A stretch of DNA of 64,000 nt from Microbacterium sp. SSM24 (GTDB taxonomy: Bacteria > Actinomycetota > Actinomycetes > Actinomycetales > Microbacteriaceae): assembly GCF_025989145.1 (NCBI RefSeq), contig NZ_JAPDNQ010000001.1, positions 992,001 to 1,056,000 on the forward strand, given 5' to 3'. The notes under the pieces are model-generated. The model had not been told where the DNA came from. It saw nothing but the letters and a program-made list of their open reading frames with translations, and ran no database searches. Numbering within the stretch: the first letter of the stretch is position 1; every line of letters begins with the position of its first letter. Positions 1 through 64,000 of the stretch are shown here, in pieces. The position numbers and the translations under genes are program-made.

Positions 1-76
1 AAGGGTCTGCAGTGTCGACATCCGCCCTCCGCGTCCGACTCTACCGGCCGCGTGAAGCGCGGTTCGATCGCCGCGA

Positions 77-1180
77 TCATCCCGCACCGGCGTCGGCGAG
101 CAGCGCGAGTGTCGGGAGCAGCGCCAGCAGCACCGGGCTGGCGCCAGGCGCGGCGGGAAAGACGTTCGTGGTGAACGCCACCGCCAGCCCCGTCCGCGGA
201 TCGGCGAATGCCACGCATCCACCCGCTCCCTCGTGTCCGAACGAGGAGGGGCCGGTCATGGGGAGCCTGGCGAACGGCAGCTGTGGCCCGAGCCCGAACG
301 CGGTGTCGACTCCGAGCACCCGATCGGTGCCCCACGACTGCGGTGCGGTCATGTCTGCGAGGGCGCGATCGTCGAGCAGACGGAATCCGTCGACCTCCCC
401 CATGGTCGAGGCCATGAGCCGCGCGAGAGCGTCGGCTGAGGTCACCACCCCCATCGAGGGCAGTCCCGCGGCGAGGAAGCCGGCCGAGTTGAACGTCTGA
501 GGATCGGACGTGAGCGCCTCGAGAAGTCCGTCGCGCAGCCCGATTCCGCGGAACTGCGCGATTGTCTCAACCGGCTGGGCGAATCTGATCGGCTCGACTC
601 CCTCCGGTCCCGCCCCCAGCTGAATGCCTTCCCCCACGGGCCCGAGCTCCCGCGCGAGCCACTCTCCGACCTCCAGCCCGTAGCGAGCCTCGAGGACAGC
701 GCCCATCAGCGTCCCGAACGTCACGGCATGGTAGCCGTGATCACGTGTCGCGCGCGCGAAGGGCGCGGCTGCGAGGACGGCCGCGCGGTCGCCGCCATCG
801 AGGATCTCGGTGAGGGCCATGTCGACGTCGAGTGCGGCGAGCGATGTGCGGTGCGCCAGTACATCGCTGATGCGGATGCCGCGCCCTCCAGCATCCGCGA
901 ACGATCGCCAGATCGAGCCCACGTCTTCATTGAGGTCGAGATCTCCTCGGGAAACGGCCCGGTGCACCGCAAGCGAAAGGATCAGCTTGGAGACCGAGAA
1001 GACCACGAGGCGCGTCGCCGTCGACATCCCGCCGACACCCAGCCGCACCACTTCCCGACCGTGCTGGTAGACGCAGAGCGCGCCGCCCGACTGGGGATGT
1101 GACGCGGAGAGCCGGGCGAACACGTCGGCGATCGGCCCGTACTCGGCTTCGACGAAGCCGTCGACGACAACGACCGTCAT
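77..1180 (-). CDS. Serine hydrolase of the beta-lactamase/EstB family
   Basis: Predicted cytosolic serine hydrolase (esterase or amidase) with the class C beta-lactamase fold, 367 aa. SVSK at residues 62-65 supplies the nucleophile Ser62 and Lys65, Tyr150 in YHAV fits the second active-site motif, and HEGAGG near residue 315 stands where a KTG-type motif is expected. No signal peptide is visible. The ATG at 1180 lies 7 bases after the stop of the isomerase gene; in-frame codons further upstream fall inside that gene. It is the last gene of the minus-strand operon starting with the LacI regulator. The serine hydrolase at 52545-53705 has the same motif order. Substrate unknown; it might remove an acyl group from the sugar substrate of the operon (inference). 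Confidence 0.85.
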   Translation of the reverse strand: MTVVVVDGFVEAEYGPIADVFARLSASHPQSGGALCVYQHGREVVRLGVGGMSTATRLVVFSVSKLILSLAVHRAVSRGDLDLNEDVGSIWRSFADAGGRGIRISDVLAHRTSLAALDVDMALTEILDGGDRAAVLAAAPFARATRDHGYHAVTFGTLMGAVLEARYGLEVGEWLARELGPVGEGIQLGAGPEGVEPIRFAQPVETIAQFRGIGLRDGLLEALTSDPQTFNSAGFLAAGLPSMGVVTSADALARLMASTMGEVDGFRLLDDRALADMTAPQSWGTDRVLGVDTAFGLGPQLPFARLPMTGPSSFGHEGAGGCVAFADPRTGLAVAFTTNVFPAAPGASPVLLALLPTLALLADAGAG

Positions 1181-1187
1181 CGCGATC

Positions 1188-2168
1188 TCACCCGTAGATC
1201 GGCGCGAGTTCGCGGTCGAAGAACTCGATACCCGCGCGGATCTCAGCGATCGGATCCGGGGACATGTCGATCTCCGCGATTGCCCACCCGCGCCATTGCG
1301 CACCCTTCAGGATCCGTTGCCACTCATGCCAATCCACACGCCCCTGCCCGAGGACGCGGAAGTAGGTGAGCATCACCGCGTGGCGCTCCATGATGGGGCC
1401 TGTGAGCGACGCGCCATCGAGCGGTGCCACGCAGTCCTTCCAATGCATGATGGGCACACGATCCACATGGGCTCGCAGTGTCGCGACCGCATCGGATCCG
1501 TCGAGCGTGAGGTGGCCGGCGTCGACGCACAGACCGACGTTCTTCGGCGACGTCCCGGCCAGGATCACATCGATGTCCTGCGGGCGGTTGCAGACGGAGT
1601 AGGCGTCGGTATGCAGGGCCAGGCGGACACCCGCCCTCGCCACCGCGCGCCCGAGGTGCTCGATCTCGTCGGCGACGCGCGCGATGTCGGCGCGCGCCAC
1701 CTCGCCGTTGGGGTCACCGCCGGTGAAGTAGGTCCTCGGCACCGAACCGAGGACGATCACGTCCGCCCCGAGCGTGGCCAAGGTGTCGGCGTGACGTCCG
1801 AGCGCCGCCTCGCCGTCCGCCCGACGGGCACGATCCTCGAGGGCGGCCACGATGTGGGGGCCGCCGAAATCGAAGCTCGAACTGACGACGAGTCCGCGCG
1901 TCGCGAGGGCATCGGCCAGCGCCTCCACCGTCCCGAAGGCAGCGACCGCGGTCTCCAGGCCGCCGGGAGGCGGAGCGAACTCGATACCCTCGACTCCCGC
2001 CTCGACGCACCCGTCCAGCATCCTCTCGAAGTACAGTCGCGGGTTCGCCTCGACGATCGCGACCCACTCCTCGTAGCTCTTCGAAGGTTCGATGCCCCAG
2101 TAGGCGAGATCGAAGAAGGTGATGAGGTCGGTGCCCAAGCGGATGCGGCGCGGCTGCTCGGAGGACAT
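1188..2168 (-). CDS. Sugar phosphate isomerase/epimerase (TIM barrel)
   Basis: A 326-aa protein of the xylose-isomerase-like TIM-barrel superfamily, which isomerises or epimerises sugars or keto-sugar acids using a divalent metal. Typical features are an early EGIEFAPP strand, CVDAGHL with putative metal-binding Asp and His, HWKDC, and a C-terminal EID in which the Glu is the usual last ligand. The ATG at 2168 overlaps the TGA of the oxidoreductase gene (ATGA), so the two are translationally coupled. Paired with a Gfo/Idh/MocA oxidoreductase, this protein often handles inositol-like or keto-sugar substrates. The precise reaction cannot be read from sequence. Confidence 0.85.
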   Translation of the reverse strand: MSSEQPRRIRLGTDLITFFDLAYWGIEPSKSYEEWVAIVEANPRLYFERMLDGCVEAGVEGIEFAPPPGGLETAVAAFGTVEALADALATRGLVVSSSFDFGGPHIVAALEDRARRADGEAALGRHADTLATLGADVIVLGSVPRTYFTGGDPNGEVARADIARVADEIEHLGRAVARAGVRLALHTDAYSVCNRPQDIDVILAGTSPKNVGLCVDAGHLTLDGSDAVATLRAHVDRVPIMHWKDCVAPLDGASLTGPIMERHAVMLTYFRVLGQGRVDWHEWQRILKGAQWRGWAIAEIDMSPDPIAEIRAGIEFFDRELAPIYG

Positions 2169-3316
2169 CAGATCCTCGCGAGCTGGGACGGAATGACGAC
2201 CCAGGCGTCCGACTTCGCCGCGAGCTCGACGGCATCGACCACCTGCTGAACGCGCACAGCCTCGCTGAAGTCGGGGTGCGCATCGCCGCCGGATGCAACC
2301 GCGTCGAGGAATCGGCGCAGCTGGGTGGCCATGCCGTCGATATACCCCTGCCCGAGGCCGGGCACGCCGTACCAGATCTCGGGCTGCTCGCTCTGGCTGA
2401 TCTCGACCGTACGAGGTCCGGCCAGAGATGGATCGTCGTCGATCATGTCGATGATGAGCTGATCCGGGTTGTTCCAGTCGAAAGCGACGGAACCGCGCGT
2501 CGCATCGATCTCGAACGTGAGGGAGTTCTTCTTGCCTGGCGAGAAGAACCCGGCGGAGAACGTTCCGATCGTGCCGTTCTCGAACTCTCCGAGCCACGTG
2601 GCCGCTTCGTCGAGTCCCCCGCCCTCGCCGGCGCCGTCTCCGTCGAGCCACCCCGCGTCCGCGCTCGACCGATCGCGCGCCACCTGCAGTCCGCAGACTC
2701 GGCGGATGGGCCCGCACAGGTACTCGGCGATGTCGATCAGGTGCGACCCGATGTCCCCGGTCGCACCGGATCCGCCCGTGGCCTTCGACCCGCGCCATCC
2801 GAAGTCCTCGATGAAGAAGAGCGCATCGTGGAGGTAGGTCCCGCGGAACTGCAGGGGAGCGCCGAGCACTCCCGACTCGAGCAGCTTCCTCGCGTGCGAG
2901 ATCGCGGCGATGTGACGGTAGTTGAAGCCCACCTGGTTGGTCACGCCCGCAAGACGCGCGCTGTCGGCCATCTCGATCGCGCCGGGCACGTCGTTCGTGA
3001 TCGGCTTCTCGCAGAACACGTGCTTCCCGTGCGCGATGGCCGCGAGCGCGATCTCCTTGTGCAGGCCCGGCGGCGTGACGATGTCGATGACATCGATGTC
3101 GTCGCGTGCGATAACCGAGCGCCAGTCGCTGGCCGATGACTCCCACCCGAGCTGTTCTGCGGCGTGCGCAGCGCTCTGGGGATCGACGTCGACGAGCACG
3201 GCCTTGCGCACACGGAAGCCCGCCGTCGACAGTAGCGGAGCGACGGCGTATCCGAGACTGTGGGCCCGGCCCATGAATCCGCCGCCCCCGATGAGCGCAA
3301 CGCTGATCTCCTTCAT
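2168..3316 (-). CDS. Gfo/Idh/MocA family sugar/polyol oxidoreductase
   Basis: NAD(P)-dependent dehydrogenase of 382 aa. The N-terminal Rossmann domain carries GGGGFMG at residues 10-16. EKP at 103-105 contains the family's catalytic Lys104. The C-terminal half is the alpha/beta substrate domain, with a GGSGATGDIGSHLID stretch holding the usual active-site Asp and His. Start ATG at 3316 overlaps the TGA of the TIM-like isomerase (ATGA). In this operon it is the only dehydrogenase, so it may oxidise the entry polyol or sugar; tetritol dehydrogenases known from mycobacteria belong to other families, so this is inference. Confidence 0.88.
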   Translation of the reverse strand: MKEISVALIGGGGFMGRAHSLGYAVAPLLSTAGFRVRKAVLVDVDPQSAAHAAEQLGWESSASDWRSVIARDDIDVIDIVTPPGLHKEIALAAIAHGKHVFCEKPITNDVPGAIEMADSARLAGVTNQVGFNYRHIAAISHARKLLESGVLGAPLQFRGTYLHDALFFIEDFGWRGSKATGGSGATGDIGSHLIDIAEYLCGPIRRVCGLQVARDRSSADAGWLDGDGAGEGGGLDEAATWLGEFENGTIGTFSAGFFSPGKKNSLTFEIDATRGSVAFDWNNPDQLIIDMIDDDPSLAGPRTVEISQSEQPEIWYGVPGLGQGYIDGMATQLRRFLDAVASGGDAHPDFSEAVRVQQVVDAVELAAKSDAWVVIPSQLARI

Positions 3317-4143
3317 CGTGACCCCTTCTCTGTGTCGATCCCACGATCCCTCGTCGGCGCCGTCGGCTCTTGCCGTATCTCGCCTACTTCTTGAGAACGG
3401 GCGACCGCCCTGCGCTCGGCCTCATCGATGACCCGACCCACCGCGGTCGGATCGTGCCCGAATCGGCCCAGAAAGATGCCGTCGGCATCGGCACCGAGGA
3501 GTTCGAGCAGCCCCGGTCCCGCGCTTCCCCCGTAGATGAGAGCGGATTCAGGGAACCGGGACTTGATACCGCCCAGGACCGCGCGGAGATAGGCGACCGA
3601 GGGTGGCGCCTCGGCACCGATGGCCCAGACGGGCTCATAGGCGATGGTCGATTCCGATCCCACCGACCCGATGGCGGCGAGCTGCCTCGCACAGTGATCG
3701 AGCGCATCCGCGACCCCGCGAGCTTCGGGCTCACCGATGCAGATGACTGGCCGCATGCCTTCGTCGCGGAGCATACGTACTTTCTCGGCCACCACGGCGT
3801 CGTCTTCCCCCGCACGGCGCCGCCGGTCCGCGTGCCCCACGATGACCTTTCGGGTCCCCAGTTGAATCAGGTCCTTGACACCCACTCCCCCGGTGAACGC
3901 CGGCCCTTCGATCCGGTCGACGTTCTGGGCCGCGAGTATGACGGGCGAGCCGCGCAGCGCCTCGGCGACCGGAGCAAGGTACGGGACCGCCGGCGCTAGC
4001 CAGACTTCGACCGTGCCGTTCGTCACCGCCTCCCGCTGCAGGGCGATCGTCGCGATGGCGCTCGCGTACTCGCGCGTGCGCTGGAGATCGAAGTACAGCT
4101 TGAGGTTGATCCCCACCTGCACCGGTGTCACCGACGCATCCAA
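3313..4143 (-). CDS. Triosephosphate isomerase-like; probable L-erythrulose-1-phosphate isomerase
   Basis: A 276-aa TIM homologue with all catalytic positions: Asn13/Lys15 in GINLKLYF, His104 in VGHADRR, Glu170 in AYEPVWAIG and the phosphate loop GGSAGPG. The first motif differs from the NWKMN of glycolytic TIM. With a DhaK-type kinase and an RpiB homologue beside it, it matches the LerI/EryH group, which interconverts L-erythrulose 1-phosphate and D-erythrulose 4-phosphate. The start is a TTG at 4143, 3 bases after the RpiB stop, with GGGGAGG about 11 bases upstream; GTG codons at residues 5, 8 and 10 are alternatives. The C-terminal tail of about 30 residues is low-complexity and charged. 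Confidence 0.85.
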   Translation of the reverse strand: MDASVTPVQVGINLKLYFDLQRTREYASAIATIALQREAVTNGTVEVWLAPAVPYLAPVAEALRGSPVILAAQNVDRIEGPAFTGGVGVKDLIQLGTRKVIVGHADRRRRAGEDDAVVAEKVRMLRDEGMRPVICIGEPEARGVADALDHCARQLAAIGSVGSESTIAYEPVWAIGAEAPPSVAYLRAVLGGIKSRFPESALIYGGSAGPGLLELLGADADGIFLGRFGHDPTAVGRVIDEAERRAVARSQEVGEIRQEPTAPTRDRGIDTEKGSR

Positions 4144-4146
4144 GGT

Positions 4147-4605
4147 CTACCGGACCTCCCCGATCTGAGCGACCTTCTTCGCCGAGGGCGAGTCGGCATC
4201 GAACTCGTACTCGAGCCATTCGCTCACGAGGCGGCGCGCAAGCTCCACGCCGATGACACGCTGTCCCATCGTGAGCACCTGTGCATCGTTGCTGAGAACG
4301 CCCCGCTCGACCGAGTAGGAGTCGTGGGCGGTGACAGCCCGGATCTTCGCGACCTTGTTCGCCGCGATGGCGACCCCGAGTCCGGTCCCGCAGATCAGGA
4401 GTGCGCGATCTGCTCCGCCCGACGCCACGATCTCCGCAGCGGCCCTGGCCACCGATGGGTAAGCCTCAGCGACGTCCGTTCCTGAGGAGACTCCGACGTC
4501 GACGACCGACGCCACGCGCGGATCGCCCTCGAGGTCGCGCTTCAGTATCTCCTTGTAGTCGTACCCCGCGTCGTCGGATCCGACGACGATCCTCCACTGC
4601 TTCAT
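4147..4605 (-). CDS. RpiB-like isomerase; probable D-erythrulose-4-phosphate isomerase
   Basis: A 152-aa RpiB/LacAB family protein. CGTGLG at residues 72-77 carries the catalytic Cys, followed by AANK and IRA. The usual HNDAN signature reads SNDAQ (Ser105), then [10 protein letters not shown]. This variant, with the loss of the RpiB histidine, is what I expect of the DerI/EryI group, which makes D-erythrose 4-phosphate, rather than of a true ribose-5-phosphate isomerase. The ATG at 4605 overlaps the kinase stop (ATGA); an upstream in-frame codon at 4623 is inside the kinase gene. The product feeds the pentose phosphate pathway. Confidence 0.88.
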
Positions 4606-6317
4606 GTGTGTGCCTCCCACCAATCGGCGATCGCGTCGGCGATCGCGGCGAAGGACACGGCGCCGGGATCGGGGCTGCCGAGGCTTCGCGACTCGTGCGT
4701 CCGTGCCCGCCCGAGTCCGGGCTTCATCATTGCGGTCGCGCGAGCAGCTTCGTCGGCCGCAGCCGCGGCGGCTCGAAGGGCCGCTGCTGCTCCTCTCGGC
4801 GCTTCCCTAGCGAAAGTCGCCACGTAGGGATCCAGTGCATCCACCATCGTCTTGTCCCCGGGGCGCGCGCCACCCTTCGAAGGGATCGTGGCGGCCGCGA
4901 TCGCCACGATCTCGGCGAACTGCTCGCAGCTGTCAGCGCCACTCTCCCGCATGCCCCGGGCCAGCTGCGAGAGCCCGGTCGCCCAGAGGGCACCGGACGT
5001 GCCGCCTGCTTTGTCTCCCCAAGCGTCCGCGGCGGCGGCCAGAGTCTCCGCTGCACTGAGCCCGGCACGGGCCGCACCCCGCGCTGCACTCGCGGCGGCG
5101 AAGGTGCCGCGGCGCATCCCGATTCCGTGATCGCCGTCACCCGCGACCGCGTCGAGTCGACCCAGCAGCTCCTCGATCGACGCGACTCGCTCATCCACGA
5201 CCATCGCGATCGCGGCGACTGCGGAGGCAGCAGGATCGACCTGTGCAGCGTCGGAGTTCGCCGCCGCCGCAGCCGTATCGTCAGGTGGCGATCCTGTCGC
5301 GCGTTCCCGTGAGTCACCGACCGCCCCGCGTCGGAAGGCGGGGGCGGCCGCAGGGGCGAGCCAGAGGTCGAGCAAGTCCGGTGCCAGCCAGCTCAGAGTC
5401 AGGCTCACCCCTGCCATGTCGAAGCTTGTGACGAACTCTCCCACCTCGACCGACGCAACCTCCACGCCTGCAGACTCCAGCTCCCGTTCGACTGCGGCCC
5501 ACAGAACGAAGAGTTCCTCGCTCTTCGTCGCTCCGAGCCCGTTGAGCAGTGCCACGACAGGACGACCTTCGGCCTCCGCCGGTCGCTCCGTGAGAAGGGA
5601 CGTCACGAGGAGCTCACCGAGTCCCTCCGCATCGAGAGCCGCGACCTCCCTGACTCCGGGCTCGCCGTGGATGCCCATGCCCACAGCCATCACACCCTCC
5701 GGGATCTCGAAGAGCGGCTGGTCGGCTCCCGGGAGCGTGCACCCTCCGAAGGCGACTCCCAGGGTGCGGGTCGATGCGTTCGCCCGGGCCGCGGCATCGG
5801 CGACGCCCGCCAGCGACATTCCGCTCCACGCTGCGGCGCCGGCGACCTTGATGACGACCAGGTCCCCCGCGACTCCGCGGCGCCGATCCGTGACCGTAGC
5901 GGGCCCGCTCGACACGTCGTCGGTCACCCGTACGGTCGCGGCCGCAATACCCGTCGAACTGATGCGGGCCTGCGCGTCATCGAAGTTCAGCACGTCGCCG
6001 GCGTAGTTGCCGTATACGAACAGCACGCCGCGCCCTTCGTCCGCCGACCGGGCGACCGCCTCGATCTGACGGGTCGAGGGTGACGCGAAGACGTTGCCCA
6101 AGGCAGCTCCGCTCGCCATCCCCGGACCCACGTATCCCGCGAACGCCGGGTAATGGCCGGACCCGCCGCCGACGACAACGGCGACCGCCGGGGCGGGAGG
6201 GACACGTGCGCTCACGAGGCCGCCGACGACAGACACGACGACGTCGGAGTGCGCGGAGGCGAAGCCCCTGGCCGCCTCGTCCGCGAACGCGGTGGGATCG
6301 TTTGTCAGTCGCCGCAT
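4602..6317 (-). CDS. DhaK-DhaL type dihydroxyacetone/erythrulose kinase
   Basis: A 571-aa single-chain ATP-dependent ketose kinase. The DhaK domain covers about residues 1-330, with GGGSGHYP at 51-58, GNVFASP near 74-80 and MGIHGEPG at 214-221. A low-complexity linker follows at about 331-370, then a DhaL domain with the Mg-ADP motif GDGDHG at 393-398. The ATG at 6317 opens MRRLTNDP, which matches the family N-terminus; the reading frame upstream to 6575 is not gene-like. By context it should phosphorylate L- or D-erythrulose (LerK/DerK role) before the two isomerases act; plain dihydroxyacetone kinase is the alternative. Confidence 0.88.
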
Positions 6318-6396
6318 GCGCCCATGCTCCAGTACGCGGCCACTCCCCTCTTGCGCGTGCCGGACCCGAAGTTGGATCCGCTCGCCAGTGCGTACT

Positions 6397-7371
6397 TCAG
6401 GCGGAGGTGCGTCTGACAAGGCGCAGAATCTCGCCCGCTTCATGAGGCTCATCCGCAACTCCGAGGCGGTCGAGCACGCGCTTGGTGATCCTGGCCGCCA
6501 CAGCATCCGCGAGCAGGGCGACCGTGGTGAGTTCGAGCTGCGCCAAGGGCACATCGTCGGAGCCGATGACGGCAAGATCCTGGGGCGCGGCTCCGCCCGA
6601 GGCGCGGAGCGCCTCGAGGATCATCAGAGCGACATCGTCGTTGTGACAGCACGCCCCGGTCACCCCCGCATTCCGCAGGTGCGCGACCGCGGCCCGGCTG
6701 CTCTGGAGATCGTCATGGACGGTAGCGACCTCGGGCGCCGCGATGAGAGCGTCGGCGCACGCTTCGCGCACTCCCGCCAGTCGATCGAGCGCATACGCCC
6801 GAAGGGCCGGATCCGCCGGCATGACATAGCCGAGACTCCGATGCCCAGTGGAAATGAGATGCTCAGCCTGCAGCCTGCCGATGCGATGATGCTCGACGAT
6901 TCCGTAGTCGCTGACGACTGCTGCAGGAGCGTGCCGCTCCAGCAGTTCCGTCTCGCTGGGCGGAAGTCCCCCGATCGTCACGACGAGCTTCGGAGTCAGA
7001 TACGCCCAGAGATCGCGGACCGTGGGCGCGTCGAGGCGATCGGCCGCTCGATGCACGAGGAGAGTGAATCCTCGAGAGCCCAGCTCTCGGGTGAGGGAGT
7101 CGAGCGATCGGTCGAACACGAAGCCGAGCGTCAACGCGGGAACGATGCACAGAACGATGTTGCTGCTGCCGGTTTTGAGAGCCTTCGCCTGCGGGTTCGG
7201 CACATGCCCGAGTCGGCGGGCGGTCTCGATCACCAGTTCGCGAGTCTTCAGCGAGATCTGCTTGTTCGGTGTGTCGTTCAGGACGTAGCTCACCGTCGCG
7301 CGCGACACGCCCGACTCCCTCGCCACATCTGCGCTGGTGGCTCGTCGCCCCGTGTGATCGGTACCGCTCAT
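6397..7371 (-). CDS. LacI-family transcriptional regulator of the tetrulose operon
   Basis: A 324-aa repressor. The LacI helix-turn-helix occupies residues 11-30 (ATSADVARESGVSRATVSYV), followed by the hinge and a periplasmic-binding-protein-like sugar-sensing domain. The ATG at 7371 is preceded by GAAGGGG at about 7 bases; an upstream TTG at 7389 is in frame but less likely. It is the first gene of the minus-strand operon and probably senses the free sugar or a phosphorylated tetrulose. The paired palindromes at 7489-7529 in the divergent region are plausible targets because LacI operators are even-length palindromes, often with a central CG as in the first copy. Confidence 0.9.
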   Translation of the reverse strand: MSGTDHTGRRATSADVARESGVSRATVSYVLNDTPNKQISLKTRELVIETARRLGHVPNPQAKALKTGSSNIVLCIVPALTLGFVFDRSLDSLTRELGSRGFTLLVHRAADRLDAPTVRDLWAYLTPKLVVTIGGLPPSETELLERHAPAAVVSDYGIVEHHRIGRLQAEHLISTGHRSLGYVMPADPALRAYALDRLAGVREACADALIAAPEVATVHDDLQSSRAAVAHLRNAGVTGACCHNDDVALMILEALRASGGAAPQDLAVIGSDDVPLAQLELTTVALLADAVAARITKRVLDRLGVADEPHEAGEILRLVRRTSA

Positions 7372-7477
7372 CGGCGCCCCTTCGCGCAATCGTCCCGCAC
7401 ACCAGCCTACGGATTCGGTGACCGCAAACGTGTGCAGGGGTGCCTCGAACTTGGATCCGCCGGTCCGCAGAGAGGAC

Positions 7478-7505
7478 TTGACAAAGCAGGTTACTCGAGT
7501 AATGT
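7478..7505 (+). promoter_or_regulatory. Predicted promoter of the AraC gene
   Basis: TTGACA (7478-7483) is a perfect -35 element; TAATGT (7500-7505) is a fair -10 element with a 16-base spacer. The first palindromic operator lies inside the spacer and overlaps the -10. Transcription would run rightward to the ATG at 7554. Confidence 0.6.
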
Positions 7506-7529
7506 CGAAACCAGGTTACTCCAGTAACC
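7489..7529. promoter_or_regulatory. Tandem palindromic operators, 25 bp apart
   Basis: GGTTACTCGAGTAATG at 7489-7504 (core TTACTCGAGTAA is a perfect 12-bp palindrome) and GGTTACTCCAGTAACC at 7514-7529 (7-bp arms, 2-base centre). The two copies start exactly 25 bp apart. One covers the -10 region and the other sits just downstream of the predicted start site, an arrangement typical of repression. Candidate binders are the neighbouring LacI protein or the AraC protein itself. Confidence 0.7.
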
Positions 7530-7553
7530 CACTACGAGGAAGTAGGGATCGAC

Positions 7554-8369
7554 ATGACGCACAGCAACATTGCTCAGTTCGGTCGGGGAGCATGGGCCTT
7601 GTCCGCAGACGACGGCGAGAACGCCGCACGGGTCATCCTCGTCGAAGGATCCACGGTCTCGGTTCGCGCACAGGGCCGGGCCGTCGATGTCGCCGCGGAC
7701 TCTCTCCTCGTCTCACGCACAGCCTCGCCGGCCGCCCTCAGCATTCCGGACACCGGGCGCGCATTCGTCCTCACCATTCCCCTCACGGCTGCCGAGCGAT
7801 CCGGGCTCGGGGAGGAGCTCATCGTCGAGATCGCACGTGACAGGGTGTCGGGAATCCTGGCTCACGTGATCCGCGGAATCGCCGCCGATCATGGCGGCGG
7901 AGCAAGCGCACCCTCCCGCCGCGTCCGCGATCAGCTGGCGGACATGGTGCGGGCGATGTGCACCGATGAGTCGCGGAGCGGCACCTTCGACCTGTCCACG
8001 ATCTTCGACGCGGCGACCGACTGCCTCTACCGTCGCCTGTGGGACGCCGACATCAACTCCGAAGCGCTCGCACGGGAGTTGAATGTATCGACCCGCACCC
8101 TTCATCGCGCGTTCCGGGCAGCAGACACCACGGTCGGCAGCTGGACACGAGAGCGTCGTCTCGAGAAATGCCGCGACGACCTCATTGATCCCGAGCTGTG
8201 GCAGCTCGCCGTCAGCGCCATCGGCGCACGATGGGGACTGCCCGATGCGGCTCACTTCAGCCGACTGTTCAAGGCGAGGTTCGGCGTCTCTCCGCGCCGA
8301 TACCGTTCCGACGCGAAGCAAGCGTCGACGTTCCCCGCGGCTATCGCCGTGCTGGCCGAGGCCGCGTAA
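7554..8369 (+). CDS. AraC-family transcriptional regulator
   Basis: A 271-aa regulator with a C-terminal AraC DNA-binding domain at about residues 165-255; its first helix-turn-helix is LARELNVSTRTLHRAF and its end is DAAHFSRLFKARFGVSPRRYR. The N-terminal half resembles the AraC-binding-domain-like ligand modules. The ATG at 7554 is preceded by GAGGAAG. It lies upstream of, and in the same direction as, the ABC importer, separated by 458 bp, and is a likely activator of it. Its own promoter carries two operator-like palindromes. Confidence 0.88.
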   Translation: MTHSNIAQFGRGAWALSADDGENAARVILVEGSTVSVRAQGRAVDVAADSLLVSRTASPAALSIPDTGRAFVLTIPLTAAERSGLGEELIVEIARDRVSGILAHVIRGIAADHGGGASAPSRRVRDQLADMVRAMCTDESRSGTFDLSTIFDAATDCLYRRLWDADINSEALARELNVSTRTLHRAFRAADTTVGSWTRERRLEKCRDDLIDPELWQLAVSAIGARWGLPDAAHFSRLFKARFGVSPRRYRSDAKQASTFPAAIAVLAEAA

Positions 8370-8394
8370 CCAGCAGGCCGCGGATCGCGGGGCA

Positions 8395-8424
8395 GTCGCC
8401 GGCCTGTCGATCTTCGCCGGCGAC
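8395..8424 (+). terminator. Hairpin after the AraC gene
   Basis: Perfect 9-bp stem GTCGCCGGC (8395-8403) and GCCGGCGAC (8416-8424) with a 12-base loop, 26 bp after the AraC stop. No T tract follows, so Rho-assisted termination is likely. Confidence 0.5.
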
Positions 8425-8827
8425 GATGGCGAAGCAGTCCCGCGAGGCTCGGCGCGCATCCGCGATTCGACTCTGCACGCCCGTTCGGCGCTGTCCGGAC
8501 GGGCGAGCGGCACGCAAGACGTCCGGACCCATCGGGTGCCCTCGTTGACGGCCCCGAATCCCACGTGCTACAAATATGGGCCAACAGGCTCTTTTTTGTT
8601 ACATGTGTCGTCTCTATCGCGATGAAGCGGAGGCGTGTGAAATCCACGGCACGTGATGAGTGCGGCGGGCCCGAATCCCGCCGTCCTCATGCTTCACGCA
8701 TCGGGGCCCCTGATGCGGGGGGCGAGCCGAACCTCCGCACGATCCGAAGTGCACAGGGCCACGTCTTGGTCAACCACCACATCCCGGCGCCCTAGGGGTG
8801 GAACAACACGAGAAAAGGAAGATCGCA
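8425..8827 (+). promoter_or_regulatory. Long leader region of the ABC importer operon
   Basis: About 400 bp without a gene. A candidate promoter is TTGACG (8545-8550) with TACAAA (8569-8574), spacer 18. A short stem with a T6 run, GGGCCAACAGGCTC plus T6 at 8578-8597, looks like a weak terminator. Further down are CGGCGGG/CCCGCCG and the near-palindrome around GCATCGGGGCCCCTGATGC (8698-8716). If the promoter is right, the importer mRNA has a structured leader of about 250 bases. No known riboswitch class is recognised. Confidence 0.4.
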
Positions 8828-10120
8828 ATGAAGCTTTCTCCACCGCTTCGAGTAGCAGCCGCGGCTGCTGTCGGTGTCACCGTCATCGCCTTGGGGGGAT
8901 GCTCGCTCGGCGGGAGCTCCTCGGGATCCGACGGAGACACGATCAAGATCGGCTACGTCACTCCCGAGACGGGCTCGCTTGCAGCGTTCAGCGAGTCCGA
9001 CGATTTCGTCCTCGAGCAGATGACGGCGTACTTCGACGAGAACGGCATCACACTCGCCGACGGCTCGAAACACGACGTGGAAATCATCAAGAAGGACACC
9101 CAGTCGGACTCGAAGCGTGCGGCAGATGTCGCCAGCGAACTCATCCTCGAGGACGAGGTGGACATGATCCTCGTCTCCTCGACGCCTGAGACGAACAACC
9201 CGGTTTCGGACCAGTGCGAAGCCAACCAGGTCGTCTGCATCTCCACGGTCGCCCCCTGGGAGACCTGGTACTACGGACGGGGCGGTACCGACACCGAGAG
9301 CTTCAAGTACACCTTCCACTTCTTCTGGGGACTCGGCGACGTCCTGCCGGTGTACGAAGACATCTGGAAGAAGGGCGCTCCCGGCGAGACCAACCTCGGC
9401 GCACTGTTCCCCAACGACGGCGACGGCGCCGCCTGGGCCGGAGCCGTTCCTCCGTTCGCAGAAGCCGCCGGCTACACGGTGAACAACCCCGGCGCATTCC
9501 CCAACGGAACCACGGACTTCTCGTCGCAGATCGCATCCCTCAAGCAGAACGATGACAGCATCCTCGTCTCGATCATGGTCCCGCCCGACTTCATCACCTT
9601 CTGGAAGCAGGCGGTTCAGCAGGGATACCAGCCGAAGGTCGCCACTGTCGCAAAGGCCATCGAGTTCCCCTCGGTCGTCGAGGCACTGGGCAACCTCGGC
9701 AACAACCTCTCGACCGAGGTCTGGTGGTCGCCTTCCTACCCGTTCTCGAGCAGCCTGACGGGTGAGTCCAGTGCTGAGTTCGCGGAGAACTACGAGACTG
9801 CCTCAGGAAAGCAGTGGACGATGCCGCTCGGCTTCGCCGAGGCACTGTTCGAGGTCGCCAACGCCGCCTTCTCGCAGTCCGAGTCCACGAGTTCCGAAGA
9901 CCTCGCTGCGACCATGTCCACGCTCGAGGTCGACACGATCGTGGGCACCCTCGACTGGGCGAACGGCCCGATGCCCGGTGTCGCCATCTCGCCGGTGACC
10001 GGAGGCCAGTGGCGTCTGACCGGTGACGCCGAGTACACCATCGAAATCGTCTCGAACGTGGGCCACCCGGAGATCCCCACGACGAGCGAGGTCGAGCCGA
10101 TCGACTGGCCGAAGCAATAA
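8828..10120 (+). CDS. ABC importer substrate-binding lipoprotein (branched-chain amino acid type)
   Basis: A 430-aa type I periplasmic-binding-fold protein of the Leu/Ile/Val receptor family, anchored as a lipoprotein: hydrophobic signal at residues 8-22 and lipobox ALGGC with Cys25. After the mature start come KIGYVTPETGSLAAF and the paired lobes typical of LivJ/LivK-like receptors. The ATG at 8828 has AAAGGAAGA in front; an in-frame ATG at 8798 lacks a site. First gene of the five-gene importer operon. In actinobacteria such systems often carry aromatic acids or amides instead of amino acids, which would suit the downstream pca genes (inference). Confidence 0.9.
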   Translation: MKLSPPLRVAAAAAVGVTVIALGGCSLGGSSSGSDGDTIKIGYVTPETGSLAAFSESDDFVLEQMTAYFDENGITLADGSKHDVEIIKKDTQSDSKRAADVASELILEDEVDMILVSSTPETNNPVSDQCEANQVVCISTVAPWETWYYGRGGTDTESFKYTFHFFWGLGDVLPVYEDIWKKGAPGETNLGALFPNDGDGAAWAGAVPPFAEAAGYTVNNPGAFPNGTTDFSSQIASLKQNDDSILVSIMVPPDFITFWKQAVQQGYQPKVATVAKAIEFPSVVEALGNLGNNLSTEVWWSPSYPFSSSLTGESSAEFAENYETASGKQWTMPLGFAEALFEVANAAFSQSESTSSEDLAATMSTLEVDTIVGTLDWANGPMPGVAISPVTGGQWRLTGDAEYTIEIVSNVGHPEIPTTSEVEPIDWPKQ

Positions 10121-10884
10121 TGTCCACCGAGCTGCTCGCCGCCAAGGGAATCGATGTTCGGTTCGGGCGCCTTCAGGTTCTCGTCAATCTCGATCTGACC
10201 GTCTACCGCGGCGAGCTGCTCGGCATCATCGGCCCTAACGGAGCGGGAAAGTCCACGCTGCTGTCCGTCCTGGGGGGAACGACTTCCCCCCAGGGCGGCA
10301 CGATCGTCCTCGACGGTGTGGACATCACATCGAAGAGATCGAGCTGGAGATCTCGGCAGGGCGTGGCGACCAGCTACCAGATTCCTCGCCCCTTCCTGGG
10401 GATGACCGTCTACGAGAACGCCCTCGTCGCCGCGCGTTTCGCAGGCAACCTGAAAGGCCGCGACGCGCAGCGGTCCGCAGCCGAGGCGGTCTCCCTCGCC
10501 AACCTCGAACAGCTCGCCAACGTGCAAGGGAGAGACCTGCGTCTTCTTGACCGCAAGAGGCTCGAAGTCGCTCGCGCCCTCGCCTCCAAACCTCGCCTCC
10601 TCCTTCTGGACGAGATCGCCGGCGGATTGACGGAGAGCGAGGTTCCGGAGCTGCTCGATCTCGTGCGCGGTGTCCTCGACGCCGGCGTCACGGTGGTGTG
10701 GATCGAGCACGTCGTGCATGCGCTCCTGTCCGTCGCGACGCGCATGGTGTGCCTGACCTACGGCAGCATCCTCGCCGAAGGCGACCCCCACGAGGTGATG
10801 GCCTCACCCGAGGTCCGGCAGGTGTACCTCGGCATCGAACCCGACGACGACATTCTCGGTCTGGACGGATCGGACGACAGATGA
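10120..10884 (+). CDS. ABC importer ATP-binding protein, LivG type
   Basis: A 254-aa ATPase. Walker A GPNGAGKST spans residues 38-46; Walker B is RLLLLDE near 160. The signature region reads LLDRKRLEVARAL instead of LSGGQ, a variant common in LivG-like ATPases. The C-terminal LivG extension is present. The start overlaps the receptor stop as TAATG. It partners LivF and the two permeases. Confidence 0.92.
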   Translation: MSTELLAAKGIDVRFGRLQVLVNLDLTVYRGELLGIIGPNGAGKSTLLSVLGGTTSPQGGTIVLDGVDITSKRSSWRSRQGVATSYQIPRPFLGMTVYENALVAARFAGNLKGRDAQRSAAEAVSLANLEQLANVQGRDLRLLDRKRLEVARALASKPRLLLLDEIAGGLTESEVPELLDLVRGVLDAGVTVVWIEHVVHALLSVATRMVCLTYGSILAEGDPHEVMASPEVRQVYLGIEPDDDILGLDGSDDR

Positions 10885-11579
10885 CACTCGTGGTCAAAGA
10901 CCTCTCGGCGGGCTACGGCCAGCTGACCGCGCTGCGGAACATCTCGCTCAGTGTGGAAACCGGCGAGATCCTCGCCATCATCGGTGCCAACGGCGCCGGC
11001 AAGTCGACACTCCTGAAGACCATCGCCGGTCAGCTCAAGGCACTCACCGGCTCGGTGACCCTCGATGGTGAGGACGTGACCGCTCTCTCTGCGAGTGCCC
11101 GCGCCCGCCGAGGGATCCTCATGGTTCCGGAGGGCCGGCGTCTCTTCCCCTCACTGACCGTGAAAGAGAACCTTCAGCTGGGCATGTCGACCGGACGGAA
11201 GGGTCACTGGAATCTCGACACCGTGTGCGAGCTGTTTCCGCTCGTCGCCCAGCGCTTGAACCGGGTTGCAGGGCAGATGTCCGGGGGCGAGCAGCAGGCG
11301 ACGGCGATCGCCCGTGCTCTGGTGGGGAACCCCGAGGTGATCATGCTCGACGAGATAAGCCTGGGACTCGCTCCGGCGATCGTGGTGGAGTTCTATGACC
11401 GTCTCGCTGAGATCACCCAACGGGGAACAGCGGTCCTCCTCGTCGAACAGGACGTGAGACGCGCTCTCTCTGTCGCCGACCAGGTCCACTGCCTGCTCGA
11501 AGGACAGACCTCTCTCGCCGGGACCGACCTCGACTTCGCCGATATCTCGGCCGCATACTTCGGGACGGGGGAACGGTGA
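10881..11579 (+). CDS. ABC importer ATP-binding protein, LivF type
   Basis: A 232-aa ATPase with Walker A GANGAGKST at residues 35-43, canonical signature MSGGEQQ followed by AIARAL, and Walker B VIMLDEISLGL. The start ATG at 10881 overlaps the LivG stop (ATGA). The much longer open frame beginning at 10698 lies within livG and is not used. Second ATPase of the heteromeric importer. Confidence 0.92.
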   Translation: MTLVVKDLSAGYGQLTALRNISLSVETGEILAIIGANGAGKSTLLKTIAGQLKALTGSVTLDGEDVTALSASARARRGILMVPEGRRLFPSLTVKENLQLGMSTGRKGHWNLDTVCELFPLVAQRLNRVAGQMSGGEQQATAIARALVGNPEVIMLDEISLGLAPAIVVEFYDRLAEITQRGTAVLLVEQDVRRALSVADQVHCLLEGQTSLAGTDLDFADISAAYFGTGER

Positions 11580-12442
11580 ACCTTCTGGATGCTGTCGCCC
11601 AGGGCCTGATGCTGGGGGGGCTCTACGCCATCTTCGCCGCTGGGCTGTCGCTCATCTTCGGCGTGATGAAGATCGTAAGCCTGTCCTACGGCGCCTTCGC
11701 CGTCATGGCGGCGTTCCTGGCACTTCACTTCACAGAGGCGACCGGGTGGTCTCCCGTCCTCTCGCTGCTGGTCGTCGTGCCGCTCATGGGAGCCTTCGGA
11801 TGGGCCTTGCAGCGCTTCGTCCTGCAGCGCACGCTCGGCGACTCGGCGCTTCCGTCGATCCTCGTCACTTTCGGAATAGCGATCATCATCGAGAATGTGC
11901 TGCTCGTCACCGAATCGGCGGACCAGAAGCGCATGACGCTCGGTTGGATCGACACCGCCGCCTTGGACCTCGGTGTCATCCGACTCGGGGTCTATCCCCT
12001 GGGGCTGTTCATACTGTCGCTGCTGATTCTGGGCGTTCTGTCGCTCGTGATGGCGAAGACACAGTTCGGTCGAGCGGTGCGCGCGATCAGCGAGGATGCA
12101 CCCACAGTCGAGCTCCTGGGCATTCGGCCCAAGGCGATCTATGCGTGGGCCGGTGCGATCGCGCTGGCGCTGGCTGCCATCGGGGGCGTCGCCTCGGGGA
12201 TCCAGACGTCTTTCAGCCCGACCTCCGGCGGCATCCTCCTCATCTTCGCGTTCGAAGCCGTCATCATCGGTGGAATCGGCAGCCTGTGGGGAACATTCCT
12301 GGGGGCTCTCGTCCTCGGTGTCGCACAGACCGTGGGCGCCAGCTACTTCCCTTCGCAGGGGATTCTGATCGGAAACATCGTGTTCCTCATCTTCCTGGCG
12401 TTCCTGCCCCAGGGACTGAGCGGAAAGGTGAAGCGCTCATGA
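11576..12442 (+). CDS. ABC importer permease, LivH type
   Basis: A 288-aa integral membrane protein with about eight hydrophobic segments, beginning NLLDAVAQGLMLGGLYA and ending with the conserved GIGSLWGTFLGALVLG loop that contacts the ATPase. The start is GTG at 11576, overlapping the livF stop as GTGA. It forms the membrane channel with the LivM-type permease. Confidence 0.93.
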   Translation: MNLLDAVAQGLMLGGLYAIFAAGLSLIFGVMKIVSLSYGAFAVMAAFLALHFTEATGWSPVLSLLVVVPLMGAFGWALQRFVLQRTLGDSALPSILVTFGIAIIIENVLLVTESADQKRMTLGWIDTAALDLGVIRLGVYPLGLFILSLLILGVLSLVMAKTQFGRAVRAISEDAPTVELLGIRPKAIYAWAGAIALALAAIGGVASGIQTSFSPTSGGILLIFAFEAVIIGGIGSLWGTFLGALVLGVAQTVGASYFPSQGILIGNIVFLIFLAFLPQGLSGKVKRS

Positions 12443-13458
12443 CCGCCACCAGAACCGAGACGGCCCCGGTGACCATCAGCCGGTGGACCCGCACATCGAG
12501 ATTCGGGACTCCCGCAGCGGTGGTGCTCTTCGCGGGCCTGTTCGCCCTGCCGTTCCTGACGGCTCTGTCGAACGTACGCTCCGTGACCGACCTCCTCGTG
12601 CTGATCATCCTGGCATCGATGTGGAACCTGATGGCCGGCTACGGCGGGATGGAGTCAGTGGGCCAGCAGGCATACATCGGCCTCGGGGCCTACGGGCTCG
12701 TCGTCCTGGCGGACCAACTGGGAATCAACATCTTCCTCGCTGTGCCCCTCGCGGGGGCGATCGCCGGCGTGATCGCCTTTCTGATCTCGTTTCTCGCGTT
12801 CCGGCTCATCGGGGGGTATTTCGCCATCGGAACGTGGGTCATCGCGGAGGTCGTCAAGCTCATCATCACGCAGTTCCCTTCTCTGGGATTGGGCAGCGGC
12901 ATGTCCCTCTACGCGATGTCGCCCTTCGACAGGGATCTGCGGATCGCGGTCAGCTACTGGATCGCGCTGGGAGTCACCGTGCTCGCGCTCGTCACGTGCG
13001 TCTTCCTCGTTCGCTCCGGCTTCGGCCTCGGGCTGACCGCTGTCCGCGACGACCCCACCGCAGCTGCGACATCGGGGGTGGATGTGAACCGGGCCAAGCG
13101 GCTCGTATTCGTCATCTCAGGCATCGGAACGGGGATGGCGGGCGCCATCATCGCCATCTCGACGCTCCGGGTCCAACCGGATTCGCTGTTCTCGGTCCAG
13201 TGGTCCGTACTCATGATCTTCATGGTCGTCATTGGAGGCGTGGGTTCCATCGAAGGCCCCGTCATCGGCGCGATCATCTTCTGGGGCCTCCGGGAAGTTC
13301 TCGCCGACTACGGCTCGCTCTACTTAATTCTCCTGGGAGCCGTGGCCATCGTGTTCGCGCTGTTCTTCCGAGGCGGAGTATGGGGGCTGATCCAGAGGCG
13401 CCGGCGATTCTCCATCTTCCCCGTCGGCTACTCGGCCTCCTTCCGCACCTCCGAATAG
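12439..13458 (+). CDS. ABC importer permease, LivM type
   Basis: A 339-aa integral membrane permease with about nine to ten hydrophobic stretches and the conserved GGVGSIEGPVIGAIIFW coupling loop near residues 268-284. The ATG at 12439 overlaps the livH stop (ATGA). Last gene of the importer operon; the next gene, pcaI, begins 95 bp later behind its own operator-rich region. Confidence 0.93.
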   Translation: MTATRTETAPVTISRWTRTSRFGTPAAVVLFAGLFALPFLTALSNVRSVTDLLVLIILASMWNLMAGYGGMESVGQQAYIGLGAYGLVVLADQLGINIFLAVPLAGAIAGVIAFLISFLAFRLIGGYFAIGTWVIAEVVKLIITQFPSLGLGSGMSLYAMSPFDRDLRIAVSYWIALGVTVLALVTCVFLVRSGFGLGLTAVRDDPTAAATSGVDVNRAKRLVFVISGIGTGMAGAIIAISTLRVQPDSLFSVQWSVLMIFMVVIGGVGSIEGPVIGAIIFWGLREVLADYGSLYLILLGAVAIVFALFFRGGVWGLIQRRRRFSIFPVGYSASFRTSE

Positions 13459-13488
13459 CACAGCGGACCTCCGTCGCGCGCTCGATCC

Positions 13489-13536
13489 GTTCGCGGTAGA
13501 CTGTTCGCACAGCGTACGTGCGTTCGCAGAGCGAAC
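13489..13536. promoter_or_regulatory. Operator region of the pcaIJF operon
   Basis: Three direct GTTCGC repeats (13489-13494, 13503-13508, 13522-13527); the last one forms the perfect inverted repeat GTTCGCAGAGCGAAC with GCGAAC at 13531-13536. A TAGACT (13496-13501) could be the -10. The array lies just before the GTG of pcaI and fits an IclR-type site for the regulator encoded at 16203. Confidence 0.6.
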
Positions 13537-13553
13537 ACCTTGGAGGTGGCTGA

Positions 13554-14315
13554 GTGATCGACAAGACCGTAGGGTCCGTCGATGAGGCTGTGGCCGGCAT
13601 CCATGACGGAGCCGTCGTCATGATCGGCGGGTTCGGCCGAGCCGGACAACCCGTCGAGCTCATCGATGCGCTCATCGCGCAGGGCGCGCGCGACCTCACG
13701 GTTGTGAACAACAACGCAGGCAACGGCGATGCCGGGCTCGCCGCGCTCCTCGCGAGGAAGCGTGTGCGCAAGATCGTCTGCTCCTTCCCACGCCAGCATG
13801 ACTCGTGGGTGTTCGACGGGCTCTACCGCGCAGGCGAGATCGAACTGGAGCTCGTCCCGCAGGGGAACCTGGCCGAGCGCATCCGCGCAGCGGGTGCCGG
13901 CATCGGCGCCTTCTATTCGCCGACCGGCGTCGGCACGCAGCTCACCGAGGGCAAGGAGATCCGAGTGATCGACGGACGCTCGTTCGCCCTGGAGTACCCG
14001 ATCCGTGCCGACGTCGCGCTCGTGAGCGCGTACCGCGGCGACCGGTGGGGAAATCTCGTCTACCGAGAGACAGCGCGCAACTTCGGGCCGATCATGGCGG
14101 CGGCCGCCACGACGACCATTGTTCAGGTCGACACGATCGTGCCCCTCGGGTCGCTCGACCCGGAGACGGTAGTCACGCCCGGCATCTACATCGACCGCGT
14201 CGTCGCGGTCGGTGAGCGCCCCTGGCTGCAGGACGGCGTGTTCATCGGCGGAGTGGATCTCGAAGGTCAGCCGCTCGACGCGGGCGCCGCCTCAGGGACC
14301 GAGGTCGACCAATGA
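13554..14315 (+). CDS. pcaI: 3-oxoadipate CoA-transferase, subunit A
   Basis: A 253-aa alpha subunit of a class I CoA-transferase that moves CoA from succinyl-CoA to 3-oxoadipate. It has the GGFGRAGQP glycine loop at about residues 25-33, VVNNNAGNGDAG, and the EGKEI segment of the family. The start is GTG at 13554 with GGAGG 8 bases upstream. It overlaps pcaJ by ATGA, so the two subunits are coupled. The presence of pcaJ and pcaF identifies the substrate. Confidence 0.93.
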   Translation: MIDKTVGSVDEAVAGIHDGAVVMIGGFGRAGQPVELIDALIAQGARDLTVVNNNAGNGDAGLAALLARKRVRKIVCSFPRQHDSWVFDGLYRAGEIELELVPQGNLAERIRAAGAGIGAFYSPTGVGTQLTEGKEIRVIDGRSFALEYPIRADVALVSAYRGDRWGNLVYRETARNFGPIMAAAATTTIVQVDTIVPLGSLDPETVVTPGIYIDRVVAVGERPWLQDGVFIGGVDLEGQPLDAGAASGTEVDQ

Positions 14316-14994
14316 ACGCCGAGGCAGAGCGGGTCACCCGGATCTCTCGAGAACAGCTTGCCAGGCGCATCGCCCGCGACATCCCGGAGGGGTCATTCGT
14401 CAATCTCGGCATCGGCGCACCCACGCTCGTTGCCGACTACCTTCCCGACGATCAGGAGATCATCCTCCATACCGAGAACGGCATGCTCGGAATGGGCGCC
14501 CGACCCGCCCTGGGCGAGATCGATCCGGACCTCATCAATGCGGGCAAGCAGCCGGTCACCGCCCTCGCGGGCGCCGCCTTTTTCCACCACGCCGACTCCT
14601 TCGCAATGATGCGCGGCGGACATCTCGATGTGTGCGTGCTCGGCGCGTTCCAGGTGTCGCAGTCGGGTGACCTGGCGAACTGGTCCACCGGAGCACCCGG
14701 CGCCATCCCCGCGGTCGGCGGAGCGATGGACCTCGCCATCGGCGCGAAGCAGGTCTACGTGATGACGGATCTGCTCACCAAGACCGGAGAGCCCAAGCTC
14801 GTCGAGGCATGCACCTACCCGCTCACCGGTATGGGTTGCGTGACACGCGTGTACACCGACCACGCCGTCTTCGATGTCACGCCGGAGGGCTTCTCGGTGC
14901 GCGAGGCATTCGGCGAGAACTCGGTCGAGCTCCTCGCCCGGCTGACCGGCCTGAGGTTGACGGATGCCGCGCTCAGCGGCATCCGGGAAGGCGA

Positions 14995-14998
<4 letters not shown>
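14312..14998 (+). CDS. pcaJ: 3-oxoadipate CoA-transferase, subunit B
   Basis: A 228-aa beta subunit. The catalytic Glu of class I CoA-transferases is Glu55 in the ENGMLGMG motif, and the GGAMDLAIGAKQV segment follows. It starts at an ATG overlapping the pcaI stop and overlaps the thiolase start. Catalyses 3-oxoadipate + succinyl-CoA to 3-oxoadipyl-CoA + succinate in the cytosol. Confidence 0.94.
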
Positions 14999-16170
<1,172 letters not shown>

Positions 16171-16202
16171 ACGGCCGACGCGCGGGTGGATACGGTGAGT
16201 CG

Positions 16203-17009
16203 GTGACCGAGAACAGCGAGAATCCTGGCGCAGGAGCGGGGAGAGACACCGTTCAGTCCCTGGTTCGCGGGCTTGCCGTGATACGCGCGTTCGATGCGGA
16301 GCATCCCGAACTCACGCTGAGCGAGGTGGCGCGCCGCGCGGGGATCACGCGCGCCGCCGCCGGACGGTTCCTGCGCACCCTCGAGCAGGTGAGCTACGTC
16401 CGCGGCTCTGCCGAGCCCGCGGGTGGAAGGACCTTCGCCCTCACTCCGCGCGTGCTCGAGCTCGGGTTCAGCTTCCTCTCCGCGCTGTCGATCCCGGACG
16501 TCGTGCAGCCCCACCTGGAGTCGCTGTCACGCGAGGTCGACGAGAGCGTGTCGGCCGCGGTGCTCGACGGCGACAGCATCGTCTACGTCGCTCGCGTGCC
16601 GACTCGGCGAATCATGAGCGTGCGAATCACGATCGGAACACGGTTCCCCGCCTTCGCGACCTCGATGGGGCGCGTCCTCCTGTCGTCGATGACGGAGTCC
16701 GCGCAGATTGCGCTGCTCACAGCATCCGTTCGCCCTGCCCTGACTGAGCGCACGGTGACCGACGTCGATGAGCTGCGGGCCGAGCTCGAGCGGGTGAGGA
16801 TCAAAGGCTGGGCCCTCGTCGACGGGGAGTTGGAGCTCGGCCTGCGTTCGGTTGCCGTGCCGCTGCACGATAGTCGCGGCGCTGTCGTGGCCGCCATCAA
16901 TGTGTCCACGAGCGCCACCCGTGACTCCGTCGAGCATGTGGTCGGGCAGCACCTCCCCCTTCTGCAGCGCACCGCCGCCGCGATCGAGGCCGAGCTCCGT
17001 CTCGTGTGA
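16203..17009 (+). CDS. IclR-family regulator (PcaR/PcaU-like)
   Basis: A 268-aa regulator: N-terminal winged helix (LTLSEVARRAGITRAAAGRFL at about residues 37-57) and a C-terminal IclR effector domain with LGLRSVAVPLHD. The GTG at 16203 follows the thiolase by 32 bp. IclR proteins of the PcaR/PcaU/PobR group control beta-ketoadipate genes in response to pathway intermediates. Its position inside the pca operon and the GTTCGC array before pcaI support the same role. Confidence 0.88.
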   Translation: MTENSENPGAGAGRDTVQSLVRGLAVIRAFDAEHPELTLSEVARRAGITRAAAGRFLRTLEQVSYVRGSAEPAGGRTFALTPRVLELGFSFLSALSIPDVVQPHLESLSREVDESVSAAVLDGDSIVYVARVPTRRIMSVRITIGTRFPAFATSMGRVLLSSMTESAQIALLTASVRPALTERTVTDVDELRAELERVRIKGWALVDGELELGLRSVAVPLHDSRGAVVAAINVSTSATRDSVEHVVGQHLPLLQRTAAAIEAELRLV

Positions 17010-17064
17010 GATCGGCGTGCAGAGCATGGTGGAATCGACGGCCGGCCAGACGTGCGGGGAAGGA

Positions 17065-18126
17065 ATGAGACGTGATTTCGATCACACGACGCCGCAGCAG
17101 CGGGTCGTTTTCGCACAGGGCCAGGCCGCCGCACGCACGCGATCGACGATCGACGAGAGCGAGGGGAGCCGTGTGCTCCTCATCGCGTCTGCGTCCTCAC
17201 GCGCCCTCGCGGACTCCGTTGCCGGACACAGCCGGGTGGTCGCGCGAATCGACCAGGTGGCGCAGCATGTTCCCTCGGTCACGGCGGCTGCTGCGGTGAG
17301 CGCGTCGATCTCGAACAGCGTGGACACGGTGGTCGCCGTCGGGGGCGGGTCCGCGATGGGACTGGCGAAGATCGTCGGGGTGCGAACGGGCGCGGCTATC
17401 ATCGCGGTCCCGACGACCTACTCAGGTTCGGAGGCCACCGATACCTGGGGAATCACAGAGAACGGTCGCAAAGAGACCGGAGCCGACCCTCGAGCGTTGC
17501 CGCAGATCGTGATCTACGACAGCATTCTCCTCGCGAGCCTGTCACCGCGGCAGAGGGGGATGTCGGGCGTGAACGCGATCGCGCACGCGATCGACTCTCT
17601 GTGGGCGCCGCGCGCAGACCCGATCAATCGCGCGCACAGCGCGGAGGCGCTTCACCTGCTCCTCGCCGGGCTGCGCGCGACGGCATCCCTGTCGGACGAC
17701 GCTGCCGTTCGCGAGTCCATGCTCTGCGGCGCATATCTTGCGGGGGTGGCATTCGCATCCGCCGGCGCTGGCCTGCACCACAAGATCTGTCATGTGCTGG
17801 GCGGCATGTTCGACCTTCCCCACGCGGAGACGCACGCGGTGATCCTGCCCTACGTGGTCGAGTACAACGCCCCCGCGGCACCCGAGGCCGCAGCCGTGAT
17901 CTCCCAATCGCTCGGGGGCACCGGTGCCGCGATCGGCCTGTGGCGGTTGCGTGGAGAGCTGGGAGGGCCGCCCTCACTCCGCTCGCTCGGCCTCGGCGAG
18001 TCTCAGATCGCGCGCGCCGTCGAGGCTGCCGCGGAAGCCGCCCCTGCATCCAATCCTCGCCCGGTGACGGCAGACGACCTGCGGATCCTGCTCCGGCGTG
18101 CCTGGCGCGGCGACCCGGTCGTGTGA
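17065..18126 (+). CDS. Maleylacetate reductase (iron-type alcohol dehydrogenase family)
   Basis: A 353-aa NAD(P)H-dependent enzyme of the maleylacetate reductase group, giving 3-oxoadipate from maleylacetate. Features: TPQQRVVF at residues 9-16, VVAVGGGSAMGLAK, PTTYSGSEAT, and the metal-site histidines in NAIAHAID and AGLHHKICHVLGG. I chose the ATG at 17065 (GGGGAAGGA directly upstream) because the protein then begins like its family; an in-frame ATG at 17026 is the alternative. No hydroxyquinol or chlorocatechol dioxygenase is in view, so the source of maleylacetate is not explained. Confidence 0.88.
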   Translation: MRRDFDHTTPQQRVVFAQGQAAARTRSTIDESEGSRVLLIASASSRALADSVAGHSRVVARIDQVAQHVPSVTAAAAVSASISNSVDTVVAVGGGSAMGLAKIVGVRTGAAIIAVPTTYSGSEATDTWGITENGRKETGADPRALPQIVIYDSILLASLSPRQRGMSGVNAIAHAIDSLWAPRADPINRAHSAEALHLLLAGLRATASLSDDAAVRESMLCGAYLAGVAFASAGAGLHHKICHVLGGMFDLPHAETHAVILPYVVEYNAPAAPEAAAVISQSLGGTGAAIGLWRLRGELGGPPSLRSLGLGESQIARAVEAAAEAAPASNPRPVTADDLRILLRRAWRGDPVV

Positions 18127-18177
18127 CTGCGCTGCGCCGACGGGCCGCCGACGCTCCTCGTGTGGCTTCTCAGCGGG

Positions 18178-18972
18178 TCAGCCGCGGGGAGAGGTCGAGT
18201 CGATGCCCCCGAGAAAGGCGTCGATCTCGTGCGCTGTCGCGCGCGGCTGTTCCGCCGGGGGGAGATGCGCCGCTTCGCCGATCCGCGCGATCCGCCCGTT
18301 CGCGACGCCGCGGGAGACCTCGTCCGCAGCCGCAAAGGGGGTGACCAGATCGTGCTCACCCCACACGGCGAGCACGGGGGCGGTCACCGAGGGGAGGCGC
18401 TCGCGCACGTCGTAGTCGGCGAGCGCCTCGCAGCATCGTGCGTAGCTTTCATCGTCGGCCTGCCGAAGCGACTCCAGCAGTGCTCGGCGGACATCCGGGT
18501 CCACGCGCGATCCGCCGTGAGCGAACCAGCGTTCGGTCGATCCCTCGACCAACTCGGAGGTCGACGTCGCACGCACCAGGGCCGCTCGCTCGTGCCATGC
18601 CGGCGCGGTACCCAGCCGGGCCGCGGAGGCGATGACGACGAGCGCCGCGACGTCATCCGGATAGCGCAGCGCCAGCTCGAGACCCACCGCCCCGCCGAGT
18701 GAGACCCCCGCGTAGCGGAACGACTCGACACCGATGCCGCGGAGGGCGCCGTGCACGGCATCCGCGATCTCACCGACCGTGAACGGACCGTGCGCGGCCG
18801 GCGATCGACCGTGTCCCGGCAGATCCCACATCACCAGTCGATGACCTGCGAGCTCCGCAGCGGCACGATGCCAGAGCGCCTCGGCAGAGGTGCCCAGCGA
18901 CGGCCCCAGCACCAGCCAGGGGGCGTGAGCGGGTCCGAGCGGCGCTGACAGCGCGACAACCGGTCGGGTCAT
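18178..18972 (-). CDS. pcaD: 3-oxoadipate enol-lactonase
   Basis: A 264-aa alpha/beta hydrolase. The nucleophile elbow is GVSLGG with Ser91; a late Asp (VWGEHD) and His (AAHLPP) complete the triad. This resembles PcaD in length and motif, and its position directly after catA fits the step 3-oxoadipate enol-lactone to 3-oxoadipate. ATG at 18972 has GGAAGGA upstream. A strong hairpin lies between catA and this gene, so its expression may be lower than that of catBCA. Confidence 0.85.
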   Translation of the reverse strand: MTRPVVALSAPLGPAHAPWLVLGPSLGTSAEALWHRAAAELAGHRLVMWDLPGHGRSPAAHGPFTVGEIADAVHGALRGIGVESFRYAGVSLGGAVGLELALRYPDDVAALVVIASAARLGTAPAWHERAALVRATSTSELVEGSTERWFAHGGSRVDPDVRRALLESLRQADDESYARCCEALADYDVRERLPSVTAPVLAVWGEHDLVTPFAAADEVSRGVANGRIARIGEAAHLPPAEQPRATAHEIDAFLGGIDSTSPRG

Positions 18973-18991
18973 GCCATCCTTCCGAGGGAGA

Positions 18992-19025
18992 GCACGGGTG
19001 CGACGCGAAGGCGACGCACCCGTGC
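18992..19025 (-). terminator. Hairpin between catA and pcaD
   Basis: A 15-bp stem with one A-A mismatch (GCACGGGTGCG-A-CGC, loop GAAG, GCG-A-CGCACCCGTGC). It begins 5 bp beyond the catA stop on the minus strand. No T run follows. It may act as a partial terminator or a 3'-end stabiliser for catBCA mRNA. Confidence 0.55.
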
Positions 19026-19030
19026 GGGTG

Positions 19031-19891
19031 TCACTCCGGGTCGAGAACGAAGTCGTAGTCGACCTCGTACCCGTCACCGCCGGCGCGCGGCCGCGGCGCG
19101 AGGATGAGTTCCGGCTTGACCGCCCCGGCGATGTCGTCTTCGTTGTGCGGGTCGCCCGGGAAGTAGAGCTGGGTGGTGAGCAGCTCGTGACCCGGGTGCG
19201 ACACCTTCAGGTGGAGATGCGCCGGCCTCCAGGCGTGCCAGCCTGCCGCGGCGATCAGCTGCCCGCAGGCGCCGTCCGTCGGAATCTGGTACGGCGCCGG
19301 CTCGATCGTGTGGATCTCGAAGCGACCCTCGTCGTTGGCGATGAACGTGCCGCGCAGGTTCCACTGCGGAACCCCCGGCGCGAACTGGGAGTAGAAGCCG
19401 AGATTGTCGGCGTGCCAGAGCTCGACCTTCGCGCCCGCCAGTGGTGCGCCGTCCACCGCGCGCACCTGACCCTGGAACAGCAGCGGTCGACCGGGCTCGT
19501 CGTCGCGCATCGGAATCGTGCCGTTCCACGGTTCCGTGGGGGCATCCGGCACATAGTAGGGGCCCTCGATCGTGCCCTTGCTGCCGGAGCGGTGATCGTT
19601 GGCGACCTCCTCGACGGAGTGCTCGACCCACACGTCCATGAACAACGGCCACTCGCCGTCCTCCCCCACCTTGATGAGCCACGCCTTCAGGGCGTTGTAC
19701 TCCTCGTAGGTGACGCGCTCCTCGATCACGGTCTCGTTGATCGCCTTGATCACTCGCGAGGCCAGCAGATCGACGCGCGCCTGATCGGTAGCGCCGCCTC
19801 CGCCGAGGCGCTGACGGAACTGCTCGGTGGCGGTCCGTCCTGATTCGGCAGCGCGCGCCGCCACTTCATCGACATAACTGGTGTCGCTCAT
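19031..19891 (-). CDS. catA: Catechol 1,2-dioxygenase
   Basis: A 286-aa intradiol dioxygenase that opens catechol to cis,cis-muconate. The four Fe(III) ligands are visible: Tyr167 (GFYSQF), Tyr201 (PYQIPTDG), His225 and His227 (RPAHLHLKV). The N-terminal helical domain (residues 40-105) and GPYYVPDAP are those of actinobacterial CatA and differ from hydroxyquinol dioxygenases. ATG at 19891 overlaps the catC stop, with GAAGGAG upstream. Cytosolic, Fe(III)-dependent. Confidence 0.94.
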   Translation of the reverse strand: MSDTSYVDEVAARAAESGRTATEQFRQRLGGGGATDQARVDLLASRVIKAINETVIEERVTYEEYNALKAWLIKVGEDGEWPLFMDVWVEHSVEEVANDHRSGSKGTIEGPYYVPDAPTEPWNGTIPMRDDEPGRPLLFQGQVRAVDGAPLAGAKVELWHADNLGFYSQFAPGVPQWNLRGTFIANDEGRFEIHTIEPAPYQIPTDGACGQLIAAAGWHAWRPAHLHLKVSHPGHELLTTQLYFPGDPHNEDDIAGAVKPELILAPRPRAGGDGYEVDYDFVLDPE

Positions 19892-20220
19892 TCCAACTCC
19901 TTCGTTGTTCCTTGGGGTGGTGCCCCGGCCGGCTGATCCGGTGGGGAGATGCGGGACGGATGCTGCGCCAACGGCGTGACGCGGATGCGCATGTAGGGGA
20001 AGAGGGGCAGCGCGCTGAGCAGCTCCTGCAGTTCGTCATTGCCCGAGACGTCGAAGATCGAGATGTTGGAGTACTCGCCGACGACGCGCCACAGTTCACG
20101 CCACCGACCGTCGCGCTGCAGCTCCTGGGAGTAGGCGCGCTCCCGATCCTTGATCTCCTGCGCGGTTGCGGGATCGAGATCGACCGGCAGATGCACATCC
20201 ATCCGCACGTGGTACAGCAT
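19888..20220 (-). CDS. catC: Muconolactone delta-isomerase
   Basis: A 110-aa small isomerase converting muconolactone to 3-oxoadipate enol-lactone. It has the family N-terminus (MLYHVRMDVHLP), RWRELWRVVGEYSNISIFDV and LPLFPYMRIRVTPLAQHPS. About 15 residues of Pro-rich tail extend beyond the usual end. Starts 3 bp after catB and ends in an ATGA overlap with catA. Confidence 0.93.
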   Translation of the reverse strand: MLYHVRMDVHLPVDLDPATAQEIKDRERAYSQELQRDGRWRELWRVVGEYSNISIFDVSGNDELQELLSALPLFPYMRIRVTPLAQHPSRISPPDQPAGAPPQGTTKELE

Positions 20221-20222
20221 GA

Positions 20223-21335
20223 TCAGGCCACCCGCGCATCGAGTCGGTAGAACGCGAGCTTGTCCTCGTCGATCCCCGCACCGACGCCGGGCACCGACGG
20301 CGCTTCAACGCGTCCGCCCGAGATCCGCAGCGGTTCGGCGATGAGGTCGTCGGCCATGTCGAGGAAGTTCGACAGCTCCGCCGCTCTGCGCGATGAGTGC
20401 GAGAACGCGGCGCCGAATGCCACCGTCGCGGTGCTGCCGATCTGAGTGTCGATCTGATTGCCCATGATGACCTCGATGCCGAGGCCCTCGGCAAGCGCCA
20501 GGATCTGCTGCGACTGGGTGAATCCGGTGCGCGCGGTCTTGATACTGAGCGCACTCGCCCCGCCGGTCATGAGCTCGCGCGCGGCATCTCCGAGCGTCGG
20601 CACGCTCTCGTCCGCCACGATCGGGATGCGGGAGTGCGTGACCAGACGCCGGCGTCCGAGCACCTCGGCGGCGTCGCAGGGCTCTTCGAAGAAGGTGATC
20701 CCGAGGTCGGCCGTGGCGTCGAGCACTTCCATCGCCTCCACTGCGGTCCAGCCGCGATTCGCGTCCAGGTACAGTTCGACGTCCGGGCCCAGCGCTTCTC
20801 TGAGGGCTCGGCACGCGTCGATGTCCAGCCGCAGCGGCCGGCGTCCCACCTTCACCTTGAAGACCTCGATGCCGTAGCGATCCCTGTGCTCGATGGCCTC
20901 GGCGACCATCTCCGGTCCGCTCGCGAATCCCACCATGTGCGACACCCGCAGCGAATCGGAGTGGCCGCCGAGCAGGCGGTGAACCGGCTGGCCCAGCGAC
21001 GTGCCGATCAGATCCCACAGCGCGATGTCCACCCCGCCCTTGGCTGCGACGTTGCCCACCGTCCTGTGCAGCCGGGCATGGATCTGCCCGCGATCGAGCG
21101 GGTTCGAGCCGATCAGCGCGGGCGCGAAGACCGTCTCGATGACGGCCGCGACGGATGCCTGCGTCTCCCCGTAGGTGTAGGGACGCGGTGGGATGTCGGC
21201 GACACCGACGATGCCCTCAGCGGTGCCGATACGAAGAAGCACATGCTCCAGCTCGAGCACTTCTCCGCTGGCGAAGCGCAAGGGCTTCCGCATGGGGATC
21301 CGGTAGGGCACAGCCTCGACTCGGTCGATGATCAT
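20223..21335 (-). CDS. catB: Muconate cycloisomerase
   Basis: A 370-aa enolase-superfamily enzyme turning cis,cis-muconate into muconolactone. The KVKVG motif provides Lys160/Lys162; metal ligands are Asp191 (YLDANRGW), the Glu of FFEEP and the Asp of ADES. ATG at 21335 overlaps the regulator stop (ATGA). The long in-frame extension to 21758 is non-coding shadow over the regulator gene. Confidence 0.93.
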   Translation of the reverse strand: MIIDRVEAVPYRIPMRKPLRFASGEVLELEHVLLRIGTAEGIVGVADIPPRPYTYGETQASVAAVIETVFAPALIGSNPLDRGQIHARLHRTVGNVAAKGGVDIALWDLIGTSLGQPVHRLLGGHSDSLRVSHMVGFASGPEMVAEAIEHRDRYGIEVFKVKVGRRPLRLDIDACRALREALGPDVELYLDANRGWTAVEAMEVLDATADLGITFFEEPCDAAEVLGRRRLVTHSRIPIVADESVPTLGDAARELMTGGASALSIKTARTGFTQSQQILALAEGLGIEVIMGNQIDTQIGSTATVAFGAAFSHSSRRAAELSNFLDMADDLIAEPLRISGGRVEAPSVPGVGAGIDEDKLAFYRLDARVA

Positions 21336-22312
21336 CGGATGCCCTTCTGCGACGCGAGAATGACTTTCTGAAGGAACGGGATGTAGCGCTGGAGCACGGG
21401 TGACTCGTCGCCCGTGCGCCAGGCGATCGCGAGCTGGACGGAGGGAGCATCGACGATCTCGCGGAACGACGTGTGCCCGAGGCTGAGCGCTGTGGCGGAT
21501 TCCGGCACGATCGCGCTTCCGACGCCGGCGGCGACGAGCGAGAGCAGCGTCGAGGTCTCGGAGACCCTCTGGTCCACCTTGAGCGCGATCCCGCGGCGCA
21601 GGCACTCGGCGGCGACGGTCTGCGAAACGGACGATTCTTCCGGATAGCCGACGAGCGGGTGAGACGCCAACTCCGTCAGCGACAGCCTCTCCCGCCTGCT
21701 CATCGCCGACCGCGACGGGATGGCGGCGATCAGTCGTTCTTCGAGGATGGGCGACCAATCCACCCCCGCCGAGTCCACCGGCGGTCGGAGCACCGCGACG
21801 TCGAGGCGGTGATCCACGAGCCGCTGCGTCAACTCGGGTGTGAGCAGTTCACCGACCACCTCCAGAGCCAGTCCGTCGAAGGCGGATGCCGACTCCCGGA
21901 ACACACGGGGCATGAGCCCGTAGGTCGCGGACCCGGTGAAGCCGATGCGCAGTGTGCCCTGAAGCCCCTGCCCCATCCGGCGTACGTCGGTTTCCAGCCG
22001 TTGAAGATCCTCGAGGAGTCGCCGGCCGCGGACGAGCAGGACCTCACCTGCTGCCGTCATGTCCACGCTCCTCGTTGTGCGATTGAGGAGTTTCGTCCCC
22101 AGCGAGTTCTCGAGCCGCCGAATCTGCTGCGAGAGGGGAGGCTGAGCCATCATCAAGCGCTCGGCCGCCCGTCCGAAGTGGCGTTCCTCAGCCACGGCGA
22201 TGAAGTACCTCAGCGCCCTGGTGTCGAGGAGGGGAACAGCGACTCGTCCCGACGACTGCAACGGTAGGCCGTCACCCTCGGGAGCAGAAATACCGAATGA
22301 GTCACGTTTCAT
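21332..22312 (-). CDS. LysR-family regulator (CatR-like)
   Basis: A 326-aa LysR regulator. Winged helix at about residues 30-90 with FGRAAERLMMAQPPLSQQIRRLE, then the two-lobed effector domain. Compared with relatives it has about 27 extra N-terminal residues if started at the ATG 22312; no closer ATG or GTG exists. No Shine-Dalgarno is evident, and GATACT about 12 bases upstream could be a -10, so a leaderless start is possible. It is transcribed with catB (ATGA overlap), not divergently as is usual for CatR. Confidence 0.88.
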   Translation of the reverse strand: MKRDSFGISAPEGDGLPLQSSGRVAVPLLDTRALRYFIAVAEERHFGRAAERLMMAQPPLSQQIRRLENSLGTKLLNRTTRSVDMTAAGEVLLVRGRRLLEDLQRLETDVRRMGQGLQGTLRIGFTGSATYGLMPRVFRESASAFDGLALEVVGELLTPELTQRLVDHRLDVAVLRPPVDSAGVDWSPILEERLIAAIPSRSAMSRRERLSLTELASHPLVGYPEESSVSQTVAAECLRRGIALKVDQRVSETSTLLSLVAAGVGSAIVPESATALSLGHTSFREIVDAPSVQLAIAWRTGDESPVLQRYIPFLQKVILASQKGIR

Positions 22313-22358
22313 ATTCAGAGAGTATCGATCCAGGACAGCAGCCGCTCCGGCGAGAAGA

Positions 22359-22393
22359 CCTCCGCCCCGGCACCAGCGGGCGCCGGGCGGAGG
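22359..22393 (-). terminator. Hairpin after the secreted GH3 gene
   Basis: CCTCCGCCC-C-GGC paired with GCCGGGCGGAGG: a 12-bp stem with one bulged C, about 16 bp after the beta-glucosidase stop. Separates it from the cat operon. Confidence 0.55.
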
Positions 22394-22408
22394 CATCCAC
22401 TGGGGGCG

Positions 22409-25201
22409 TCAGCGGACTCGCGCCTCGCCGGTCAGCCGGATGTCGTCGGACGATGAGCCGACGTACACCGGGAGCCGCCCGGACGGAGTGCGCCAGCGAT
22501 CGCGGTCCACGTCCCAGTACGACAAGGATTCCGGCGAGAGCGTCACCGTCACGCGTCGGCGTTCTCCGGGTCGCAGTTCGACCTGTGTCCAGCCTGCGAG
22601 CGCCTTCCCCGCCGTCTCGACCTGACGCGTGGGGAGATGGCCGACGTAGACCTGCACGGTCTCGATTCCGGCAACCTTCCCGGCGTTGCGAACGGTCACC
22701 TCGACCTCCAGCTTCTTCCCCTTGCCATTCGATCCCTTCGAGGCCTTCACCTGCAGGTTCGCGTACTCGTAGGTGGTGTACGAAAGTCCGTGACCGAACG
22801 CGTACTGCGGCTCGATCCCGAATTCCTCGTACCCGCGATAACCGACGAAGATCCCTTCGGTGAACTCCTGATTCACGCCGTCTCCGGGATACTGCTCCGG
22901 CGAGCTGACCGGAGTGCTGCCTTCGTCGACCGGGATGGTGATCGGCAGGCGGCCGGACGGATTCACGTCACCGAACAGGATCCGCGCGATGGCGTTGCCC
23001 TGCTCCTGCCCGCCGTACCAGGCCTGCAGGATCGCCGGCACTCCGCTCTCCCACTCGGATGTCTGGATCGCCGCGCCCGAGGTGAGGACGACGATCGTGC
23101 GGGGGTTGGCCGCCGCGACCTGCCGGATGAGCTCCTCCTGACCGTTCGGCAGATCAAGATCGGGCCGGTCCCCTCCCTCGCTGGAGTAGTCGCGGACGAC
23201 CACGATGGCCGCCTGCGAGTCGCGGGCGAGCGCCGCCGCCGCGACAGCCTGCGGCGCCACGACGCCTTCGGGCGGAGTCCAGCCGAGTTGGAACGTGGGT
23301 CCCGCGTCGGGCACCCCCGACTCGACGGGGTAGGCGAACTCCACTCGCAGGTCGTACTCGGTGCCGCCGGTCAGGTCCACCCTCGCGGTCGTGACCTGGG
23401 TCGTCGGGGTGCCGACCGTGGTCGCGACCGGCTCGTCGTCGAGGAACACGGTCGAGGACCCGTTGGTCGCGATGGACAGCTCGTACATGCCGTCGACCGG
23501 GGGCGTGAGCGTGCCCGTCCACCGCACCGAGGAATTGCCGTTGATCGACGCCGGTGGCGGGGACAGGTGCGGGGAGTTCGCGTTGAGCCCGCCGAACAGG
23601 AAGAAGCCGCCGTACAGGCCGGCATAAGGCTCGATGCGATCGAGAGCCGGTGTGCCGGAGAGCTCCGTGTTGAGGAAGTACTCCACCCGGAGGCCGTCAC
23701 CCGTTCCGCTGGGCGGCGTCAGGTAGTCCGACGCAATCGGGTCCGGTCCCGGAAGCAGGGCGGCGGATGTGACCGGATCGGTGCCCGGAAGATGGTTCAC
23801 TGCGACGCCGTCCGCTACGCGCGACTGGATTCCCTCGAGCGGACTCACGGTGTATGTCGGCTTGACGGCTGAGCTTCCGCCTCCTTGAACGACGACGTCG
23901 GCATCTGCACCGATGACGGCGATCGACCGCACCCGATCGTCGAGCGGGAGCGCGCTTTCGTTCTTCAGCAGAACCATCCCGCGTTCGGCGATGGCGCGCG
24001 CCTCGGCGCCATGCTCCGCCTCGGGCAGTGGTTCGATCACCGGCGGCAGATCGAACAGGCCCAGTGCGTACATCGGCCGCAGGATTCGCAGCACCGCATC
24101 ATTGATGCGGGACATCGGCACCTCGCCCGCGTTGACCGCGGCAATGAGCGGTCCGCAGAAGAAGCAGTTGCCGGGCTGTTCGTTCGGACTGAAGTTCCCC
24201 GGCATCTCCTGGTCCATCCCGCCGAGAATGGCGGGCACAGTGCTGTGAGTTGCGCCGTAGTCGCTCATCACCCAGCCTTGGAACTTCAGCTGCTGCTTCA
24301 GGATCATGTTGAGCAGTTCGTCGTTCTCGCAGGCGTACGTTCCGCCGACCTTGTTGAACGAGCACATCGCCGATCCCGGTCGACCATCTCGGACTCCGAT
24401 CGCGAACGGCCTCATATAGATCTCCTGCAGCGTGCGCTCGTCGATGACGGCGTTGCCGCCGAACAGCCGGTTGGTCTCCTGCGTGTAGACGTTGTAGTGC
24501 TTGATGTCGCCGATGACCGGATTGGACTGGATTCCCCGCAGTTGCGCGGCGCCGGTGGTTCCACTCAGCAGCGGGTCCTCGCCGAACGCCTCGAACGCTC
24601 GGCCGGCCTGCGCCACCCGCGCGATGTCGACGGCCGGTGACAGCAGCACGTTGTGACCCGTGCTGAAGGCCTCTTCGGCCGCGAGATCGCCGTACTGTTC
24701 GGCGAGCGCGGGCGCCCACGTGGCTGCCAGCGAGATGGGGGACGGCAGCTGTGTCGCGCGCTGTCCGTTCACATCCGGGTTGCCGATGCGGGTTCCTGCC
24801 GGGCCGTCCGCCATCGTGAGCGCCGGGATGCCCAGGCGTTCGATCGGTGCGTTGTAGAAGCCGAAGAAGTTGTTCAGCTCGCCGTGCAGCATGTCGACCT
24901 TCTCCTCGAGGGTCATCCGCTGCAGCATTGCCCGCGCTCGACGAGTCGCCTGCCGGTCCTCGTCCCAGCGGTCTCCCGGGGGCAGGGCCTGAGTGCGGCC
25001 GTCGATGAGCTCCTGAGAGGTGCTGGTTTCGTCGGGGGCCGTGTCGTCAGCGGCGATCGAGGCCGTCGGCAGACCCAGAACAGCGGCGGTGCACAGAGCC
25101 AGCGCGACGGTCGATCCGCGAGTGGAGGCGCGCAATCTCGATCGCCTTCTGAGCGGGGGCGCCGCCGTGTGTGCGCGTGCGGAATCGTATGAGAGCCTCA
25201 T
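22409..25201 (-). CDS. Secreted GH3 beta-glucosidase with PA14 domain
   Basis: A 930-aa glycoside hydrolase family 3 enzyme. Residues 1-50 form a signal peptide with an Arg-rich N-region (RRRSRLR), hydrophobic core and ASIA-ADD cleavage site. The (alpha/beta)8 domain has KHY at 234-236 and the nucleophile Asp314 in MSDYG. A PA14 carbohydrate-binding domain is inserted in the second GH3 domain (about 510-620: RWTGTLTPPVDGMYEL), and a fibronectin-III-like domain ends the protein. ATG at 25201 has GGAAGGA upstream; earlier codons are upstream non-coding. Probably removes glucose from plant glycosides outside the cell. Confidence 0.92.
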   Translation of the reverse strand: MRLSYDSARAHTAAPPLRRRSRLRASTRGSTVALALCTAAVLGLPTASIAADDTAPDETSTSQELIDGRTQALPPGDRWDEDRQATRRARAMLQRMTLEEKVDMLHGELNNFFGFYNAPIERLGIPALTMADGPAGTRIGNPDVNGQRATQLPSPISLAATWAPALAEQYGDLAAEEAFSTGHNVLLSPAVDIARVAQAGRAFEAFGEDPLLSGTTGAAQLRGIQSNPVIGDIKHYNVYTQETNRLFGGNAVIDERTLQEIYMRPFAIGVRDGRPGSAMCSFNKVGGTYACENDELLNMILKQQLKFQGWVMSDYGATHSTVPAILGGMDQEMPGNFSPNEQPGNCFFCGPLIAAVNAGEVPMSRINDAVLRILRPMYALGLFDLPPVIEPLPEAEHGAEARAIAERGMVLLKNESALPLDDRVRSIAVIGADADVVVQGGGSSAVKPTYTVSPLEGIQSRVADGVAVNHLPGTDPVTSAALLPGPDPIASDYLTPPSGTGDGLRVEYFLNTELSGTPALDRIEPYAGLYGGFFLFGGLNANSPHLSPPPASINGNSSVRWTGTLTPPVDGMYELSIATNGSSTVFLDDEPVATTVGTPTTQVTTARVDLTGGTEYDLRVEFAYPVESGVPDAGPTFQLGWTPPEGVVAPQAVAAAALARDSQAAIVVVRDYSSEGGDRPDLDLPNGQEELIRQVAAANPRTIVVLTSGAAIQTSEWESGVPAILQAWYGGQEQGNAIARILFGDVNPSGRLPITIPVDEGSTPVSSPEQYPGDGVNQEFTEGIFVGYRGYEEFGIEPQYAFGHGLSYTTYEYANLQVKASKGSNGKGKKLEVEVTVRNAGKVAGIETVQVYVGHLPTRQVETAGKALAGWTQVELRPGERRRVTVTLSPESLSYWDVDRDRWRTPSGRLPVYVGSSSDDIRLTGEARVR

Positions 25202-25452
25202 CGTCTCGTCCTTCCTTCTGCATGCACACCTGGGGGTGGTGCGCATTACATATGAGGAATAGGCGAGTATTCGATTCGTTGAGGCTCGTCGGGTTCTCGA
25301 CTCGTGCGCGAGTGTACGCCGATCGGGCGAGACCGCAATCCCCCTGGACGACGCGACGAGGCACCGCGTGCTTCCGATGGGGCATCGGGCTGTCACGGAA
25401 CTGCGGTCCGCCCACCGGCCCTACGTCCCGGCGCGCTTGTAGCGTGGGACCC
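25202..25452. promoter_or_regulatory. Divergent intergenic region, GH3 gene and flavoprotein reductase
   Basis: 251 bp without a gene. On the minus strand TATGTAAT (complement of 25247-25254) may be the -10 of the GH3 gene. The inverted repeat CCGATG-GGG-CATCGG (25374-25388) lies 65 bp before the reductase start, and TAGCGT just before the reductase ATG may be its -10, implying a very short leader. Confidence 0.35.
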
Positions 25453-26880
25453 ATGACAGCTCGGGAGTATGACGTCGTCGTGATCGGAGCCGGCCCGGTC
25501 GGCGAGAACGTTGCGGACCGCGCAAAGCACGGCGGTCTGTCGGTCGTCATCGTCGAGAGTGAGCTGGTCGGCGGCGAGTGCTCCTACTGGGCGTGCATGC
25601 CGTCGAAGACCCTGCTGCGCAGCGGCGCCGCTCTGCGCGCCGCCCGCGATGTCGACGGCGCCCGTCAGTCGGTCATCGGATCCGTCGATGTGGCGGCCGC
25701 CCTTCGCCGGCGCGACGCGATCGTGCACGATTGGGACGACACGTCGCAGGTGGACTGGCTCGAGAAGTCCGGGATCGACCTCGTGCGAGGACACGGTCGC
25801 CTCACGGGAGAGCGGGAGGTCTGCGTCCACGGCGGCGACGGCACGGAGTCGATCACCCTCACGGCACGGCATGCAGTCGTCGTGTCGACGGGGTCGGCGG
25901 CGTTGCTTCCCGACATCGAAGGCCTGAGGGATGCCGCGCCCTGGACGAGCCGCGATGCCACGGCGGTGCGGGCGGTGCCGTCCTCCCTCGTGATCCTCGG
26001 CGGCGGCGTGGTGGGCTGCGAGATGGCGACGCTCTTCTCGTCGTTCGGATGCGCAGTCACCGTGATCGCACGCTCGGGCCTACTCGGCTCGATGGAGCCT
26101 TTCGCGGGCGAGGCTGTCGCCCGGGCACTGCGTCAGGTCGGAGTCGACGTACGTACAGGCGTCGATGTCGTGGCGGCATCGCGCGAGCCAGGGGGCGACG
26201 TCGAACTCACGATGTCCGACGGATCCCGGCGGCGCGCGGCCGAGGTCCTCGTGGCGACCGGGCGCGTTCCGCGGACAGCTGACCTGGGGCTCGAGAGCAT
26301 CGGGATTGCTCCCGGATCATGGCTGGGTGTCGACGACACACTCCGCGTACGGGGTGTCGACTGGCTGTACGCCGTCGGAGACGTCAACCACCGCGCGCTC
26401 CAGACACACCAGGGCAAGTATCAGGCCCGCGCTGCGGGTGACGCGATCGTGGCGCGCGCCCGCGGAGCGGAAGTCGATGATGCACGATGGGGCAGGCACG
26501 TCGCCACCGCCGATCACGCCGCCGTGCCGCAGGTGACCTTCACCGATCCCGAAGTCGCCTCGGTCGGCCACACCGAGTCTTCGGCGCGCGCAGCCGGACT
26601 CGACATCCGCGTCCTCGACTACGACCTGTCGTGGGTGTCGGGCGCGAGCACTCACGCCGACCACTATCAGGGACGGGCTCGCGCGATCGTCGACACGGGC
26701 AGACGAGTTCTCGTCGGCGCGACCTTCGTCGGGCCCGATATCGCAGAGTTGCTGCACTCGGCGACGATCGCGATCGTCGGCGAGGTGCCGATAGATCGGC
26801 TGTGGCATGCCGTTCCCGCGTATCCGACCGTCAGCGAGGTGTGGCTGCGCTGGCTCGAAGAGCTCGGGCGCGAGCGCTGA
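25453..26880 (+). CDS. FAD-dependent pyridine nucleotide-disulfide oxidoreductase
   Basis: A 475-aa class I flavoprotein disulfide reductase (lipoamide dehydrogenase/mercuric reductase superfamily). FAD site VIGAGPVGENVA at 10-21, redox-active Cys43 and Cys48 (GGECSYWACMPSKT), NAD(P) site ILGGGVVGCEMA, and a C-terminal dimerisation domain. The end reads YPTVSEVWLRWLEEL: the usual catalytic His-Pro-Thr motif lacks its His. Physiological substrate unknown; it could be a mycothiol-type disulfide or an electron shuttle. The ATG at 25453 gives the family N-terminus; the frame upstream is non-coding. Confidence 0.88.
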   Translation: MTAREYDVVVIGAGPVGENVADRAKHGGLSVVIVESELVGGECSYWACMPSKTLLRSGAALRAARDVDGARQSVIGSVDVAAALRRRDAIVHDWDDTSQVDWLEKSGIDLVRGHGRLTGEREVCVHGGDGTESITLTARHAVVVSTGSAALLPDIEGLRDAAPWTSRDATAVRAVPSSLVILGGGVVGCEMATLFSSFGCAVTVIARSGLLGSMEPFAGEAVARALRQVGVDVRTGVDVVAASREPGGDVELTMSDGSRRRAAEVLVATGRVPRTADLGLESIGIAPGSWLGVDDTLRVRGVDWLYAVGDVNHRALQTHQGKYQARAAGDAIVARARGAEVDDARWGRHVATADHAAVPQVTFTDPEVASVGHTESSARAAGLDIRVLDYDLSWVSGASTHADHYQGRARAIVDTGRRVLVGATFVGPDIAELLHSATIAIVGEVPIDRLWHAVPAYPTVSEVWLRWLEELGRER

Positions 26881-26929
26881 ACAGCGGTGGGTCGCCGTCT
26901 CCGGCACCCGCGGCCGTCGTGAAGCCTTC

Positions 26930-27640
26930 CTAGATGGCCGCGACACCGACGGTGAGACCGCCGCACACGTAGAGGGTCTGCCCCGTCACGAACCCCGAAC
27001 GCCCGTCGAGGAAGTAGCCCGCGGCGTGCGCCACATCTTCGGGCGTCCCCAGCCGCCCCACCGGCACCGACTCGACGATCGCTCGCGTGCGCGGGGAGTC
27101 GGACGGGTTCGCCTTCATGAAAAGCTCGGTTGCGATCGGGCCGGGGCCGATCGCGTTGACGGTGATTCCGCGCGCACCCAATTCCAGAGCCCACACTCGC
27201 GTGACGCCGATCAGTCCGGCCTTCGCGGCGGCATAGGCGGTGCGCAGTTCCTTCCCGAGAACTGCGCGGGAGGACATGTTCACGATCCGCCCGAACCCCG
27301 CCGCGGCCATCCCCGGCACGAGCGCCTGGGTGCATTGGATCGCTGCTCGGAGGTTGAGCGCGAACGAGCTGTCCAGGTCTTCCAAGCTCTGGCTCTCGAG
27401 GGATGCCGGGAACACAGCCCCGACGTTGTTCACCAAGCGAGTGACCGGACCGTCCTCCAGCGTCTCCTTCAGCGCGGCCGCTGTGCTGTCGCTATCCGAC
27501 AGATCCGCGATCACCGACCTGCCTGCGACGGAGGCGACGCGGTCGATGACCGTGACATCCCACCCCTGCGCGAGGCCGTGCCGAGCGATCGCGAGGCCGA
27601 TGCCCGCGGCTCCACCCGTGACCAGCAGTCGCTCCACCAT
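26930..27640 (-). CDS. Short-chain dehydrogenase/reductase
   Basis: A 236-aa classical SDR: NAD(P) motif VTGGAAGIG (residues 7-15), NNVG near 80, catalytic Ser in NMSS, and Tyr/Lys in AYAAAKAG. ATG at 27640 has GAGGAGG about 9 bases upstream; the longer frame to 27820 crosses the LysR promoter. Divergent from the LysR regulator at 27796, which probably controls it. Substrate unknown. Confidence 0.9.
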   Translation of the reverse strand: MVERLLVTGGAAGIGLAIARHGLAQGWDVTVIDRVASVAGRSVIADLSDSDSTAAALKETLEDGPVTRLVNNVGAVFPASLESQSLEDLDSSFALNLRAAIQCTQALVPGMAAAGFGRIVNMSSRAVLGKELRTAYAAAKAGLIGVTRVWALELGARGITVNAIGPGPIATELFMKANPSDSPRTRAIVESVPVGRLGTPEDVAHAAGYFLDGRSGFVTGQTLYVCGGLTVGVAAI

Positions 27641-27731
27641 GTCAACACGCCCTCCTCGCGAACCGCCCTGTCCTGGCGGAAACGCTAGCCCGTTGTCCCA
27701 ACCGAACCAGTGCACTCGTCGCTCGTCAAAT

Positions 27732-27766
27732 ACCAGTGGTCGCGGCTTTGATACGCGGGGGATAAT
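27732..27766. promoter_or_regulatory. SDR-LysR divergent promoter region
   Basis: GATAAT at 27761-27766 is a good -10 for the LysR gene, with a matching TATTAT on the opposite strand for the SDR. Neither has a clear -35, as expected for activator-dependent promoters. ACCAGTGGT (27732-27740) is a small palindrome at the place where a LysR box would sit. Confidence 0.4.
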
Positions 27767-27795
27767 AATGTCGACCGAATCGGGGAGGATCCGAC

Positions 27796-28740
27796 GTGGA
27801 ATTGCGAGACATCGAGGCATTCGTCGCGGTCGCCGAGGAACTCCATTTCGGTCGTGCTGCGGCCCGCCTGCACATCTCGCAGCCGCCCTTGAGCAATCGC
27901 ATCCGACAGCTTGAGGCCGACCTGAAGGTCTCGCTCTTCACTCGCAGCACTCGCAGCGTCACCCTCACGGATGCCGGGCAGCGACTTCTCGGCCCCGCCC
28001 GGCAGGTCCTGACCCAGCTCTCCCTCACTCGCGCCGTCGCAGAGGCGATCGTCGCCGGCGAGACCGGCCGGGTCCGCGTCGGATTCGCCGGCGCCTCGAC
28101 ACAGCGATCCCTCCCGATCCTGAGCCGTGCGATTCGAGAGCTCCACCCGGGGATCGAGCTGCAACTGCAGTCGCAGGCGTACGTCTTCACAGCGATGGAG
28201 ATGCTCCGAGACGGGTCACTGGATCTCGCCTTCGCCCGGTTGCCCTCCCCCGACCCCGACCTCGATTTCCGGGTGATCGAGGTGGAGGAGATCGTCTGCG
28301 CATTGCCGACGGGCCACCGCCTGGCACGGCGGGAGAGCGTGCGTCTGACGGACCTGCGCAACGAGGGCTTCATCAGCCTTCCCGACGACCAGGGCTCGAT
28401 CCTCCAGGCCACGATGTCCGCGCTCTGCGTGACAGCCGGCTTCACTCCGCGGGTGACGCAGTACGCGCCTGACTCCGCGACGGCACTCGCACTCGTCGCC
28501 GCGGGGGTCGGCGTCACGATCACGCTGAGCACGGTGCAGCCCGTCCAGCCGATGGAGGTCGTGTACCTTCCGCTGGAGGACATCAGTCCCAGCCACATGT
28601 TCGCCACTCTCGCGTGGCGACGCGCGGATCCGTCCCCGGCGCTTCGCACCGTGCTCAAGGCTTCGGAGGGCTCACTGCCGACGCCTGACCTTTCCCGCTT
28701 CGCTAATAATCCCTTCCTTATCGGTATTGGACAGGAATAG
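27796..28740 (+). CDS. LysR-family transcriptional regulator
   Basis: A 314-aa regulator with an N-terminal winged helix (LHFGRAAARLHISQPPLSNRIRQLE, about residues 16-40) and a LysR substrate-binding domain. The GTG at 27796 has GGGGAGG upstream. Its C-terminal ~30 residues extend past the usual end. Closely related in layout to the CatR-like protein, so an aromatic or muconate-like effector is plausible (inference). Confidence 0.9.
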   Translation: MELRDIEAFVAVAEELHFGRAAARLHISQPPLSNRIRQLEADLKVSLFTRSTRSVTLTDAGQRLLGPARQVLTQLSLTRAVAEAIVAGETGRVRVGFAGASTQRSLPILSRAIRELHPGIELQLQSQAYVFTAMEMLRDGSLDLAFARLPSPDPDLDFRVIEVEEIVCALPTGHRLARRESVRLTDLRNEGFISLPDDQGSILQATMSALCVTAGFTPRVTQYAPDSATALALVAAGVGVTITLSTVQPVQPMEVVYLPLEDISPSHMFATLAWRRADPSPALRTVLKASEGSLPTPDLSRFANNPFLIGIGQE

Positions 28741-28770
28741 ATGAAGGTCCTTATTCTCGGGGGGAAGCAG

Positions 28771-28782
28771 CGGAGATCTCCG
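28771..28782. promoter_or_regulatory. Palindrome upstream of the VOC gene
   Basis: CGGAGATCTCCG, a perfect 12-bp palindrome about 107 bp before the VOC start, within a 148-bp gap. It could be an operator for the VOC-cyclase pair. Confidence 0.3.
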
Positions 28783-28888
28783 ACTCGAGGACGAGGCGCC
28801 TGACGACGCATGGACTTTCGGGCTCACGGTCAGCTGCACGCGCGAGCACATCAACGGATGCGATCGGATCGCACCGAAAGGACACACC

Positions 28889-29353
28889 ATGGCCACTCTG
28901 CGTCTCCATCACGTGAACGTCACCTCTGACGACATGAGTATCCTCACGAAGTTCTATGGGGAGGCTCTAGGCCTCACGCTTCTCCCGTCGCCGCCGATGA
29001 TCGCCACCTCCGCGAGCGGTACCGACGACGGAGACGCAGCGTGGGACGACAGCGCCAAATTCTTCGAGGCCGGCGATCCGACGGAGCTCCAGATCCACGC
29101 CACCAAGCGCCAGCCGTACCTCGCCGCCCAGGAGGGGCATTCGGTCAACCCTCTCATCCAGGGCCACTTCGCGTTCCGCACCGACAACATCGAAGAGATC
29201 AAGCAGCAACTGACCGACAACGGCATCCCCTTCGACGACTGGGGGATCTGGTCGGTCGAGGGCTGGCACCAGATCTTCCTCACCGATCCTGCAGGCAACA
29301 TGATCGAGATCCATCAGGTCATGCCTTCCGCCGGCGACACCGAGCCCGGGTGA
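28889..29353 (+). CDS. VOC-superfamily (glyoxalase/extradiol-type) protein
   Basis: A 154-aa vicinal-oxygen-chelate fold protein: beta-alpha-beta-beta-beta repeats starting LRLHHVNVT (candidate metal ligand His8), a middle QGHFAF (second His), and DPAGNMIEIHQ at the C-terminus (Glu ligand). Metal-dependent lyase, isomerase or dioxygenase; the reaction is not predictable. GAAAGG precedes the ATG. Followed 22 bp later by the cyclase-family gene, so probably one operon. Confidence 0.85.
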   Translation: MATLRLHHVNVTSDDMSILTKFYGEALGLTLLPSPPMIATSASGTDDGDAAWDDSAKFFEAGDPTELQIHATKRQPYLAAQEGHSVNPLIQGHFAFRTDNIEEIKQQLTDNGIPFDDWGIWSVEGWHQIFLTDPAGNMIEIHQVMPSAGDTEPG

Positions 29354-29375
29354 CGCCGGTCGCGCACGATCCGCC

Positions 29376-30365
29376 ATGCCCTCCGACCAGTTCCCCTCCT
29401 ACCGCGAACTCGGCGACCGCTCGGGCGCCCTCCGCGGCACGGCGTGGGGACTGTTCGGCGAGGGTGACCAGGTCGGCACGCTCAATTTCCTGACATCCGA
29501 GCGGGTTCGCGCCGCGCTCGGCTCGGTGCGCAAGGGGCTGCTCCTCAACCTGAACCTTCCGCTCGACGCGTTCGACCCGCCGCTCATCGCCCACCGGGGG
29601 GCGATCGAGCACCACGTGTTCGGGTTGAACGAGTTCCACCGGGACGAACGGATCGACAACCTGTTCACGCAAGCCTCGACGCAGATCGACGGGCTGCGGC
29701 ATTTCGCCCACCCCGATCACGGGTTCTACAACGGCGTCCCGGGTGATCGCCTGATCGCCGGAACCGGGGACCTGGGAATCCAGGCGGTGGCGCAACGGGG
29801 AATAGTCGGCCGCGGAGTCCTCGCCGATGTCGCGCGCTACCGTGATGCCGCGGGTCGGCCGATCGAGCAGGATTCCCCCGAGCCCATACCCGTCTCCGAC
29901 CTCACGGCAACCCTGCGCGAGCAGGGCACGACGCTGCTCCACGGAGACATCCTGCTCATCCGCACGGGGTGGCTCGAACACATCCGTCGCGCCGGGGCGA
30001 CCCGCGCTGATCCCCTGGCGAGTCCGGGGCTCGCGGCACAGGAGGAGACGGCAGCCTGGCTGTGGGACAACCAGATCGCCTTGGTCGCCGCGGACAACAT
30101 CGCGCTCGAGCCGTGGCCCGCCACGGAGTCGGCTCTGACGACCATCGCGGAGCAGACCGGCCGTCTCGCCCGGTCCTCGCACACCGGCATGCTCCACCGC
30201 ATCCTGATTCCCCTGCTCGGGCTGTCCATCGGGGAGCTGTGGGATCTGGACGCGCTCGCGACCGAGTGCGCGGGCTCCGGGCACTACGACTTCCTCGTGA
30301 CCGCGGAGCCGCTCAACCTCACCGGCGGGGTGGGCAGCCCCGCGAACGCCCTCGCTATCGTCTAA
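29376..30365 (+). CDS. Cyclase-family metal-dependent hydrolase (kynurenine formamidase-like)
   Basis: A 329-aa protein of the PF04199-type cyclase family. The metal motif normally written HxGTHxDxPxH appears in the variant STQIDGLRHFAHPDHGFYNG, as in the longer members of the family found in catabolic operons. Later come DILLIRTGW and DNIALE, also typical. Probably hydrolyses a cyclic ester or amide, possibly opening a ring lactone. ATG at 29376 follows the VOC gene closely. Confidence 0.82.
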   Translation: MPSDQFPSYRELGDRSGALRGTAWGLFGEGDQVGTLNFLTSERVRAALGSVRKGLLLNLNLPLDAFDPPLIAHRGAIEHHVFGLNEFHRDERIDNLFTQASTQIDGLRHFAHPDHGFYNGVPGDRLIAGTGDLGIQAVAQRGIVGRGVLADVARYRDAAGRPIEQDSPEPIPVSDLTATLREQGTTLLHGDILLIRTGWLEHIRRAGATRADPLASPGLAAQEETAAWLWDNQIALVAADNIALEPWPATESALTTIAEQTGRLARSSHTGMLHRILIPLLGLSIGELWDLDALATECAGSGHYDFLVTAEPLNLTGGVGSPANALAIV

Positions 30366-30413
30366 CGCAGGCGCCGCACTCTCGGACGGCCGGCGTTGAT
30401 CCTCGAAGCGCGC

Positions 30414-30983
30414 TCACGACTGCCGCGGCAGGACGGTCAGCACTCGCTGGATGTGGTCTCGGAACTCGGCCATGTAGTCGCGGAGGAACGCTTCGGTGCC
30501 CGCGTTGCGCACGGTGCCGTCCGCGCCGAACACCTCGGCTGAGAAGTGGATGTAGGCCTCCGGGGCGGTCATCTGACGTGCATTGCAGAAGCTGAGCACA
30601 CCGCGAAGGCTCTGCTGTGCGACGGCCGTGCCGATCTGCCCGACGGATGCTCCGATCACTGCCGCGGGGATGTGATCGAACGAGTTCTTCCCCCATGGTC
30701 GCGACGCCCAGTCGATCGCGTTCTTCAATCCGCCGGGAATGGAGCGGTTGTACTCCGGAGTGACGAACAGCACAGCATCCGACCCCTCGATCGCACGCTT
30801 CAGGGCGACCGCCTCCGGCGGGAAGTCCTCGTCGTAGTCCTGGCTGTAGAGGGGCAGATCGCGGATCGGGATCTCCGTGAACTCCAGTTCCTCGGGCGCG
30901 AGCTTCATGAGCGCGATCGACAGCACCCGATTGATCGACGTCGAGGAGAGGCTCCCGACGAAGTATCCGACCTTGTAAGACAT
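30414..30983 (-). CDS. NADPH-dependent FMN reductase
   Basis: A 189-aa flavodoxin-fold reductase. The FMN phosphate loop is GSLSSTSINR (residues 10-19); PEYNRSIPGGLKNAIDW near 75-91 is the NAD(P)H-quinone or FMN reductase signature. ATG at 30983 has GGGAGC upstream. Could reduce quinones or azo bonds, or supply FMNH2. Convergent with the cyclase gene. Confidence 0.9.
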   Translation of the reverse strand: MSYKVGYFVGSLSSTSINRVLSIALMKLAPEELEFTEIPIRDLPLYSQDYDEDFPPEAVALKRAIEGSDAVLFVTPEYNRSIPGGLKNAIDWASRPWGKNSFDHIPAAVIGASVGQIGTAVAQQSLRGVLSFCNARQMTAPEAYIHFSAEVFGADGTVRNAGTEAFLRDYMAEFRDHIQRVLTVLPRQS

Positions 30984-31109
30984 GTGATGCTCCCATCGCG
31001 ACGTGATCTGACCAGAGTCGTGGCCAGTGTGCGCCGCTTCCTCCGAGTGCGCCACCCTCTTGCGTATCGCGTGCCGGTCACTCGTGTCGAGGTCGGGCGA
31101 ACACGCTCC

Positions 31110-32105
31110 TCATCCCGCCCGGTCGTCGATGACGACGACCCCTTTGCCGCCGACCCGGCCCGCTTCCATGTCCTCGTGCGCGGTGACGATGTCGTCGAGG
31201 CGGTAGGTCTTGCCCACCGGGATCACCGCCCTCCCGGCCGCCACGGCGTCGAGGAAGTCCTGGAGCGTCTCCGGGGCGAGGTCGGCCGCCTCGCCGGAGT
31301 ACGCCGTCAGGCGCACGCCGTTGGGGATCCAGTCCATCGGGTAGAAGTTCGGGATCGCCCAGTGGTTGGAGAGCATTCCCGTGAAGCACACGACGCCGCC
31401 GGGGCGTACCGCGCGCAGGGTGTCCTTCATCACGTCGACACCCACGAGCTCCACTGCTCCGTCGACCCCGTCGGGACACAGCCGGCGCACCTGAGCGGCG
31501 ATGCTCCCGTCGTCGATGAGCACATGATCCGCACCGATCGACCGGAGCCGCGCGACCGCCTCCGGCCGGCGGGTCGTGGAGTAGACCGTCATGCCCCGCA
31601 TCTTGGCCAGGACCGTGAGGGCCAGTCCGATCGACGACGTTCCGCCTCGGATGAGTAGCGACTGCCCTGTCTCCGCCCGGAGGCCCACTCTCAGAGATCC
31701 ATCGGCAGTCTGGAGCATCTCCGGAACGGCGCCGAGCTGCGCCCACGGCAGAGCACTGGTGAAGGCGATCACCTGGGCGGCCGGGACCGTCACGTACTCG
31801 GCGTAGCCGCCGTCGAAGGAGCGCCCCATCCCCCCCATCATCGTGACCACCTGCTCCCCCGGCGCGAACTGGCCACCGGGGGCGGACTCGACGATCCCGG
31901 TCGCTTCGATTCCGGGAATCCGCGGGAACGAGCCGCTCGACGCGACGCCGCTGCGGAAGTGTATCTCCGAGCGGTTCAGACCGAACGCCTTCACACGAAT
32001 CAGCACCTGACCGCTCGACGGCTCCACGATGGGTGCGTTCCTGAGCTCGAGGACACTCGCGGGACCGGGCTCCGGCGCGACGACGGCGCGCATCGTGCGA
32101 CTCAT
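31110..32105 (-). CDS. Zinc-independent quinone oxidoreductase/alcohol dehydrogenase-like protein
   Basis: A 331-aa medium-chain dehydrogenase of the quinone oxidoreductase branch: GroES-like N-terminus (FGLNRSEIHFRSG), Rossmann motif RGGTSSIGLA near 153-162, and no structural zinc cysteines. NADPH-dependent reduction of quinones or enones is expected. ATG at 32105 overlaps the MarR stop (ATGA), so it is co-transcribed with and probably repressed by that regulator. Confidence 0.88.
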   Translation of the reverse strand: MSRTMRAVVAPEPGPASVLELRNAPIVEPSSGQVLIRVKAFGLNRSEIHFRSGVASSGSFPRIPGIEATGIVESAPGGQFAPGEQVVTMMGGMGRSFDGGYAEYVTVPAAQVIAFTSALPWAQLGAVPEMLQTADGSLRVGLRAETGQSLLIRGGTSSIGLALTVLAKMRGMTVYSTTRRPEAVARLRSIGADHVLIDDGSIAAQVRRLCPDGVDGAVELVGVDVMKDTLRAVRPGGVVCFTGMLSNHWAIPNFYPMDWIPNGVRLTAYSGEAADLAPETLQDFLDAVAAGRAVIPVGKTYRLDDIVTAHEDMEAGRVGGKGVVVIDDRAG

Positions 32106-32545
32106 CGACCCGTCGCGATCGTCGTGCTGGCATCGACCAGACGCTTCTCCAGCTGCGCAAGGGTCGCCTCGGCCGCTGCGAGGTCCTCCGGACCCGGCAG
32201 GAGTTCGCCAAGGACGGGATCGACCACCTGGACCGCTTCGTTCAGCGCTCGGCGACCGGCTTCCGTGAGCGTGATCAGAGACGACCGCCGGTCTGCGGGA
32301 TGAGGGCGCCGCAGGGCGAGACCCGACCGCTCCAGGCGGTCTGTGAGCTTGCTCGCAGCACCCATCGTGATTCCGAGTTCGTCACTGAGTTCGTGGACTC
32401 GCCCGCGACCCCCGTGACGATCCAGGATGCGCAGGGCCATCACGTTCGCCATCGACTCGCCACCCGCTGCGATCAGGGCGCGCTCGAGCCGATTCCACAG
32501 GTGAGTTTCGTAGCTGACGAGGCGAGAGAAATAGTCCATGGACAT
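32102..32545 (-). CDS. MarR-family transcriptional regulator
   Basis: A 147-aa winged-helix repressor with LSDELGITMGAASKLTDRLERSGL and the wing DRRSSLITLTEAG. ATG at 32545 has GGGAGG 7 bases upstream; a second ATG at 32539 is possible. Divergent from the OpuC-type importer. Two matching operator candidates lie in the gap. A phenolic or quinone ligand would be typical (family knowledge). Confidence 0.9.
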   Translation of the reverse strand: MSMDYFSRLVSYETHLWNRLERALIAAGGESMANVMALRILDRHGGRGRVHELSDELGITMGAASKLTDRLERSGLALRRPHPADRRSSLITLTEAGRRALNEAVQVVDPVLGELLPGPEDLAAAEATLAQLEKRLVDASTTIATGR

Positions 32546-32577
32546 GGCGAACCTCCCGATGCCCGAAGTGTATTCCT

Positions 32578-32641
32578 CGGAACCAACTTCCGGGAAGAGC
32601 TCGGTCGCTCCTATGATTTCAATGTCGGGGAAATAGGTTCC
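32578..32641. promoter_or_regulatory. Two MarR operator candidates between divergent genes
   Basis: CGGAACCAACTTCCG (32578-32592) and, in inverse orientation, GGAAATAGGTTCC (32629-32641), both GGAA-N5-TTCC; as GGAACCWAYTTCC they agree at nearly every base. Centres are 50 bp apart, one near each divergent gene, fitting autorepression plus control of the importer. Confidence 0.6.
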
Positions 32642-32679
32642 AGGGAATGAATCTGACTCCCGCCCCGTTTGGAGTGAGC

Positions 32680-33510
32680 ATGCAGCCTGCTGTATCCCCC
32701 GCGATCCGCTACGACCATCTGAGCGTGAGCTATGGCACGCAGCCGATCCTGCAAGACATCGATCTCACCATCGAGGGTGGCAGCTTCGTCGTGCTCCTCG
32801 GACCCTCCGGCTCCGGCAAGACGACGCTGCTGCGCACGGTCAACCGCATGGTCGAGCCGTCCGAGGGTCGCGTTCTGCTGGGCGGCACGGACGTCCGAGA
32901 GCGCAACCCCGTCGAACTCCGACGGGAGATCGGATACGTGATGCAGGCCAGTGGCCTGTTCCCGCATCGCACCGTCGCGGAGAACATCACGACCGTCCCC
33001 CGGCTGAATGGCATGAGCAGGAAGGATGCCGCCCAGCTGGCGACGACGATGCTCAGCCGGGTCGGACTCGACAGCGAGCTGGCGTCGCGGTACCCCGCAC
33101 AGCTGTCGGGAGGTCAGCAGCAGCGCGTCGGTGTCGCCCGCGCACTGGCAGCCGACACGCGGGTCCTGCTGATGGACGAACCGTTCGCAGCCGTGGATCC
33201 GATCACCCGTCGTGCTCTTCAGCGCGAGACGCTGGCGCTCCATCAGCAGACCAAGGCCACCATCCTGTTCGTCACGCACGACGTGGACGAGGCTCTGGCC
33301 CTCGGGGATCGGATCATCGTGCTGGCGCAGGGCGGTCGGATCGCGCAGGACGGCACTCCCGGCGAGCTGCTCACGGCGCCGGCCGACCCCTTCGTCGCGG
33401 ATCTGCTCGGCATCGCCACCGGCGACCGCAGCCTGCACGTGCGAGGGGACGCCGGCTCCGAGCTGGTCGTCGATGGCAGCGGCCGACCGATCGGGATCCT
33501 CGAGCGATGA
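32680..33510 (+). CDS. OpuC-type ABC importer ATP-binding protein
   Basis: A 276-aa ATPase: Walker A GPSGSGKTT (41-49), signature LSGGQQQRV, Walker B VLLMDEPFAAVDP, H-loop VTHDVDEAL. It resembles glycine betaine/choline (OpuCA/ProV) ATPases but lacks the C-terminal tandem CBS domains. I chose ATG 32680 (GGAG 5 bases upstream); an ATG at 32647 is in frame but its site is poor and it lies in the operator zone. First gene of a four-gene importer. Confidence 0.88.
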   Translation: MQPAVSPAIRYDHLSVSYGTQPILQDIDLTIEGGSFVVLLGPSGSGKTTLLRTVNRMVEPSEGRVLLGGTDVRERNPVELRREIGYVMQASGLFPHRTVAENITTVPRLNGMSRKDAAQLATTMLSRVGLDSELASRYPAQLSGGQQQRVGVARALAADTRVLLMDEPFAAVDPITRRALQRETLALHQQTKATILFVTHDVDEALALGDRIIVLAQGGRIAQDGTPGELLTAPADPFVADLLGIATGDRSLHVRGDAGSELVVDGSGRPIGILER

Positions 33511-34163
33511 ACTGGATCTCGCAGAATCTCGCGCAGATCGGCACGCTCCTCGCAGCGCACCTCGCCATCAGCATTCCCGCGATCCTGCTGACGGTCCTCA
33601 TCGCCGTTCCTCTCGGCAGGTTCGCGCAAGCCTCGGGACGCGGTCGCGGTGCGCTGCTGGCTGTCACCGGGATCCTCTACGCGATTCCCTCGCTTCCTCT
33701 CCTCATCGTCATCCCGATCATCACCGGGCTGCCACTGCGCTCGGCGGCGACGATGATCCTGGCGCTCACCGTCTACGGGGTGGCCCTCCTCGCACGAACG
33801 ACGGCGGACGCATTCGCGGCCGTTCCCGCCGAATCACTCGAAGCGGCCACGGCCACAGGTCACAACCCGACGGCCCGCTTCCTTCGCGTCGAGCTGCCCC
33901 TGGCCGCACCCGTCCTCGTGGCCGGCACCCGAGTCGTGGCGATGAGCACGATCGGTCTCGCGACGATCGGCGCCCTGATCGGCATCCCGTCACTCGGCAC
34001 CCTGTTCACCGACGGATTCCAGCGAGGGATCGCCGCGGAGGTCGCCACGGGAATCGTCCTGACTCTGGTCGTCGCGCTCGTCGTCGACGCGATCCTGCTC
34101 GGTATCGGCCGTGCGACGCAGCCGTGGACCCGCACACTTCGGCGCGAGGGAGCATTCGCATGA
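33507..34163 (+). CDS. OpuC-type ABC importer permease 1
   Basis: A 218-aa inner-membrane permease with about five to six transmembrane segments and the coupling loop EAATATGHNPTARFLRVELPLAAP. ATGA overlaps on both sides give tight coupling with the ATPase and second permease genes. Osmoprotectant-type (compatible solute) importer family. Confidence 0.9.
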   Translation: MNWISQNLAQIGTLLAAHLAISIPAILLTVLIAVPLGRFAQASGRGRGALLAVTGILYAIPSLPLLIVIPIITGLPLRSAATMILALTVYGVALLARTTADAFAAVPAESLEAATATGHNPTARFLRVELPLAAPVLVAGTRVVAMSTIGLATIGALIGIPSLGTLFTDGFQRGIAAEVATGIVLTLVVALVVDAILLGIGRATQPWTRTLRREGAFA

Positions 34164-34834
34164 ATCTCTTCGCCGAGACGATCGCCTGGTTCGCCGATCC
34201 CGCGCACTGGGTGGGGCCGTCCGGGATTCCCGCCCGAACCGCTCAGCACATCGCGGTCACCCTGATCGTGACGGTGATCGCGATCATCGTCGCCGTGCCC
34301 GCCGGCGCATGGATGGGCCACAGCCATCGCGGACAGGGCACCGTCGCGGCGATCGCCAATGCCGCGCGAGCGCTTCCCACTCTCGGCCTCGTCACCGTGT
34401 TCGCGCTGTGGCTCGGGATCGGCCTGCGGGCTCCCCTCATCGCGCTCGTCATCCTCGCCGTGCCCTCGATGCTGGCTGCCTCATACTCCGGCGTGGCCAA
34501 TGTGCCGCGGTCGACCTCCGATGCCGCTCGCGCGGTCGGCCACACGTCTGTGCAGACGCTGACGAAGGTCGAGCTGCCACTCGCACTCCCGGTCATCGGA
34601 GGCGGCATCCAGTCCGCACTTCTTCAAGTCGTGGCCACCGCGACCGTTGCGGCGTACGTCGCCGACATCGGCCTTGGTCGGTACATCTTCGCCGGACTGA
34701 AGTCCAGGGACTATCCCGAGATGCTGGCCGGCTCCATCCTGGTCATCCTCCTCGCACTCTCGTTCACCGCGGCCGCGACCGGCCTCGGGAAGCTCCACCG
34801 CCATATCATCCGCACACAAGGAGACACCGCATGA
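34160..34834 (+). CDS. OpuC-type ABC importer permease 2
   Basis: A 224-aa permease related to permease 1, with loop DAARAVGHTSVQTLTKVELPLALP and about five to six membrane spans. ATG at 34160 overlaps the preceding stop; the long frame that starts at 33212 runs in another phase through earlier genes and is not real. Confidence 0.9.
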   Translation: MNLFAETIAWFADPAHWVGPSGIPARTAQHIAVTLIVTVIAIIVAVPAGAWMGHSHRGQGTVAAIANAARALPTLGLVTVFALWLGIGLRAPLIALVILAVPSMLAASYSGVANVPRSTSDAARAVGHTSVQTLTKVELPLALPVIGGGIQSALLQVVATATVAAYVADIGLGRYIFAGLKSRDYPEMLAGSILVILLALSFTAAATGLGKLHRHIIRTQGDTA

Positions 34835-35730
34835 TCCGCCGTCGTCCGACAGCTCTCGCCATCCTCGTCCTCGGCACCGCTGCCATGCTCGCGTCGTGCG
34901 CGTCGGCGGACCCGCTCGGCGCGGGATCCGAAGAGGACGCGGCGATCGTCATCGGCTCGCAGGACTACTACTCCAACGAGATCATCGCGGAGATCTACGC
35001 CCAGGCGCTCGAGGAGGCCGGCTACGACGTGCGGCGGGAATTCCGGATCGGACAGCGTGAGGTCTACCTCCCCGAGATCGAGTCAGGTGCCATCGACCTC
35101 TTCCCCGAGTACACCGGACCCCTTCTGCAGGTCTGGGAGCCCGACACCCCCGCCCGAAAGGCGGACGACGTCTACGCGGCCCTCGTGGAGACCGTGCCCG
35201 ACGGTCTGCAGGTCCTGGATCAGTCTGCCGCCACCGACGAGGACAGCTACGTCGTCACGAAGGCGTTCGCCGAGCAGTACGGGGTCAAGAGCATCGCGGA
35301 TCTCGCGGACGTGCCCGTTCCGCTCACCCTGGGTGGGAACTCCGAAGGCGAGGACCGACCGAACGGGCCCAGCGGCCTGAAGAAGAGCTACGGAGTCGAC
35401 GTCGGCTTCGCTCCCATCGAAGACGGCGGCGGCCCGCTCACCGTGAAGGCGCTGCTCGATGACCAGGTACAGCTCGCGATCATCTACACCGCCAGCCCGT
35501 CGATGTCGTCCTCCGAGCTTGTCGCCCTCGACGACCCCGCCGGCCTCTTCCTCGCCTCGCACGTCGTTCCGATCGCATCAGCCGACCTTCCCAGCGGTGC
35601 CGCGGACGTGATCAATCGGATCAGCGCCGCTCTCACTCCTGCGGGCCTTGTGGCGCTCAACACCCAGAGCATCGAGCAGGAGGCTCCGGCCGCGACGATC
35701 GCGGCCGCCTGGCTGGCCGAGAACGACTGA
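34831..35730 (+). CDS. OpuC-type ABC importer substrate-binding lipoprotein
   Basis: A 299-aa QAT-family solute receptor. Lipoprotein signal with Cys23 in MLASC; IVIGSQDYYSNEIIAEIYAQAL and GAIDLFPEYTG are diagnostic of glycine-betaine/choline/carnitine-type receptors. ATG at 34831 follows an AAGGAG site and overlaps the permease stop. The ligand is likely a quaternary amine, but the MarR control suggests another inducer. Confidence 0.9.
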   Translation: MIRRRPTALAILVLGTAAMLASCASADPLGAGSEEDAAIVIGSQDYYSNEIIAEIYAQALEEAGYDVRREFRIGQREVYLPEIESGAIDLFPEYTGPLLQVWEPDTPARKADDVYAALVETVPDGLQVLDQSAATDEDSYVVTKAFAEQYGVKSIADLADVPVPLTLGGNSEGEDRPNGPSGLKKSYGVDVGFAPIEDGGGPLTVKALLDDQVQLAIIYTASPSMSSSELVALDDPAGLFLASHVVPIASADLPSGAADVINRISAALTPAGLVALNTQSIEQEAPAATIAAAWLAEND

Positions 35731-35808
35731 CCGCCCGGACCTCTCAGTCCGATCATGAGGATCGACGCGGACCCGCCCTGCCGGTGACCTGCTCGGTCCC
35801 CGTGCGGA

Positions 35809-36411
35809 TCAGCCGCCCGGCACCGGAGGCAGCTCGGTGATCTCGCCGAGCCGGGTGTAGCGAGGACCGGCGAGCCGCCCGAGGGGGCGGACCAGCTCGG
35901 TGTCGATTCGTCCTCCGGTCATGACGTCGTCAGAGACGTGCCAGCCGACGACCCGGCCGACGACGAACTCTCCTCCGGTCGGACTGAAGACGATGGTTCG
36001 TTCGTGGACGCACTCCATGCTGATCGGCACGCGCGCAAGCCGTGGGACACTGACGAGTCGCGATGGCGAGAGCTCGAGGCCAAGCAGTTCGGCCTCACTC
36101 TCCTCCGGGCCGAGCCAGGTCGAGCTGGAATGCAGCTGCTCGAGCATGTCCTCGCCGGCGATGTTGACGACGTACTCTCGGTCTTCCTCGATGTTGCGGA
36201 CGGTGTCTTTGCGTCCCGTCGGCCGGCGATTGATCGTGAAACCGAGCATCGCCGGGTGCTGACTCACCCAGGCGAACGAGCTGAACGGTGCGAGATTGAC
36301 CGGCTTCGGCGCGACTCCCGACGTCACCCAAGCGATCGGGCGCGGGATGACCGAACCGACCAGGAGCCGGTACGTCCCTGCGGCGTCCAGAGTCGAGGCA
36401 TCGATGAACAT
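35809..36411 (-). CDS. Flavin reductase-like protein (flavoredoxin type)
   Basis: A 200-aa FMN-binding split-barrel protein with SVIPRPIAWVTS, NLAPFSSFAWVSQHPAMLGF and RKDTVRNI, as in the DIM6/NTAB group. Such proteins reduce FMN or use bound FMN. Ends the gentisate operon, 9 bp after the isomerase gene; it might support the salicylyl-CoA hydroxylase or detoxify quinones (inference). Confidence 0.85.
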   Translation of the reverse strand: MFIDASTLDAAGTYRLLVGSVIPRPIAWVTSGVAPKPVNLAPFSSFAWVSQHPAMLGFTINRRPTGRKDTVRNIEEDREYVVNIAGEDMLEQLHSSSTWLGPEESEAELLGLELSPSRLVSVPRLARVPISMECVHERTIVFSPTGGEFVVGRVVGWHVSDDVMTGGRIDTELVRPLGRLAGPRYTRLGEITELPPVPGG

Positions 36412-36420
36412 CGAGCGCCT

Positions 36421-37182
36421 CTACAGCCAATCCGGGGGGCGCGGCGGTTCTCCCCCCGATGCCGTGGCCACCCCTCGCATCGATCGCCCGATCCCCCAGC
36501 CCACGACATCCGCCGCAGAGCCCACGATGACCAGCGGTTCCGACGCGGCAGCCCCGCCCTCGCTCAGGAGCGAGAAGGTCTCAGCCCGATCCGTCGGTGC
36601 CAGGATGATGTCGGGCGTTGTGGCGGTCCGCTTGCGCGTCCACACCTTGATGAGATCTGCCAGCAGCAGATCGTGCAGGACATCGGGAAAGTCCCGCACG
36701 CTCGCCCCGTTGCGCAGGTCGACCGCGTGGATCCACACCTCGCGGGTGCGCATCCAGACCGTCTCCGTGGCCGGGACGAGGCGTCCCTGCGCCGTGCGCA
36801 CCTGGTGGAGCCACGCGGCTTCCGGAAGGTCGCGCCACTCCACGTCCAGATGCACGGCGGCGTGCGCGGCGAGGTGGCGCAGCGCCTCGACCGGGAGCGT
36901 CGCACCGAAGGCGATCTCCTCGGCACGCTGCGTGTCGGAGCTGTACATAGGGTTCTCCACCCCAGTGCGCGCCCACTCGACGAGGCGTGCGACCGCGCGC
37001 GCGTTGAATCCCACATGAGCCACGAGGTGTCGACGGGTCCACCCCGGAAGGAGGGATGGCTCGTCGAATCGATCGTCAGGGAGTTCGGCGAGCTGACGCG
37101 CCCAGACCGCCTGACCCCGACGCATCAGCAGAAGCGATGCGGCCAGTTGCGGGTCGGTGACGTTGTCCGTGCGGGCGGGCAT
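36421..37182 (-). CDS. Mycothiol-dependent maleylpyruvate isomerase
   Basis: A 253-aa DinB-like protein that turns 3-maleylpyruvate into 3-fumarylpyruvate with mycothiol as cofactor. The zinc ligands line up as His56 (HLVAHVGFN), Glu148 and His152 (TREVWIHAVDL), the same spacing as in the Corynebacterium enzyme. C-terminal MDMPI domain present. 3 bp after the hydrolase gene. Its presence points to an actinobacterium and fixes this as a gentisate pathway. Confidence 0.93.
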   Translation of the reverse strand: MPARTDNVTDPQLAASLLLMRRGQAVWARQLAELPDDRFDEPSLLPGWTRRHLVAHVGFNARAVARLVEWARTGVENPMYSSDTQRAEEIAFGATLPVEALRHLAAHAAVHLDVEWRDLPEAAWLHQVRTAQGRLVPATETVWMRTREVWIHAVDLRNGASVRDFPDVLHDLLLADLIKVWTRKRTATTPDIILAPTDRAETFSLLSEGGAAASEPLVIVGSAADVVGWGIGRSMRGVATASGGEPPRPPDWL

Positions 37183-37185
37183 GGC

Positions 37186-38022
37186 TCACGAGCTCGCGAT
37201 CACTCGGTTCCGCAAGGTCCCGATACCCTCGACCGCGGTGACGAGGGTCGAGCCGGGCCGAAGGTATCGCGGGGGCTTCCGGGCGTGTCCGACGCCTCCC
37301 GGCGTGCCCGTCGCGATCACGTCGCCCGGCTGCAGCGTGAAGATCTGGGAGATGTAGGAGATGAGCGCGGCGGGCCCGAAGACGAGGTCGTCGGTGGGAG
37401 TCTTCTGCACCACTTCGCCGTCGACCTCCGCGCTCAGGATCCCGCCCGGCTCGAACTCGTCAGGAGTGACGAGGACGGGGCCGAAAGGTGCGGTGGCTTC
37501 GAAGGTCTTGCCCTGGAACCACTCCGGGGTTCGGTACTGATAGTCGCGCATCGTGACGTCGTTCATGATCGAGAAGCCCGCGATCGACGCCGCCGCCTCG
37601 CTCTCGTCGACGTTGCGCACGGCCCTTCCGACGACGACGGCGAGTTCGGCCTCCCAGTCGACGGCGTCGGCGGCGTGAGACGGCAGCATGAGATCGTCAT
37701 AGGGGCCGATGAGCGCCTCGGGGTACTTCGCGAACAGCGTGGGGAACTCGGGGAGCTCCCGGCCCATCTCGAGGATGTGATTGCGATAGTTCAGCCCGAC
37801 GCAGACGATCTTGCCGGGCTGGGGGATCACCGGGGCCCATGCCGCGCGCGCGAGAGTCTCAGCGTCGTGGACGCGGCCTGATGCCGACGCAGCCACGTCC
37901 GTCCAGTCGGGGCGCTGCAGCAGCGCTCCGACGTCCGCGACTCCGTCGATCTCGACGGCTGTATCGTCATCCAGTCGGACCGCGACGGTCGCGCCGTCCA
38001 CTCGGAGTGTTGCCAGGCGCAT
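37186..38022 (-). CDS. Fumarylpyruvate hydrolase (FAH family)
   Basis: A 278-aa fumarylacetoacetate-hydrolase-family enzyme splitting 3-fumarylpyruvate into fumarate and pyruvate. VGLNYRNH, the metal-binding DWEAELAVVVGR and GKTFEATAPFGPVLV, and the C-terminal TGTPGGVGHARKPPRYL are diagnostic. ATG 38022 shares one base with the dioxygenase stop (TGATG). Mg/Mn-dependent, cytosolic. Confidence 0.92.
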   Translation of the reverse strand: MRLATLRVDGATVAVRLDDDTAVEIDGVADVGALLQRPDWTDVAASASGRVHDAETLARAAWAPVIPQPGKIVCVGLNYRNHILEMGRELPEFPTLFAKYPEALIGPYDDLMLPSHAADAVDWEAELAVVVGRAVRNVDESEAAASIAGFSIMNDVTMRDYQYRTPEWFQGKTFEATAPFGPVLVTPDEFEPGGILSAEVDGEVVQKTPTDDLVFGPAALISYISQIFTLQPGDVIATGTPGGVGHARKPPRYLRPGSTLVTAVEGIGTLRNRVIASS

Positions 38023-39104
38023 CAGATCTCGTCCTTACTCGGGATGTACACCCGGGAGAAACCCAGGCGGTCGATGATGGGGCCATCGTTGAAGCGGAAG
38101 AGGTCGAACTCGGTCTCGGCACGAAGCGACCAGGGAACCCAGCTGGGCACGACGAAGAGATCGCCCTTCTCGAGCCGGTGCTCGACATCGCCGAGTATCA
38201 CCGATCCCCGCCCGTCGAACACCTGCCACACCGAAGATCCGACTTCGTGGCGAAGCGGCGTCTCGGATCCCTCGCGAACTCGGTGGAACTCGCACCGGAT
38301 GGTCGGCATCACATCGCCACCGGTCGTCGGGTTCACAAACCGGATCGCTGCGTGCCCCTGGTCGACGGTCGCCGGATACCCTTCATCCTCGAGCTTCAAC
38401 TGCTCGCGGAGCGCCGCATCCGTATACTCCCACCGGTACGCGGCAAGCGGTGAGCTGGTCTTGTCGTCGAGCACCGACAGCGGACGCAGGCCAGGATGAG
38501 CCCAGAGTCGCTCGGATCGCGAGATCTCCGGCGAGGCCTCGTCGGTCACCCGCTCGGCGCCGAACTCGAAGAATCCGACGTCGGTGTAGCTGGAGAACGG
38601 GATGTCGAGGCCGTCGATCCACGCCATGGGTTCGGCGGTGTCGTTGTGGTGACCGTGGAAGTGCCAGCCGGGCGTGAGCAGCAGGTCACCGCGGCTCATC
38701 CGCACCGGATCACCGTTGACCACGGTCCACACGCCCTCGCCCTCGACCACGAAGCGGAACGCATTCTGACTGTGGCGGTGCTCGGGGGCGGTCTCGAATC
38801 CGCCCAGGTACTGGATCGCGCACCACAGCGTGGGAGTCGCGTAGGCGGTGCCGGGCAGGCCGGGGTTGACCAGCCCGATCGCGCGCCGCTCGCCACCACG
38901 GCCCACGGGCACCAACTCGCCGGAACGCTCGGCGATGTCGAAGAGGGTCTTCCATCTCCAGACATGAGGTCGCGCCACCGGAGCAGGGGTGAAGGGCATG
39001 AGGTCGTCCCTCTGCGTCCACAGCGGCGCGAGGCCGTTCGCGTCGAAGTCCCGGTAGAGCTGTTCGAGTTCGGGGGTGTCGGCTGCGCCGTCCATCTGCT
39101 GCAC
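38022..39104 (-). CDS. sdgD: Gentisate 1,2-dioxygenase
   Basis: A 360-aa bicupin Fe(II) dioxygenase opening gentisate to maleylpyruvate. The N-terminal cupin has the ligands His109 and His111 (APEHRHSQNAF) and the HFHGHHND cluster at 148-155; a second, degenerate cupin follows. The start is GTG at 39104 with AGAGGAA 9 bases upstream; an ATG at 39095 would be too far from it. Equivalent to sdgD of Streptomyces sp. WA46. It follows a hairpin, so it may have its own promoter. Confidence 0.94.
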   Translation of the reverse strand: MQQMDGAADTPELEQLYRDFDANGLAPLWTQRDDLMPFTPAPVARPHVWRWKTLFDIAERSGELVPVGRGGERRAIGLVNPGLPGTAYATPTLWCAIQYLGGFETAPEHRHSQNAFRFVVEGEGVWTVVNGDPVRMSRGDLLLTPGWHFHGHHNDTAEPMAWIDGLDIPFSSYTDVGFFEFGAERVTDEASPEISRSERLWAHPGLRPLSVLDDKTSSPLAAYRWEYTDAALREQLKLEDEGYPATVDQGHAAIRFVNPTTGGDVMPTIRCEFHRVREGSETPLRHEVGSSVWQVFDGRGSVILGDVEHRLEKGDLFVVPSWVPWSLRAETEFDLFRFNDGPIIDRLGFSRVYIPSKDEI

Positions 39105-39156
39105 GGGTGGTTCCTCTCTGCTGTACGCGGCCCCCGCGGGGGTCCGGACATGGTGC

Positions 39157-39193
39157 GGGCGGGATCCGACGTGCTCGACGCCGGATCCCGCCC
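39157..39193 (-). terminator. Hairpin between alcohol dehydrogenase and gentisate dioxygenase genes
   Basis: Perfect 12-bp stem GGGCGGGATCCG (39157-39168) and CGGATCCCGCCC (39182-39193), 13-base loop, starting 9 bp after the alcohol dehydrogenase stop. No T run. Probably ends or attenuates the alcohol/aldehyde dehydrogenase transcript. Confidence 0.6.
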
Positions 39194-39201
39194 GGGTCTT
39201 G

Positions 39202-40308
39202 CTAGAAGACGACGACCGGCTTCACCGTCGTCCCGGCCGCCGAATCCGCGAATCCCTGATTGATGTCGGCGAGATCGTAGTTGCGCATCAGCTTGTCCAT
39301 CGGGAAGCGGCCGTCGCGCCACAGCTCAATGAGCTTCGGGATGAACACCTGCGGGACCGAGCTACCCTGGATGATCGTCTTGAACGTCCAGCCCTTCACC
39401 AGGGACAACCCGATCTCGAAGGTGGCCTCGGTACCCGGAGCAGCCGCTCCGACGAGGGCGAGGGTTCCACGGAGGCCGAGGCCGTCGGCGGCCTTCCGCA
39501 GCAGCTCGGGTCGCGCCGTCGTGTCAAGGACGTAATCCGCACCCGCGTCACCGGTGAGACGCATGATCTCCTCGGTGAGGTCGTTCTCCCGCGTGTTGAT
39601 GGTGTCGGTCGCCCCGATCTCCTTCGCGAGAGCGAGTCGGTCGTCATGGATGTCGACCGCGATGATGCGACTGCACCCGGCGACCTTGCCCGCCATGATC
39701 GCCCCTGCGCCAACGGCACCCGTGCCGATGACGACCAGCGTGCTGTTGAGGGCGGGCTTCAGCTCGTTCAAGATCGATCCGGCGCCGGTCTGGATGCCGC
39801 ACCCCAGCGGAGCGACGATCTCGAGCGGCACATCCGCGTCGATGCGCACAACGCTCTCCTCGACCACATTCGCGTAGGTCGCGAACGAGGACTGGCCGAA
39901 GAAGTGGGACGAGATGACTTCACCGTCGCGGCTCAGCGCGGTGGTGCCGTCGGCTCGTCGACCGGCGAAATCAGCGGCGAAGAGGTTCTCGCAGTAGGCC
40001 ATCTGACCCGACCGGCACCGCGAGCAGTAGCCGCAGTACGCGGCAGCCAGAAGCACATGGTCTCCGGGCTGCACGGTGCGCACGGAACTCCCGACCTTCT
40101 CCACGACGCCGGCGCCCTCGTGGCCGAGCACGGCCGGAAGCGGCGTGGGGTAGACCTGATCGCGCACGATCGCGTCGGTGTGGCACACACCGGTCGCGAC
40201 CATGCGCACCAGGACTTCGTTCGGTCGCAGGTCGTCGAGCTCGAGCTGCTCGATCACGAGGTCGGCCCCCGCTTCGCGCGCAACGGCGGCCGTCACAGTC
40301 ATACTCAT
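39202..40308 (-). CDS. Zinc-dependent aryl-alcohol dehydrogenase (copy 1)
   Basis: A 368-aa medium-chain dehydrogenase of the benzyl alcohol dehydrogenase group. Catalytic zinc ligands Cys42 (GVCHTDA) and His63 (GHEGAG), Cys near 173 (LGCGIQTG); structural zinc Cys92, 95, 98, 106. NAD site GTGAVG. Very similar along its whole length to the enzyme at 49105-50205. Directly follows the aldehyde dehydrogenase gene; expected to oxidise benzyl-type alcohols, here plausibly salicyl alcohol. Confidence 0.9.
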   Translation of the reverse strand: MSMTVTAAVAREAGADLVIEQLELDDLRPNEVLVRMVATGVCHTDAIVRDQVYPTPLPAVLGHEGAGVVEKVGSSVRTVQPGDHVLLAAAYCGYCSRCRSGQMAYCENLFAADFAGRRADGTTALSRDGEVISSHFFGQSSFATYANVVEESVVRIDADVPLEIVAPLGCGIQTGAGSILNELKPALNSTLVVIGTGAVGAGAIMAGKVAGCSRIIAVDIHDDRLALAKEIGATDTINTRENDLTEEIMRLTGDAGADYVLDTTARPELLRKAADGLGLRGTLALVGAAAPGTEATFEIGLSLVKGWTFKTIIQGSSVPQVFIPKLIELWRDGRFPMDKLMRNYDLADINQGFADSAAGTTVKPVVVF

Positions 40309-40340
40309 CAGACTTCACTGTCTCCTGTCGAAAGGCGGGT

Positions 40341-41792
40341 TCAGAACGGGTACTGCTGGTCGGACGGCTCGATCGTGATCCACTTGAGCTCGGTGAACTC
40401 ATTGATCACCGCACGACCGTCGAAACGCCCGTAGCCGCTCGCCTTCGTCCCGCCGTACGGAGCCTGGGCCTCGTTCTGGACAGTGGATCCATTGACGTGG
40501 ACGTGACCAGCCTGGATGCGGTTCGCCACCGCGAGCGCGCGGCTGACGTCGCGTCCGAACACAGCAGCGGCGAGACCGTACTCGGTGTCGTTCGCGACCT
40601 GAACCGCCTCTTCGACGCCGGAGACGCGGACGACGGTGGTGATCGGGCCGAACGTCTCCTGGTCGTAGATCGCCATGTCGGGCTTGACGTTGTCGACGAT
40701 CGTTGCCGGCATCGACGCGCCGTCGGCACGGCCTCCGACCGTCACATCGGCACCCTTCGCGAGGGCATCGTCGATGAGCCCGTTGATGCGACTCCCCGAC
40801 TCGGGGCGCACCATGGGACCGACCACGACGTTCGGGTCGGCGAGCGGGTCTCCGCTGATCAATTCACGCGTTCGGGCGGTGAACTTCTCGACGAACTCGT
40901 CCGCGACCTTCTCATCGACGACGAACCGCTCGGTCGACATGCAGATCTGGCCCTGGTACATGAACGAACCGAAGACCGCCGCGTTCACAGCGCCGTCGAT
41001 GTCGGCGTCGTCGAGCACGACAAGGGGCGCCTTGCCGCCCAGCTCGAGCAGCGCCGGCTTGAGGTGTCGTGCTGCCTTCTGCGCGATGATCCGGCCGACC
41101 GGCGTGGAACCGGTGAAGTTCACACGGCGCACGGCCGGGTGGGCGATAATGGCGTCCACGACGCGGTCGGCGTCGTCGGGGCTGCTCGTGAGGAAGTTCA
41201 GCACTCCGGCGGGCACTCCGGCCTCGTGCAGCACCTCCGCGATGATCGCGTGAGTGCGCGGGCTGGTCTCGGACGCGCGGAAGACCACCGTGTTGCCGCA
41301 CACGATGGGATACGCGATCGCTCGCGCGGCGAGCACTCCGGGACCGTTCCACGGCGCCATGCTGAAGATCACGCCCACGGGCTGACGAACGGTCATCGAC
41401 AGCGTGCCCGGCTTGTCGGTGGGCAGCGTCTCGCCCTGGATCTGCGTGGCGATACCGGCGGCTTCGCGGAAGAGCTGCGCGGTCAGGAAGACGTTGAAGC
41501 CCGCCCACAGCTGTGCCGCTCCCACCTCGGACATCATCGTCTGGATGAACTCGCCCGCGCGTGCCTCGATGATGTCCGCGGCCTTGAGCATGATCGTTCG
41601 GCGCTCGGTCGGTCCGCTTTGGGACCACGACTCGAACGCCTTGGACGCCGACTCGACGGCATCGATCGCGTCGTCGACGTCTGCCGCCGCTCCCTCGGTG
41701 ACAACGTCTCCCGTGAGCGGGTTCGTCCGCGAGAAAGTGCGGCCCTCCCGTGCTCCACGCGCTTCGTTGTCGATGATCAGTTGGGTCTGCAT
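40341..41792 (-). CDS. Aromatic aldehyde dehydrogenase (salicylaldehyde/benzaldehyde type)
   Basis: A 483-aa NAD(P)-dependent aldehyde dehydrogenase. Oxyanion Asn149 (APWNGP), general base Glu250 (LLELGGKAP) and nucleophile Cys284 (GQICMSTERF) are present. At the cofactor position usually Lys (VLKPSE) it has Arg172 (VFRASE). QGQICMSTER is typical of vanillin/salicylaldehyde dehydrogenases. It begins just after the PaaX gene and its operator candidate. Predicted step: salicylaldehyde to salicylate. Confidence 0.88.
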   Translation of the reverse strand: MQTQLIIDNEARGAREGRTFSRTNPLTGDVVTEGAAADVDDAIDAVESASKAFESWSQSGPTERRTIMLKAADIIEARAGEFIQTMMSEVGAAQLWAGFNVFLTAQLFREAAGIATQIQGETLPTDKPGTLSMTVRQPVGVIFSMAPWNGPGVLAARAIAYPIVCGNTVVFRASETSPRTHAIIAEVLHEAGVPAGVLNFLTSSPDDADRVVDAIIAHPAVRRVNFTGSTPVGRIIAQKAARHLKPALLELGGKAPLVVLDDADIDGAVNAAVFGSFMYQGQICMSTERFVVDEKVADEFVEKFTARTRELISGDPLADPNVVVGPMVRPESGSRINGLIDDALAKGADVTVGGRADGASMPATIVDNVKPDMAIYDQETFGPITTVVRVSGVEEAVQVANDTEYGLAAAVFGRDVSRALAVANRIQAGHVHVNGSTVQNEAQAPYGGTKASGYGRFDGRAVINEFTELKWITIEPSDQQYPF

Positions 41793-41849
41793 CGGGTGTC
41801 CCTTCGTCTTCTTTGACAGGAGATCGTCGTCGCCGTCGGGCGGCTCCGG

Positions 41850-41887
41850 TGTAACGATAACACGTTGATGCGAGAAAGTGTGTTACA
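41850..41887. promoter_or_regulatory. Inverted repeat before the aldehyde dehydrogenase gene (PaaX operator candidate)
   Basis: TGTAAC (41850-41855) with GTTACA (41882-41887), and nested inside them TAACAC (41858-41863) with GTGTTA (41880-41885). The arms are about three helical turns apart. The right arm overlaps the stop of the PaaX gene. Would control the minus-strand aldehyde/alcohol dehydrogenase operon starting at 41792. Confidence 0.5.
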
Positions 41888-42710
41888 TGTTTTGAGTGCG
41901 CAGTTCGGTGGTTTCCACGGCCATCCCGACGACCTCGCTCACGTAGGCCACGGCCGCCCCGGCGAGGGCTCGATGGACCGCGAGGAACAGGTCGTGCGCC
42001 TCTGCACCCGACCATCCGTCCGGGCGCAGCGCGACCGGCAGAGACGGATCGCGAAACGGGAAGTGCCGGTACGTGCTGACGATCTCGGTGCGCACGGCGA
42101 GCGCTGACGGCCCCTCCAGGGTCGGAGCAGACTGCAGGAGGTCGCGGTGCCCTTCGATGAACTCCCGGTAGTCGGTCTCGAGCAGCGAGAGGTCCCAGCA
42201 CCGTGCGACGAGCGCGCGGTCACGGGCAGGGTCGTCGGTGCGGCTGGCCAGCACGTCGATCGTGGCCGTGGCGAACTCGGCCTGCAGCTTGAGGGCATCC
42301 GCCTTCGCGTTTCGGGGCGACAGCCATGTGGAAGGAGTCAGAGGGCCGAAGCCGAGCCACGCCAGCTGCTTCTTCACCTGCTCCCTCACCGTGCGGTCCG
42401 ACTCGGGCGTCTGGAACACGACCTGGGTCCACCAGCCGTCCCAGTCCTCCTCGTACTCGGCGAAGATACGGGACCTGCCTTCGTCCAGAATCTCGAGCAG
42501 GTGATCGCTCAGCCGGTAGATCGTCTCACGTCCGACCTTTCGCGTTGTGAACCATCCCTCCTGCTTGAGGCGGGAGAGGGTCATCCGTGTCGCTGCCGGC
42601 TCCACGCCGAGCACGCCGAGCAGGGTGACCAGATCTCCGGCCTTGACTTCGGAATCGACGTATCTCAGATAGTCCCCGAAGATGTCGAGGATCAGCGCGC
42701 GCGGTTTCAT
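41883..42710 (-). CDS. PaaX-family transcriptional repressor
   Basis: A 275-aa PaaX-like regulator: MKPRALILDIFGDYLR start, winged helix VEPAATRMTLSRLKQEGWF, then RETIYRLS and the central and C-terminal PaaX domains (DWDGWWTQVVF). ATG 42710 has GGAGG 9 bases upstream; ATG codons at 42716 and 42743 are less well spaced. Known PaaX proteins respond to an aryl-CoA (phenylacetyl-CoA), so salicylyl-CoA or gentisyl-CoA is the likely signal here (inference). Confidence 0.9.
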   Translation of the reverse strand: MKPRALILDIFGDYLRYVDSEVKAGDLVTLLGVLGVEPAATRMTLSRLKQEGWFTTRKVGRETIYRLSDHLLEILDEGRSRIFAEYEEDWDGWWTQVVFQTPESDRTVREQVKKQLAWLGFGPLTPSTWLSPRNAKADALKLQAEFATATIDVLASRTDDPARDRALVARCWDLSLLETDYREFIEGHRDLLQSAPTLEGPSALAVRTEIVSTYRHFPFRDPSLPVALRPDGWSGAEAHDLFLAVHRALAGAAVAYVSEVVGMAVETTELRTQNM

Positions 42711-42756
42711 CAGCATTGCCCTCCTTGGTGACGGCGTGCCCATCGTAGGCCGCCGC

Positions 42757-44406
42757 TCACCCGATCGCCGTGAGCTTCTCCGCGATCACCTCGCGCAGCG
42801 CGCGCTTGTCGATCTTCCCCACCTTGGTCAGCGGGAGCGAGGAGACGACCTCGAGTCGCTCAGGCAGCTTGAACGCGGCGAGACCCTGCGACGTCATGAA
42901 CTCGCGGAGGTTCTCGAGGCTCAGCTCCTCGGACGAGAGGAGCGTGACGAAGAGGCAGAGTCGCTCGCCCAGCACCGGGTCGGGCATGCTCACGGCCGCG
43001 GCGAGATCCACGGACGGCAGCCGATACACGATGTTCTCAACCTCCTCAGCGGAGATCTTCTCGCCGCCGCGGTTGATGATGTCCTTGTCGCGGCCGTGCA
43101 CCACGAGGTTGCCGTCCGGACGTCGCACGACGATGTCGCCTGAGCTGTACCACCCGTCGACGAACGCCCTGGCGTTGTGCTCGGCCGCCCGGAAGTAGCC
43201 TCGCGGCGTGTACGGCCCACGCGTCAGGATGGAACCGCGCGTGCCATCGGGCACATCCCGCCCGGACGAGTCGACGACGCGGATCTCGTCCTCGTCCGAG
43301 ACGGGCCTGCCCTGCGTGGTGACGATGACGTCTTCGGGATCGTCCAGTCTGGTCATGTTGATGAGACCCTCAGCCATCCCGAACACCTGCTGCAGGGTGG
43401 CCCCGAGCTCGGGCTTGACGCGAGCGGCGAGTTCGTCAGGCATCCGCGAGCCTCCCACCTGAAGCACTTGGAGGCTCGCGGGCGCAGCGCCACCACGCTC
43501 GCGCTGGTATTCGATCCACCTCTGCGCGACGGCGGGAACGGCAGCCGCGAGGGTCACACCCTCTTGTTCGATCGCCTCGAAGGCGCGAGTGGGCTCAGGG
43601 CTGGGGAGCATCACGCTCGTCCCGCCTGCGAAGAGGGCCCCCAGCACGCCCGGACAGGCGAGCGGGAAGTTGTGGCTCGCAGGCAGCGTTCCGAGGTACA
43701 CGGTCTTCTCGTCGACGCCGGTCACCCGGGATGTGGCGCGGACGTTGTACGCGTAGTCGTTGTGAGTGCGGACGATGAGCTTGGGAAGGCCTGTGGTGCC
43801 GCCCGAGAGCAGGAAGCACGCGGGCGAATCGGGATCCGGCCGCCGGTCATCCATGCGCGCGCGCACCCCGTCGTCACCCTCGGTGCGCAGCAGATGCCGC
43901 AGGTCGAGGGCGTCGCCTCGCGGTGGGCCGTCGACGAGGATCATTCGGACCGACGGCGTCTGCTGCGCGATCTGCTCCGCAAGCGACTGATGATCGAAGT
44001 CCTTGATCACCGACGGCACCACGAGCGCCACCGCATCCGAGTGCCCGGCGAGATAGGTGAGCTCGTGGGATCTGTGTGCGGGCAGCGCCATCACGGGCAC
44101 GATGCCCGCCCGGAAGCACGCGAGGGTGAAGACGATGAACGGCCAGTCATTCGCCAGTTGGACGAGGACCCGATCGCCGGGTTCGATGCCGAGCGAGAGG
44201 AGACGCTCCGCCCCCTCGTCCATGCGCGCGATCAGGTCGGCGTACGTGAGGCGCGTGTCCCCGCTCACGACGGCGACCTTCTCGGGGCGCGCGTCCGCTG
44301 CGTCCAGCACGTATTCGCCGAGGGGCCGTCCCTCCCAGATGCCGAGCGCGCGGTAGCGCGCGACGTCCAGCGGTGGCCACGGCGTGATATCCGATGTCTC
44401 AGTCAC
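42757..44406 (-). CDS. sdgA: Salicylyl-CoA ligase / aryl-AMP ligase (EntE/DhbE-like)
   Basis: A 549-aa ANL-family adenylating enzyme. Core motifs: LLSGGTTGLPK (phosphate loop), GMAEG, GWYSSGDIV and the C-terminal hinge KDIINRGGEKISAEEVE. Like DhbE it prefers hydroxybenzoates. In Streptomyces sp. WA46, SdgA looks like an AMP ligase yet makes salicylyl-CoA from salicylate, ATP and CoA; the gene context here is the same. Overlaps the preceding synthetase gene by 8 bp. Confidence 0.88.
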   Translation of the reverse strand: MTETSDITPWPPLDVARYRALGIWEGRPLGEYVLDAADARPEKVAVVSGDTRLTYADLIARMDEGAERLLSLGIEPGDRVLVQLANDWPFIVFTLACFRAGIVPVMALPAHRSHELTYLAGHSDAVALVVPSVIKDFDHQSLAEQIAQQTPSVRMILVDGPPRGDALDLRHLLRTEGDDGVRARMDDRRPDPDSPACFLLSGGTTGLPKLIVRTHNDYAYNVRATSRVTGVDEKTVYLGTLPASHNFPLACPGVLGALFAGGTSVMLPSPEPTRAFEAIEQEGVTLAAAVPAVAQRWIEYQRERGGAAPASLQVLQVGGSRMPDELAARVKPELGATLQQVFGMAEGLINMTRLDDPEDVIVTTQGRPVSDEDEIRVVDSSGRDVPDGTRGSILTRGPYTPRGYFRAAEHNARAFVDGWYSSGDIVVRRPDGNLVVHGRDKDIINRGGEKISAEEVENIVYRLPSVDLAAAVSMPDPVLGERLCLFVTLLSSEELSLENLREFMTSQGLAAFKLPERLEVVSSLPLTKVGKIDKRALREVIAEKLTAIG

Positions 44407-46465
44407 CTTCGGTTCCGTTCTTGCCCACTACCGCAGGAAGGACGACAGCGTCCAATGCGATGAGTCCGTGTGAGGTGGCACGCAGCGGGTTGATCTCGAC
44501 TTCGGACACCTTCCCGCTCGCCACCAGTCTGCCGATGGTCGCGACGATCTCGCCGAGTGCGCGTCGGTCGATCGGCGGCGCGCCGCGGTGCCCGTCGAAG
44601 AGCTCCGCCGTGGCGAGGTCGTCGATCATGTCGGCGACGGCGGCCGGATGCACGGGCGCGGAGCGGATCGAGACATCACCCAATACCTCCGTGGCGACCC
44701 CGCCCAGGCCGAGCACGACCACGGGACCGAAGACATCGTCGTGTCGGGCGCCGACGACCAGCTCGATCCCGGGCGCAGCCATCTCCTCGACGAGGAACTC
44801 GACCGCTCCCCGCGCCTCCAGGGCGCTCAGTGCTTCATCCATCGCCGTCGCCGAGTCGACGCCGAGCACGACGCCGCCGATGTCACTCTTGTGCATCACG
44901 GTCGCGTCGACGAGTTTGACGGCGACAGGGCGATCCAGCGCGCGGAGGGCCGCCTGGGCCGTGTCCCGGGTGCCGCACCGCGATCGTGCCGGTGTCGGGA
45001 TCCCGAGAGAGTCGAGCAGGTCCTTCGCGCGGACCTCGTCCCACTCGCCGCCCCAGCCACCTTCCGGCTCGGGCAGGGGGACGTGCACAGCGGGCGAGGG
45101 GTCGGCCGTGACCGCCTGCAGGCGAGCATCCTCGACGACGGCGGCGAGCGCCCGCGCGAGTGCGGTCGGCCCCCGCACGATCGCGACCTCGGCATTGCGT
45201 GCGGACTCCCGCGCGAGGCTCACGTCGGCGAGAGTGCCGTCGACGGCGACGATGATCGGCTTCGACGCAGGAGTACCACTCGCGGCCACCGAGCGCGGCA
45301 GATCGACGACCGGCTCGGTGATCGCGTAGACGCCGACGACGTCGATTCCGGGATCACTGCCGACCGCGCCCACGACCTGGGCGAAGGTGTCCCCCGGACG
45401 GCCCGTGTCGACGGGGTTGTCCTGATAGGTCAGCGGTGGGAGGAGCTCGCTCAGTCGTGCGCGCGTGGAGCCGGAGAGCTGCGGTAGACGGGCATGGCCG
45501 TCGAGGAGACCGTCCGCGATGATCAGACCCGGTCCTGCCTGCGCGGTGACGAGGCCGACACCCGAGGAACGGTTCGCGCGAGCTCGGCCTCGAGACAGTC
45601 CGATGGCCGCGGCGACGGCGTGCGACTCGTCGTCCACCATGATCGCGCCGGCCTGCCGCAGGAGGAACCGTGCCGTCCGCCACGACGTCGTGAGGGCCCC
45701 GGTGTGGGATCTCGCGAACTCGGAGACGTCGCTGCGTCCGACGATCAGCGCGACCACCGGCTTGACGGCGGCGAGTTGAGCGACCGCCTCCATGAGCTCC
45801 CTGCCGTCGGGAATCGATTCGACATGGAGGATGACAGCTCGCGTCTGCTCGTGACCGACCAGGTAGCGCAGCACGTCGGGAGCGGTGACGTCCTGACCTG
45901 CGCCCAGCCCGACACCGAGGCTCACACCCGCTCCCTCCTGCTGCAGACCGAACGACAGCACGTGGTTGATGCCGCCGCTGGCGGCGACCACGGCGACAGA
46001 ACCCGGCCCGAACTCGCGCACGCCCGGAACGAAGCTGGCGAACAGGGATGACCCCGGCACGAAGAACCCGGAGGTATTGGGGCCGAGCACGCGGATACCC
46101 GTCTCCGCCACGACACGATCGACATCGTTCGCATAGTCGAGCCCCAGCCCGCCCACCTCCGCGAATCCGCCTGCGCACACGAGCGCCGCCCGGACACCGG
46201 CGTCCGCACTCTCTCGCAGCGCGCTCGCCGTCACCGGGGCCGGCACGCACATCACTGCGAGGTCGATCCCGGAGGAAGCGCCCACGGCGTCGGCCACGGA
46301 TCCAAACATCCCCGGCGCGGGCTTGGCATTGACCAGGCGGACGCCTCCGGGATACGACTCGAGCGACTGGGCCATCGCATGACCCAGCTTGTCCGGACTC
46401 GTCGATGCACCGACGACGACGACTCCTCGCGGCTCGAAGAGCGCGCCAAGATCAGACGACGACAT
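44399..46465 (-). CDS. NDP-forming acyl-CoA synthetase
   Basis: A 688-aa acetate-CoA ligase (ADP-forming) family protein: CoA-binding domain (VVVGASTSPDKLGHA at 15-29), succinyl-CoA-synthetase-like flavodoxin domains (AASGGINHV; SHTGAL with the phospho-His), and a C-terminal ATP-grasp domain (KSDIGGVVLGV). ATG at 46465 overlaps the monooxygenase stop by 14 bp. Why the pathway needs a second CoA ligase is unclear; it may act on salicylate itself or on a ring-cleavage or acyl by-product. Confidence 0.88.
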   Translation of the reverse strand: MSSSDLGALFEPRGVVVVGASTSPDKLGHAMAQSLESYPGGVRLVNAKPAPGMFGSVADAVGASSGIDLAVMCVPAPVTASALRESADAGVRAALVCAGGFAEVGGLGLDYANDVDRVVAETGIRVLGPNTSGFFVPGSSLFASFVPGVREFGPGSVAVVAASGGINHVLSFGLQQEGAGVSLGVGLGAGQDVTAPDVLRYLVGHEQTRAVILHVESIPDGRELMEAVAQLAAVKPVVALIVGRSDVSEFARSHTGALTTSWRTARFLLRQAGAIMVDDESHAVAAAIGLSRGRARANRSSGVGLVTAQAGPGLIIADGLLDGHARLPQLSGSTRARLSELLPPLTYQDNPVDTGRPGDTFAQVVGAVGSDPGIDVVGVYAITEPVVDLPRSVAASGTPASKPIIVAVDGTLADVSLARESARNAEVAIVRGPTALARALAAVVEDARLQAVTADPSPAVHVPLPEPEGGWGGEWDEVRAKDLLDSLGIPTPARSRCGTRDTAQAALRALDRPVAVKLVDATVMHKSDIGGVVLGVDSATAMDEALSALEARGAVEFLVEEMAAPGIELVVGARHDDVFGPVVVLGLGGVATEVLGDVSIRSAPVHPAAVADMIDDLATAELFDGHRGAPPIDRRALGEIVATIGRLVASGKVSEVEINPLRATSHGLIALDAVVLPAVVGKNGTEGD

Positions 46466-48005
46466 CGGCGGCCTCGGTTCGCGCGATCGCGTCAGCCCGA
46501 CCGGAGAGGATCAGGGTTGCCGCACCAGCATCGTCGAGGTCGTCGTCCAAGATGATCGACGGGATGCCGTACTTCAGGCGCGCCCGCTCCGAGACCAGGT
46601 TGCGACTCAACGCGCTGCCACCGACGATGAGCACGGCATCAGCCCCGGGTTCGATCGGCACCGCCGCGGCCAGATGGCTCTCTTGCGGTGCCGTGACCAC
46701 GAGGACGTCCTCACCGATGGTGAGCGCTGAGCCCGCGGTGTCTTCGACCGTCTTCCGTCCGTGATGATCTCGAACCAGCAAGCCTCTCCCCCTGAGCGTT
46801 GCGGCGCCCGCGCGGAGCGGGCTCGTGAGCGGAGGAGCGCCGTGCTCTCTCAGCCAGGAGTCGGTCACGGTGTCGGCGAGACGGGGGTCGCGGCGCCGAA
46901 CCCGCTCGATGTCGATGCTGCGGGAGAAGAAGTGGAAGGCGAAGTCGAGCGGCTTCAGCGCGTCGTAATAGAAGGAGAAGTGCTCCCACCAGCTCAGGCT
47001 CGGTGCCGCGGCCGACTGTATCCGCGCGACGTCCGGCTGCCGCTCGGACTCGTACGAGGTGAACGCCGTGTCGAGGTCGCCGGGCGAGGCTGCGATCGCT
47101 TCGGCGAGGGCGACCGCATCCTCCATCGCCATCTTCGTACCCGAGCCGACCGAGAAGTGGGCCGTGTGGACGGCGTCGCCGAGCAGCGCCACGTTGCCCC
47201 GATGCCAGTGAGCAGTCCGGCGAGTGCGGAAATTGCCCCATCGCGAATTGTTGGCCACCAGCGGGGCGCCGTCGATGTCGTCCGCGAAGAGCGTGCGCAG
47301 ATAGTGCTGCGATACGTCGTCGGACGCGCCCGGCGGCGTGGACATGTCGAACCCGTCGAGCTCTGCGCCGCGCCAGGTCGATTCGTCCGTCTCGACGATG
47401 AACGTGCTCAGCCCCTGGCCGATGGGGTAGGCATGGGCGGCGAAGTTGCCGTGCTCTCCTCGCCGGTGGAGAAACGTCAGGCCGTCGAACTGATGGGTCG
47501 TGCCGAACCAGATGAACTTGGCGTCCGCGGTCTCGATCTCGGAGTGAAGATGAGCGGCGAGGTCCTCACGGATGCGGGAGTTCGCTCCATCAGCCGCGAC
47601 GACGACATCGAATGTCGAACGGAGTTCGTCGAGCGGAGGAGCCTCCTCCCCGAAGCGCATCTCGACTCCGGCGTCGGCGCACGCCTCCTGGAGGAAACGG
47701 AGGAGCACGCGCCGATGGATCGCCGCCATGCCGTTCCCCGCGAACGTGAAGCTCTCGCCTCGGAGCCGCACGCTGATCGACTCCCAATGAACGCCCTCGC
47801 GCTCGAGCGCTGTATGAAGGACCGGATCCGCCTCATCGATCTTCTGCAGCGTGCGGTCCGAGAACACGACCCCGAAGCCGAACGCATCCGTCGGCTGGTT
47901 TCGCTCGAACAACACGACCTCGATGTCGGGCCGAGCGCGCTTGAGCAGGGTGGAGAAGAACAGCCCGCCGGGTCCGCCACCGACGCAGGCAACACGAATC
48001 GTCAT
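46452..48005 (-). CDS. sdgC: Salicylyl-CoA 5-hydroxylase (FAD monooxygenase)
   Basis: A 517-aa flavin monooxygenase. FAD site CVGGGPGGLFFSTLL at residues 7-21, FERN, a DG motif (VVAADGANSRIR), and LLGDAVHTAHFSVGSGTKMAMEDA with the GD motif. The overall pattern is that of the N-terminal half of 2-aminobenzoyl-CoA monooxygenase and of SdgC, which hydroxylates salicylyl-CoA to gentisyl-CoA with NADH and O2; gentisyl-CoA then falls apart to gentisate. A C-terminal ~110-residue tail follows the core. First gene of the CoA-ligase operon. Confidence 0.88.
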   Translation of the reverse strand: MTIRVACVGGGPGGLFFSTLLKRARPDIEVVLFERNQPTDAFGFGVVFSDRTLQKIDEADPVLHTALEREGVHWESISVRLRGESFTFAGNGMAAIHRRVLLRFLQEACADAGVEMRFGEEAPPLDELRSTFDVVVAADGANSRIREDLAAHLHSEIETADAKFIWFGTTHQFDGLTFLHRRGEHGNFAAHAYPIGQGLSTFIVETDESTWRGAELDGFDMSTPPGASDDVSQHYLRTLFADDIDGAPLVANNSRWGNFRTRRTAHWHRGNVALLGDAVHTAHFSVGSGTKMAMEDAVALAEAIAASPGDLDTAFTSYESERQPDVARIQSAAAPSLSWWEHFSFYYDALKPLDFAFHFFSRSIDIERVRRRDPRLADTVTDSWLREHGAPPLTSPLRAGAATLRGRGLLVRDHHGRKTVEDTAGSALTIGEDVLVVTAPQESHLAAAVPIEPGADAVLIVGGSALSRNLVSERARLKYGIPSIILDDDLDDAGAATLILSGRADAIARTEAADVVV

Positions 48006-48009
48006 TGAT

Positions 48010-48031
48010 TATCCGTCCTGTATATCCGTCC
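48010..48031. repeat. Direct repeat TATCCGTCC before the hydroxylase gene
   Basis: TATCCGTCC at 48010-48018 and again at 48023-48031, 13 bp apart, directly upstream of the hydroxylase start at 48005. Could be an operator or overlap the ribosome site. The 78-bp gap also carries an AT-rich stretch around 48066-48075 that may hold a promoter. Confidence 0.35.
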
Positions 48032-48083
48032 ATCATGCAACAGAATGTGGTCGAACATCAAGAACTTGTTATACAAAGACGGA

Positions 48084-48674
48084 CTACTGCCCGGTGCGCG
48101 CCGTAGCGAGCGAGGACGCGACAGCGCGCGCGTGCAGCATAACGGAACCACGCCGGCGACCGTCATCGAGGTCGCCGTCCGCAATGACGCGGGAGAGATT
48201 CGGCATCACATGCCAGGCGTGGCACAGTGTCACGATCGTGACGAAGAGTTCCTGCGCAGCCCCTCGCTCCACACCCGGCAGCGCGGACATGATCTCGTCG
48301 ACAACGCGTGTTGCGCGCCGCGAACGCTCCGCGAGCGCGACGATCTCCGTCCCTTCGAGGCCCTCCCACGCCACCAGCCTCGCGAGATCCGGGTCGGCCG
48401 CGATCGCGTCGAAGTATCGACCCGCGAAGTCTCCGACGCCCGCCGCGCCCACCCCGCTCACGGAGACGGCGTCGAGTGCGGCGTCGAGTCGCTGTGCGAG
48501 AACGGTCTCGAACAGCACGGCCTTGCTGCCGAAGTACGAGTAGATCCGTTCGCGATTCACACCCGCACGGCGGGAGATCTCTTCGATCCTCGCGCCCGCG
48601 GGCCCATGCGCGGCGAACTCGGCCGACGCCGCATCCAACAGCAGTCGACGCGTCCGCTCCGTATCCCACGCCAC
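48084..48674 (-). CDS. TetR-family repressor
   Basis: A 196-aa TetR regulator with IEEISRRAGVNRERIYSYFGSKAVLF at about residues 27-52. The GTG at 48674 is chosen because the longer frame from the TTG at 48725 would begin inside a perfect operator-like inverted repeat (48718-48741). No clear Shine-Dalgarno, so a short-leader or leaderless mRNA is likely. Divergent from the small membrane protein, second aryl-alcohol dehydrogenase and isochorismatase-like genes. Confidence 0.85.
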   Translation of the reverse strand: MAWDTERTRRLLLDAASAEFAAHGPAGARIEEISRRAGVNRERIYSYFGSKAVLFETVLAQRLDAALDAVSVSGVGAAGVGDFAGRYFDAIAADPDLARLVAWEGLEGTEIVALAERSRRATRVVDEIMSALPGVERGAAQELFVTIVTLCHAWHVMPNLSRVIADGDLDDGRRRGSVMLHARAVASSLATARTGQ

Positions 48675-48717
48675 GTCGCGATGGTAGCGACTGCGCGGAC
48701 TCGATGTCGGGAATAGA

Positions 48718-48741
48718 ATCTCCAACTGAACGATTGGAGAT
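48718..48741. promoter_or_regulatory. TetR operator, perfect inverted repeat
   Basis: ATCTCCAA (48718-48725), 8-base spacer, TTGGAGAT (48734-48741): perfect 8-bp arms. It lies between the TetR gene and the small membrane protein gene, whose Shine-Dalgarno GGAGA is part of the right arm. Confidence 0.72.
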
Positions 48742-48744
48742 CGT

Positions 48745-49074
48745 ATGGAGCATGACGGACGAGCCTTCGCGGCCGATGAGACGGACTCGCAACATCATCG
48801 GCCGGCGGGGGTGGCGTCGGTGCATGTCCGCGCCGTCGTCACCTGGTGCGCCATCTTTCCGCTGGTCGCTGCCGGGATGTCGATCATGGCGTGGGCAGCG
48901 CACGACTGGAACCCCCTGCTGCGGGCGCTCATCCTGACCGCGGTCGTCGTCCCCCTGGCGGTCTATGTCCTCGTGCCGCAGCTGCTACGCGCATACACCA
49001 CCCTCATCCGAGGGCGAGGCTCGCGCGCCGGCCGCGCGCGGCGAGCACGCCGCTCCTCTCGTCCCACAGCCTGA
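48745..49074 (+). CDS. Small membrane protein with two transmembrane segments
   Basis: A 109-aa protein of unknown function. Polar N-terminus of about 28 residues, transmembrane helices at about 30-50 (VTWCAIFPLVAAGMSIMAW) and 60-82 (LILTAVVVPLAVYVLVPQLL), and an Arg-rich tail (RGRGSRAGRARRARR). ATG at 48745 has GGAGA 5 bases upstream, inside the TetR operator. I do not recognise a family; similar small proteins often sit beside TetR genes in actinobacteria. Confidence 0.7.
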   Translation: MEHDGRAFAADETDSQHHRPAGVASVHVRAVVTWCAIFPLVAAGMSIMAWAAHDWNPLLRALILTAVVVPLAVYVLVPQLLRAYTTLIRGRGSRAGRARRARRSSRPTA

Positions 49075-49104
49075 TTCCGTCCGATTTCCCAGGGAGGCAC
49101 ACCC

Positions 49105-50205
49105 ATGCAGATCACCGCTGCCGTCGCTCGCGAGCACGGCGCACCATTCACCATCGAACAGCTCGAGCTGGACGACCTCCGCGACAACGAGGTCCGCGTC
49201 CGGCTCGTGGCGACCGGCATCTGTCATACCGACGCGATCGTGCGCGACGGGATGTACCCCACGCCGCTGCCAGCGGTACTCGGACACGAGGGCGCAGGCG
49301 TGGTGGAGGCGATCGGTGCGTCGGTGACCTCGGTCGCGCCCGGTGATCACGTCGTCCTCGCCGCCGCATACTGCGGCCACTGCCGGCGGTGCCGCAACGG
49401 CGAGATGGCGTACTGCGAGAACCTGTTCGCCGCGGACTTCGGCGGCCGGCGCAATGACGGCACCTCCGCCCTGAGCAAGTCCGGCGAGGTCATCGCGTCG
49501 CACTTCTTCGGGCAGTCGTCGTTCGCAACCTTCGCGAACGTGGTCGAAGAGTCTGTCGTTCGAGTGGACCCCACCGTTCCGCTCGAGCACCTCGGCCCTC
49601 TCGGGTGCGGCATCAACACGGGCGCGGGCACGGTGCTCAACGAGCTCCGCCCCGCGATCGGCAGCTCGCTCGCGGTGTTCGGCACCGGGGCTGTCGGCAG
49701 TGCCGCAGTCATGGCCGCGCGTGTGGCGCACTGCGCCATCATCGTCGCGGTGGACATCCACGATTCTCGCCTCGAGCTCGCGCTGGAACTGGGGGCCACC
49801 CACACGATCAACTCGCTCACCGAGGACGTGGAGGCGCGCCTCCTGGAGATCACCAACGATGCCGGGGTCGACTACGTCGTCGACACCACCGGGCGTCCGG
49901 AGCTTCTCCGGCACGCAGCGGATGCGATAGCGGTGCGCGGCACCATCGCCCTCGTCGGGGCAGCCCGCCCCGGCACCGAGGTCGCATTCGAGATCGGCGC
50001 GTCGCTGGTGCGCGGATGGACGTTCAAGACCGTCGTTCAGGGAAGCTCCGTTCCCCAGGTGTTCATCCCCCAGCTCATCGAGCTCTGGAAGGCGGGCCAG
50101 TTCCCCTTTGAGCGGCTCGTCTCCAACTACTCGCTCAGCGAGATCAATCAAGGTTTCGCCGACTCCAAGGACGGCGTCACCGTCAAGCCGGTCATCGTCT
50201 TCTGA
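49105..50205 (+). CDS. Zinc-dependent aryl-alcohol dehydrogenase (copy 2)
   Basis: A 366-aa paralogue of the enzyme at 39202-40308, with the same zinc ligands (CHTDA, GHEGAG, CGHCRRC...YC), the HFFGQSSFATFANVVEESVVR block and the identical VQGSSVPQVFIP near the C-terminus. GGGAGG precedes the ATG. Controlled by a different regulator from copy 1 (TetR operator at 48718), which suggests a different substrate or inducer. Confidence 0.9.
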   Translation: MQITAAVAREHGAPFTIEQLELDDLRDNEVRVRLVATGICHTDAIVRDGMYPTPLPAVLGHEGAGVVEAIGASVTSVAPGDHVVLAAAYCGHCRRCRNGEMAYCENLFAADFGGRRNDGTSALSKSGEVIASHFFGQSSFATFANVVEESVVRVDPTVPLEHLGPLGCGINTGAGTVLNELRPAIGSSLAVFGTGAVGSAAVMAARVAHCAIIVAVDIHDSRLELALELGATHTINSLTEDVEARLLEITNDAGVDYVVDTTGRPELLRHAADAIAVRGTIALVGAARPGTEVAFEIGASLVRGWTFKTVVQGSSVPQVFIPQLIELWKAGQFPFERLVSNYSLSEINQGFADSKDGVTVKPVIVF

Positions 50206-50235
50206 CGAACAGGCGAAAGCAGAACAGGGAACACC

Positions 50236-50889
50236 ATGCCGACAGCATCCATTCGATCGACCACCGCCGTCCTGGTGATCGACATGCAGAACGACAACCT
50301 TCACCACGACGGAGCGTTCGCGTCGTCGGGCGCTGCCCAGCATGCGATCGATCAGAACGTGGTCGCGAACGTCCGCGCGGTTCTGGCCGCCGCGCGGGCG
50401 GCAGGCGCTCCGATCTTCCACAACCGCATCGTCTCGTACCCCGAGCCTGCGGGTGTCGGGGGATCGAACGCGCCCATCTTCCGCATGATCGGCCCGGAGA
50501 GCCTGCGCTTCGGGACCTGGGGCGCCGAGATCGTCGACGGGCTGGACCTTCGCGAGGACGAGATCGTTCTCGATCGAGTGCGCATGAGCGCCTTCCACGG
50601 CAGCGCTCTCGACGTGATGCTGCGCAATCTCGGGGTCACGGACGTGATCATCGTGGGCGTATGGACCAACATGGCCGTCGAGCACACGGCGCGCGACGCC
50701 GCCGACTTCGGGTATGCAGTGACGGTGGTCTCGGATGCCACCTCCAGCATCAACGCGGATTGGCAGCGGGTCGCACTCGGCTATGCACTGACGAACATCG
50801 CCACGATCGCCACGACCGAGGCGACGGTCGCCATGCTGTCCGAGGTGGCCGCAGACGGCTCATCTGCCGCTGAGGGCACCTGGGCGTAG
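50236..50889 (+). CDS. Isochorismatase-fold protein with altered active site
   Basis: A 217-aa cysteine-hydrolase/isochorismatase superfamily protein. Asp16 (VLVIDMQND) is kept, but the usual Lys is Arg114 (LDRVRMSAF) and the nucleophile Cys of the TNxCVExTAR motif is Ala147 (TNMAVEHTAR). Either it uses the metal-free isochorismatase-like mechanism, which needs no Cys, or it is not a hydrolase. 30 bp after the dehydrogenase, so the two form an operon. Confidence 0.82.
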   Translation: MPTASIRSTTAVLVIDMQNDNLHHDGAFASSGAAQHAIDQNVVANVRAVLAAARAAGAPIFHNRIVSYPEPAGVGGSNAPIFRMIGPESLRFGTWGAEIVDGLDLREDEIVLDRVRMSAFHGSALDVMLRNLGVTDVIIVGVWTNMAVEHTARDAADFGYAVTVVSDATSSINADWQRVALGYALTNIATIATTEATVAMLSEVAADGSSAAEGTWA

Positions 50890-50919
50890 GCGCACCTGGC
50901 TGCCGGGAGCACGCACGTG

Positions 50920-51717
50920 TCAGGCGGCGAGGAATCCGATCAGGTCGTCGTTGAACTCCCGATGCTCGTTCCAGTGGGGACAGTGACCGCTGCTCGGGTA
51001 GATGCTCAGCGTGCCGTGGCGGGCGCTGTCGGCGAACCAGTGCATGCTCTCGACCGGGAAGGACGGGGAGAGCGCACCTGTCACCACCCAGGTGGGAACG
51101 TCGAGCAAAGTGACGGCGTCCCGCCAATCGGAGACGAAATGGTCGAGGGCGAGTCGACGCAGGGGCTCCTCGGTGAAGCTCTGGAATGCGCCCGCAGCGC
51201 TCACCATCTCAGCGACCTCTGCCGGCATCGCGGGCTCTCGGCCCGGGTCGCCCCACGGCGTCCGCCCGGCAAGCTGATCCTCCAGCGCCTCCCACCTGAC
51301 CTCGCGAACGCCCCACTCCCACGATGCGTCGTTGACGATGCGCGGCGTCTGATCGATTGCGACGAAATGCGAGAGCCGACGCGTGCCCGCGAGGCTGACG
51401 TACGCCAGGGCAACCGACACGCCGAGGGAGTGTCCGATGAGCGCGACCTCGGTGAGGTTCTCCGCATCCATCAGCTCGGACAGATCCTGACCAAGGCGCG
51501 ACACCCGATGCCCGAACGCGGGCCGGTCCGACTCGCCGTGCAGCCGCAGGTCCGGAATGATGACGCGGAAGCCGGCGTCCACCAGGGGCTGCCGCTGGAA
51601 CTCCCAGTGCGCGCGATTGCACCCGAGGCCGTGCACGAGGACAACCGTGCGGCCGGCGCCCTCGTCGAGGTAGCGCAGCACCGCGCCGTCCGTCGTGGTG
51701 AATGACTTCTCTGTCAT
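50920..51717 (-). CDS. Alpha/beta hydrolase (operator-linked)
   Basis: A 265-aa alpha/beta hydrolase: VLVHGLGCNRAHW (oxyanion loop), nucleophile elbow IGHSLG, Asp in LDVPTWVVTGALSPSF region and C-terminal His in SSGHCPHW. ATG at 51717 has GGGAG upstream. Divergent from a TetR gene, with the shared 25-bp operator in between, so it belongs to the same regulon as the oligomer importer. Likely an esterase or lactonase. Confidence 0.88.
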   Translation of the reverse strand: MTEKSFTTTDGAVLRYLDEGAGRTVVLVHGLGCNRAHWEFQRQPLVDAGFRVIIPDLRLHGESDRPAFGHRVSRLGQDLSELMDAENLTEVALIGHSLGVSVALAYVSLAGTRRLSHFVAIDQTPRIVNDASWEWGVREVRWEALEDQLAGRTPWGDPGREPAMPAEVAEMVSAAGAFQSFTEEPLRRLALDHFVSDWRDAVTLLDVPTWVVTGALSPSFPVESMHWFADSARHGTLSIYPSSGHCPHWNEHREFNDDLIGFLAA

Positions 51718-51779
51718 GTCATCTCCCTCATGTCCTCGACGACCGTGTCCCGATGCGGCCTTCGGCCGGGCCTCGACGG

Positions 51780-51815
51780 AGGCTAGCATCAATTTCAACC
51801 AAGTGGTAGATTTTC
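51780..51815 (-). promoter_or_regulatory. Operator site A plus -10 box
   Basis: The 25-bp element at 51791-51815 has core TCAACCAAGTGGTAGA (quasi-palindrome) followed by TTTTC. On the minus strand TAGCCT (complement of 51780-51785), 5 bp away, is the predicted -10 of the hydrolase gene, so the element covers its -35 zone. The TetR start at 51820 is only 4 bp from the other end. The same element recurs at 56347-56371 and 63433-63487. Confidence 0.7.
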
Positions 51816-51819
51816 AAGG

Positions 51820-52530
51820 ATGTCTCTGGCGGCTGAAGGAGCGGAAGACCCAGCCGGGGCCCCGCGAGGGGTCGACGGCGGGCGGGCCCCCGCACGCGAG
51901 GGGCGTGCCCGCGGGCCGTATCGGAAGACAGCCGGCACACGCGAAGCGATCCTGAACGCGGCCCTGGAGGTGTTCGCGGAGTCGGGGTTCCACTCCGGCT
52001 CGCTTCGCGACGTGGCACGTAGGGTCGGGATGAGCAACGCGGGCGTGCTCCACCATTTCGCCGACAAAGGCGCGCTCCTCGAAGCGATGCTCGAACAGCG
52101 CGACAACGGCGACGCGGACACGCTCCGAGGGCTGAGCGCGGATGGTCGGACGGCGTTGGCGGCACTCGTGCAGCTCGCTGCGACGAACGCCCGCAAGCGC
52201 GAGATCGTCAAGCTGTTCTCGATCCTGTCGACCGAGGCGACGTCGGTCGACCACCCTGCCCACAGCCACTTCATCCACCGCTACGCACAGACCAGAGCTT
52301 TCGTACGGGACGCCTTCGAGACACTCGCGGCGCAGGGCCACCTCGCGCCGGGCATCAGTCCCGCTTCGGCTGCCATCGGCACGCTCGCGATGATGGACGG
52401 GCTCCAAGTCCAATGGCTCCTCGACCCGAGCACGGTCGAGATGCCCGAAGAGCTCGCCACCTACCTTCAGACGATCACCGACGTCGACCTGACGGATGTC
52501 CGTCGCACCGGCAGCGTCGCGCCCTCCTGA
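51820..52530 (+). CDS. TetR-family regulator 1
   Basis: A 236-aa TetR regulator. After a ~30-residue low-complexity N-terminus comes ARGPYRKTAGTREAIL and the helix-turn-helix GSLRDVARRVGMSNAGVLHHFADK. Closely related to the TetR at 56440 over the whole length, with almost the same recognition helix. ATG at 51820 follows AAGG. Autoregulation through site A is likely. Confidence 0.88.
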   Translation: MSLAAEGAEDPAGAPRGVDGGRAPAREGRARGPYRKTAGTREAILNAALEVFAESGFHSGSLRDVARRVGMSNAGVLHHFADKGALLEAMLEQRDNGDADTLRGLSADGRTALAALVQLAATNARKREIVKLFSILSTEATSVDHPAHSHFIHRYAQTRAFVRDAFETLAAQGHLAPGISPASAAIGTLAMMDGLQVQWLLDPSTVEMPEELATYLQTITDVDLTDVRRTGSVAPS

Positions 52531-52544
52531 CGGAAGGCGTCGTC

Positions 52545-53705
52545 TCAGCCGGCGATGACGGCGCGCCGGGCTGCGGCGGCAAGCGCGAGCCCCCGGGGAT
52601 CTGCGCCCCCTGGTTCGGTGAGCCGGCTCGGCACGTAGCCCACAGCGAGCCGGAACTCGGGGTCGGCGACGCCGAAGGCACCGCCGGCGCCATCGTGACC
52701 GAACGCGCGATGGCTTCCGTATGCCAGACGCTCGTCCGCCTTCTGCCATACGACGGCGTATCGAGCAGGCAGCCCGAGGACGAGGTCCACCGCGGCGACC
52801 TGCAGCTGCGACATCTCGGCCACAGTGGCGGAAGACACCAGCGGTCCCCGACCGTCGATGTCCTCGGTGATCGCTGCGTACAACCGCGCCAACCCGCGGG
52901 CGCTGGCGGCACCGCCGACCGCTGCGTGACCGGCGGCGCGCGCGGCGCGCAGATTCGCCAGGGGAGGGTCGAACGGGTCGAATCGCGCCGCGTTGAACGC
53001 GACACCGGTCAGCGAGGCCGGTTCGACGAAGGGCTGCTGCGGAACCTCTGCCGGCTGGGCGTCCATGGTCCGCACCGGCAGCACGGGATCCACTCGTGAC
53101 TCCATGACGTCGGGTACCGCGATGTACGCATCGATCGCTCGCGGGCCCGCGACCTGGTCGCGGAAGAACTCTGCGGCGGTCGCACCGGTCACTCGACGGA
53201 TCAGTTCGTCCATGATCGTGCCGATCGTGAGCGCGTGGTATCCCATTCCCGCCCCGGGCCGCCAGAACGGCATCTGCCGCGCGACCAGGCGCGCCATCTC
53301 ATCGTGGTCGAGCGTGACAGCCAGAGAGACTTGAGGATCGACGCCGACAACACCCGCTTGATGCGACAGCGCCGAACGCACCGTGATCGCAGCCTTCCCC
53401 GATTGCGCGAACTCCGGCCAGTACCGCCCGACCGGCGCATCCAGGTCGATCAGTCCGCGGTCGACGAGGATCGCGATGCAGGCGCCCGCCATTCCCTTGG
53501 TCACGGAGAAGACACCGTGAATCCGGTCCGGGCCGGCGTCCGAACCCGCCCAGATGTCCACGACCGGCACGCCCCGGTGATAGGCGCAGAATTGCGCCGA
53601 GTAGTCCGAGGACTCGGCCGCGAGGGCCGCCATCGCATCGGCGACGCCCTCGAAACCAGCGGCGACCGACCCGTTGACACCGTCCGTGCGCGAGAGATCG
53701 ATCAT
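52545..53705 (-). CDS. Serine hydrolase of the beta-lactamase/EstB family
   Basis: A 386-aa paralogue-like relative of the protein at 77-1180. SVTK (67-70) gives Ser67/Lys70, Tyr156 in GYHALTIGTIMDEL is the second motif, and FGHDGAGG the third. No signal peptide. ATG at 53705 overlaps the upstream alpha/beta hydrolase stop (ATGA), so they are coupled. Probable carboxylesterase; the substrate may be an acylated glycoside imported by the neighbouring transporter (inference). Confidence 0.88.
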   Translation of the reverse strand: MIDLSRTDGVNGSVAAGFEGVADAMAALAAESSDYSAQFCAYHRGVPVVDIWAGSDAGPDRIHGVFSVTKGMAGACIAILVDRGLIDLDAPVGRYWPEFAQSGKAAITVRSALSHQAGVVGVDPQVSLAVTLDHDEMARLVARQMPFWRPGAGMGYHALTIGTIMDELIRRVTGATAAEFFRDQVAGPRAIDAYIAVPDVMESRVDPVLPVRTMDAQPAEVPQQPFVEPASLTGVAFNAARFDPFDPPLANLRAARAAGHAAVGGAASARGLARLYAAITEDIDGRGPLVSSATVAEMSQLQVAAVDLVLGLPARYAVVWQKADERLAYGSHRAFGHDGAGGAFGVADPEFRLAVGYVPSRLTEPGGADPRGLALAAAARRAVIAG

Positions 53706-54652
53706 GTCAGCGCCCCACCCGCGTCGTGCGGGCTTTCCGCGTCGGCGATCCACTCGATCAGGTCGTCCAGTGTGCGCCTCGCGCTCGGGTCGCCGGGCAG
53801 ATCGAGGTAGCCATGCTGGGTGCCGAGCGCGGTACGCGACGAGTGAGGATGGCGCAGTGCGGCGAGCTTCGCGCCGAAGTCCTCGCCCGATGCGCGCATC
53901 TCGTCTGCCTCTGCGTTGACGATCAGGATGGGCGGGAGTCCGGCGAGGTCGCCGTCGGCGGGAAACGCGTACCGGGCCTTCCCGAGCGGTTCGCCCGCGT
54001 AGTTCGTGTTGAATCCGCGCACCACTCCCGGCGTGAATCTCACCGGCGGCGGGTTCTCGTCCAGGGCCGCTCGCAGCTCGTCGCTCAGCGCCGGCAGCTC
54101 CGCATGCAGCAGCGGGTAGACGAGCACGAGCGAGCGCGGCCCTGCAGCCCCCTCGTCCCGCAGTCTCTGCGCCACGGCGGTGGAGAGGTTGGCGCCCGCA
54201 CTCGCTCCACCGAGGTGCAGTCGTTCTGCGTCCACCCCGAGCGGGCGATCAGGTCCCGCAGCCCACTTCCACGCCGCCAGGACATCATCGACGGGCACCG
54301 GGTACTTCACGCCGTGCAGCGCCTTGCGATAGTCCACCGACATCACGGGCACCCCTCGGGACGCGATGTACAGCGACACCCAGTGCGCTTCCGGCATATC
54401 GAGACTGCCCCCGACGAACCCCCCGCCGTGCACCCAGACCAGTCCGTCGACCGGATCTGCGGTCGAGCCCGTATAGATCCTCGCCACTACGGCGCCGTGC
54501 GGCCCGTCGATCGCCACATCCTCCACGCGCACGCGGGCGAGTGATGGATCGGCCCCGACCAGCGCGGCGGTGTCGAGCCCAGGGCGTGGGTCCGTCGGAG
54601 GACCATTCACCTCGAGATTGCGAATGAACTCCGCGACGTCGAACTCGACCAT
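53702..54652 (-). CDS. Alpha/beta hydrolase, hormone-sensitive-lipase family
   Basis: A 316-aa esterase: HGGGF (oxyanion hole), YRKALHGVKYPVPVDD, nucleophile elbow GGASAGAN, late Asp (NAEADEMR) and His (LGTQHGYLD). ATG at 54652 has GGAGG 10 bases upstream; the ATG at 54661 is too near the site. Follows the importer receptor gene across a strong hairpin and overlaps the serine hydrolase gene. Confidence 0.9.
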   Translation of the reverse strand: MVEFDVAEFIRNLEVNGPPTDPRPGLDTAALVGADPSLARVRVEDVAIDGPHGAVVARIYTGSTADPVDGLVWVHGGGFVGGSLDMPEAHWVSLYIASRGVPVMSVDYRKALHGVKYPVPVDDVLAAWKWAAGPDRPLGVDAERLHLGGASAGANLSTAVAQRLRDEGAAGPRSLVLVYPLLHAELPALSDELRAALDENPPPVRFTPGVVRGFNTNYAGEPLGKARYAFPADGDLAGLPPILIVNAEADEMRASGEDFGAKLAALRHPHSSRTALGTQHGYLDLPGDPSARRTLDDLIEWIADAESPHDAGGALT

Positions 54653-54712
54653 GTTTCGCATTCCTCCTCGACACCGAACCGATCGGACCGCTGGCGCCAC
54701 GCGCGACAGCGG

Positions 54713-54748
54713 GCGGGGCGGGCGGCCGTGAGTATCCGCCCGCCCCGC
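54713..54748 (-). terminator. Strong hairpin after the receptor gene
   Basis: Perfect 13-bp GC-only stem GCGGGGCGGGCGG (54713-54725) and CCGCCCGCCCCGC (54736-54748), 10-base loop, 10 bp past the receptor stop. Likely partial terminator that makes the receptor more abundant than the esterases downstream. Confidence 0.65.
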
Positions 54749-54758
54749 TCACTCTGGA

Positions 54759-56285
54759 CTATCCGACGGGCGTGATGTCGAACAGCGACGGCACGATGTT
54801 CGTCGCGTTGAGAGTCACGTCCGTGACCTCGGGGTTGTTCGCGTACCCGGCGCTGACCCGGTAGTAGGGAGCGAACCAGCCCTGCTCGACGATGTACGCG
54901 TTGAGCTCCTTCGCCTTCTCCACCTGAGTCGCCTCGTCGCCATTCTGGATCTCGGAGATCAGCTGATCGGTCGTCTCGTCGCCGTACTTGAAGGGGTTGA
55001 ACGGCGCCGTGCGCGAGATCATGAACTGGATCAGCTGCCAGTCGGCGTTGGTCTCGAGCTGCATCGGGACCGCGGCGTACTTCGGGGCCGTCAGATCGGC
55101 GATGTAGTTCTCAACCGGCGTGTCGACCCAGGTCACGGTGATCCCGACGTCCTCGAGCTGCTGCGCGATGAGGGGGAACTGGGCAGCTCCCAGCACCGCC
55201 GTGCTCGACATCTCGATGCTGAGCCCGTCGCCGTAGCCGGCTTCGTCCAGAAGCTCGCGCGCCTTGTCGGGGTCGTACGTGTAGAACTCGTCCAGCTCCG
55301 GGTCGTAAGCCCCGGAGGCCTTGTTGAAGACCTGCGTCGTCACGGTGCCGTGTCCGAGCTGGAGCGCCTCGAGAAGCCCCTCCCGGTCGAGGGCGAAGTT
55401 GATCGCCTGACGCACCTTCACATCGCCCAGGGCTGGGTTCATCTCGCCCGCGCGATCGAGCAGGAGCAGACCCTGGAAGTTCAGCTCGCTGGACTGGATC
55501 TCGAAGCCCGCCGCCTCGATCTGGTCGAGATTGTTGTTGTCGGTGAGGACCATCGTGTCGACCTCGCCCGCCTGGACGGCGTTGACGCCGGCCGTCGGGT
55601 CTGCGAGCACGTTCATGGTGACCGTCTCGTAGTGCTGCACGTCGGGGTTCCAGTAGTCGGGGTTCTTGGTGAACACGTAGCTTGTCCCCGTCGTGGTGGC
55701 ATCCTGATCGAGGATGTAGGGTCCCGAGCCGATCGGGTTGGTGTCGGCATCCTCGGCGTCGAACATCGCCGGGGCGGCGATCAGACCCGCTTCACGGCTG
55801 AGGTACGCGAGCAGGGCGGGATCGGGTGCGCTCAGCGTGAGCACGACGGTTGTGTCGTCCGGCGCTGCGATCGACTCGACGTTGGCGAGATCTCCCGCGT
55901 ACGCACCCCCGCCGTCCTTGAAACGCTCGAGGTTCTGCTTGACGACGTCGGCCGTCAGATCCGTGCCATCGGTGAACGTCACGTCGTCCCGAAGGGTGAG
56001 GGTCAGCTCCTTGTTGTCATCCGAGTAGGTGTACTCGGTGGCGAGGTTGGGCTCGACGCTGCCGTCGGATGCGTTGTAGAGCAGAGTGTCGTACACGGCC
56101 TGGTAGTAGAGCGCCCGGTTTCCCCACTCGGCCTGCGTCGTGTCGAACGTCGCGGGAGCGAGGAACTGGCCGATGACGACGGAATCGGGTGCCGTGTCAT
56201 CGTTCGGCTCTGAGGTGGCGGAGCAACCCGCCAGCGCAAGGGAGGCCACCACAATGGCAGCGGCCATGGTCTTCCAGCGGAGCAT
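54759..56285 (-). CDS. ABC importer substrate-binding lipoprotein, oligopeptide (family 5) class
   Basis: A 508-aa SBP family 5 receptor. Lipobox LALAGC with Cys21 after a short signal. PNLATEYTYSDDNKELTLTLRDDVTFTDG and VRQAINFALDREGLL are family marks. GAAGGG precedes ATG 56285. Its permeases and ATPases are encoded at 59601-63261, and both transcription units share the 25-bp operator. Members of this class import peptides or oligosaccharides and beta-glucosides; the nearby GH3 favours the latter. Confidence 0.92.
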   Translation of the reverse strand: MLRWKTMAAAIVVASLALAGCSATSEPNDDTAPDSVVIGQFLAPATFDTTQAEWGNRALYYQAVYDTLLYNASDGSVEPNLATEYTYSDDNKELTLTLRDDVTFTDGTDLTADVVKQNLERFKDGGGAYAGDLANVESIAAPDDTTVVLTLSAPDPALLAYLSREAGLIAAPAMFDAEDADTNPIGSGPYILDQDATTTGTSYVFTKNPDYWNPDVQHYETVTMNVLADPTAGVNAVQAGEVDTMVLTDNNNLDQIEAAGFEIQSSELNFQGLLLLDRAGEMNPALGDVKVRQAINFALDREGLLEALQLGHGTVTTQVFNKASGAYDPELDEFYTYDPDKARELLDEAGYGDGLSIEMSSTAVLGAAQFPLIAQQLEDVGITVTWVDTPVENYIADLTAPKYAAVPMQLETNADWQLIQFMISRTAPFNPFKYGDETTDQLISEIQNGDEATQVEKAKELNAYIVEQGWFAPYYRVSAGYANNPEVTDVTLNATNIVPSLFDITPVG

Positions 56286-56336
56286 CTTCGGCCCTTCTGA
56301 CGTCGGCGATCCACCATGGACCGCGCCTTGGGAGAC

Positions 56337-56371
56337 AAGCTACCCGAATTCCGACCAAGTGGACTGTATTC
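56337..56371 (-). promoter_or_regulatory. Operator site B plus -10 box
   Basis: The 25-bp element at 56347-56371 has core CCGACCAAGTGGACTG. On the minus strand TAGCTT (complement of 56337-56342) lies 4 bp away as the -10 of the receptor gene, the same layout as site A. TetR 2 starts 68 bp to the right. Confidence 0.65.
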
Positions 56372-56439
56372 GTGATGGATTCGTGATGAAGGGTGTTCGG
56401 CTGGCGACCGTCGATCGGTCCGGATACGGTGTGGGAGCC

Positions 56440-57084
56440 ATGACTGATTCTGCTCGACAGCCGCTGAAGACGCGGGGACCCTACCGCAAGACCGCCCAGA
56501 CGCGCGTCGCGATTCTCGAGGCGGCGCTGGACGTGTTCTCCGCGTCCGGATATCACTCGGGCTCGCTCCGCGACATCGCCAAGCGCGCCGGCATCAGTCA
56601 CTCGGGCCTGCTGCATCATTTCCCGGACAAGATCTCACTCCTGGACGCGATGCTCGATCATCGCGACGAGATCGATGCGGCCACCATCCGTCAGTTCACC
56701 CGTGACAGTGCCAGCGCTCTGCACACGCTGGTGCACATTGCGGCCATCAACGCCTCCAAGCCGGGCATCGTCAAGCTCTATGCGGTGCTGTCCACCGAAG
56801 CGGCGGCCGAAGACCACCCGGCGCATCAGCACTTCGTCACCAGGTACGCACGTACCCGGGAGCTCGTTCGCGAAGCCTTCGCAGGATTGGCCGACGAGGA
56901 CCGTCTCGGGCACGGGATGACGCCCGAATCAGCGGCGATCGGAACCCTTGCCATCATGGACGGTCTGCAGATCCAGTGGCTTCTCGATCCCGCGGGAATC
57001 GATATGCCTCAGGAACTCGCGAAGTACCTTTCCACGATCACCGACATCGACTTCACCGTCGAGCCGTCGGCGCTCAACGCCTGA
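56440..57084 (+). CDS. TetR-family regulator 2
   Basis: A 214-aa paralogue of the regulator at 51820: TRGPYRKTAQTRVAIL, then GSLRDIAKRAGISHSGLLHHFPDK, and the same C-terminal MDGLQIQWLLDP. It lacks the long N-terminal extension of regulator 1. The ATG at 56440 is chosen (GGGAG just upstream); the open frame to the left crosses site B. Divergent from the receptor gene. Confidence 0.88.
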   Translation: MTDSARQPLKTRGPYRKTAQTRVAILEAALDVFSASGYHSGSLRDIAKRAGISHSGLLHHFPDKISLLDAMLDHRDEIDAATIRQFTRDSASALHTLVHIAAINASKPGIVKLYAVLSTEAAAEDHPAHQHFVTRYARTRELVREAFAGLADEDRLGHGMTPESAAIGTLAIMDGLQIQWLLDPAGIDMPQELAKYLSTITDIDFTVEPSALNA

Positions 57085-57109
57085 CGACCGCCCGCTTCCT
57101 TCCGGCCCG

Positions 57110-59536
57110 TCAGCCGACCCTCCACTCCAGCGCGAGCGGCAGGTCCTCGACCGATGCGCCGACGCGAAGATCGTAGGCCCCGGGTTCGACTGTCCACCCC
57201 TTCGACCAATGCGCGAACCGACGGTCGGGGAGCCGAACTGTCGCGGTGGCGGTCTCTCCTGCGCCGGCTGTGACGCAGGCGAAGCCCACGAGCCACCGCT
57301 GGGGGCGCTCTACCGCGGAGTCACTGCGCTCGGCGTACACCTGGATGACCTGTTTGCCCACGCGGTCACCAGTGTTCGAGACCGAGACGACGACGGCGTC
57401 ACCTTCACGCCGCGCGGTCTCCCAGGACCACGTGGTGTAGCCCAGCCCATGCCCGAACGGGAAAGCCGGAGCCGCCCCCGACCTCAGCCAGGCACGGTAT
57501 CCGACGTGCAGGCCTTCGCCGTACTCGAGCACGCCGTCGACCGGTGCGACCTGTGACACAGGCACATCCGCGAGCGCGGTGGGCCACGTGGTCGGCAGGC
57601 GACCGCCGGGTTCTGACGCGCCCATGAGCACGTCGGCGATGGCGTGTCCGAACTCCTGCCCGCCGAAGTACCCCTGCATGATGGCCGCGACCTCGCCCGC
57701 CCACGGAAGCGCCACGGGCGACCCGGCGTTCACCACCACGATCGTCGGGGTGCCGGTGGCTGCGACAGCGTGCACGAGATCGTTCTGGCGCCCCGGGAGG
57801 TCGATGCTGTCGCGGTCGTATCCCTCCGACTCCACCTTCGAATTCGTGCCGACGACGATGACAGCGACATCGGATGCCGCCGCGATGGCCACAGCACGGG
57901 CGATGAGCTCGTCCGGGTCGGCCCGCTCGGGCGCGGTACCCAGCGTCACGCTCAGAGCGTCGATGGGCGAGTCCTCCGCGGTCGCCAGCGAGACCTCGAC
58001 GCGCAGGTCATAGGTCACGCCCTCGATCACGTCGAGGGCCGCCGTGGCCGAGGGAGGGCTGAGGAACGCGGCGCCGAGATCGGTGCCCTCCACCACGGGG
58101 GCCTCGTCGACGAGAAGCGCGTCGTCGACGAAGATCTTGGCGGGACTCGCGCTGGCGAATCCGAGTTCGATCGCCGTAGTGGCATCAGCGGTGTAGCGGG
58201 TACGCAGCACGACGGTGTCCGTCGGTCCGAGCGGCACGTCACCGCCGAACCACACCAGAGCGGTCGAGCGGCGATCCTCGCTGAAGATCTCGCTCCCCGC
58301 TGCGTCGTGGAATCCGACGCGAACGCCGGCCTCGCCGGTGACGGGGTTGGTGAGTCGCTCGAGCGGAATCTCCACGACACCCTCCTGCACGATCGCACCG
58401 ATCTCGTACCGTACGTCCTCGCCGGATGCTGCAGCCCGGATGGCCTCGAACGGCGAGACGACGGCTTCGGGGATCACGGTCGCGCTGCCGCCGCCCTGGG
58501 TTCGCGCCTCGCGCGCATTCTGGCCAATGACCGCGACGTGTCTCAGGGCCGCGGCATCCAATGGCAGCACGCCGTCGTTCTGCAACAGCACGACGCCCTC
58601 GATCGCGGCCTCGCGTGCGAACGCTCGACCGTCGAGGGCAGCGGGTTCCACCGGGGTCGAGATGCCCAAGGCGCCGACGCGCTCCGCGAGCAGGAGAAGT
58701 CGCAGCACCTTCCGGTCGACGTCCGCCTCATCCGCGCGACCGTCTCGGATCGCAGCGGCGAGCTCGCCCCACGCTGCGGAAGGCCCCGGCATCGCGAGAT
58801 CCTGCGCCGCGGCGACCGCGCCCAGCGACCGGACCGCCGTCCAGTCGCTGATGACGACGCCGTCGAAACCCCATTCCGAGTTGAGCGGAGTCTCGAGCAG
58901 GTCGCTCTCGGTCATCGTGGTGCCGTTGACGGCGTTGTAGGCGCTCATGATCGACCAGGCGCCCGCCTCGATGGCGCGCTCGAACGGAAGGAGGTAGAGC
59001 TCGCGCAGCGCTCGCTCATTGACCCGGACATCCACCGTGAAGCGGTCGGTCTCGGAGTCGTTGGCGACGTAGTGCTTCGGAGTTGCGGCCACCCCGTTGT
59101 CCTGCAACCCGCGCACGTATGCGGCGGCGAGTTCGGCGCTGAGTTCGGGATCCTCGCTGAAGCACTCGAAATGACGGCCGCCGAGTGGCGAGCGGTGGAG
59201 GTTGATCGTCGGCCCGAGCACCACATCAACGCCCTTCCGGCGCGCTTCGGATGCTGCGGCCGCACCGTAGCGGTAGGCGAGCTCGACGTCCCACGACGCC
59301 GCGAGAGCGGAGCCCGACGGGAGGTTCAGCGACGGCTCGCGCTCGTCCCACCGGGGACCGCGGACGCCGGCTGGCCCATCCGACAGCGTCATCGCACGGA
59401 GGCCGATCTCGGGGATCGGCACGGTCGTCCAGAAGTCCGCGCCCTGTACGAGCGCCACCTTCTGCTCGAGGGTGAGGCGCTCGAGCAGCGGGACGAGATG
59501 CTGCACGGTTCGGGGATGGGCGGCAGCGTGGGTCAT
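57110..59536 (-). CDS. Cytosolic GH3 beta-glucosidase
   Basis: An 808-aa family 3 glycoside hydrolase without signal peptide. SDGPAGVRG (52-60), KHY (154-156), nucleophile Asp231 in VISDW. A PA14-like module is inserted at about 395-520, and a fibronectin-III-like domain closes the protein. It is 64 bp downstream of the ABC ATPase gene in the same orientation, so imported glucosides would be hydrolysed inside the cell. ATG at 59536 has no clear Shine-Dalgarno; an AGCGCT-centred palindrome lies just upstream. Confidence 0.93.
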   Translation of the reverse strand: MTHAAAHPRTVQHLVPLLERLTLEQKVALVQGADFWTTVPIPEIGLRAMTLSDGPAGVRGPRWDEREPSLNLPSGSALAASWDVELAYRYGAAAASEARRKGVDVVLGPTINLHRSPLGGRHFECFSEDPELSAELAAAYVRGLQDNGVAATPKHYVANDSETDRFTVDVRVNERALRELYLLPFERAIEAGAWSIMSAYNAVNGTTMTESDLLETPLNSEWGFDGVVISDWTAVRSLGAVAAAQDLAMPGPSAAWGELAAAIRDGRADEADVDRKVLRLLLLAERVGALGISTPVEPAALDGRAFAREAAIEGVVLLQNDGVLPLDAAALRHVAVIGQNAREARTQGGGSATVIPEAVVSPFEAIRAAASGEDVRYEIGAIVQEGVVEIPLERLTNPVTGEAGVRVGFHDAAGSEIFSEDRRSTALVWFGGDVPLGPTDTVVLRTRYTADATTAIELGFASASPAKIFVDDALLVDEAPVVEGTDLGAAFLSPPSATAALDVIEGVTYDLRVEVSLATAEDSPIDALSVTLGTAPERADPDELIARAVAIAAASDVAVIVVGTNSKVESEGYDRDSIDLPGRQNDLVHAVAATGTPTIVVVNAGSPVALPWAGEVAAIMQGYFGGQEFGHAIADVLMGASEPGGRLPTTWPTALADVPVSQVAPVDGVLEYGEGLHVGYRAWLRSGAAPAFPFGHGLGYTTWSWETARREGDAVVVSVSNTGDRVGKQVIQVYAERSDSAVERPQRWLVGFACVTAGAGETATATVRLPDRRFAHWSKGWTVEPGAYDLRVGASVEDLPLALEWRVG

Positions 59537-59540
59537 AGGA

Positions 59541-59554
59541 AGAGAGCGCTTTCT
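59541..59554. promoter_or_regulatory. CebR/LacI-type operator candidate
   Basis: AGAGAGCGCTTTCT, a near-palindrome centred on AGCGCT, 4 bp before the GH3 start. It resembles the CebR-class operators of actinobacterial beta-glucoside genes (known family core: GAGCGCTC). No CebR-like gene is in this window. Confidence 0.45.
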
Positions 59555-59600
59555 GAGAACGGGCCGCCGACGGGGCGGACGGGCTGCGGTTCGGCGACGA

Positions 59601-60446
59601 TCAGGCGACGTCAGCCGTCGCCTCGGCGTCGATCAACGCGCGTCGGGCGAGGCGGCGCTCCGCCTGCTTGTCCGGGTCGGGGACCGGCGAGGCCATGAAG
59701 AGTCGCCGTGTGTACGGGTGCTCGGGCTGCGAGGTGACGCGGTCGCCGTCGCCGGTCTCGACGATCTCCCCTCGATACATCACGGCGACTCGATGACTGA
59801 TGTGCCGCACCACCGCCAGGTCGTGGGTCACGAACAGATACGCCACCCCTGTGCGGTCCTGGATCTCGATGAACAGGTCCAGCACGCGGGCCTGTGTCGA
59901 CAGGTCCAGAGCCGACACCGGCTCATCGCACACGATGAGCTTCGGATCCAGCGCAAGCGCTCTCGCGATCGCGATTCGCTGCCGCTGGCCGCCGGAGAAC
60001 TCCCGCGGCAGGCGCCCCGCTGCGTTGGAGGGAAGTCCCACGCGGTCGAGGAGGTCGTGAACACGCGCCTTCGCCTCCTTTGCGACGACACCCCGCGCGG
60101 TGAGGGGCTCGCTCAGGATCTGCTCGATCGTCAGCGACGGGTTCAGCGACGAGTACGGATCCTGGAAGACGACCTGGATCTCGCTGGACAGCTCCCTGCG
60201 CTGCCGCCGGCCGAGGTGGGTGATGTCCTGCCCGTTGTAGACGATGGAGCCTCCGGTGACGGGCGCGAGCCCGAGCACGGCCCGCCCCAGCGTGGTCTTG
60301 CCGGATCCGGACTCGCCGACGAGGCCCACCGTCTCACCCGCCCTGATGTCGAGGGAGACGCCCTTGAGGGCCTGGAACGGCTTGGCCCGGAAGCCCTTAC
60401 CCGGGTACGCCACTTCGAGGTCCGCCACATCGAGCAGCATGCTCAT
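59601..60446 (-). CDS. Oligopeptide-class ABC importer ATP-binding protein (DppF/OppF type)
   Basis: A 281-aa ATPase: Walker A GESGSGKTT (44-52), EIQVVFQDPYSSLNP, signature FSGGQRQRIAIARALA, Walker B LIVCDEPVSALD, and the C-terminal HPYTRRLFMASPVPDP typical of DppF. ATG at 60446 overlaps the stop of the fused gene (ATGA). ATG 60440 is also possible. Confidence 0.93.
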   Translation of the reverse strand: MSMLLDVADLEVAYPGKGFRAKPFQALKGVSLDIRAGETVGLVGESGSGKTTLGRAVLGLAPVTGGSIVYNGQDITHLGRRQRRELSSEIQVVFQDPYSSLNPSLTIEQILSEPLTARGVVAKEAKARVHDLLDRVGLPSNAAGRLPREFSGGQRQRIAIARALALDPKLIVCDEPVSALDLSTQARVLDLFIEIQDRTGVAYLFVTHDLAVVRHISHRVAVMYRGEIVETGDGDRVTSQPEHPYTRRLFMASPVPDPDKQAERRLARRALIDAEATADVA

Positions 60447-62323
60447 GAATGTGCTCCTTCCGAGCGCGTCGTGATCAAGGGCGAGCGGGCGGGACCTTCT
60501 TCGAGGATCGCGTCCAGCAGCGACTGCGTGTACGGATGCGAAGGCGTGCCCAGAATCGTGCGTACGGGCCCCTGCTCGACGAACAGACCCTGCTGCATGA
60601 CCGTGACCCGATCGCACAGGTCGGCAACGACGCCGAAGTTGTGGGTCACCAGAAGCATCGCCATGTGACGCTCGGCCTGAAGATCACGCAGCAGATCGAG
60701 CACCTCTGCCTGCACCGTCACGTCCAGGGCGGTGGTGGGCTCGTCGGCGATGATGAGATCGGGGTCGGTCGAGACCGCACCCGCAATGAGCACGCGCTGC
60801 GCCATCCCGCCGGAGACTTCGAACGGGTACGCGTCGAACGTGCGCCGCGGATTCGGGATGCCGACGCGTTCCAGTAGCGCGAGCGACTTGTCGGTCGCGT
60901 CCTTCTTGCTGAGTCCGAGGTTCTTCCTCAGCGGCTCGACCAGCTGGTACCCGATGCGGAACGACGGGTCGAGGTTCGACATCGGCTCCTGCGGAATGTA
61001 ACCGATCCGCTTGCCACGCACGCCGGCATAGACGCGTTCGGCAGCTCCTGCGAGCTCGGAGCCCTCGTACCGGATGGACCCGCCCGAGACGTGCCCACCA
61101 CGGGGAAGCAGGCCCAGTACCGCGAATGCGGTCTGCGTCTTGCCGGACCCTGACTCGCCGATCAGACCATGGATCTCGCCCCTGCGCACGTCGAGCGAGA
61201 CTCCGTGTACGACCTCGATGTCGCTGCCTTCGGTCTGCTGGTAGGCCACGCGAAGATCGCGAATCGCGAGCACCGGCTCCTGCGGTCGCTGCGACGTCTG
61301 CTCGTCGTCGGCGTGGACGACGGTTCCGGGGACGACGGGCAGCTCCGACGAATCGTCGATCGGCTCGGAGTCGGCACCCCCCGTCGCGAATGAGGTGGTG
61401 ACCGCCGCGATCGATCCCGTCGCCGTCGTCACGGCGCGTCGGCGGCGCCGCCGGACGTTGGTGGTCCGCTCCAGCACGTCCCGCATCGCGTTTGCGAGCA
61501 GGGTCAGCGCGATCGATGTCGTCGCGATCGCGAGGGATGGCCACAGCATGAGAATGGGCGCGCGGTAGATGTTCGTGAAGCCGTCGTTGAGCATCGAACC
61601 CCACGTCGGAACAGTCATGTCACCGAGGCCGAGGAATTCCAGGCCCGACTGGATGGCGATCGCGATGCCGGCGATGATCGCCGTCTGGATGATGATCGGT
61701 GCCCTGACGACCGACAGGATGTGACGTCCGATGATGCGCACGTCGGACAGACCCGACACTCGAGCGGCGTCGACGTACAGCTCGCTGCGCACGCCGACGA
61801 CGGTGGCGTACACGAGGCGGTAGTAGGCGGGCGCCAGGATGATCCCGAAGATCAGCATGGCCCACCACACCGATGGCCCCAGCACCGCCCGCGCCGCGAT
61901 CAGGATCACGATGCCGGGCAGTGCCATGACGAGCGCGGTCACCCAGGATGCGACGCTGTCGAACCAGCCCTTGAAGTACCCGGCGACAAGACCGCCGATG
62001 ACGCCGATGACAAGAGAGGTGACGACGGCCACGGATGCTGCGGCGAGTGTGACCGACGTGGCCCAGAGCAGCCGCGACAGCACGTCACGACCCGCGCTGT
62101 CGTTGCCCAGGGGGTGCTCCGCGCTGGGTGGCGCGAGCACCAGCTGGATGGATGCCTCGTTCGGATCGTATGGGGCGATGAACGGTCCGATGATCGCCAT
62201 CAGCACGACGAACCCGAGATAGAGCAGCGCGACCAGACCCACGGGCTTGCGGATCAGGCGACGGAACAGCGATGTCGTGACGTGAGGAGTCGGGATCGCC
62301 GGAGGCACTTCGATCGCGGTCAT
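60443..62323 (-). CDS. Fused permease-ATPase of the oligopeptide-class importer (DppC-DppD)
   Basis: A 626-aa fusion. Residues 1-290 are a DppC permease with about six membrane segments and the coupling loop YVDAARVSGLSDVRIIGRHILSVV; 291-350 is a basic, then acidic linker; 351-626 is a DppD ATPase with Walker A GESGSGKTQ (389-397), VSGGMAQRV and LIIADEPTTALD. The reading frame is continuous. ATG 62323 overlaps the DppB stop. Such fusions are known in actinobacteria. Confidence 0.92.
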   Translation of the reverse strand: MTAIEVPPAIPTPHVTTSLFRRLIRKPVGLVALLYLGFVVLMAIIGPFIAPYDPNEASIQLVLAPPSAEHPLGNDSAGRDVLSRLLWATSVTLAAASVAVVTSLVIGVIGGLVAGYFKGWFDSVASWVTALVMALPGIVILIAARAVLGPSVWWAMLIFGIILAPAYYRLVYATVVGVRSELYVDAARVSGLSDVRIIGRHILSVVRAPIIIQTAIIAGIAIAIQSGLEFLGLGDMTVPTWGSMLNDGFTNIYRAPILMLWPSLAIATTSIALTLLANAMRDVLERTTNVRRRRRRAVTTATGSIAAVTTSFATGGADSEPIDDSSELPVVPGTVVHADDEQTSQRPQEPVLAIRDLRVAYQQTEGSDIEVVHGVSLDVRRGEIHGLIGESGSGKTQTAFAVLGLLPRGGHVSGGSIRYEGSELAGAAERVYAGVRGKRIGYIPQEPMSNLDPSFRIGYQLVEPLRKNLGLSKKDATDKSLALLERVGIPNPRRTFDAYPFEVSGGMAQRVLIAGAVSTDPDLIIADEPTTALDVTVQAEVLDLLRDLQAERHMAMLLVTHNFGVVADLCDRVTVMQQGLFVEQGPVRTILGTPSHPYTQSLLDAILEEGPARSPLITTRSEGAHS

Positions 62324-63261
62324 GACAGTCGCACCTTCGGGTTGAGCGCAGCCTGCGCGAGGTCGATCAGGAGATTGACGATGATCACGATCACGGCGAA
62401 CGCCACGACGAGGCCCATCATGACCGGGATGTCGCCCTGCACCCCCGCCTGGACGGTGAGCTGGCCCATGCCGGGGAGGGCGAAGACCTGCTCCACGATG
62501 ACGGCACCGCCCAACAGGCCGATGAACTGGACCGCCAGGATGGCCAGGGCCGGTCCGCCGGCGTTGCGCAGGACATGCCTGTATACGACACTGTTGGCGC
62601 TCAGCCCTCGACTGCGCAGCGTGCGCACGTAGTCGCGCGACATCGCGTCGATCATCGAGCCGCGGATCTGCTGGGTCACCGCGGCGATCGCCCCGAGGGA
62701 GAGAGCGGCGATGGGGAGCGTGACCGACGAGAGCCATCCGGTGAAGGACTCGGTCAGCGGCACGTAGCCGGTGGCTTTGAACCAGTGGAGGTCGATCGCG
62801 AAGATCAGCACGAGGTACAGCGCGATCAGGAAGCCCGGGATCGCGAAGCCGAGCACGGAGATGACCTGCACCGTCGCATCCACACCCCCGCCGCGGCGCG
62901 CGGCGAGCACGCCCAGGAGGACCGCGAGGACGGCCGTGACCAGCGTCGTTCCGATGACGATCGACAGGGTCACCGCCACCCGGCCCGAGAGGCTCACCGT
63001 CACCAGCTGGCCGTTGAACCAGGACCGGCCGAGGTCACCGGTGAGGGCATTGGTGAGCCAGTCCCAGTACTGCACGACGAGCGGGCGATTCAGACCGAGC
63101 TCCTCAGTTCTGCGCTGAACCTGCTCGGGCGTCGCGTTCTGGCCGAGGATGCGGCGGGCGACGTTCGCACTGTCGAGATAGAGCAGGCTGAAAGCGAGAG
63201 CCGAGATGACGAAGAGGAGCACGACGCCGGCGATCAGGCGCCTGACGATGAAGATGAGCAT
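62320..63261 (-). CDS. Oligopeptide-class ABC importer permease (DppB type)
   Basis: A 313-aa permease with six predicted membrane segments: N-terminal IVRRLIAGVVLLFVISALAF, extracellular RRILGQNATPEQV loop, coupling loop YVRTLRSRGLSANSVVYRHVLRNA. ATG at 63261 has an AGGAG about 10 bases upstream; the frame up to 63324 is leader. First gene of the importer-GH3 operon, controlled from the operator pair at 63433-63487. Confidence 0.92.
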   Translation of the reverse strand: MLIFIVRRLIAGVVLLFVISALAFSLLYLDSANVARRILGQNATPEQVQRRTEELGLNRPLVVQYWDWLTNALTGDLGRSWFNGQLVTVSLSGRVAVTLSIVIGTTLVTAVLAVLLGVLAARRGGGVDATVQVISVLGFAIPGFLIALYLVLIFAIDLHWFKATGYVPLTESFTGWLSSVTLPIAALSLGAIAAVTQQIRGSMIDAMSRDYVRTLRSRGLSANSVVYRHVLRNAGGPALAILAVQFIGLLGGAVIVEQVFALPGMGQLTVQAGVQGDIPVMMGLVVAFAVIVIIVNLLIDLAQAALNPKVRLS

Positions 63262-63432
63262 GCGGGGTCCGCTCCTGGTCAGCGAGCTGCGTGCTCGACG
63301 CGCGAGTCCGGCTCGTTGATCCATCGAGCCCGGAGAGCGGTCGCCTGCTCGGCATCGGTCTGGGTGCGGATCATCCTCGGTCCCCTCGATTCGACGACGC
63401 CTCTGTGCGTCGGATAGGGCGAAGGTAGCATC

Positions 63433-63487
63433 AATTCCGGTCAGTCGGTAGGTTTTCGACGTGAAAATCTACCAGGCGGTCGTTATT
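63433..63487. promoter_or_regulatory. Operator pair C1 and C2, head-to-head copies of the 25-bp element
   Basis: C1 at 63433-63457 (GTCGGTAGGTTTTC end) and C2 at 63463-63487 in inverse orientation (GAAAATCTACCAGGCGGTC), 5 bp apart. C1 is followed by the same GCATC spacer and -10 position as site A. C2 reads on the minus strand as CTGGTAGATTTTC, matching site A. Confidence 0.68.
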
Positions 63488-63516
63488 TGCTTTTCGAGGA
63501 CTGCGGAAATGATCAC

Positions 63517-63548
63517 GGCGTGAGCCCGGACTGCGCCGGGCTCACGCC
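63517..63548 (-). terminator. Strong hairpin after the edge gene
   Basis: Perfect 13-bp stem GGCGTGAGCCCGG (63517-63529) and CCGGGCTCACGCC (63536-63548) with a 6-base loop, about 80 bp past the stop of the partial gene. No T run. Confidence 0.62.
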
Positions 63549-63626
63549 GCATGTCGGATGCAGCATCCGTTCGACAGTGCCGAGGTGGGGCACTGATGGG
63601 ATGTGCGCGAAGGTGTCGTCGATCTC

Positions 63627-64000
63627 TCAGCGCACGATCGCGAAGCCGGCAGTCCAGGGGAGCTGCTCTCCCACGGCGAGCGTCAGCTGCAGGAAGCCCA
63701 TCGCCTCGAGTTCGTGCGCGCGCGCCAGCGAGCCGGCGTCGATTGCACCGAGACCTCCCGCAACGATGGCCGCGGAGAGAGTGGCCTTCGCGGCCGCGTC
63801 ATCCCCCGCGACCAGAACGGTCGTGGGCACACCGCCGACCTGTTTGGTCGAGATCGTGCCGGCGAAGTTGGTGTTGAAGGCCTTGAGTACGGACGACTGC
63901 GGAAGTGCGGCCTGGAGTTCGGCGGCTGCCGAGCTGCCGACAGGGACGACCAGCGAGTCGAAGGTCTCGAAGTCGAGCGGGTTGGTGATGTCGACCACGA
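63627..64000 (-). CDS. NAD(P)-binding oxidoreductase, C-terminal part (F420-dependent NADP reductase-like)
   Basis: Partial: the gene runs off the right edge, so the N-terminal Rossmann motif is not seen. Visible are VDITNPLDF, LKAFNTNFAG, VAGDD and a C-terminal GSLARAHELEAMGFLQ, the pattern of small NAD(P)-binding proteins related to F420-dependent NADP reductases. At least 124 residues are present. Function not assigned beyond the family. Confidence 0.7.
   Translation of the reverse strand, partial: VVDITNPLDFETFDSLVVPVGSSAAAELQAALPQSSVLKAFNTNFAGTISTKQVGGVPTTVLVAGDDAAAKATLSAAIVAGGLGAIDAGSLARAHELEAMGFLQLTLAVGEQLPWTAGFAIVR

Follow-up and report, generated by a model that had tools for sequence, protein, structure and literature searches.

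Within the 64,000-nucleotide stretch of Microbacterium sp. SSM24 DNA analysed here (the window), the region from 35.8 to 63.3 kb is probably, with odds of roughly two in three, a catabolic island for a salicyl alcohol beta-glucoside that probably also bears an acyl ester. Its core has good support as a single functional unit and consists of an Opp-type importer, a family-IV-type esterase, a cytosolic GH3, benzyl-alcohol-type alcohol dehydrogenases (ADHs), a NahF-like aldehyde dehydrogenase (ALDH) and a CoA-dependent salicylate-gentisate route. Since the core was seen again in 10 other genomes, the island goes beyond a chance arrangement. The parts of this core recur jointly and are best explained by a salicyl alcohol glucoside, probably acylated. 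Our best guess for the substrate would be salicin or an acylated salicyl-alcohol glucoside; salicortin with its cyclohexenone part is a hypothetical substrate. The gene inventory given by an earlier sequence-only reading was found to be real by gene calls and Pfam/NCBIfam scans. The features of the island are:

35809..36411, minus strand: flavin reductase-like protein (PF01613)
36421..37182, minus strand: putative mycothiol-dependent maleylpyruvate isomerase (MDMPI_N; TIGR03083 over the cut-off)
37186..38022, minus strand: putative fumarylpyruvate hydrolase, FAA hydrolase family (PF01557, 219 bits)
38022..39095, minus strand: putative gentisate 1,2-dioxygenase (cupin domains in Pfam; best match TIGR02272, 252 bits, below the cut-off of 442)
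39202..40302, minus strand: putative aryl (benzyl/salicyl) alcohol dehydrogenase 1, ADH1 (best PDB match 5tnx, a Zn alcohol dehydrogenase; second 1f8f, benzyl alcohol dehydrogenase)
40341..41792, minus strand: putative salicylaldehyde dehydrogenase, NahF-like, the ALDH (best PDB match 4jz6, NahF, E 2.8e-207)
41883..42716, minus strand: PaaX-type regulator (three PaaX Pfam domains)
42757..44406, minus strand: SdgA-like aryl-AMP ligase (best NCBIfam match (2,3-dihydroxybenzoyl)adenylate synthase, 586 bits, cut-off of 724 not reached)
44399..46465, minus strand: SdgB-like ATP-grasp acyl-CoA synthetase (ATP-grasp_5 and Succ_CoA_lig)
46452..48005, minus strand: SdgC-like salicylyl-CoA 5-hydroxylase, a FAD monooxygenase (Pfam FAD_binding_3; best NCBIfam match PRK08255, 394 bits, cut-off of 1078 not reached)
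48084..48674, minus strand: TetR-type regulator (Pfam)
49105..50205, plus strand: putative aryl alcohol dehydrogenase 2 (72% identity with ADH1)
50236..50889, plus strand: isochorismatase-like cysteine hydrolase (PF00857)
50920..51717, minus strand: alpha/beta hydrolase, PcaD-like (Abhydrolase_6; TIGR02427, 79 bits, below the cut-off)
51820..52530, plus strand: TetR-type regulator of the importer/GH3 module (TetR_N)
52545..53705, minus strand: esterase of beta-lactamase fold, EstBlac (PF00144; SVTK at residue 67)
53702..54661, minus strand: esterase of hormone-sensitive-lipase type, EstABH3 (Abhydrolase_3; GASAG and HGG)
54759..56285, minus strand: substrate-binding lipoprotein of the importer, family 5 (SBP_bac_5)
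57110..59536, minus strand: cytosolic GH3 beta-glucosidase, BcpE2-like (best PDB match 7pjj, which is BcpE2, 657 bits, residues 18-798)
59601..60446, minus strand: OppF ATPase (Pfam)
60443..62323, minus strand: fused OppC-OppD permease/ATPase (OppC_N, BPD_transp_1 and ABC_tran within one 626-aa protein)
62320..63261, minus strand: OppB permease (Pfam)

For this island we infer, from its sequence, the substrate, each reaction and a hydrolysis in the cytosol. The intact compound would enter by the Opp-type ABC importer, its acyl group would be taken off by one or two intracellular esterases and glucose would be freed by the cytosolic BcpE2-like GH3. The benzyl-alcohol-type ADHs and the NahF-like ALDH would oxidise salicyl alcohol to salicylate. 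Salicylate would be converted to salicylyl-CoA and hydroxylated at C5; gentisate would be cleaved and passed to central metabolism by a mycothiol-dependent route.

The three overlapping genes from 42757 to 48005, of which the SdgB-like one shares 8 and 14 bases with the genes on either side, appear to represent the sdg gene set (SdgABC) at the level of families, the curated cut-offs not being reached. PRK08255, the NCBIfam top match of the SdgC-like protein, is a bifunctional salicylyl-CoA 5-hydroxylase/oxidoreductase. Compared with the salicylate 1-hydroxylase model TIGR03219, this FAD monooxygenase, the one protein of the cluster considered, gave 30.9 bits against a cut-off of 446, so that it does not fit the salicyl alcohol-to-catechol cluster type of Pseudomonas GM16. 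The putative gentisate 1,2-dioxygenase gene adjoins the maleylpyruvate isomerase and FAA hydrolase genes, a position agreeing with its role. Against the reading, SdgA, SdgC and the dioxygenase fall short of their NCBIfam cut-offs, and no gentisyl-CoA thioesterase was noticed. CoA-dependent salicylate degradation was reportedly described by Ishiyama in 2004 for Streptomyces sp. WA46. That route resembles the one in the window by its salicylyl-AMP ligase, CoA synthetase, salicylyl-CoA 5-hydroxylase and, putatively, gentisate dioxygenase (PMC4600096 and PMC3937715, both in excerpt). However, in the window it is joined with ADH, ALDH, importer, esterase and GH3 genes, and the likeness is one of families, not of WA46 sequences.

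Among PDB entries the ALDH matched NahF (4jz6) with 692 bits and the next two with 529 bits, and it scored higher with NahF than with the vanillin or 4-hydroxybenzaldehyde dehydrogenases of the PDB; of the two Zn alcohol dehydrogenases, the PDB comparison covered ADH1. Across the 10 related islands the ALDH shared 75-90% identity, and ADH1 relatives were present in all of them (69-92%). The ALDH had no match in four plain sdg loci and a single 29% match in six generic GH3-Opp loci. In a sample of 398 genomes of the family, chosen independently of the island but including the window's own genome, the ALDH was found in six, and SdgC adjoined it in five of these. NahF is an enzyme of the naphthalene pathway, so that the ALDH and salicylate genes could form the lower part of such a pathway. 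We consider this highly improbable: no ring-hydroxylating dioxygenase was present among the Pfam-scanned genes of 18-63 kb, a genome-wide search with the benzoate dioxygenase alpha-subunit model gave no match at E 0.001 although the model matched 6 of 14 control genomes, and an alcohol dehydrogenase is part of every one of the 10 islands.

The N-terminus of the GH3 at 57110-59536 had no signal-peptide-like character. According to Pfam the protein is composed of GH3_N and GH3_C with an inserted PA14 domain (22.1 bits against a cut-off of 24) and Fn3. Its SDW and VESEG motifs, which we take to hold the catalytic Asp and Glu, align to 7PJJ. By domains and motifs it appears to be a GH3 of the BcpE2 type with putative activity on salicin. 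In Streptomyces scabiei, salicin is among the best measured BcpE2 substrates (Km 0.142 mM, kcat 53.2 per s), and production of the enzyme was maximal on it (PMC9426481, in excerpt). The likeness covers the domain layout and the 657-bit match to an enzyme for which salicin is substrate and inducer, but BcpE2 is described as serving glucose scavenging (same excerpt) whereas the window GH3 is linked with genes for breaking down the aglycone.

BcpE2-type GH3s are promiscuous (PMC9426481, in excerpt), which counts against the salicyl alcohol glucoside reading. Another imported glycoside or ester with the same end is conceivable, namely glucosides of salicylic acid or methyl salicylate, glycosides with a salicylaldehyde or benzyl aglycone, or benzyl salicylate; the ADH and ALDH would then act on benzyl alcohol or salicylaldehyde. 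The many aglycones accepted by BcpE2 (as excerpted in PMC9426481), the benzyl-alcohol type of ADH1 and the constant company of EstABH3 with importer and ALDH would fit such a compound. The same applies to the island of Labedella phragmitis, a reed isolate, which counts against the salicinoid reading; in favour of that reading, Labedella populi was obtained from Populus euphratica branches. Salicylate glucosides, however, need neither ADH nor ALDH, yet all 10 islands carry both and the four plain salicylate clusters read have neither, and the ALDH is nearer to NahF by score. Taken together we regard another glycoside or ester as rather unlikely and prefer the salicyl alcohol glucoside.

The core recurred in the 10 other genomes, from at least five genera, with differing gene orders. 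ADH1, ALDH, SdgABC, OppB/CD/F, the binding protein and EstABH3 were all present in each of the 10 island genomes read. In seven of them the core lay in one place (Microbacterium sp. 2FI, a MAG, two Labedella, SPG23, cf158 and G492); against the reading, in G444 the importer and GH3 were located about 270 kb from the ALDH and sdg genes. The genomes were found via SdgC or ALDH, and the eight named ones were extended owing to GH3 or binding-protein matches; the importer counts are therefore partly driven by selection, while EstABH3 was no criterion. EstABH3 (46-61% identity) occurred in every one of the 10 islands but had no match in any of 22 contrasts (genomes or loci), comprising four plain sdg loci, nine generic GH3/Opp loci, two genomes with sdg and GH3-Opp lacking the ALDH (G153, G154) and seven ALDH loci lacking the importer. 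Among those read it is confined to places where importer and ALDH coincide, and the claim that a putative acyl esterase is a fixed part of the set held. Other components were less restricted: relatives of EstBlac occurred also in four of six generic GH3-Opp loci (37-41%), those of the flavin reductase-like protein also in three of four plain sdg loci, and the isochorismatase-like gene was present in four of 10 islands (stretches as fetched). In 2FI, Labedella, SPG23, G492 and most generic loci, relatives of the TetR-type regulator at 51820..52530 lay next to the importer or the GH3. As a point against the reading, no importer was seen in seven of 18 known ALDH carriers: six had no binding-protein match above 42%, and the 20.7 kb contig of G429 showed none.

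The combination could also be one of chance neighbours, a generic module for scavenging plant heterosides (Opp, GH3, EstBlac) beside a salicyl alcohol/salicylate module. GH3-Opp modules without sdg do exist, a GH43 gene following one and an alpha-rhamnosidase gene another, and the sdg genomes G153 and G154 carry GH3-Opp on other contigs and lack the ALDH. The window GH3 belongs to the generic lineage, clustering in the tree with generic copies apart from those of other islands. Also counting against the glucoside island, GH3 relatives without this island are common in the genus (37 of 149 genomes), and the MAG G023 (83% complete) had no GH3 relative at E 1e-150. On the other side, the four plain salicylate clusters read in the genus lacked the importer along with the dehydrogenases, and the nine generic GH3/Opp loci lacked the dehydrogenases or EstABH3. 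The window's binding protein groups with four other sdg-linked copies (2FI, two Labedella and the MAG) at a support of 100/100, in a tree built without G492 and G444. Linkage is kept through varied gene orders in several genera, including same-strand runs that mix both modules: SBP-Opp-EstABH3-ALDH-ADH in G492 and gentisate genes-sdg-ALDH-ADH-SBP-Opp-EstABH3 in the MAG. In Labedella the run is sdgCBA-PaaX-ALDH-ADH-SBP-Opp-GH3, a regulator being the sole gene on the opposite strand. Since EstABH3 furthermore marks the combination, chance neighbours are quite improbable. Gene families by homology, their conserved company and co-inheritance of the importer in Microbacterium and Labedella are what we established for the salicyl alcohol glucoside island.

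A co-culture of Rahnella OV744 and Pseudomonas GM16 grows on salicin, splitting it into a glucose unit and salicyl alcohol, which becomes salicylate via benzyl-alcohol/benzaldehyde-type dehydrogenases as proposed here (PMC9959693 and PMC11708038, both in excerpt). There, two organisms, PTS uptake and a salicylate hydroxylase leading to catechol are involved (same excerpts), whereas the window combines import, deglycosylation and oxidation genes in one genome, with an Opp importer, esterases and a CoA-dependent gentisate route. Bacterial use of salicin has been described as cross-feeding in which one partner takes the sugar and the other the aglycone (PMC9959693, in excerpt), and poplars exude salicyl alcohol compounds in large amounts, thought to be mainly anti-herbivore (PMC11708038, in excerpt). 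In agreement with the earlier claim of novelty, our literature searches, as far as the sources were accessible, found no single-organism gene set for complete salicinoid use in print. If the reading is true, import, de-esterification, deglycosylation and aglycone breakdown would be united in one actinobacterium, and some plant associates could use these compounds alone. EstABH3, NahF-like ALDH, SdgC and the Opp binding protein would together mark such organisms, and the question is open to direct culture work, e.g. with the culturable Labedella populi.

The bgl operon consists of a beta-glucoside PTS, a 6-phospho-beta-glucosidase and an antiterminator and serves a salicin-type substrate. Genes of this type lie inside the 2FI island, with an antiterminator, a PTS over the cut-off and a GH1 of the 6-phospho-beta-glucosidase type (611 bits, cut-off 639), which speaks for the proposed substrate. 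The window's genome differs, as TIGR01995, which finds the beta-glucoside PTS in 2FI, finds none across it.

Further genes precede the island:

18178..21335, minus strand: catechol route with PcaD-like protein, CatA, CatC and CatB (Pfam), an optional partner
22409-25135: secreted GH3 (gene call, Pfam; signal-peptide-like N-terminus)
26930..27640, minus strand: SDR of module M2 (Pfam)
27796..28740, plus strand: LysR regulator of M2 (Pfam)
28889..29353, plus strand: glyoxalase-fold protein of M2 (PF00903)
29376..30365, plus strand: PF04199 cyclase/hydrolase of M2 (Pfam)
31110..35730: MDR reductase, MarR and OpuAC-type ABC importer (Pfam, all but one permease scanned)

The sequence-only reading had let a single salicinoid class explain all genes, including two GH3s and a catechol route. 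This stands for the jointly recurring core and falls short for the secreted GH3 and the catechol genes. Both GH3 genes are present, one with and one without a signal-peptide-like N-terminus, but the secreted one does not travel with the island: in the stretches read it had 31-34% matches in eight of 10 islands and none in two, and 33-35% matches in six generic loci. The catechol genes do exist, but their place at 13.5-21.3 kb falls beyond the 22409-63261 span of that reading. As part of the island they are weakly supported, and they are no fixed part, a CatA relative being present in six of the 15 ALDH carriers searched (18 are known) and absent from nine, including 2FI, MAG G023 and both Labedella. 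CatA lies close to the ALDH in the window's own genome, G492 and G165 and beside importer/GH3 in G444; CatA, CatB and CatC relatives adjoin the island in G492 and importer, GH3 and M2 in G444.

M2 (LysR, SDR, glyoxalase-fold protein and cyclase) tends to accompany the island. Relatives of its glyoxalase-fold protein were found in six of 10 island genomes (77-92%) and of its PF04199 protein in seven (56-76%); at 60% or more the latter occurred in four of 398 family genomes, three of these being among the six ALDH carriers. It is conceivable, though unlikely, that the island degrades acylated salicinoids fully, salicortin's cyclohexenone acid included, in which case EstABH3 would cut the ester and M2 would open and oxidise the ring or hand it on to the catechol genes. 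OpuAC shared 66-72% identity with relatives in the 2FI, MAG and both Labedella islands and had no match in the other six. A muconate-cycloisomerase homologue is found with M2 in five carriers, and in G444 a CoA-transferase pair adjoins. As the search of the 2FI genome turned up no CatA relative, its cycloisomerase homologue may act on a compound other than ordinary muconate.

The window lies at 992001-1056000 of contig 1 in a genome of approximately 3.4 Mb. Genes were called with a simple codon-usage caller, whose start sites are approximate, and with the exception of the first block they were named from Pfam/NCBIfam:

8.8-16.2 kb: LivKGFHM-type transporter and PcaIJF (binding protein by Pfam, the others named from N-termini and order)
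18.2-22.3 kb: PcaD-like protein, CatA, CatC, CatB and LysR
22.4-25.1 kb (22409-25135): secreted GH3
26.9-30.4 kb (26930-30365): module M2 with SDR, LysR, glyoxalase-fold protein and PF04199 cyclase
31.1-35.7 kb: MDR reductase, MarR and OpuAC-type ABC importer
35.8-48.0 kb: salicylate-gentisate genes with PaaX, ALDH and the aryl alcohol dehydrogenase ADH1
48.1-50.9 kb: TetR, ADH2 and an isochorismatase-like gene
50.9-63.3 kb: hydrolase, TetR, two esterases, Opp binding protein, cytosolic GH3, OppF, OppCD and OppB

Neighbouring genes of the salicylate block overlapped or were at most 106 bases apart, and the Opp block contained a single gap, of 824 bases, between GH3 and the binding protein. At 60443-62323 the OppC permease and the OppD ATPase form one fused protein of 626 aa; OppCD relatives elsewhere in the modules read had comparable called lengths (517-636 aa). 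The gene from 63627-63998 onward (193 aa in all) is a relative of an NADP/F420 oxidoreductase-like protein, as judged by Pfam on the relative of Microbacterium sp. 2FI, and was again located near these genes in 2FI, a Microbacterium MAG and several Arthrobacter loci.

The sequence-only reading had listed glucosidases, importer, dehydrogenases, salicylate-gentisate and catechol genes, and explained them by the use of salicin-type glycosides. Its inventory was confirmed as an observation. The explanation itself is well supported in its core, possible in its catechol and salicortin parts, and excluded for the secreted GH3, which was dropped as a part of the island upon comparison of carriers and contrast loci. 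We propose that the genes at 35.8-63.3 kb serve the catabolism of a salicyl alcohol beta-glucoside, which is probably acylated.

The top solved relative of the ALDH (40341-41792) was the salicylaldehyde dehydrogenase NahF (PDB 4jz6, 692 bits), followed by vanillin dehydrogenase and another salicylaldehyde dehydrogenase (529 bits). For ADH1 the first PDB match was 5tnx and the second the benzyl alcohol dehydrogenase 1f8f. The nearest NCBIfam model of the FAD monooxygenase was salicylyl-CoA 5-hydroxylase; a salicylate 1-hydroxylase was ruled out, since the score for that model was 30.9 bits and its cut-off is 446. SdgA and SdgC of the CoA-dependent salicylate (sdg) genes and the gentisate dioxygenase scored under the curated NCBIfam cut-offs. 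NahF is an enzyme of naphthalene degradation, and a naphthalene origin of the island was considered and dropped. The cytosolic GH3 (57110-59536) had BcpE2 (7PJJ) as top PDB match across residues 18-798. PMC9426481 reports for BcpE2 a Km of 0.142 mM and a kcat of 53.2 per s on salicin, maximal production on salicin, coniferin as a better substrate than salicin, and cleavage of every heteroside tested.

Besides the window, ten carriers of the island were read, namely Microbacterium sp. 2FI, the Microbacterium MAG G023, Labedella phragmitis, Labedella populi, Arthrobacter SPG23, cf158, Leaf337, AK04, G492 and G444. All ten contained ADH1 (69-92%), ALDH (75-90%), SdgABC, OppB/CD/F, a binding protein (48-84%) and the HSL-type esterase EstABH3 (46-61%; 53702-54661 in the window). 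The core genes were found together in one place in seven of them. In Leaf337 and AK04 the sdg/ALDH part and the GH3/Opp part were located on two contigs, which we infer to adjoin from the genes at the contig ends, and in G444 they were approximately 270 kb apart. A GH3 of at least 49% was present in eight carriers; that of G492 showed 43% to the GH3 of 2FI, and the MAG had no GH3. The order in Labedella was sdgCBA-PaaX-ALDH-ADH-SBP-Opp-GH3 (SBP, the binding protein) with only a regulator opposite. The MAG carried gentisate genes, sdg genes, ALDH, ADH, SBP, Opp and EstABH3 in one direction. In G492 the run SBP-Opp-EstABH3-ALDH-ADH likewise shares one direction, and GH3 faces the other way.

Carriers were found via SdgC or ALDH. 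From the 14 ALDH carriers of the SdgC scan eight (2FI, the MAG, both Labedella, SPG23, cf158, Leaf337 and AK04) were extended on GH3 or binding-protein matches, and the counts of importer and GH3 are therefore partly due to selection. An importer of this type was not seen in 7 of the 18 ALDH carriers known. G162, G163, G165, G171, G173 and G175 had neither importer nor EstABH3 around SdgC (in G162 and G173 also at an unlinked GH3), and G429 carried ALDH with no sdg genes, importer or esterase on its contig.

The genus was represented by 149 genomes. SdgC relatives of at least 69% were restricted to three (the window's genome, 2FI and the MAG); six had relatives of 55-57% and five more had shorter ones of 43-45%. 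Relatives of GH3 (E <=1e-150) and of the binding protein (E <=1e-100) were present in 37 and 48 genomes, respectively. Thus, GH3-Opp modules are widespread in the genus, and few of its genomes have salicylate genes. Four of the six loci with SdgC of 55-57% were read. Each contained PaaX, SdgC, SdgA and gentisate-route genes, one being cut by contig ends; SdgB, ADH, ALDH, importer and esterase were missing from all four. Nine generic loci with GH3 and/or Opp lacked ADH1, EstABH3 and sdg genes; one continued with a GH43 gene and another with an alpha-rhamnosidase gene. Three of the nine, in G043 (Opp, no GH3), G132 (contig end) and G126 (GH3, no Opp), had no ADH, ALDH, sdg genes or EstABH3. The sdg genomes G153 and G154 had GH3-Opp on other contigs (GH3 60% and 54%) and no ADH, ALDH or EstABH3 in the stretches read.

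An ALDH of at least 69% within 10 kb of SdgC was present in 14 of the best 80 of 201 relatives (one genome per species). The family sample of 398 genomes, the window's included, is a less biased count than carriers picked via SdgC or ALDH: six had the ALDH, SdgC adjoined it in five and the importer was present too in four (the window's genome, two Labedella and G492). The M2 cyclase was found at 60% or more in 4 of the 398, three of those being ALDH carriers, and in G492 it was far from the island. Fisher comparisons with ALDH gave p = 0.012 for GH3 of at least 60% in 30 SdgC genomes (7/14 vs 1/16) and p = 7.6e-6 for the M2 cyclase in the family sample (3/6 vs 1/392), both ignoring kinship and with 60% lines picked after the lists were seen.

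EstABH3 played no part in choosing genomes or loci. It was present in all ten carriers having both importer and ALDH, and absent from the four plain sdg loci, the nine generic loci, the two sdg genomes with GH3-Opp and no ALDH, and the seven ALDH carriers without importer, as judged from stretches of some 5-40 kb each, not whole genomes. Since EstABH3 occurs in the stretches read only with importer and ALDH, it links importer and aglycone genes as parts of a single function. This distribution points to an acylated substrate and, of the new evidence, most strongly favours salicinoids that go beyond plain salicin.

A tree was calculated from 30 binding proteins, without the later found G492 and G444. 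In it, the copies of the window, 2FI, two Labedella and the MAG formed one clade (100/100) and four Arthrobacter copies another (100/100), each among generic copies. The GH3 tree did not unite the island copies, that of the window falling within a generic Microbacterium group, and we therefore make no claim that GH3 was inherited together with the island. According to both trees the importer travels with the aglycone genes in Microbacterium and Labedella, where the glucosidase seems replaceable. This fits the 2FI island, which additionally holds an antiterminator (CAT_RBD + PRD), a beta-glucoside PTS that passes its cut-off, and a GH1 of the 6-phospho-beta-glucosidase type that narrowly misses its own. 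Such a PTS is missing from the window's genome, for which a PTS route was dropped.

The secreted GH3 carries PA14, adjoins the catechol genes and shows 34% to the cytosolic GH3. CatA relatives were present in 6 of 15 ALDH carriers searched (the 18 known except G171, G173 and G175): near ALDH in the window's genome, G492 and G165, within the cluster of importer, GH3 and M2 genes in G444, and elsewhere in G163 and G166. None was found in 2FI, the MAG, both Labedella, G429, G155, G158, G160 and G162. Catechol formation from benzoyl esters via benzoate dioxygenase was dropped, as the window's genome had no match to this enzyme. G444, a Microbacteriaceae genome of 1.6 Mb (55.6% GC over 40 kb measured), combined catABC-pcaIJ, GH3, importer, esterases, a CoA-transferase pair, M2 and LivKGFHM (75-87% to the window's) in approximately 45 kb, with ADH-ALDH-sdg elsewhere.

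Seven of the ten carriers as read had the M2 cyclase. M2 relatives, recurring in island carriers, were located at L071, L175/L190, L180, L194, L223 and L228, and M2 in other genomes adds a muconate-cycloisomerase homologue, a second SDR and MFS. In 2FI it includes a homologue of the muconate cycloisomerase 3dg3, even though CatA was not found in this strain. The M2 cyclase is without the usual PF04199 metal motif. Salicortin carries a cyclohexenone acid part, and an action of M2 on it is speculation.

In the parts of the open-licence PMC literature consulted, complete salicin or salicinoid use by the gene set of one organism was not found; no such paper was found to combine salicin with salicylaldehyde dehydrogenase, and the part of PMC7465253 consulted contained nothing on salicin catabolism genes. 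The nearest published cases found there are a Rahnella-Pseudomonas co-culture (PMC9959693) and a study on transfer of a salicyl alcohol pathway (PMC11708038). The parts of the island are known; what is new is their combination. Labedella populi originated from surface-sterilised Populus euphratica branches and L. phragmitis from surface-sterilised reed flowers, according to PMC8696123; island carriers are thus plant-associated and not confined to Salicaceae.

A second SdgC-like protein, with a longer open frame, is encoded approximately 38 kb before the window (contig positions 953362-954597, locus L087). It showed 45% to the SdgC of the island and lies near weak relatives (27-34%) of the aryl-AMP ligase, PaaX and the cyclase.
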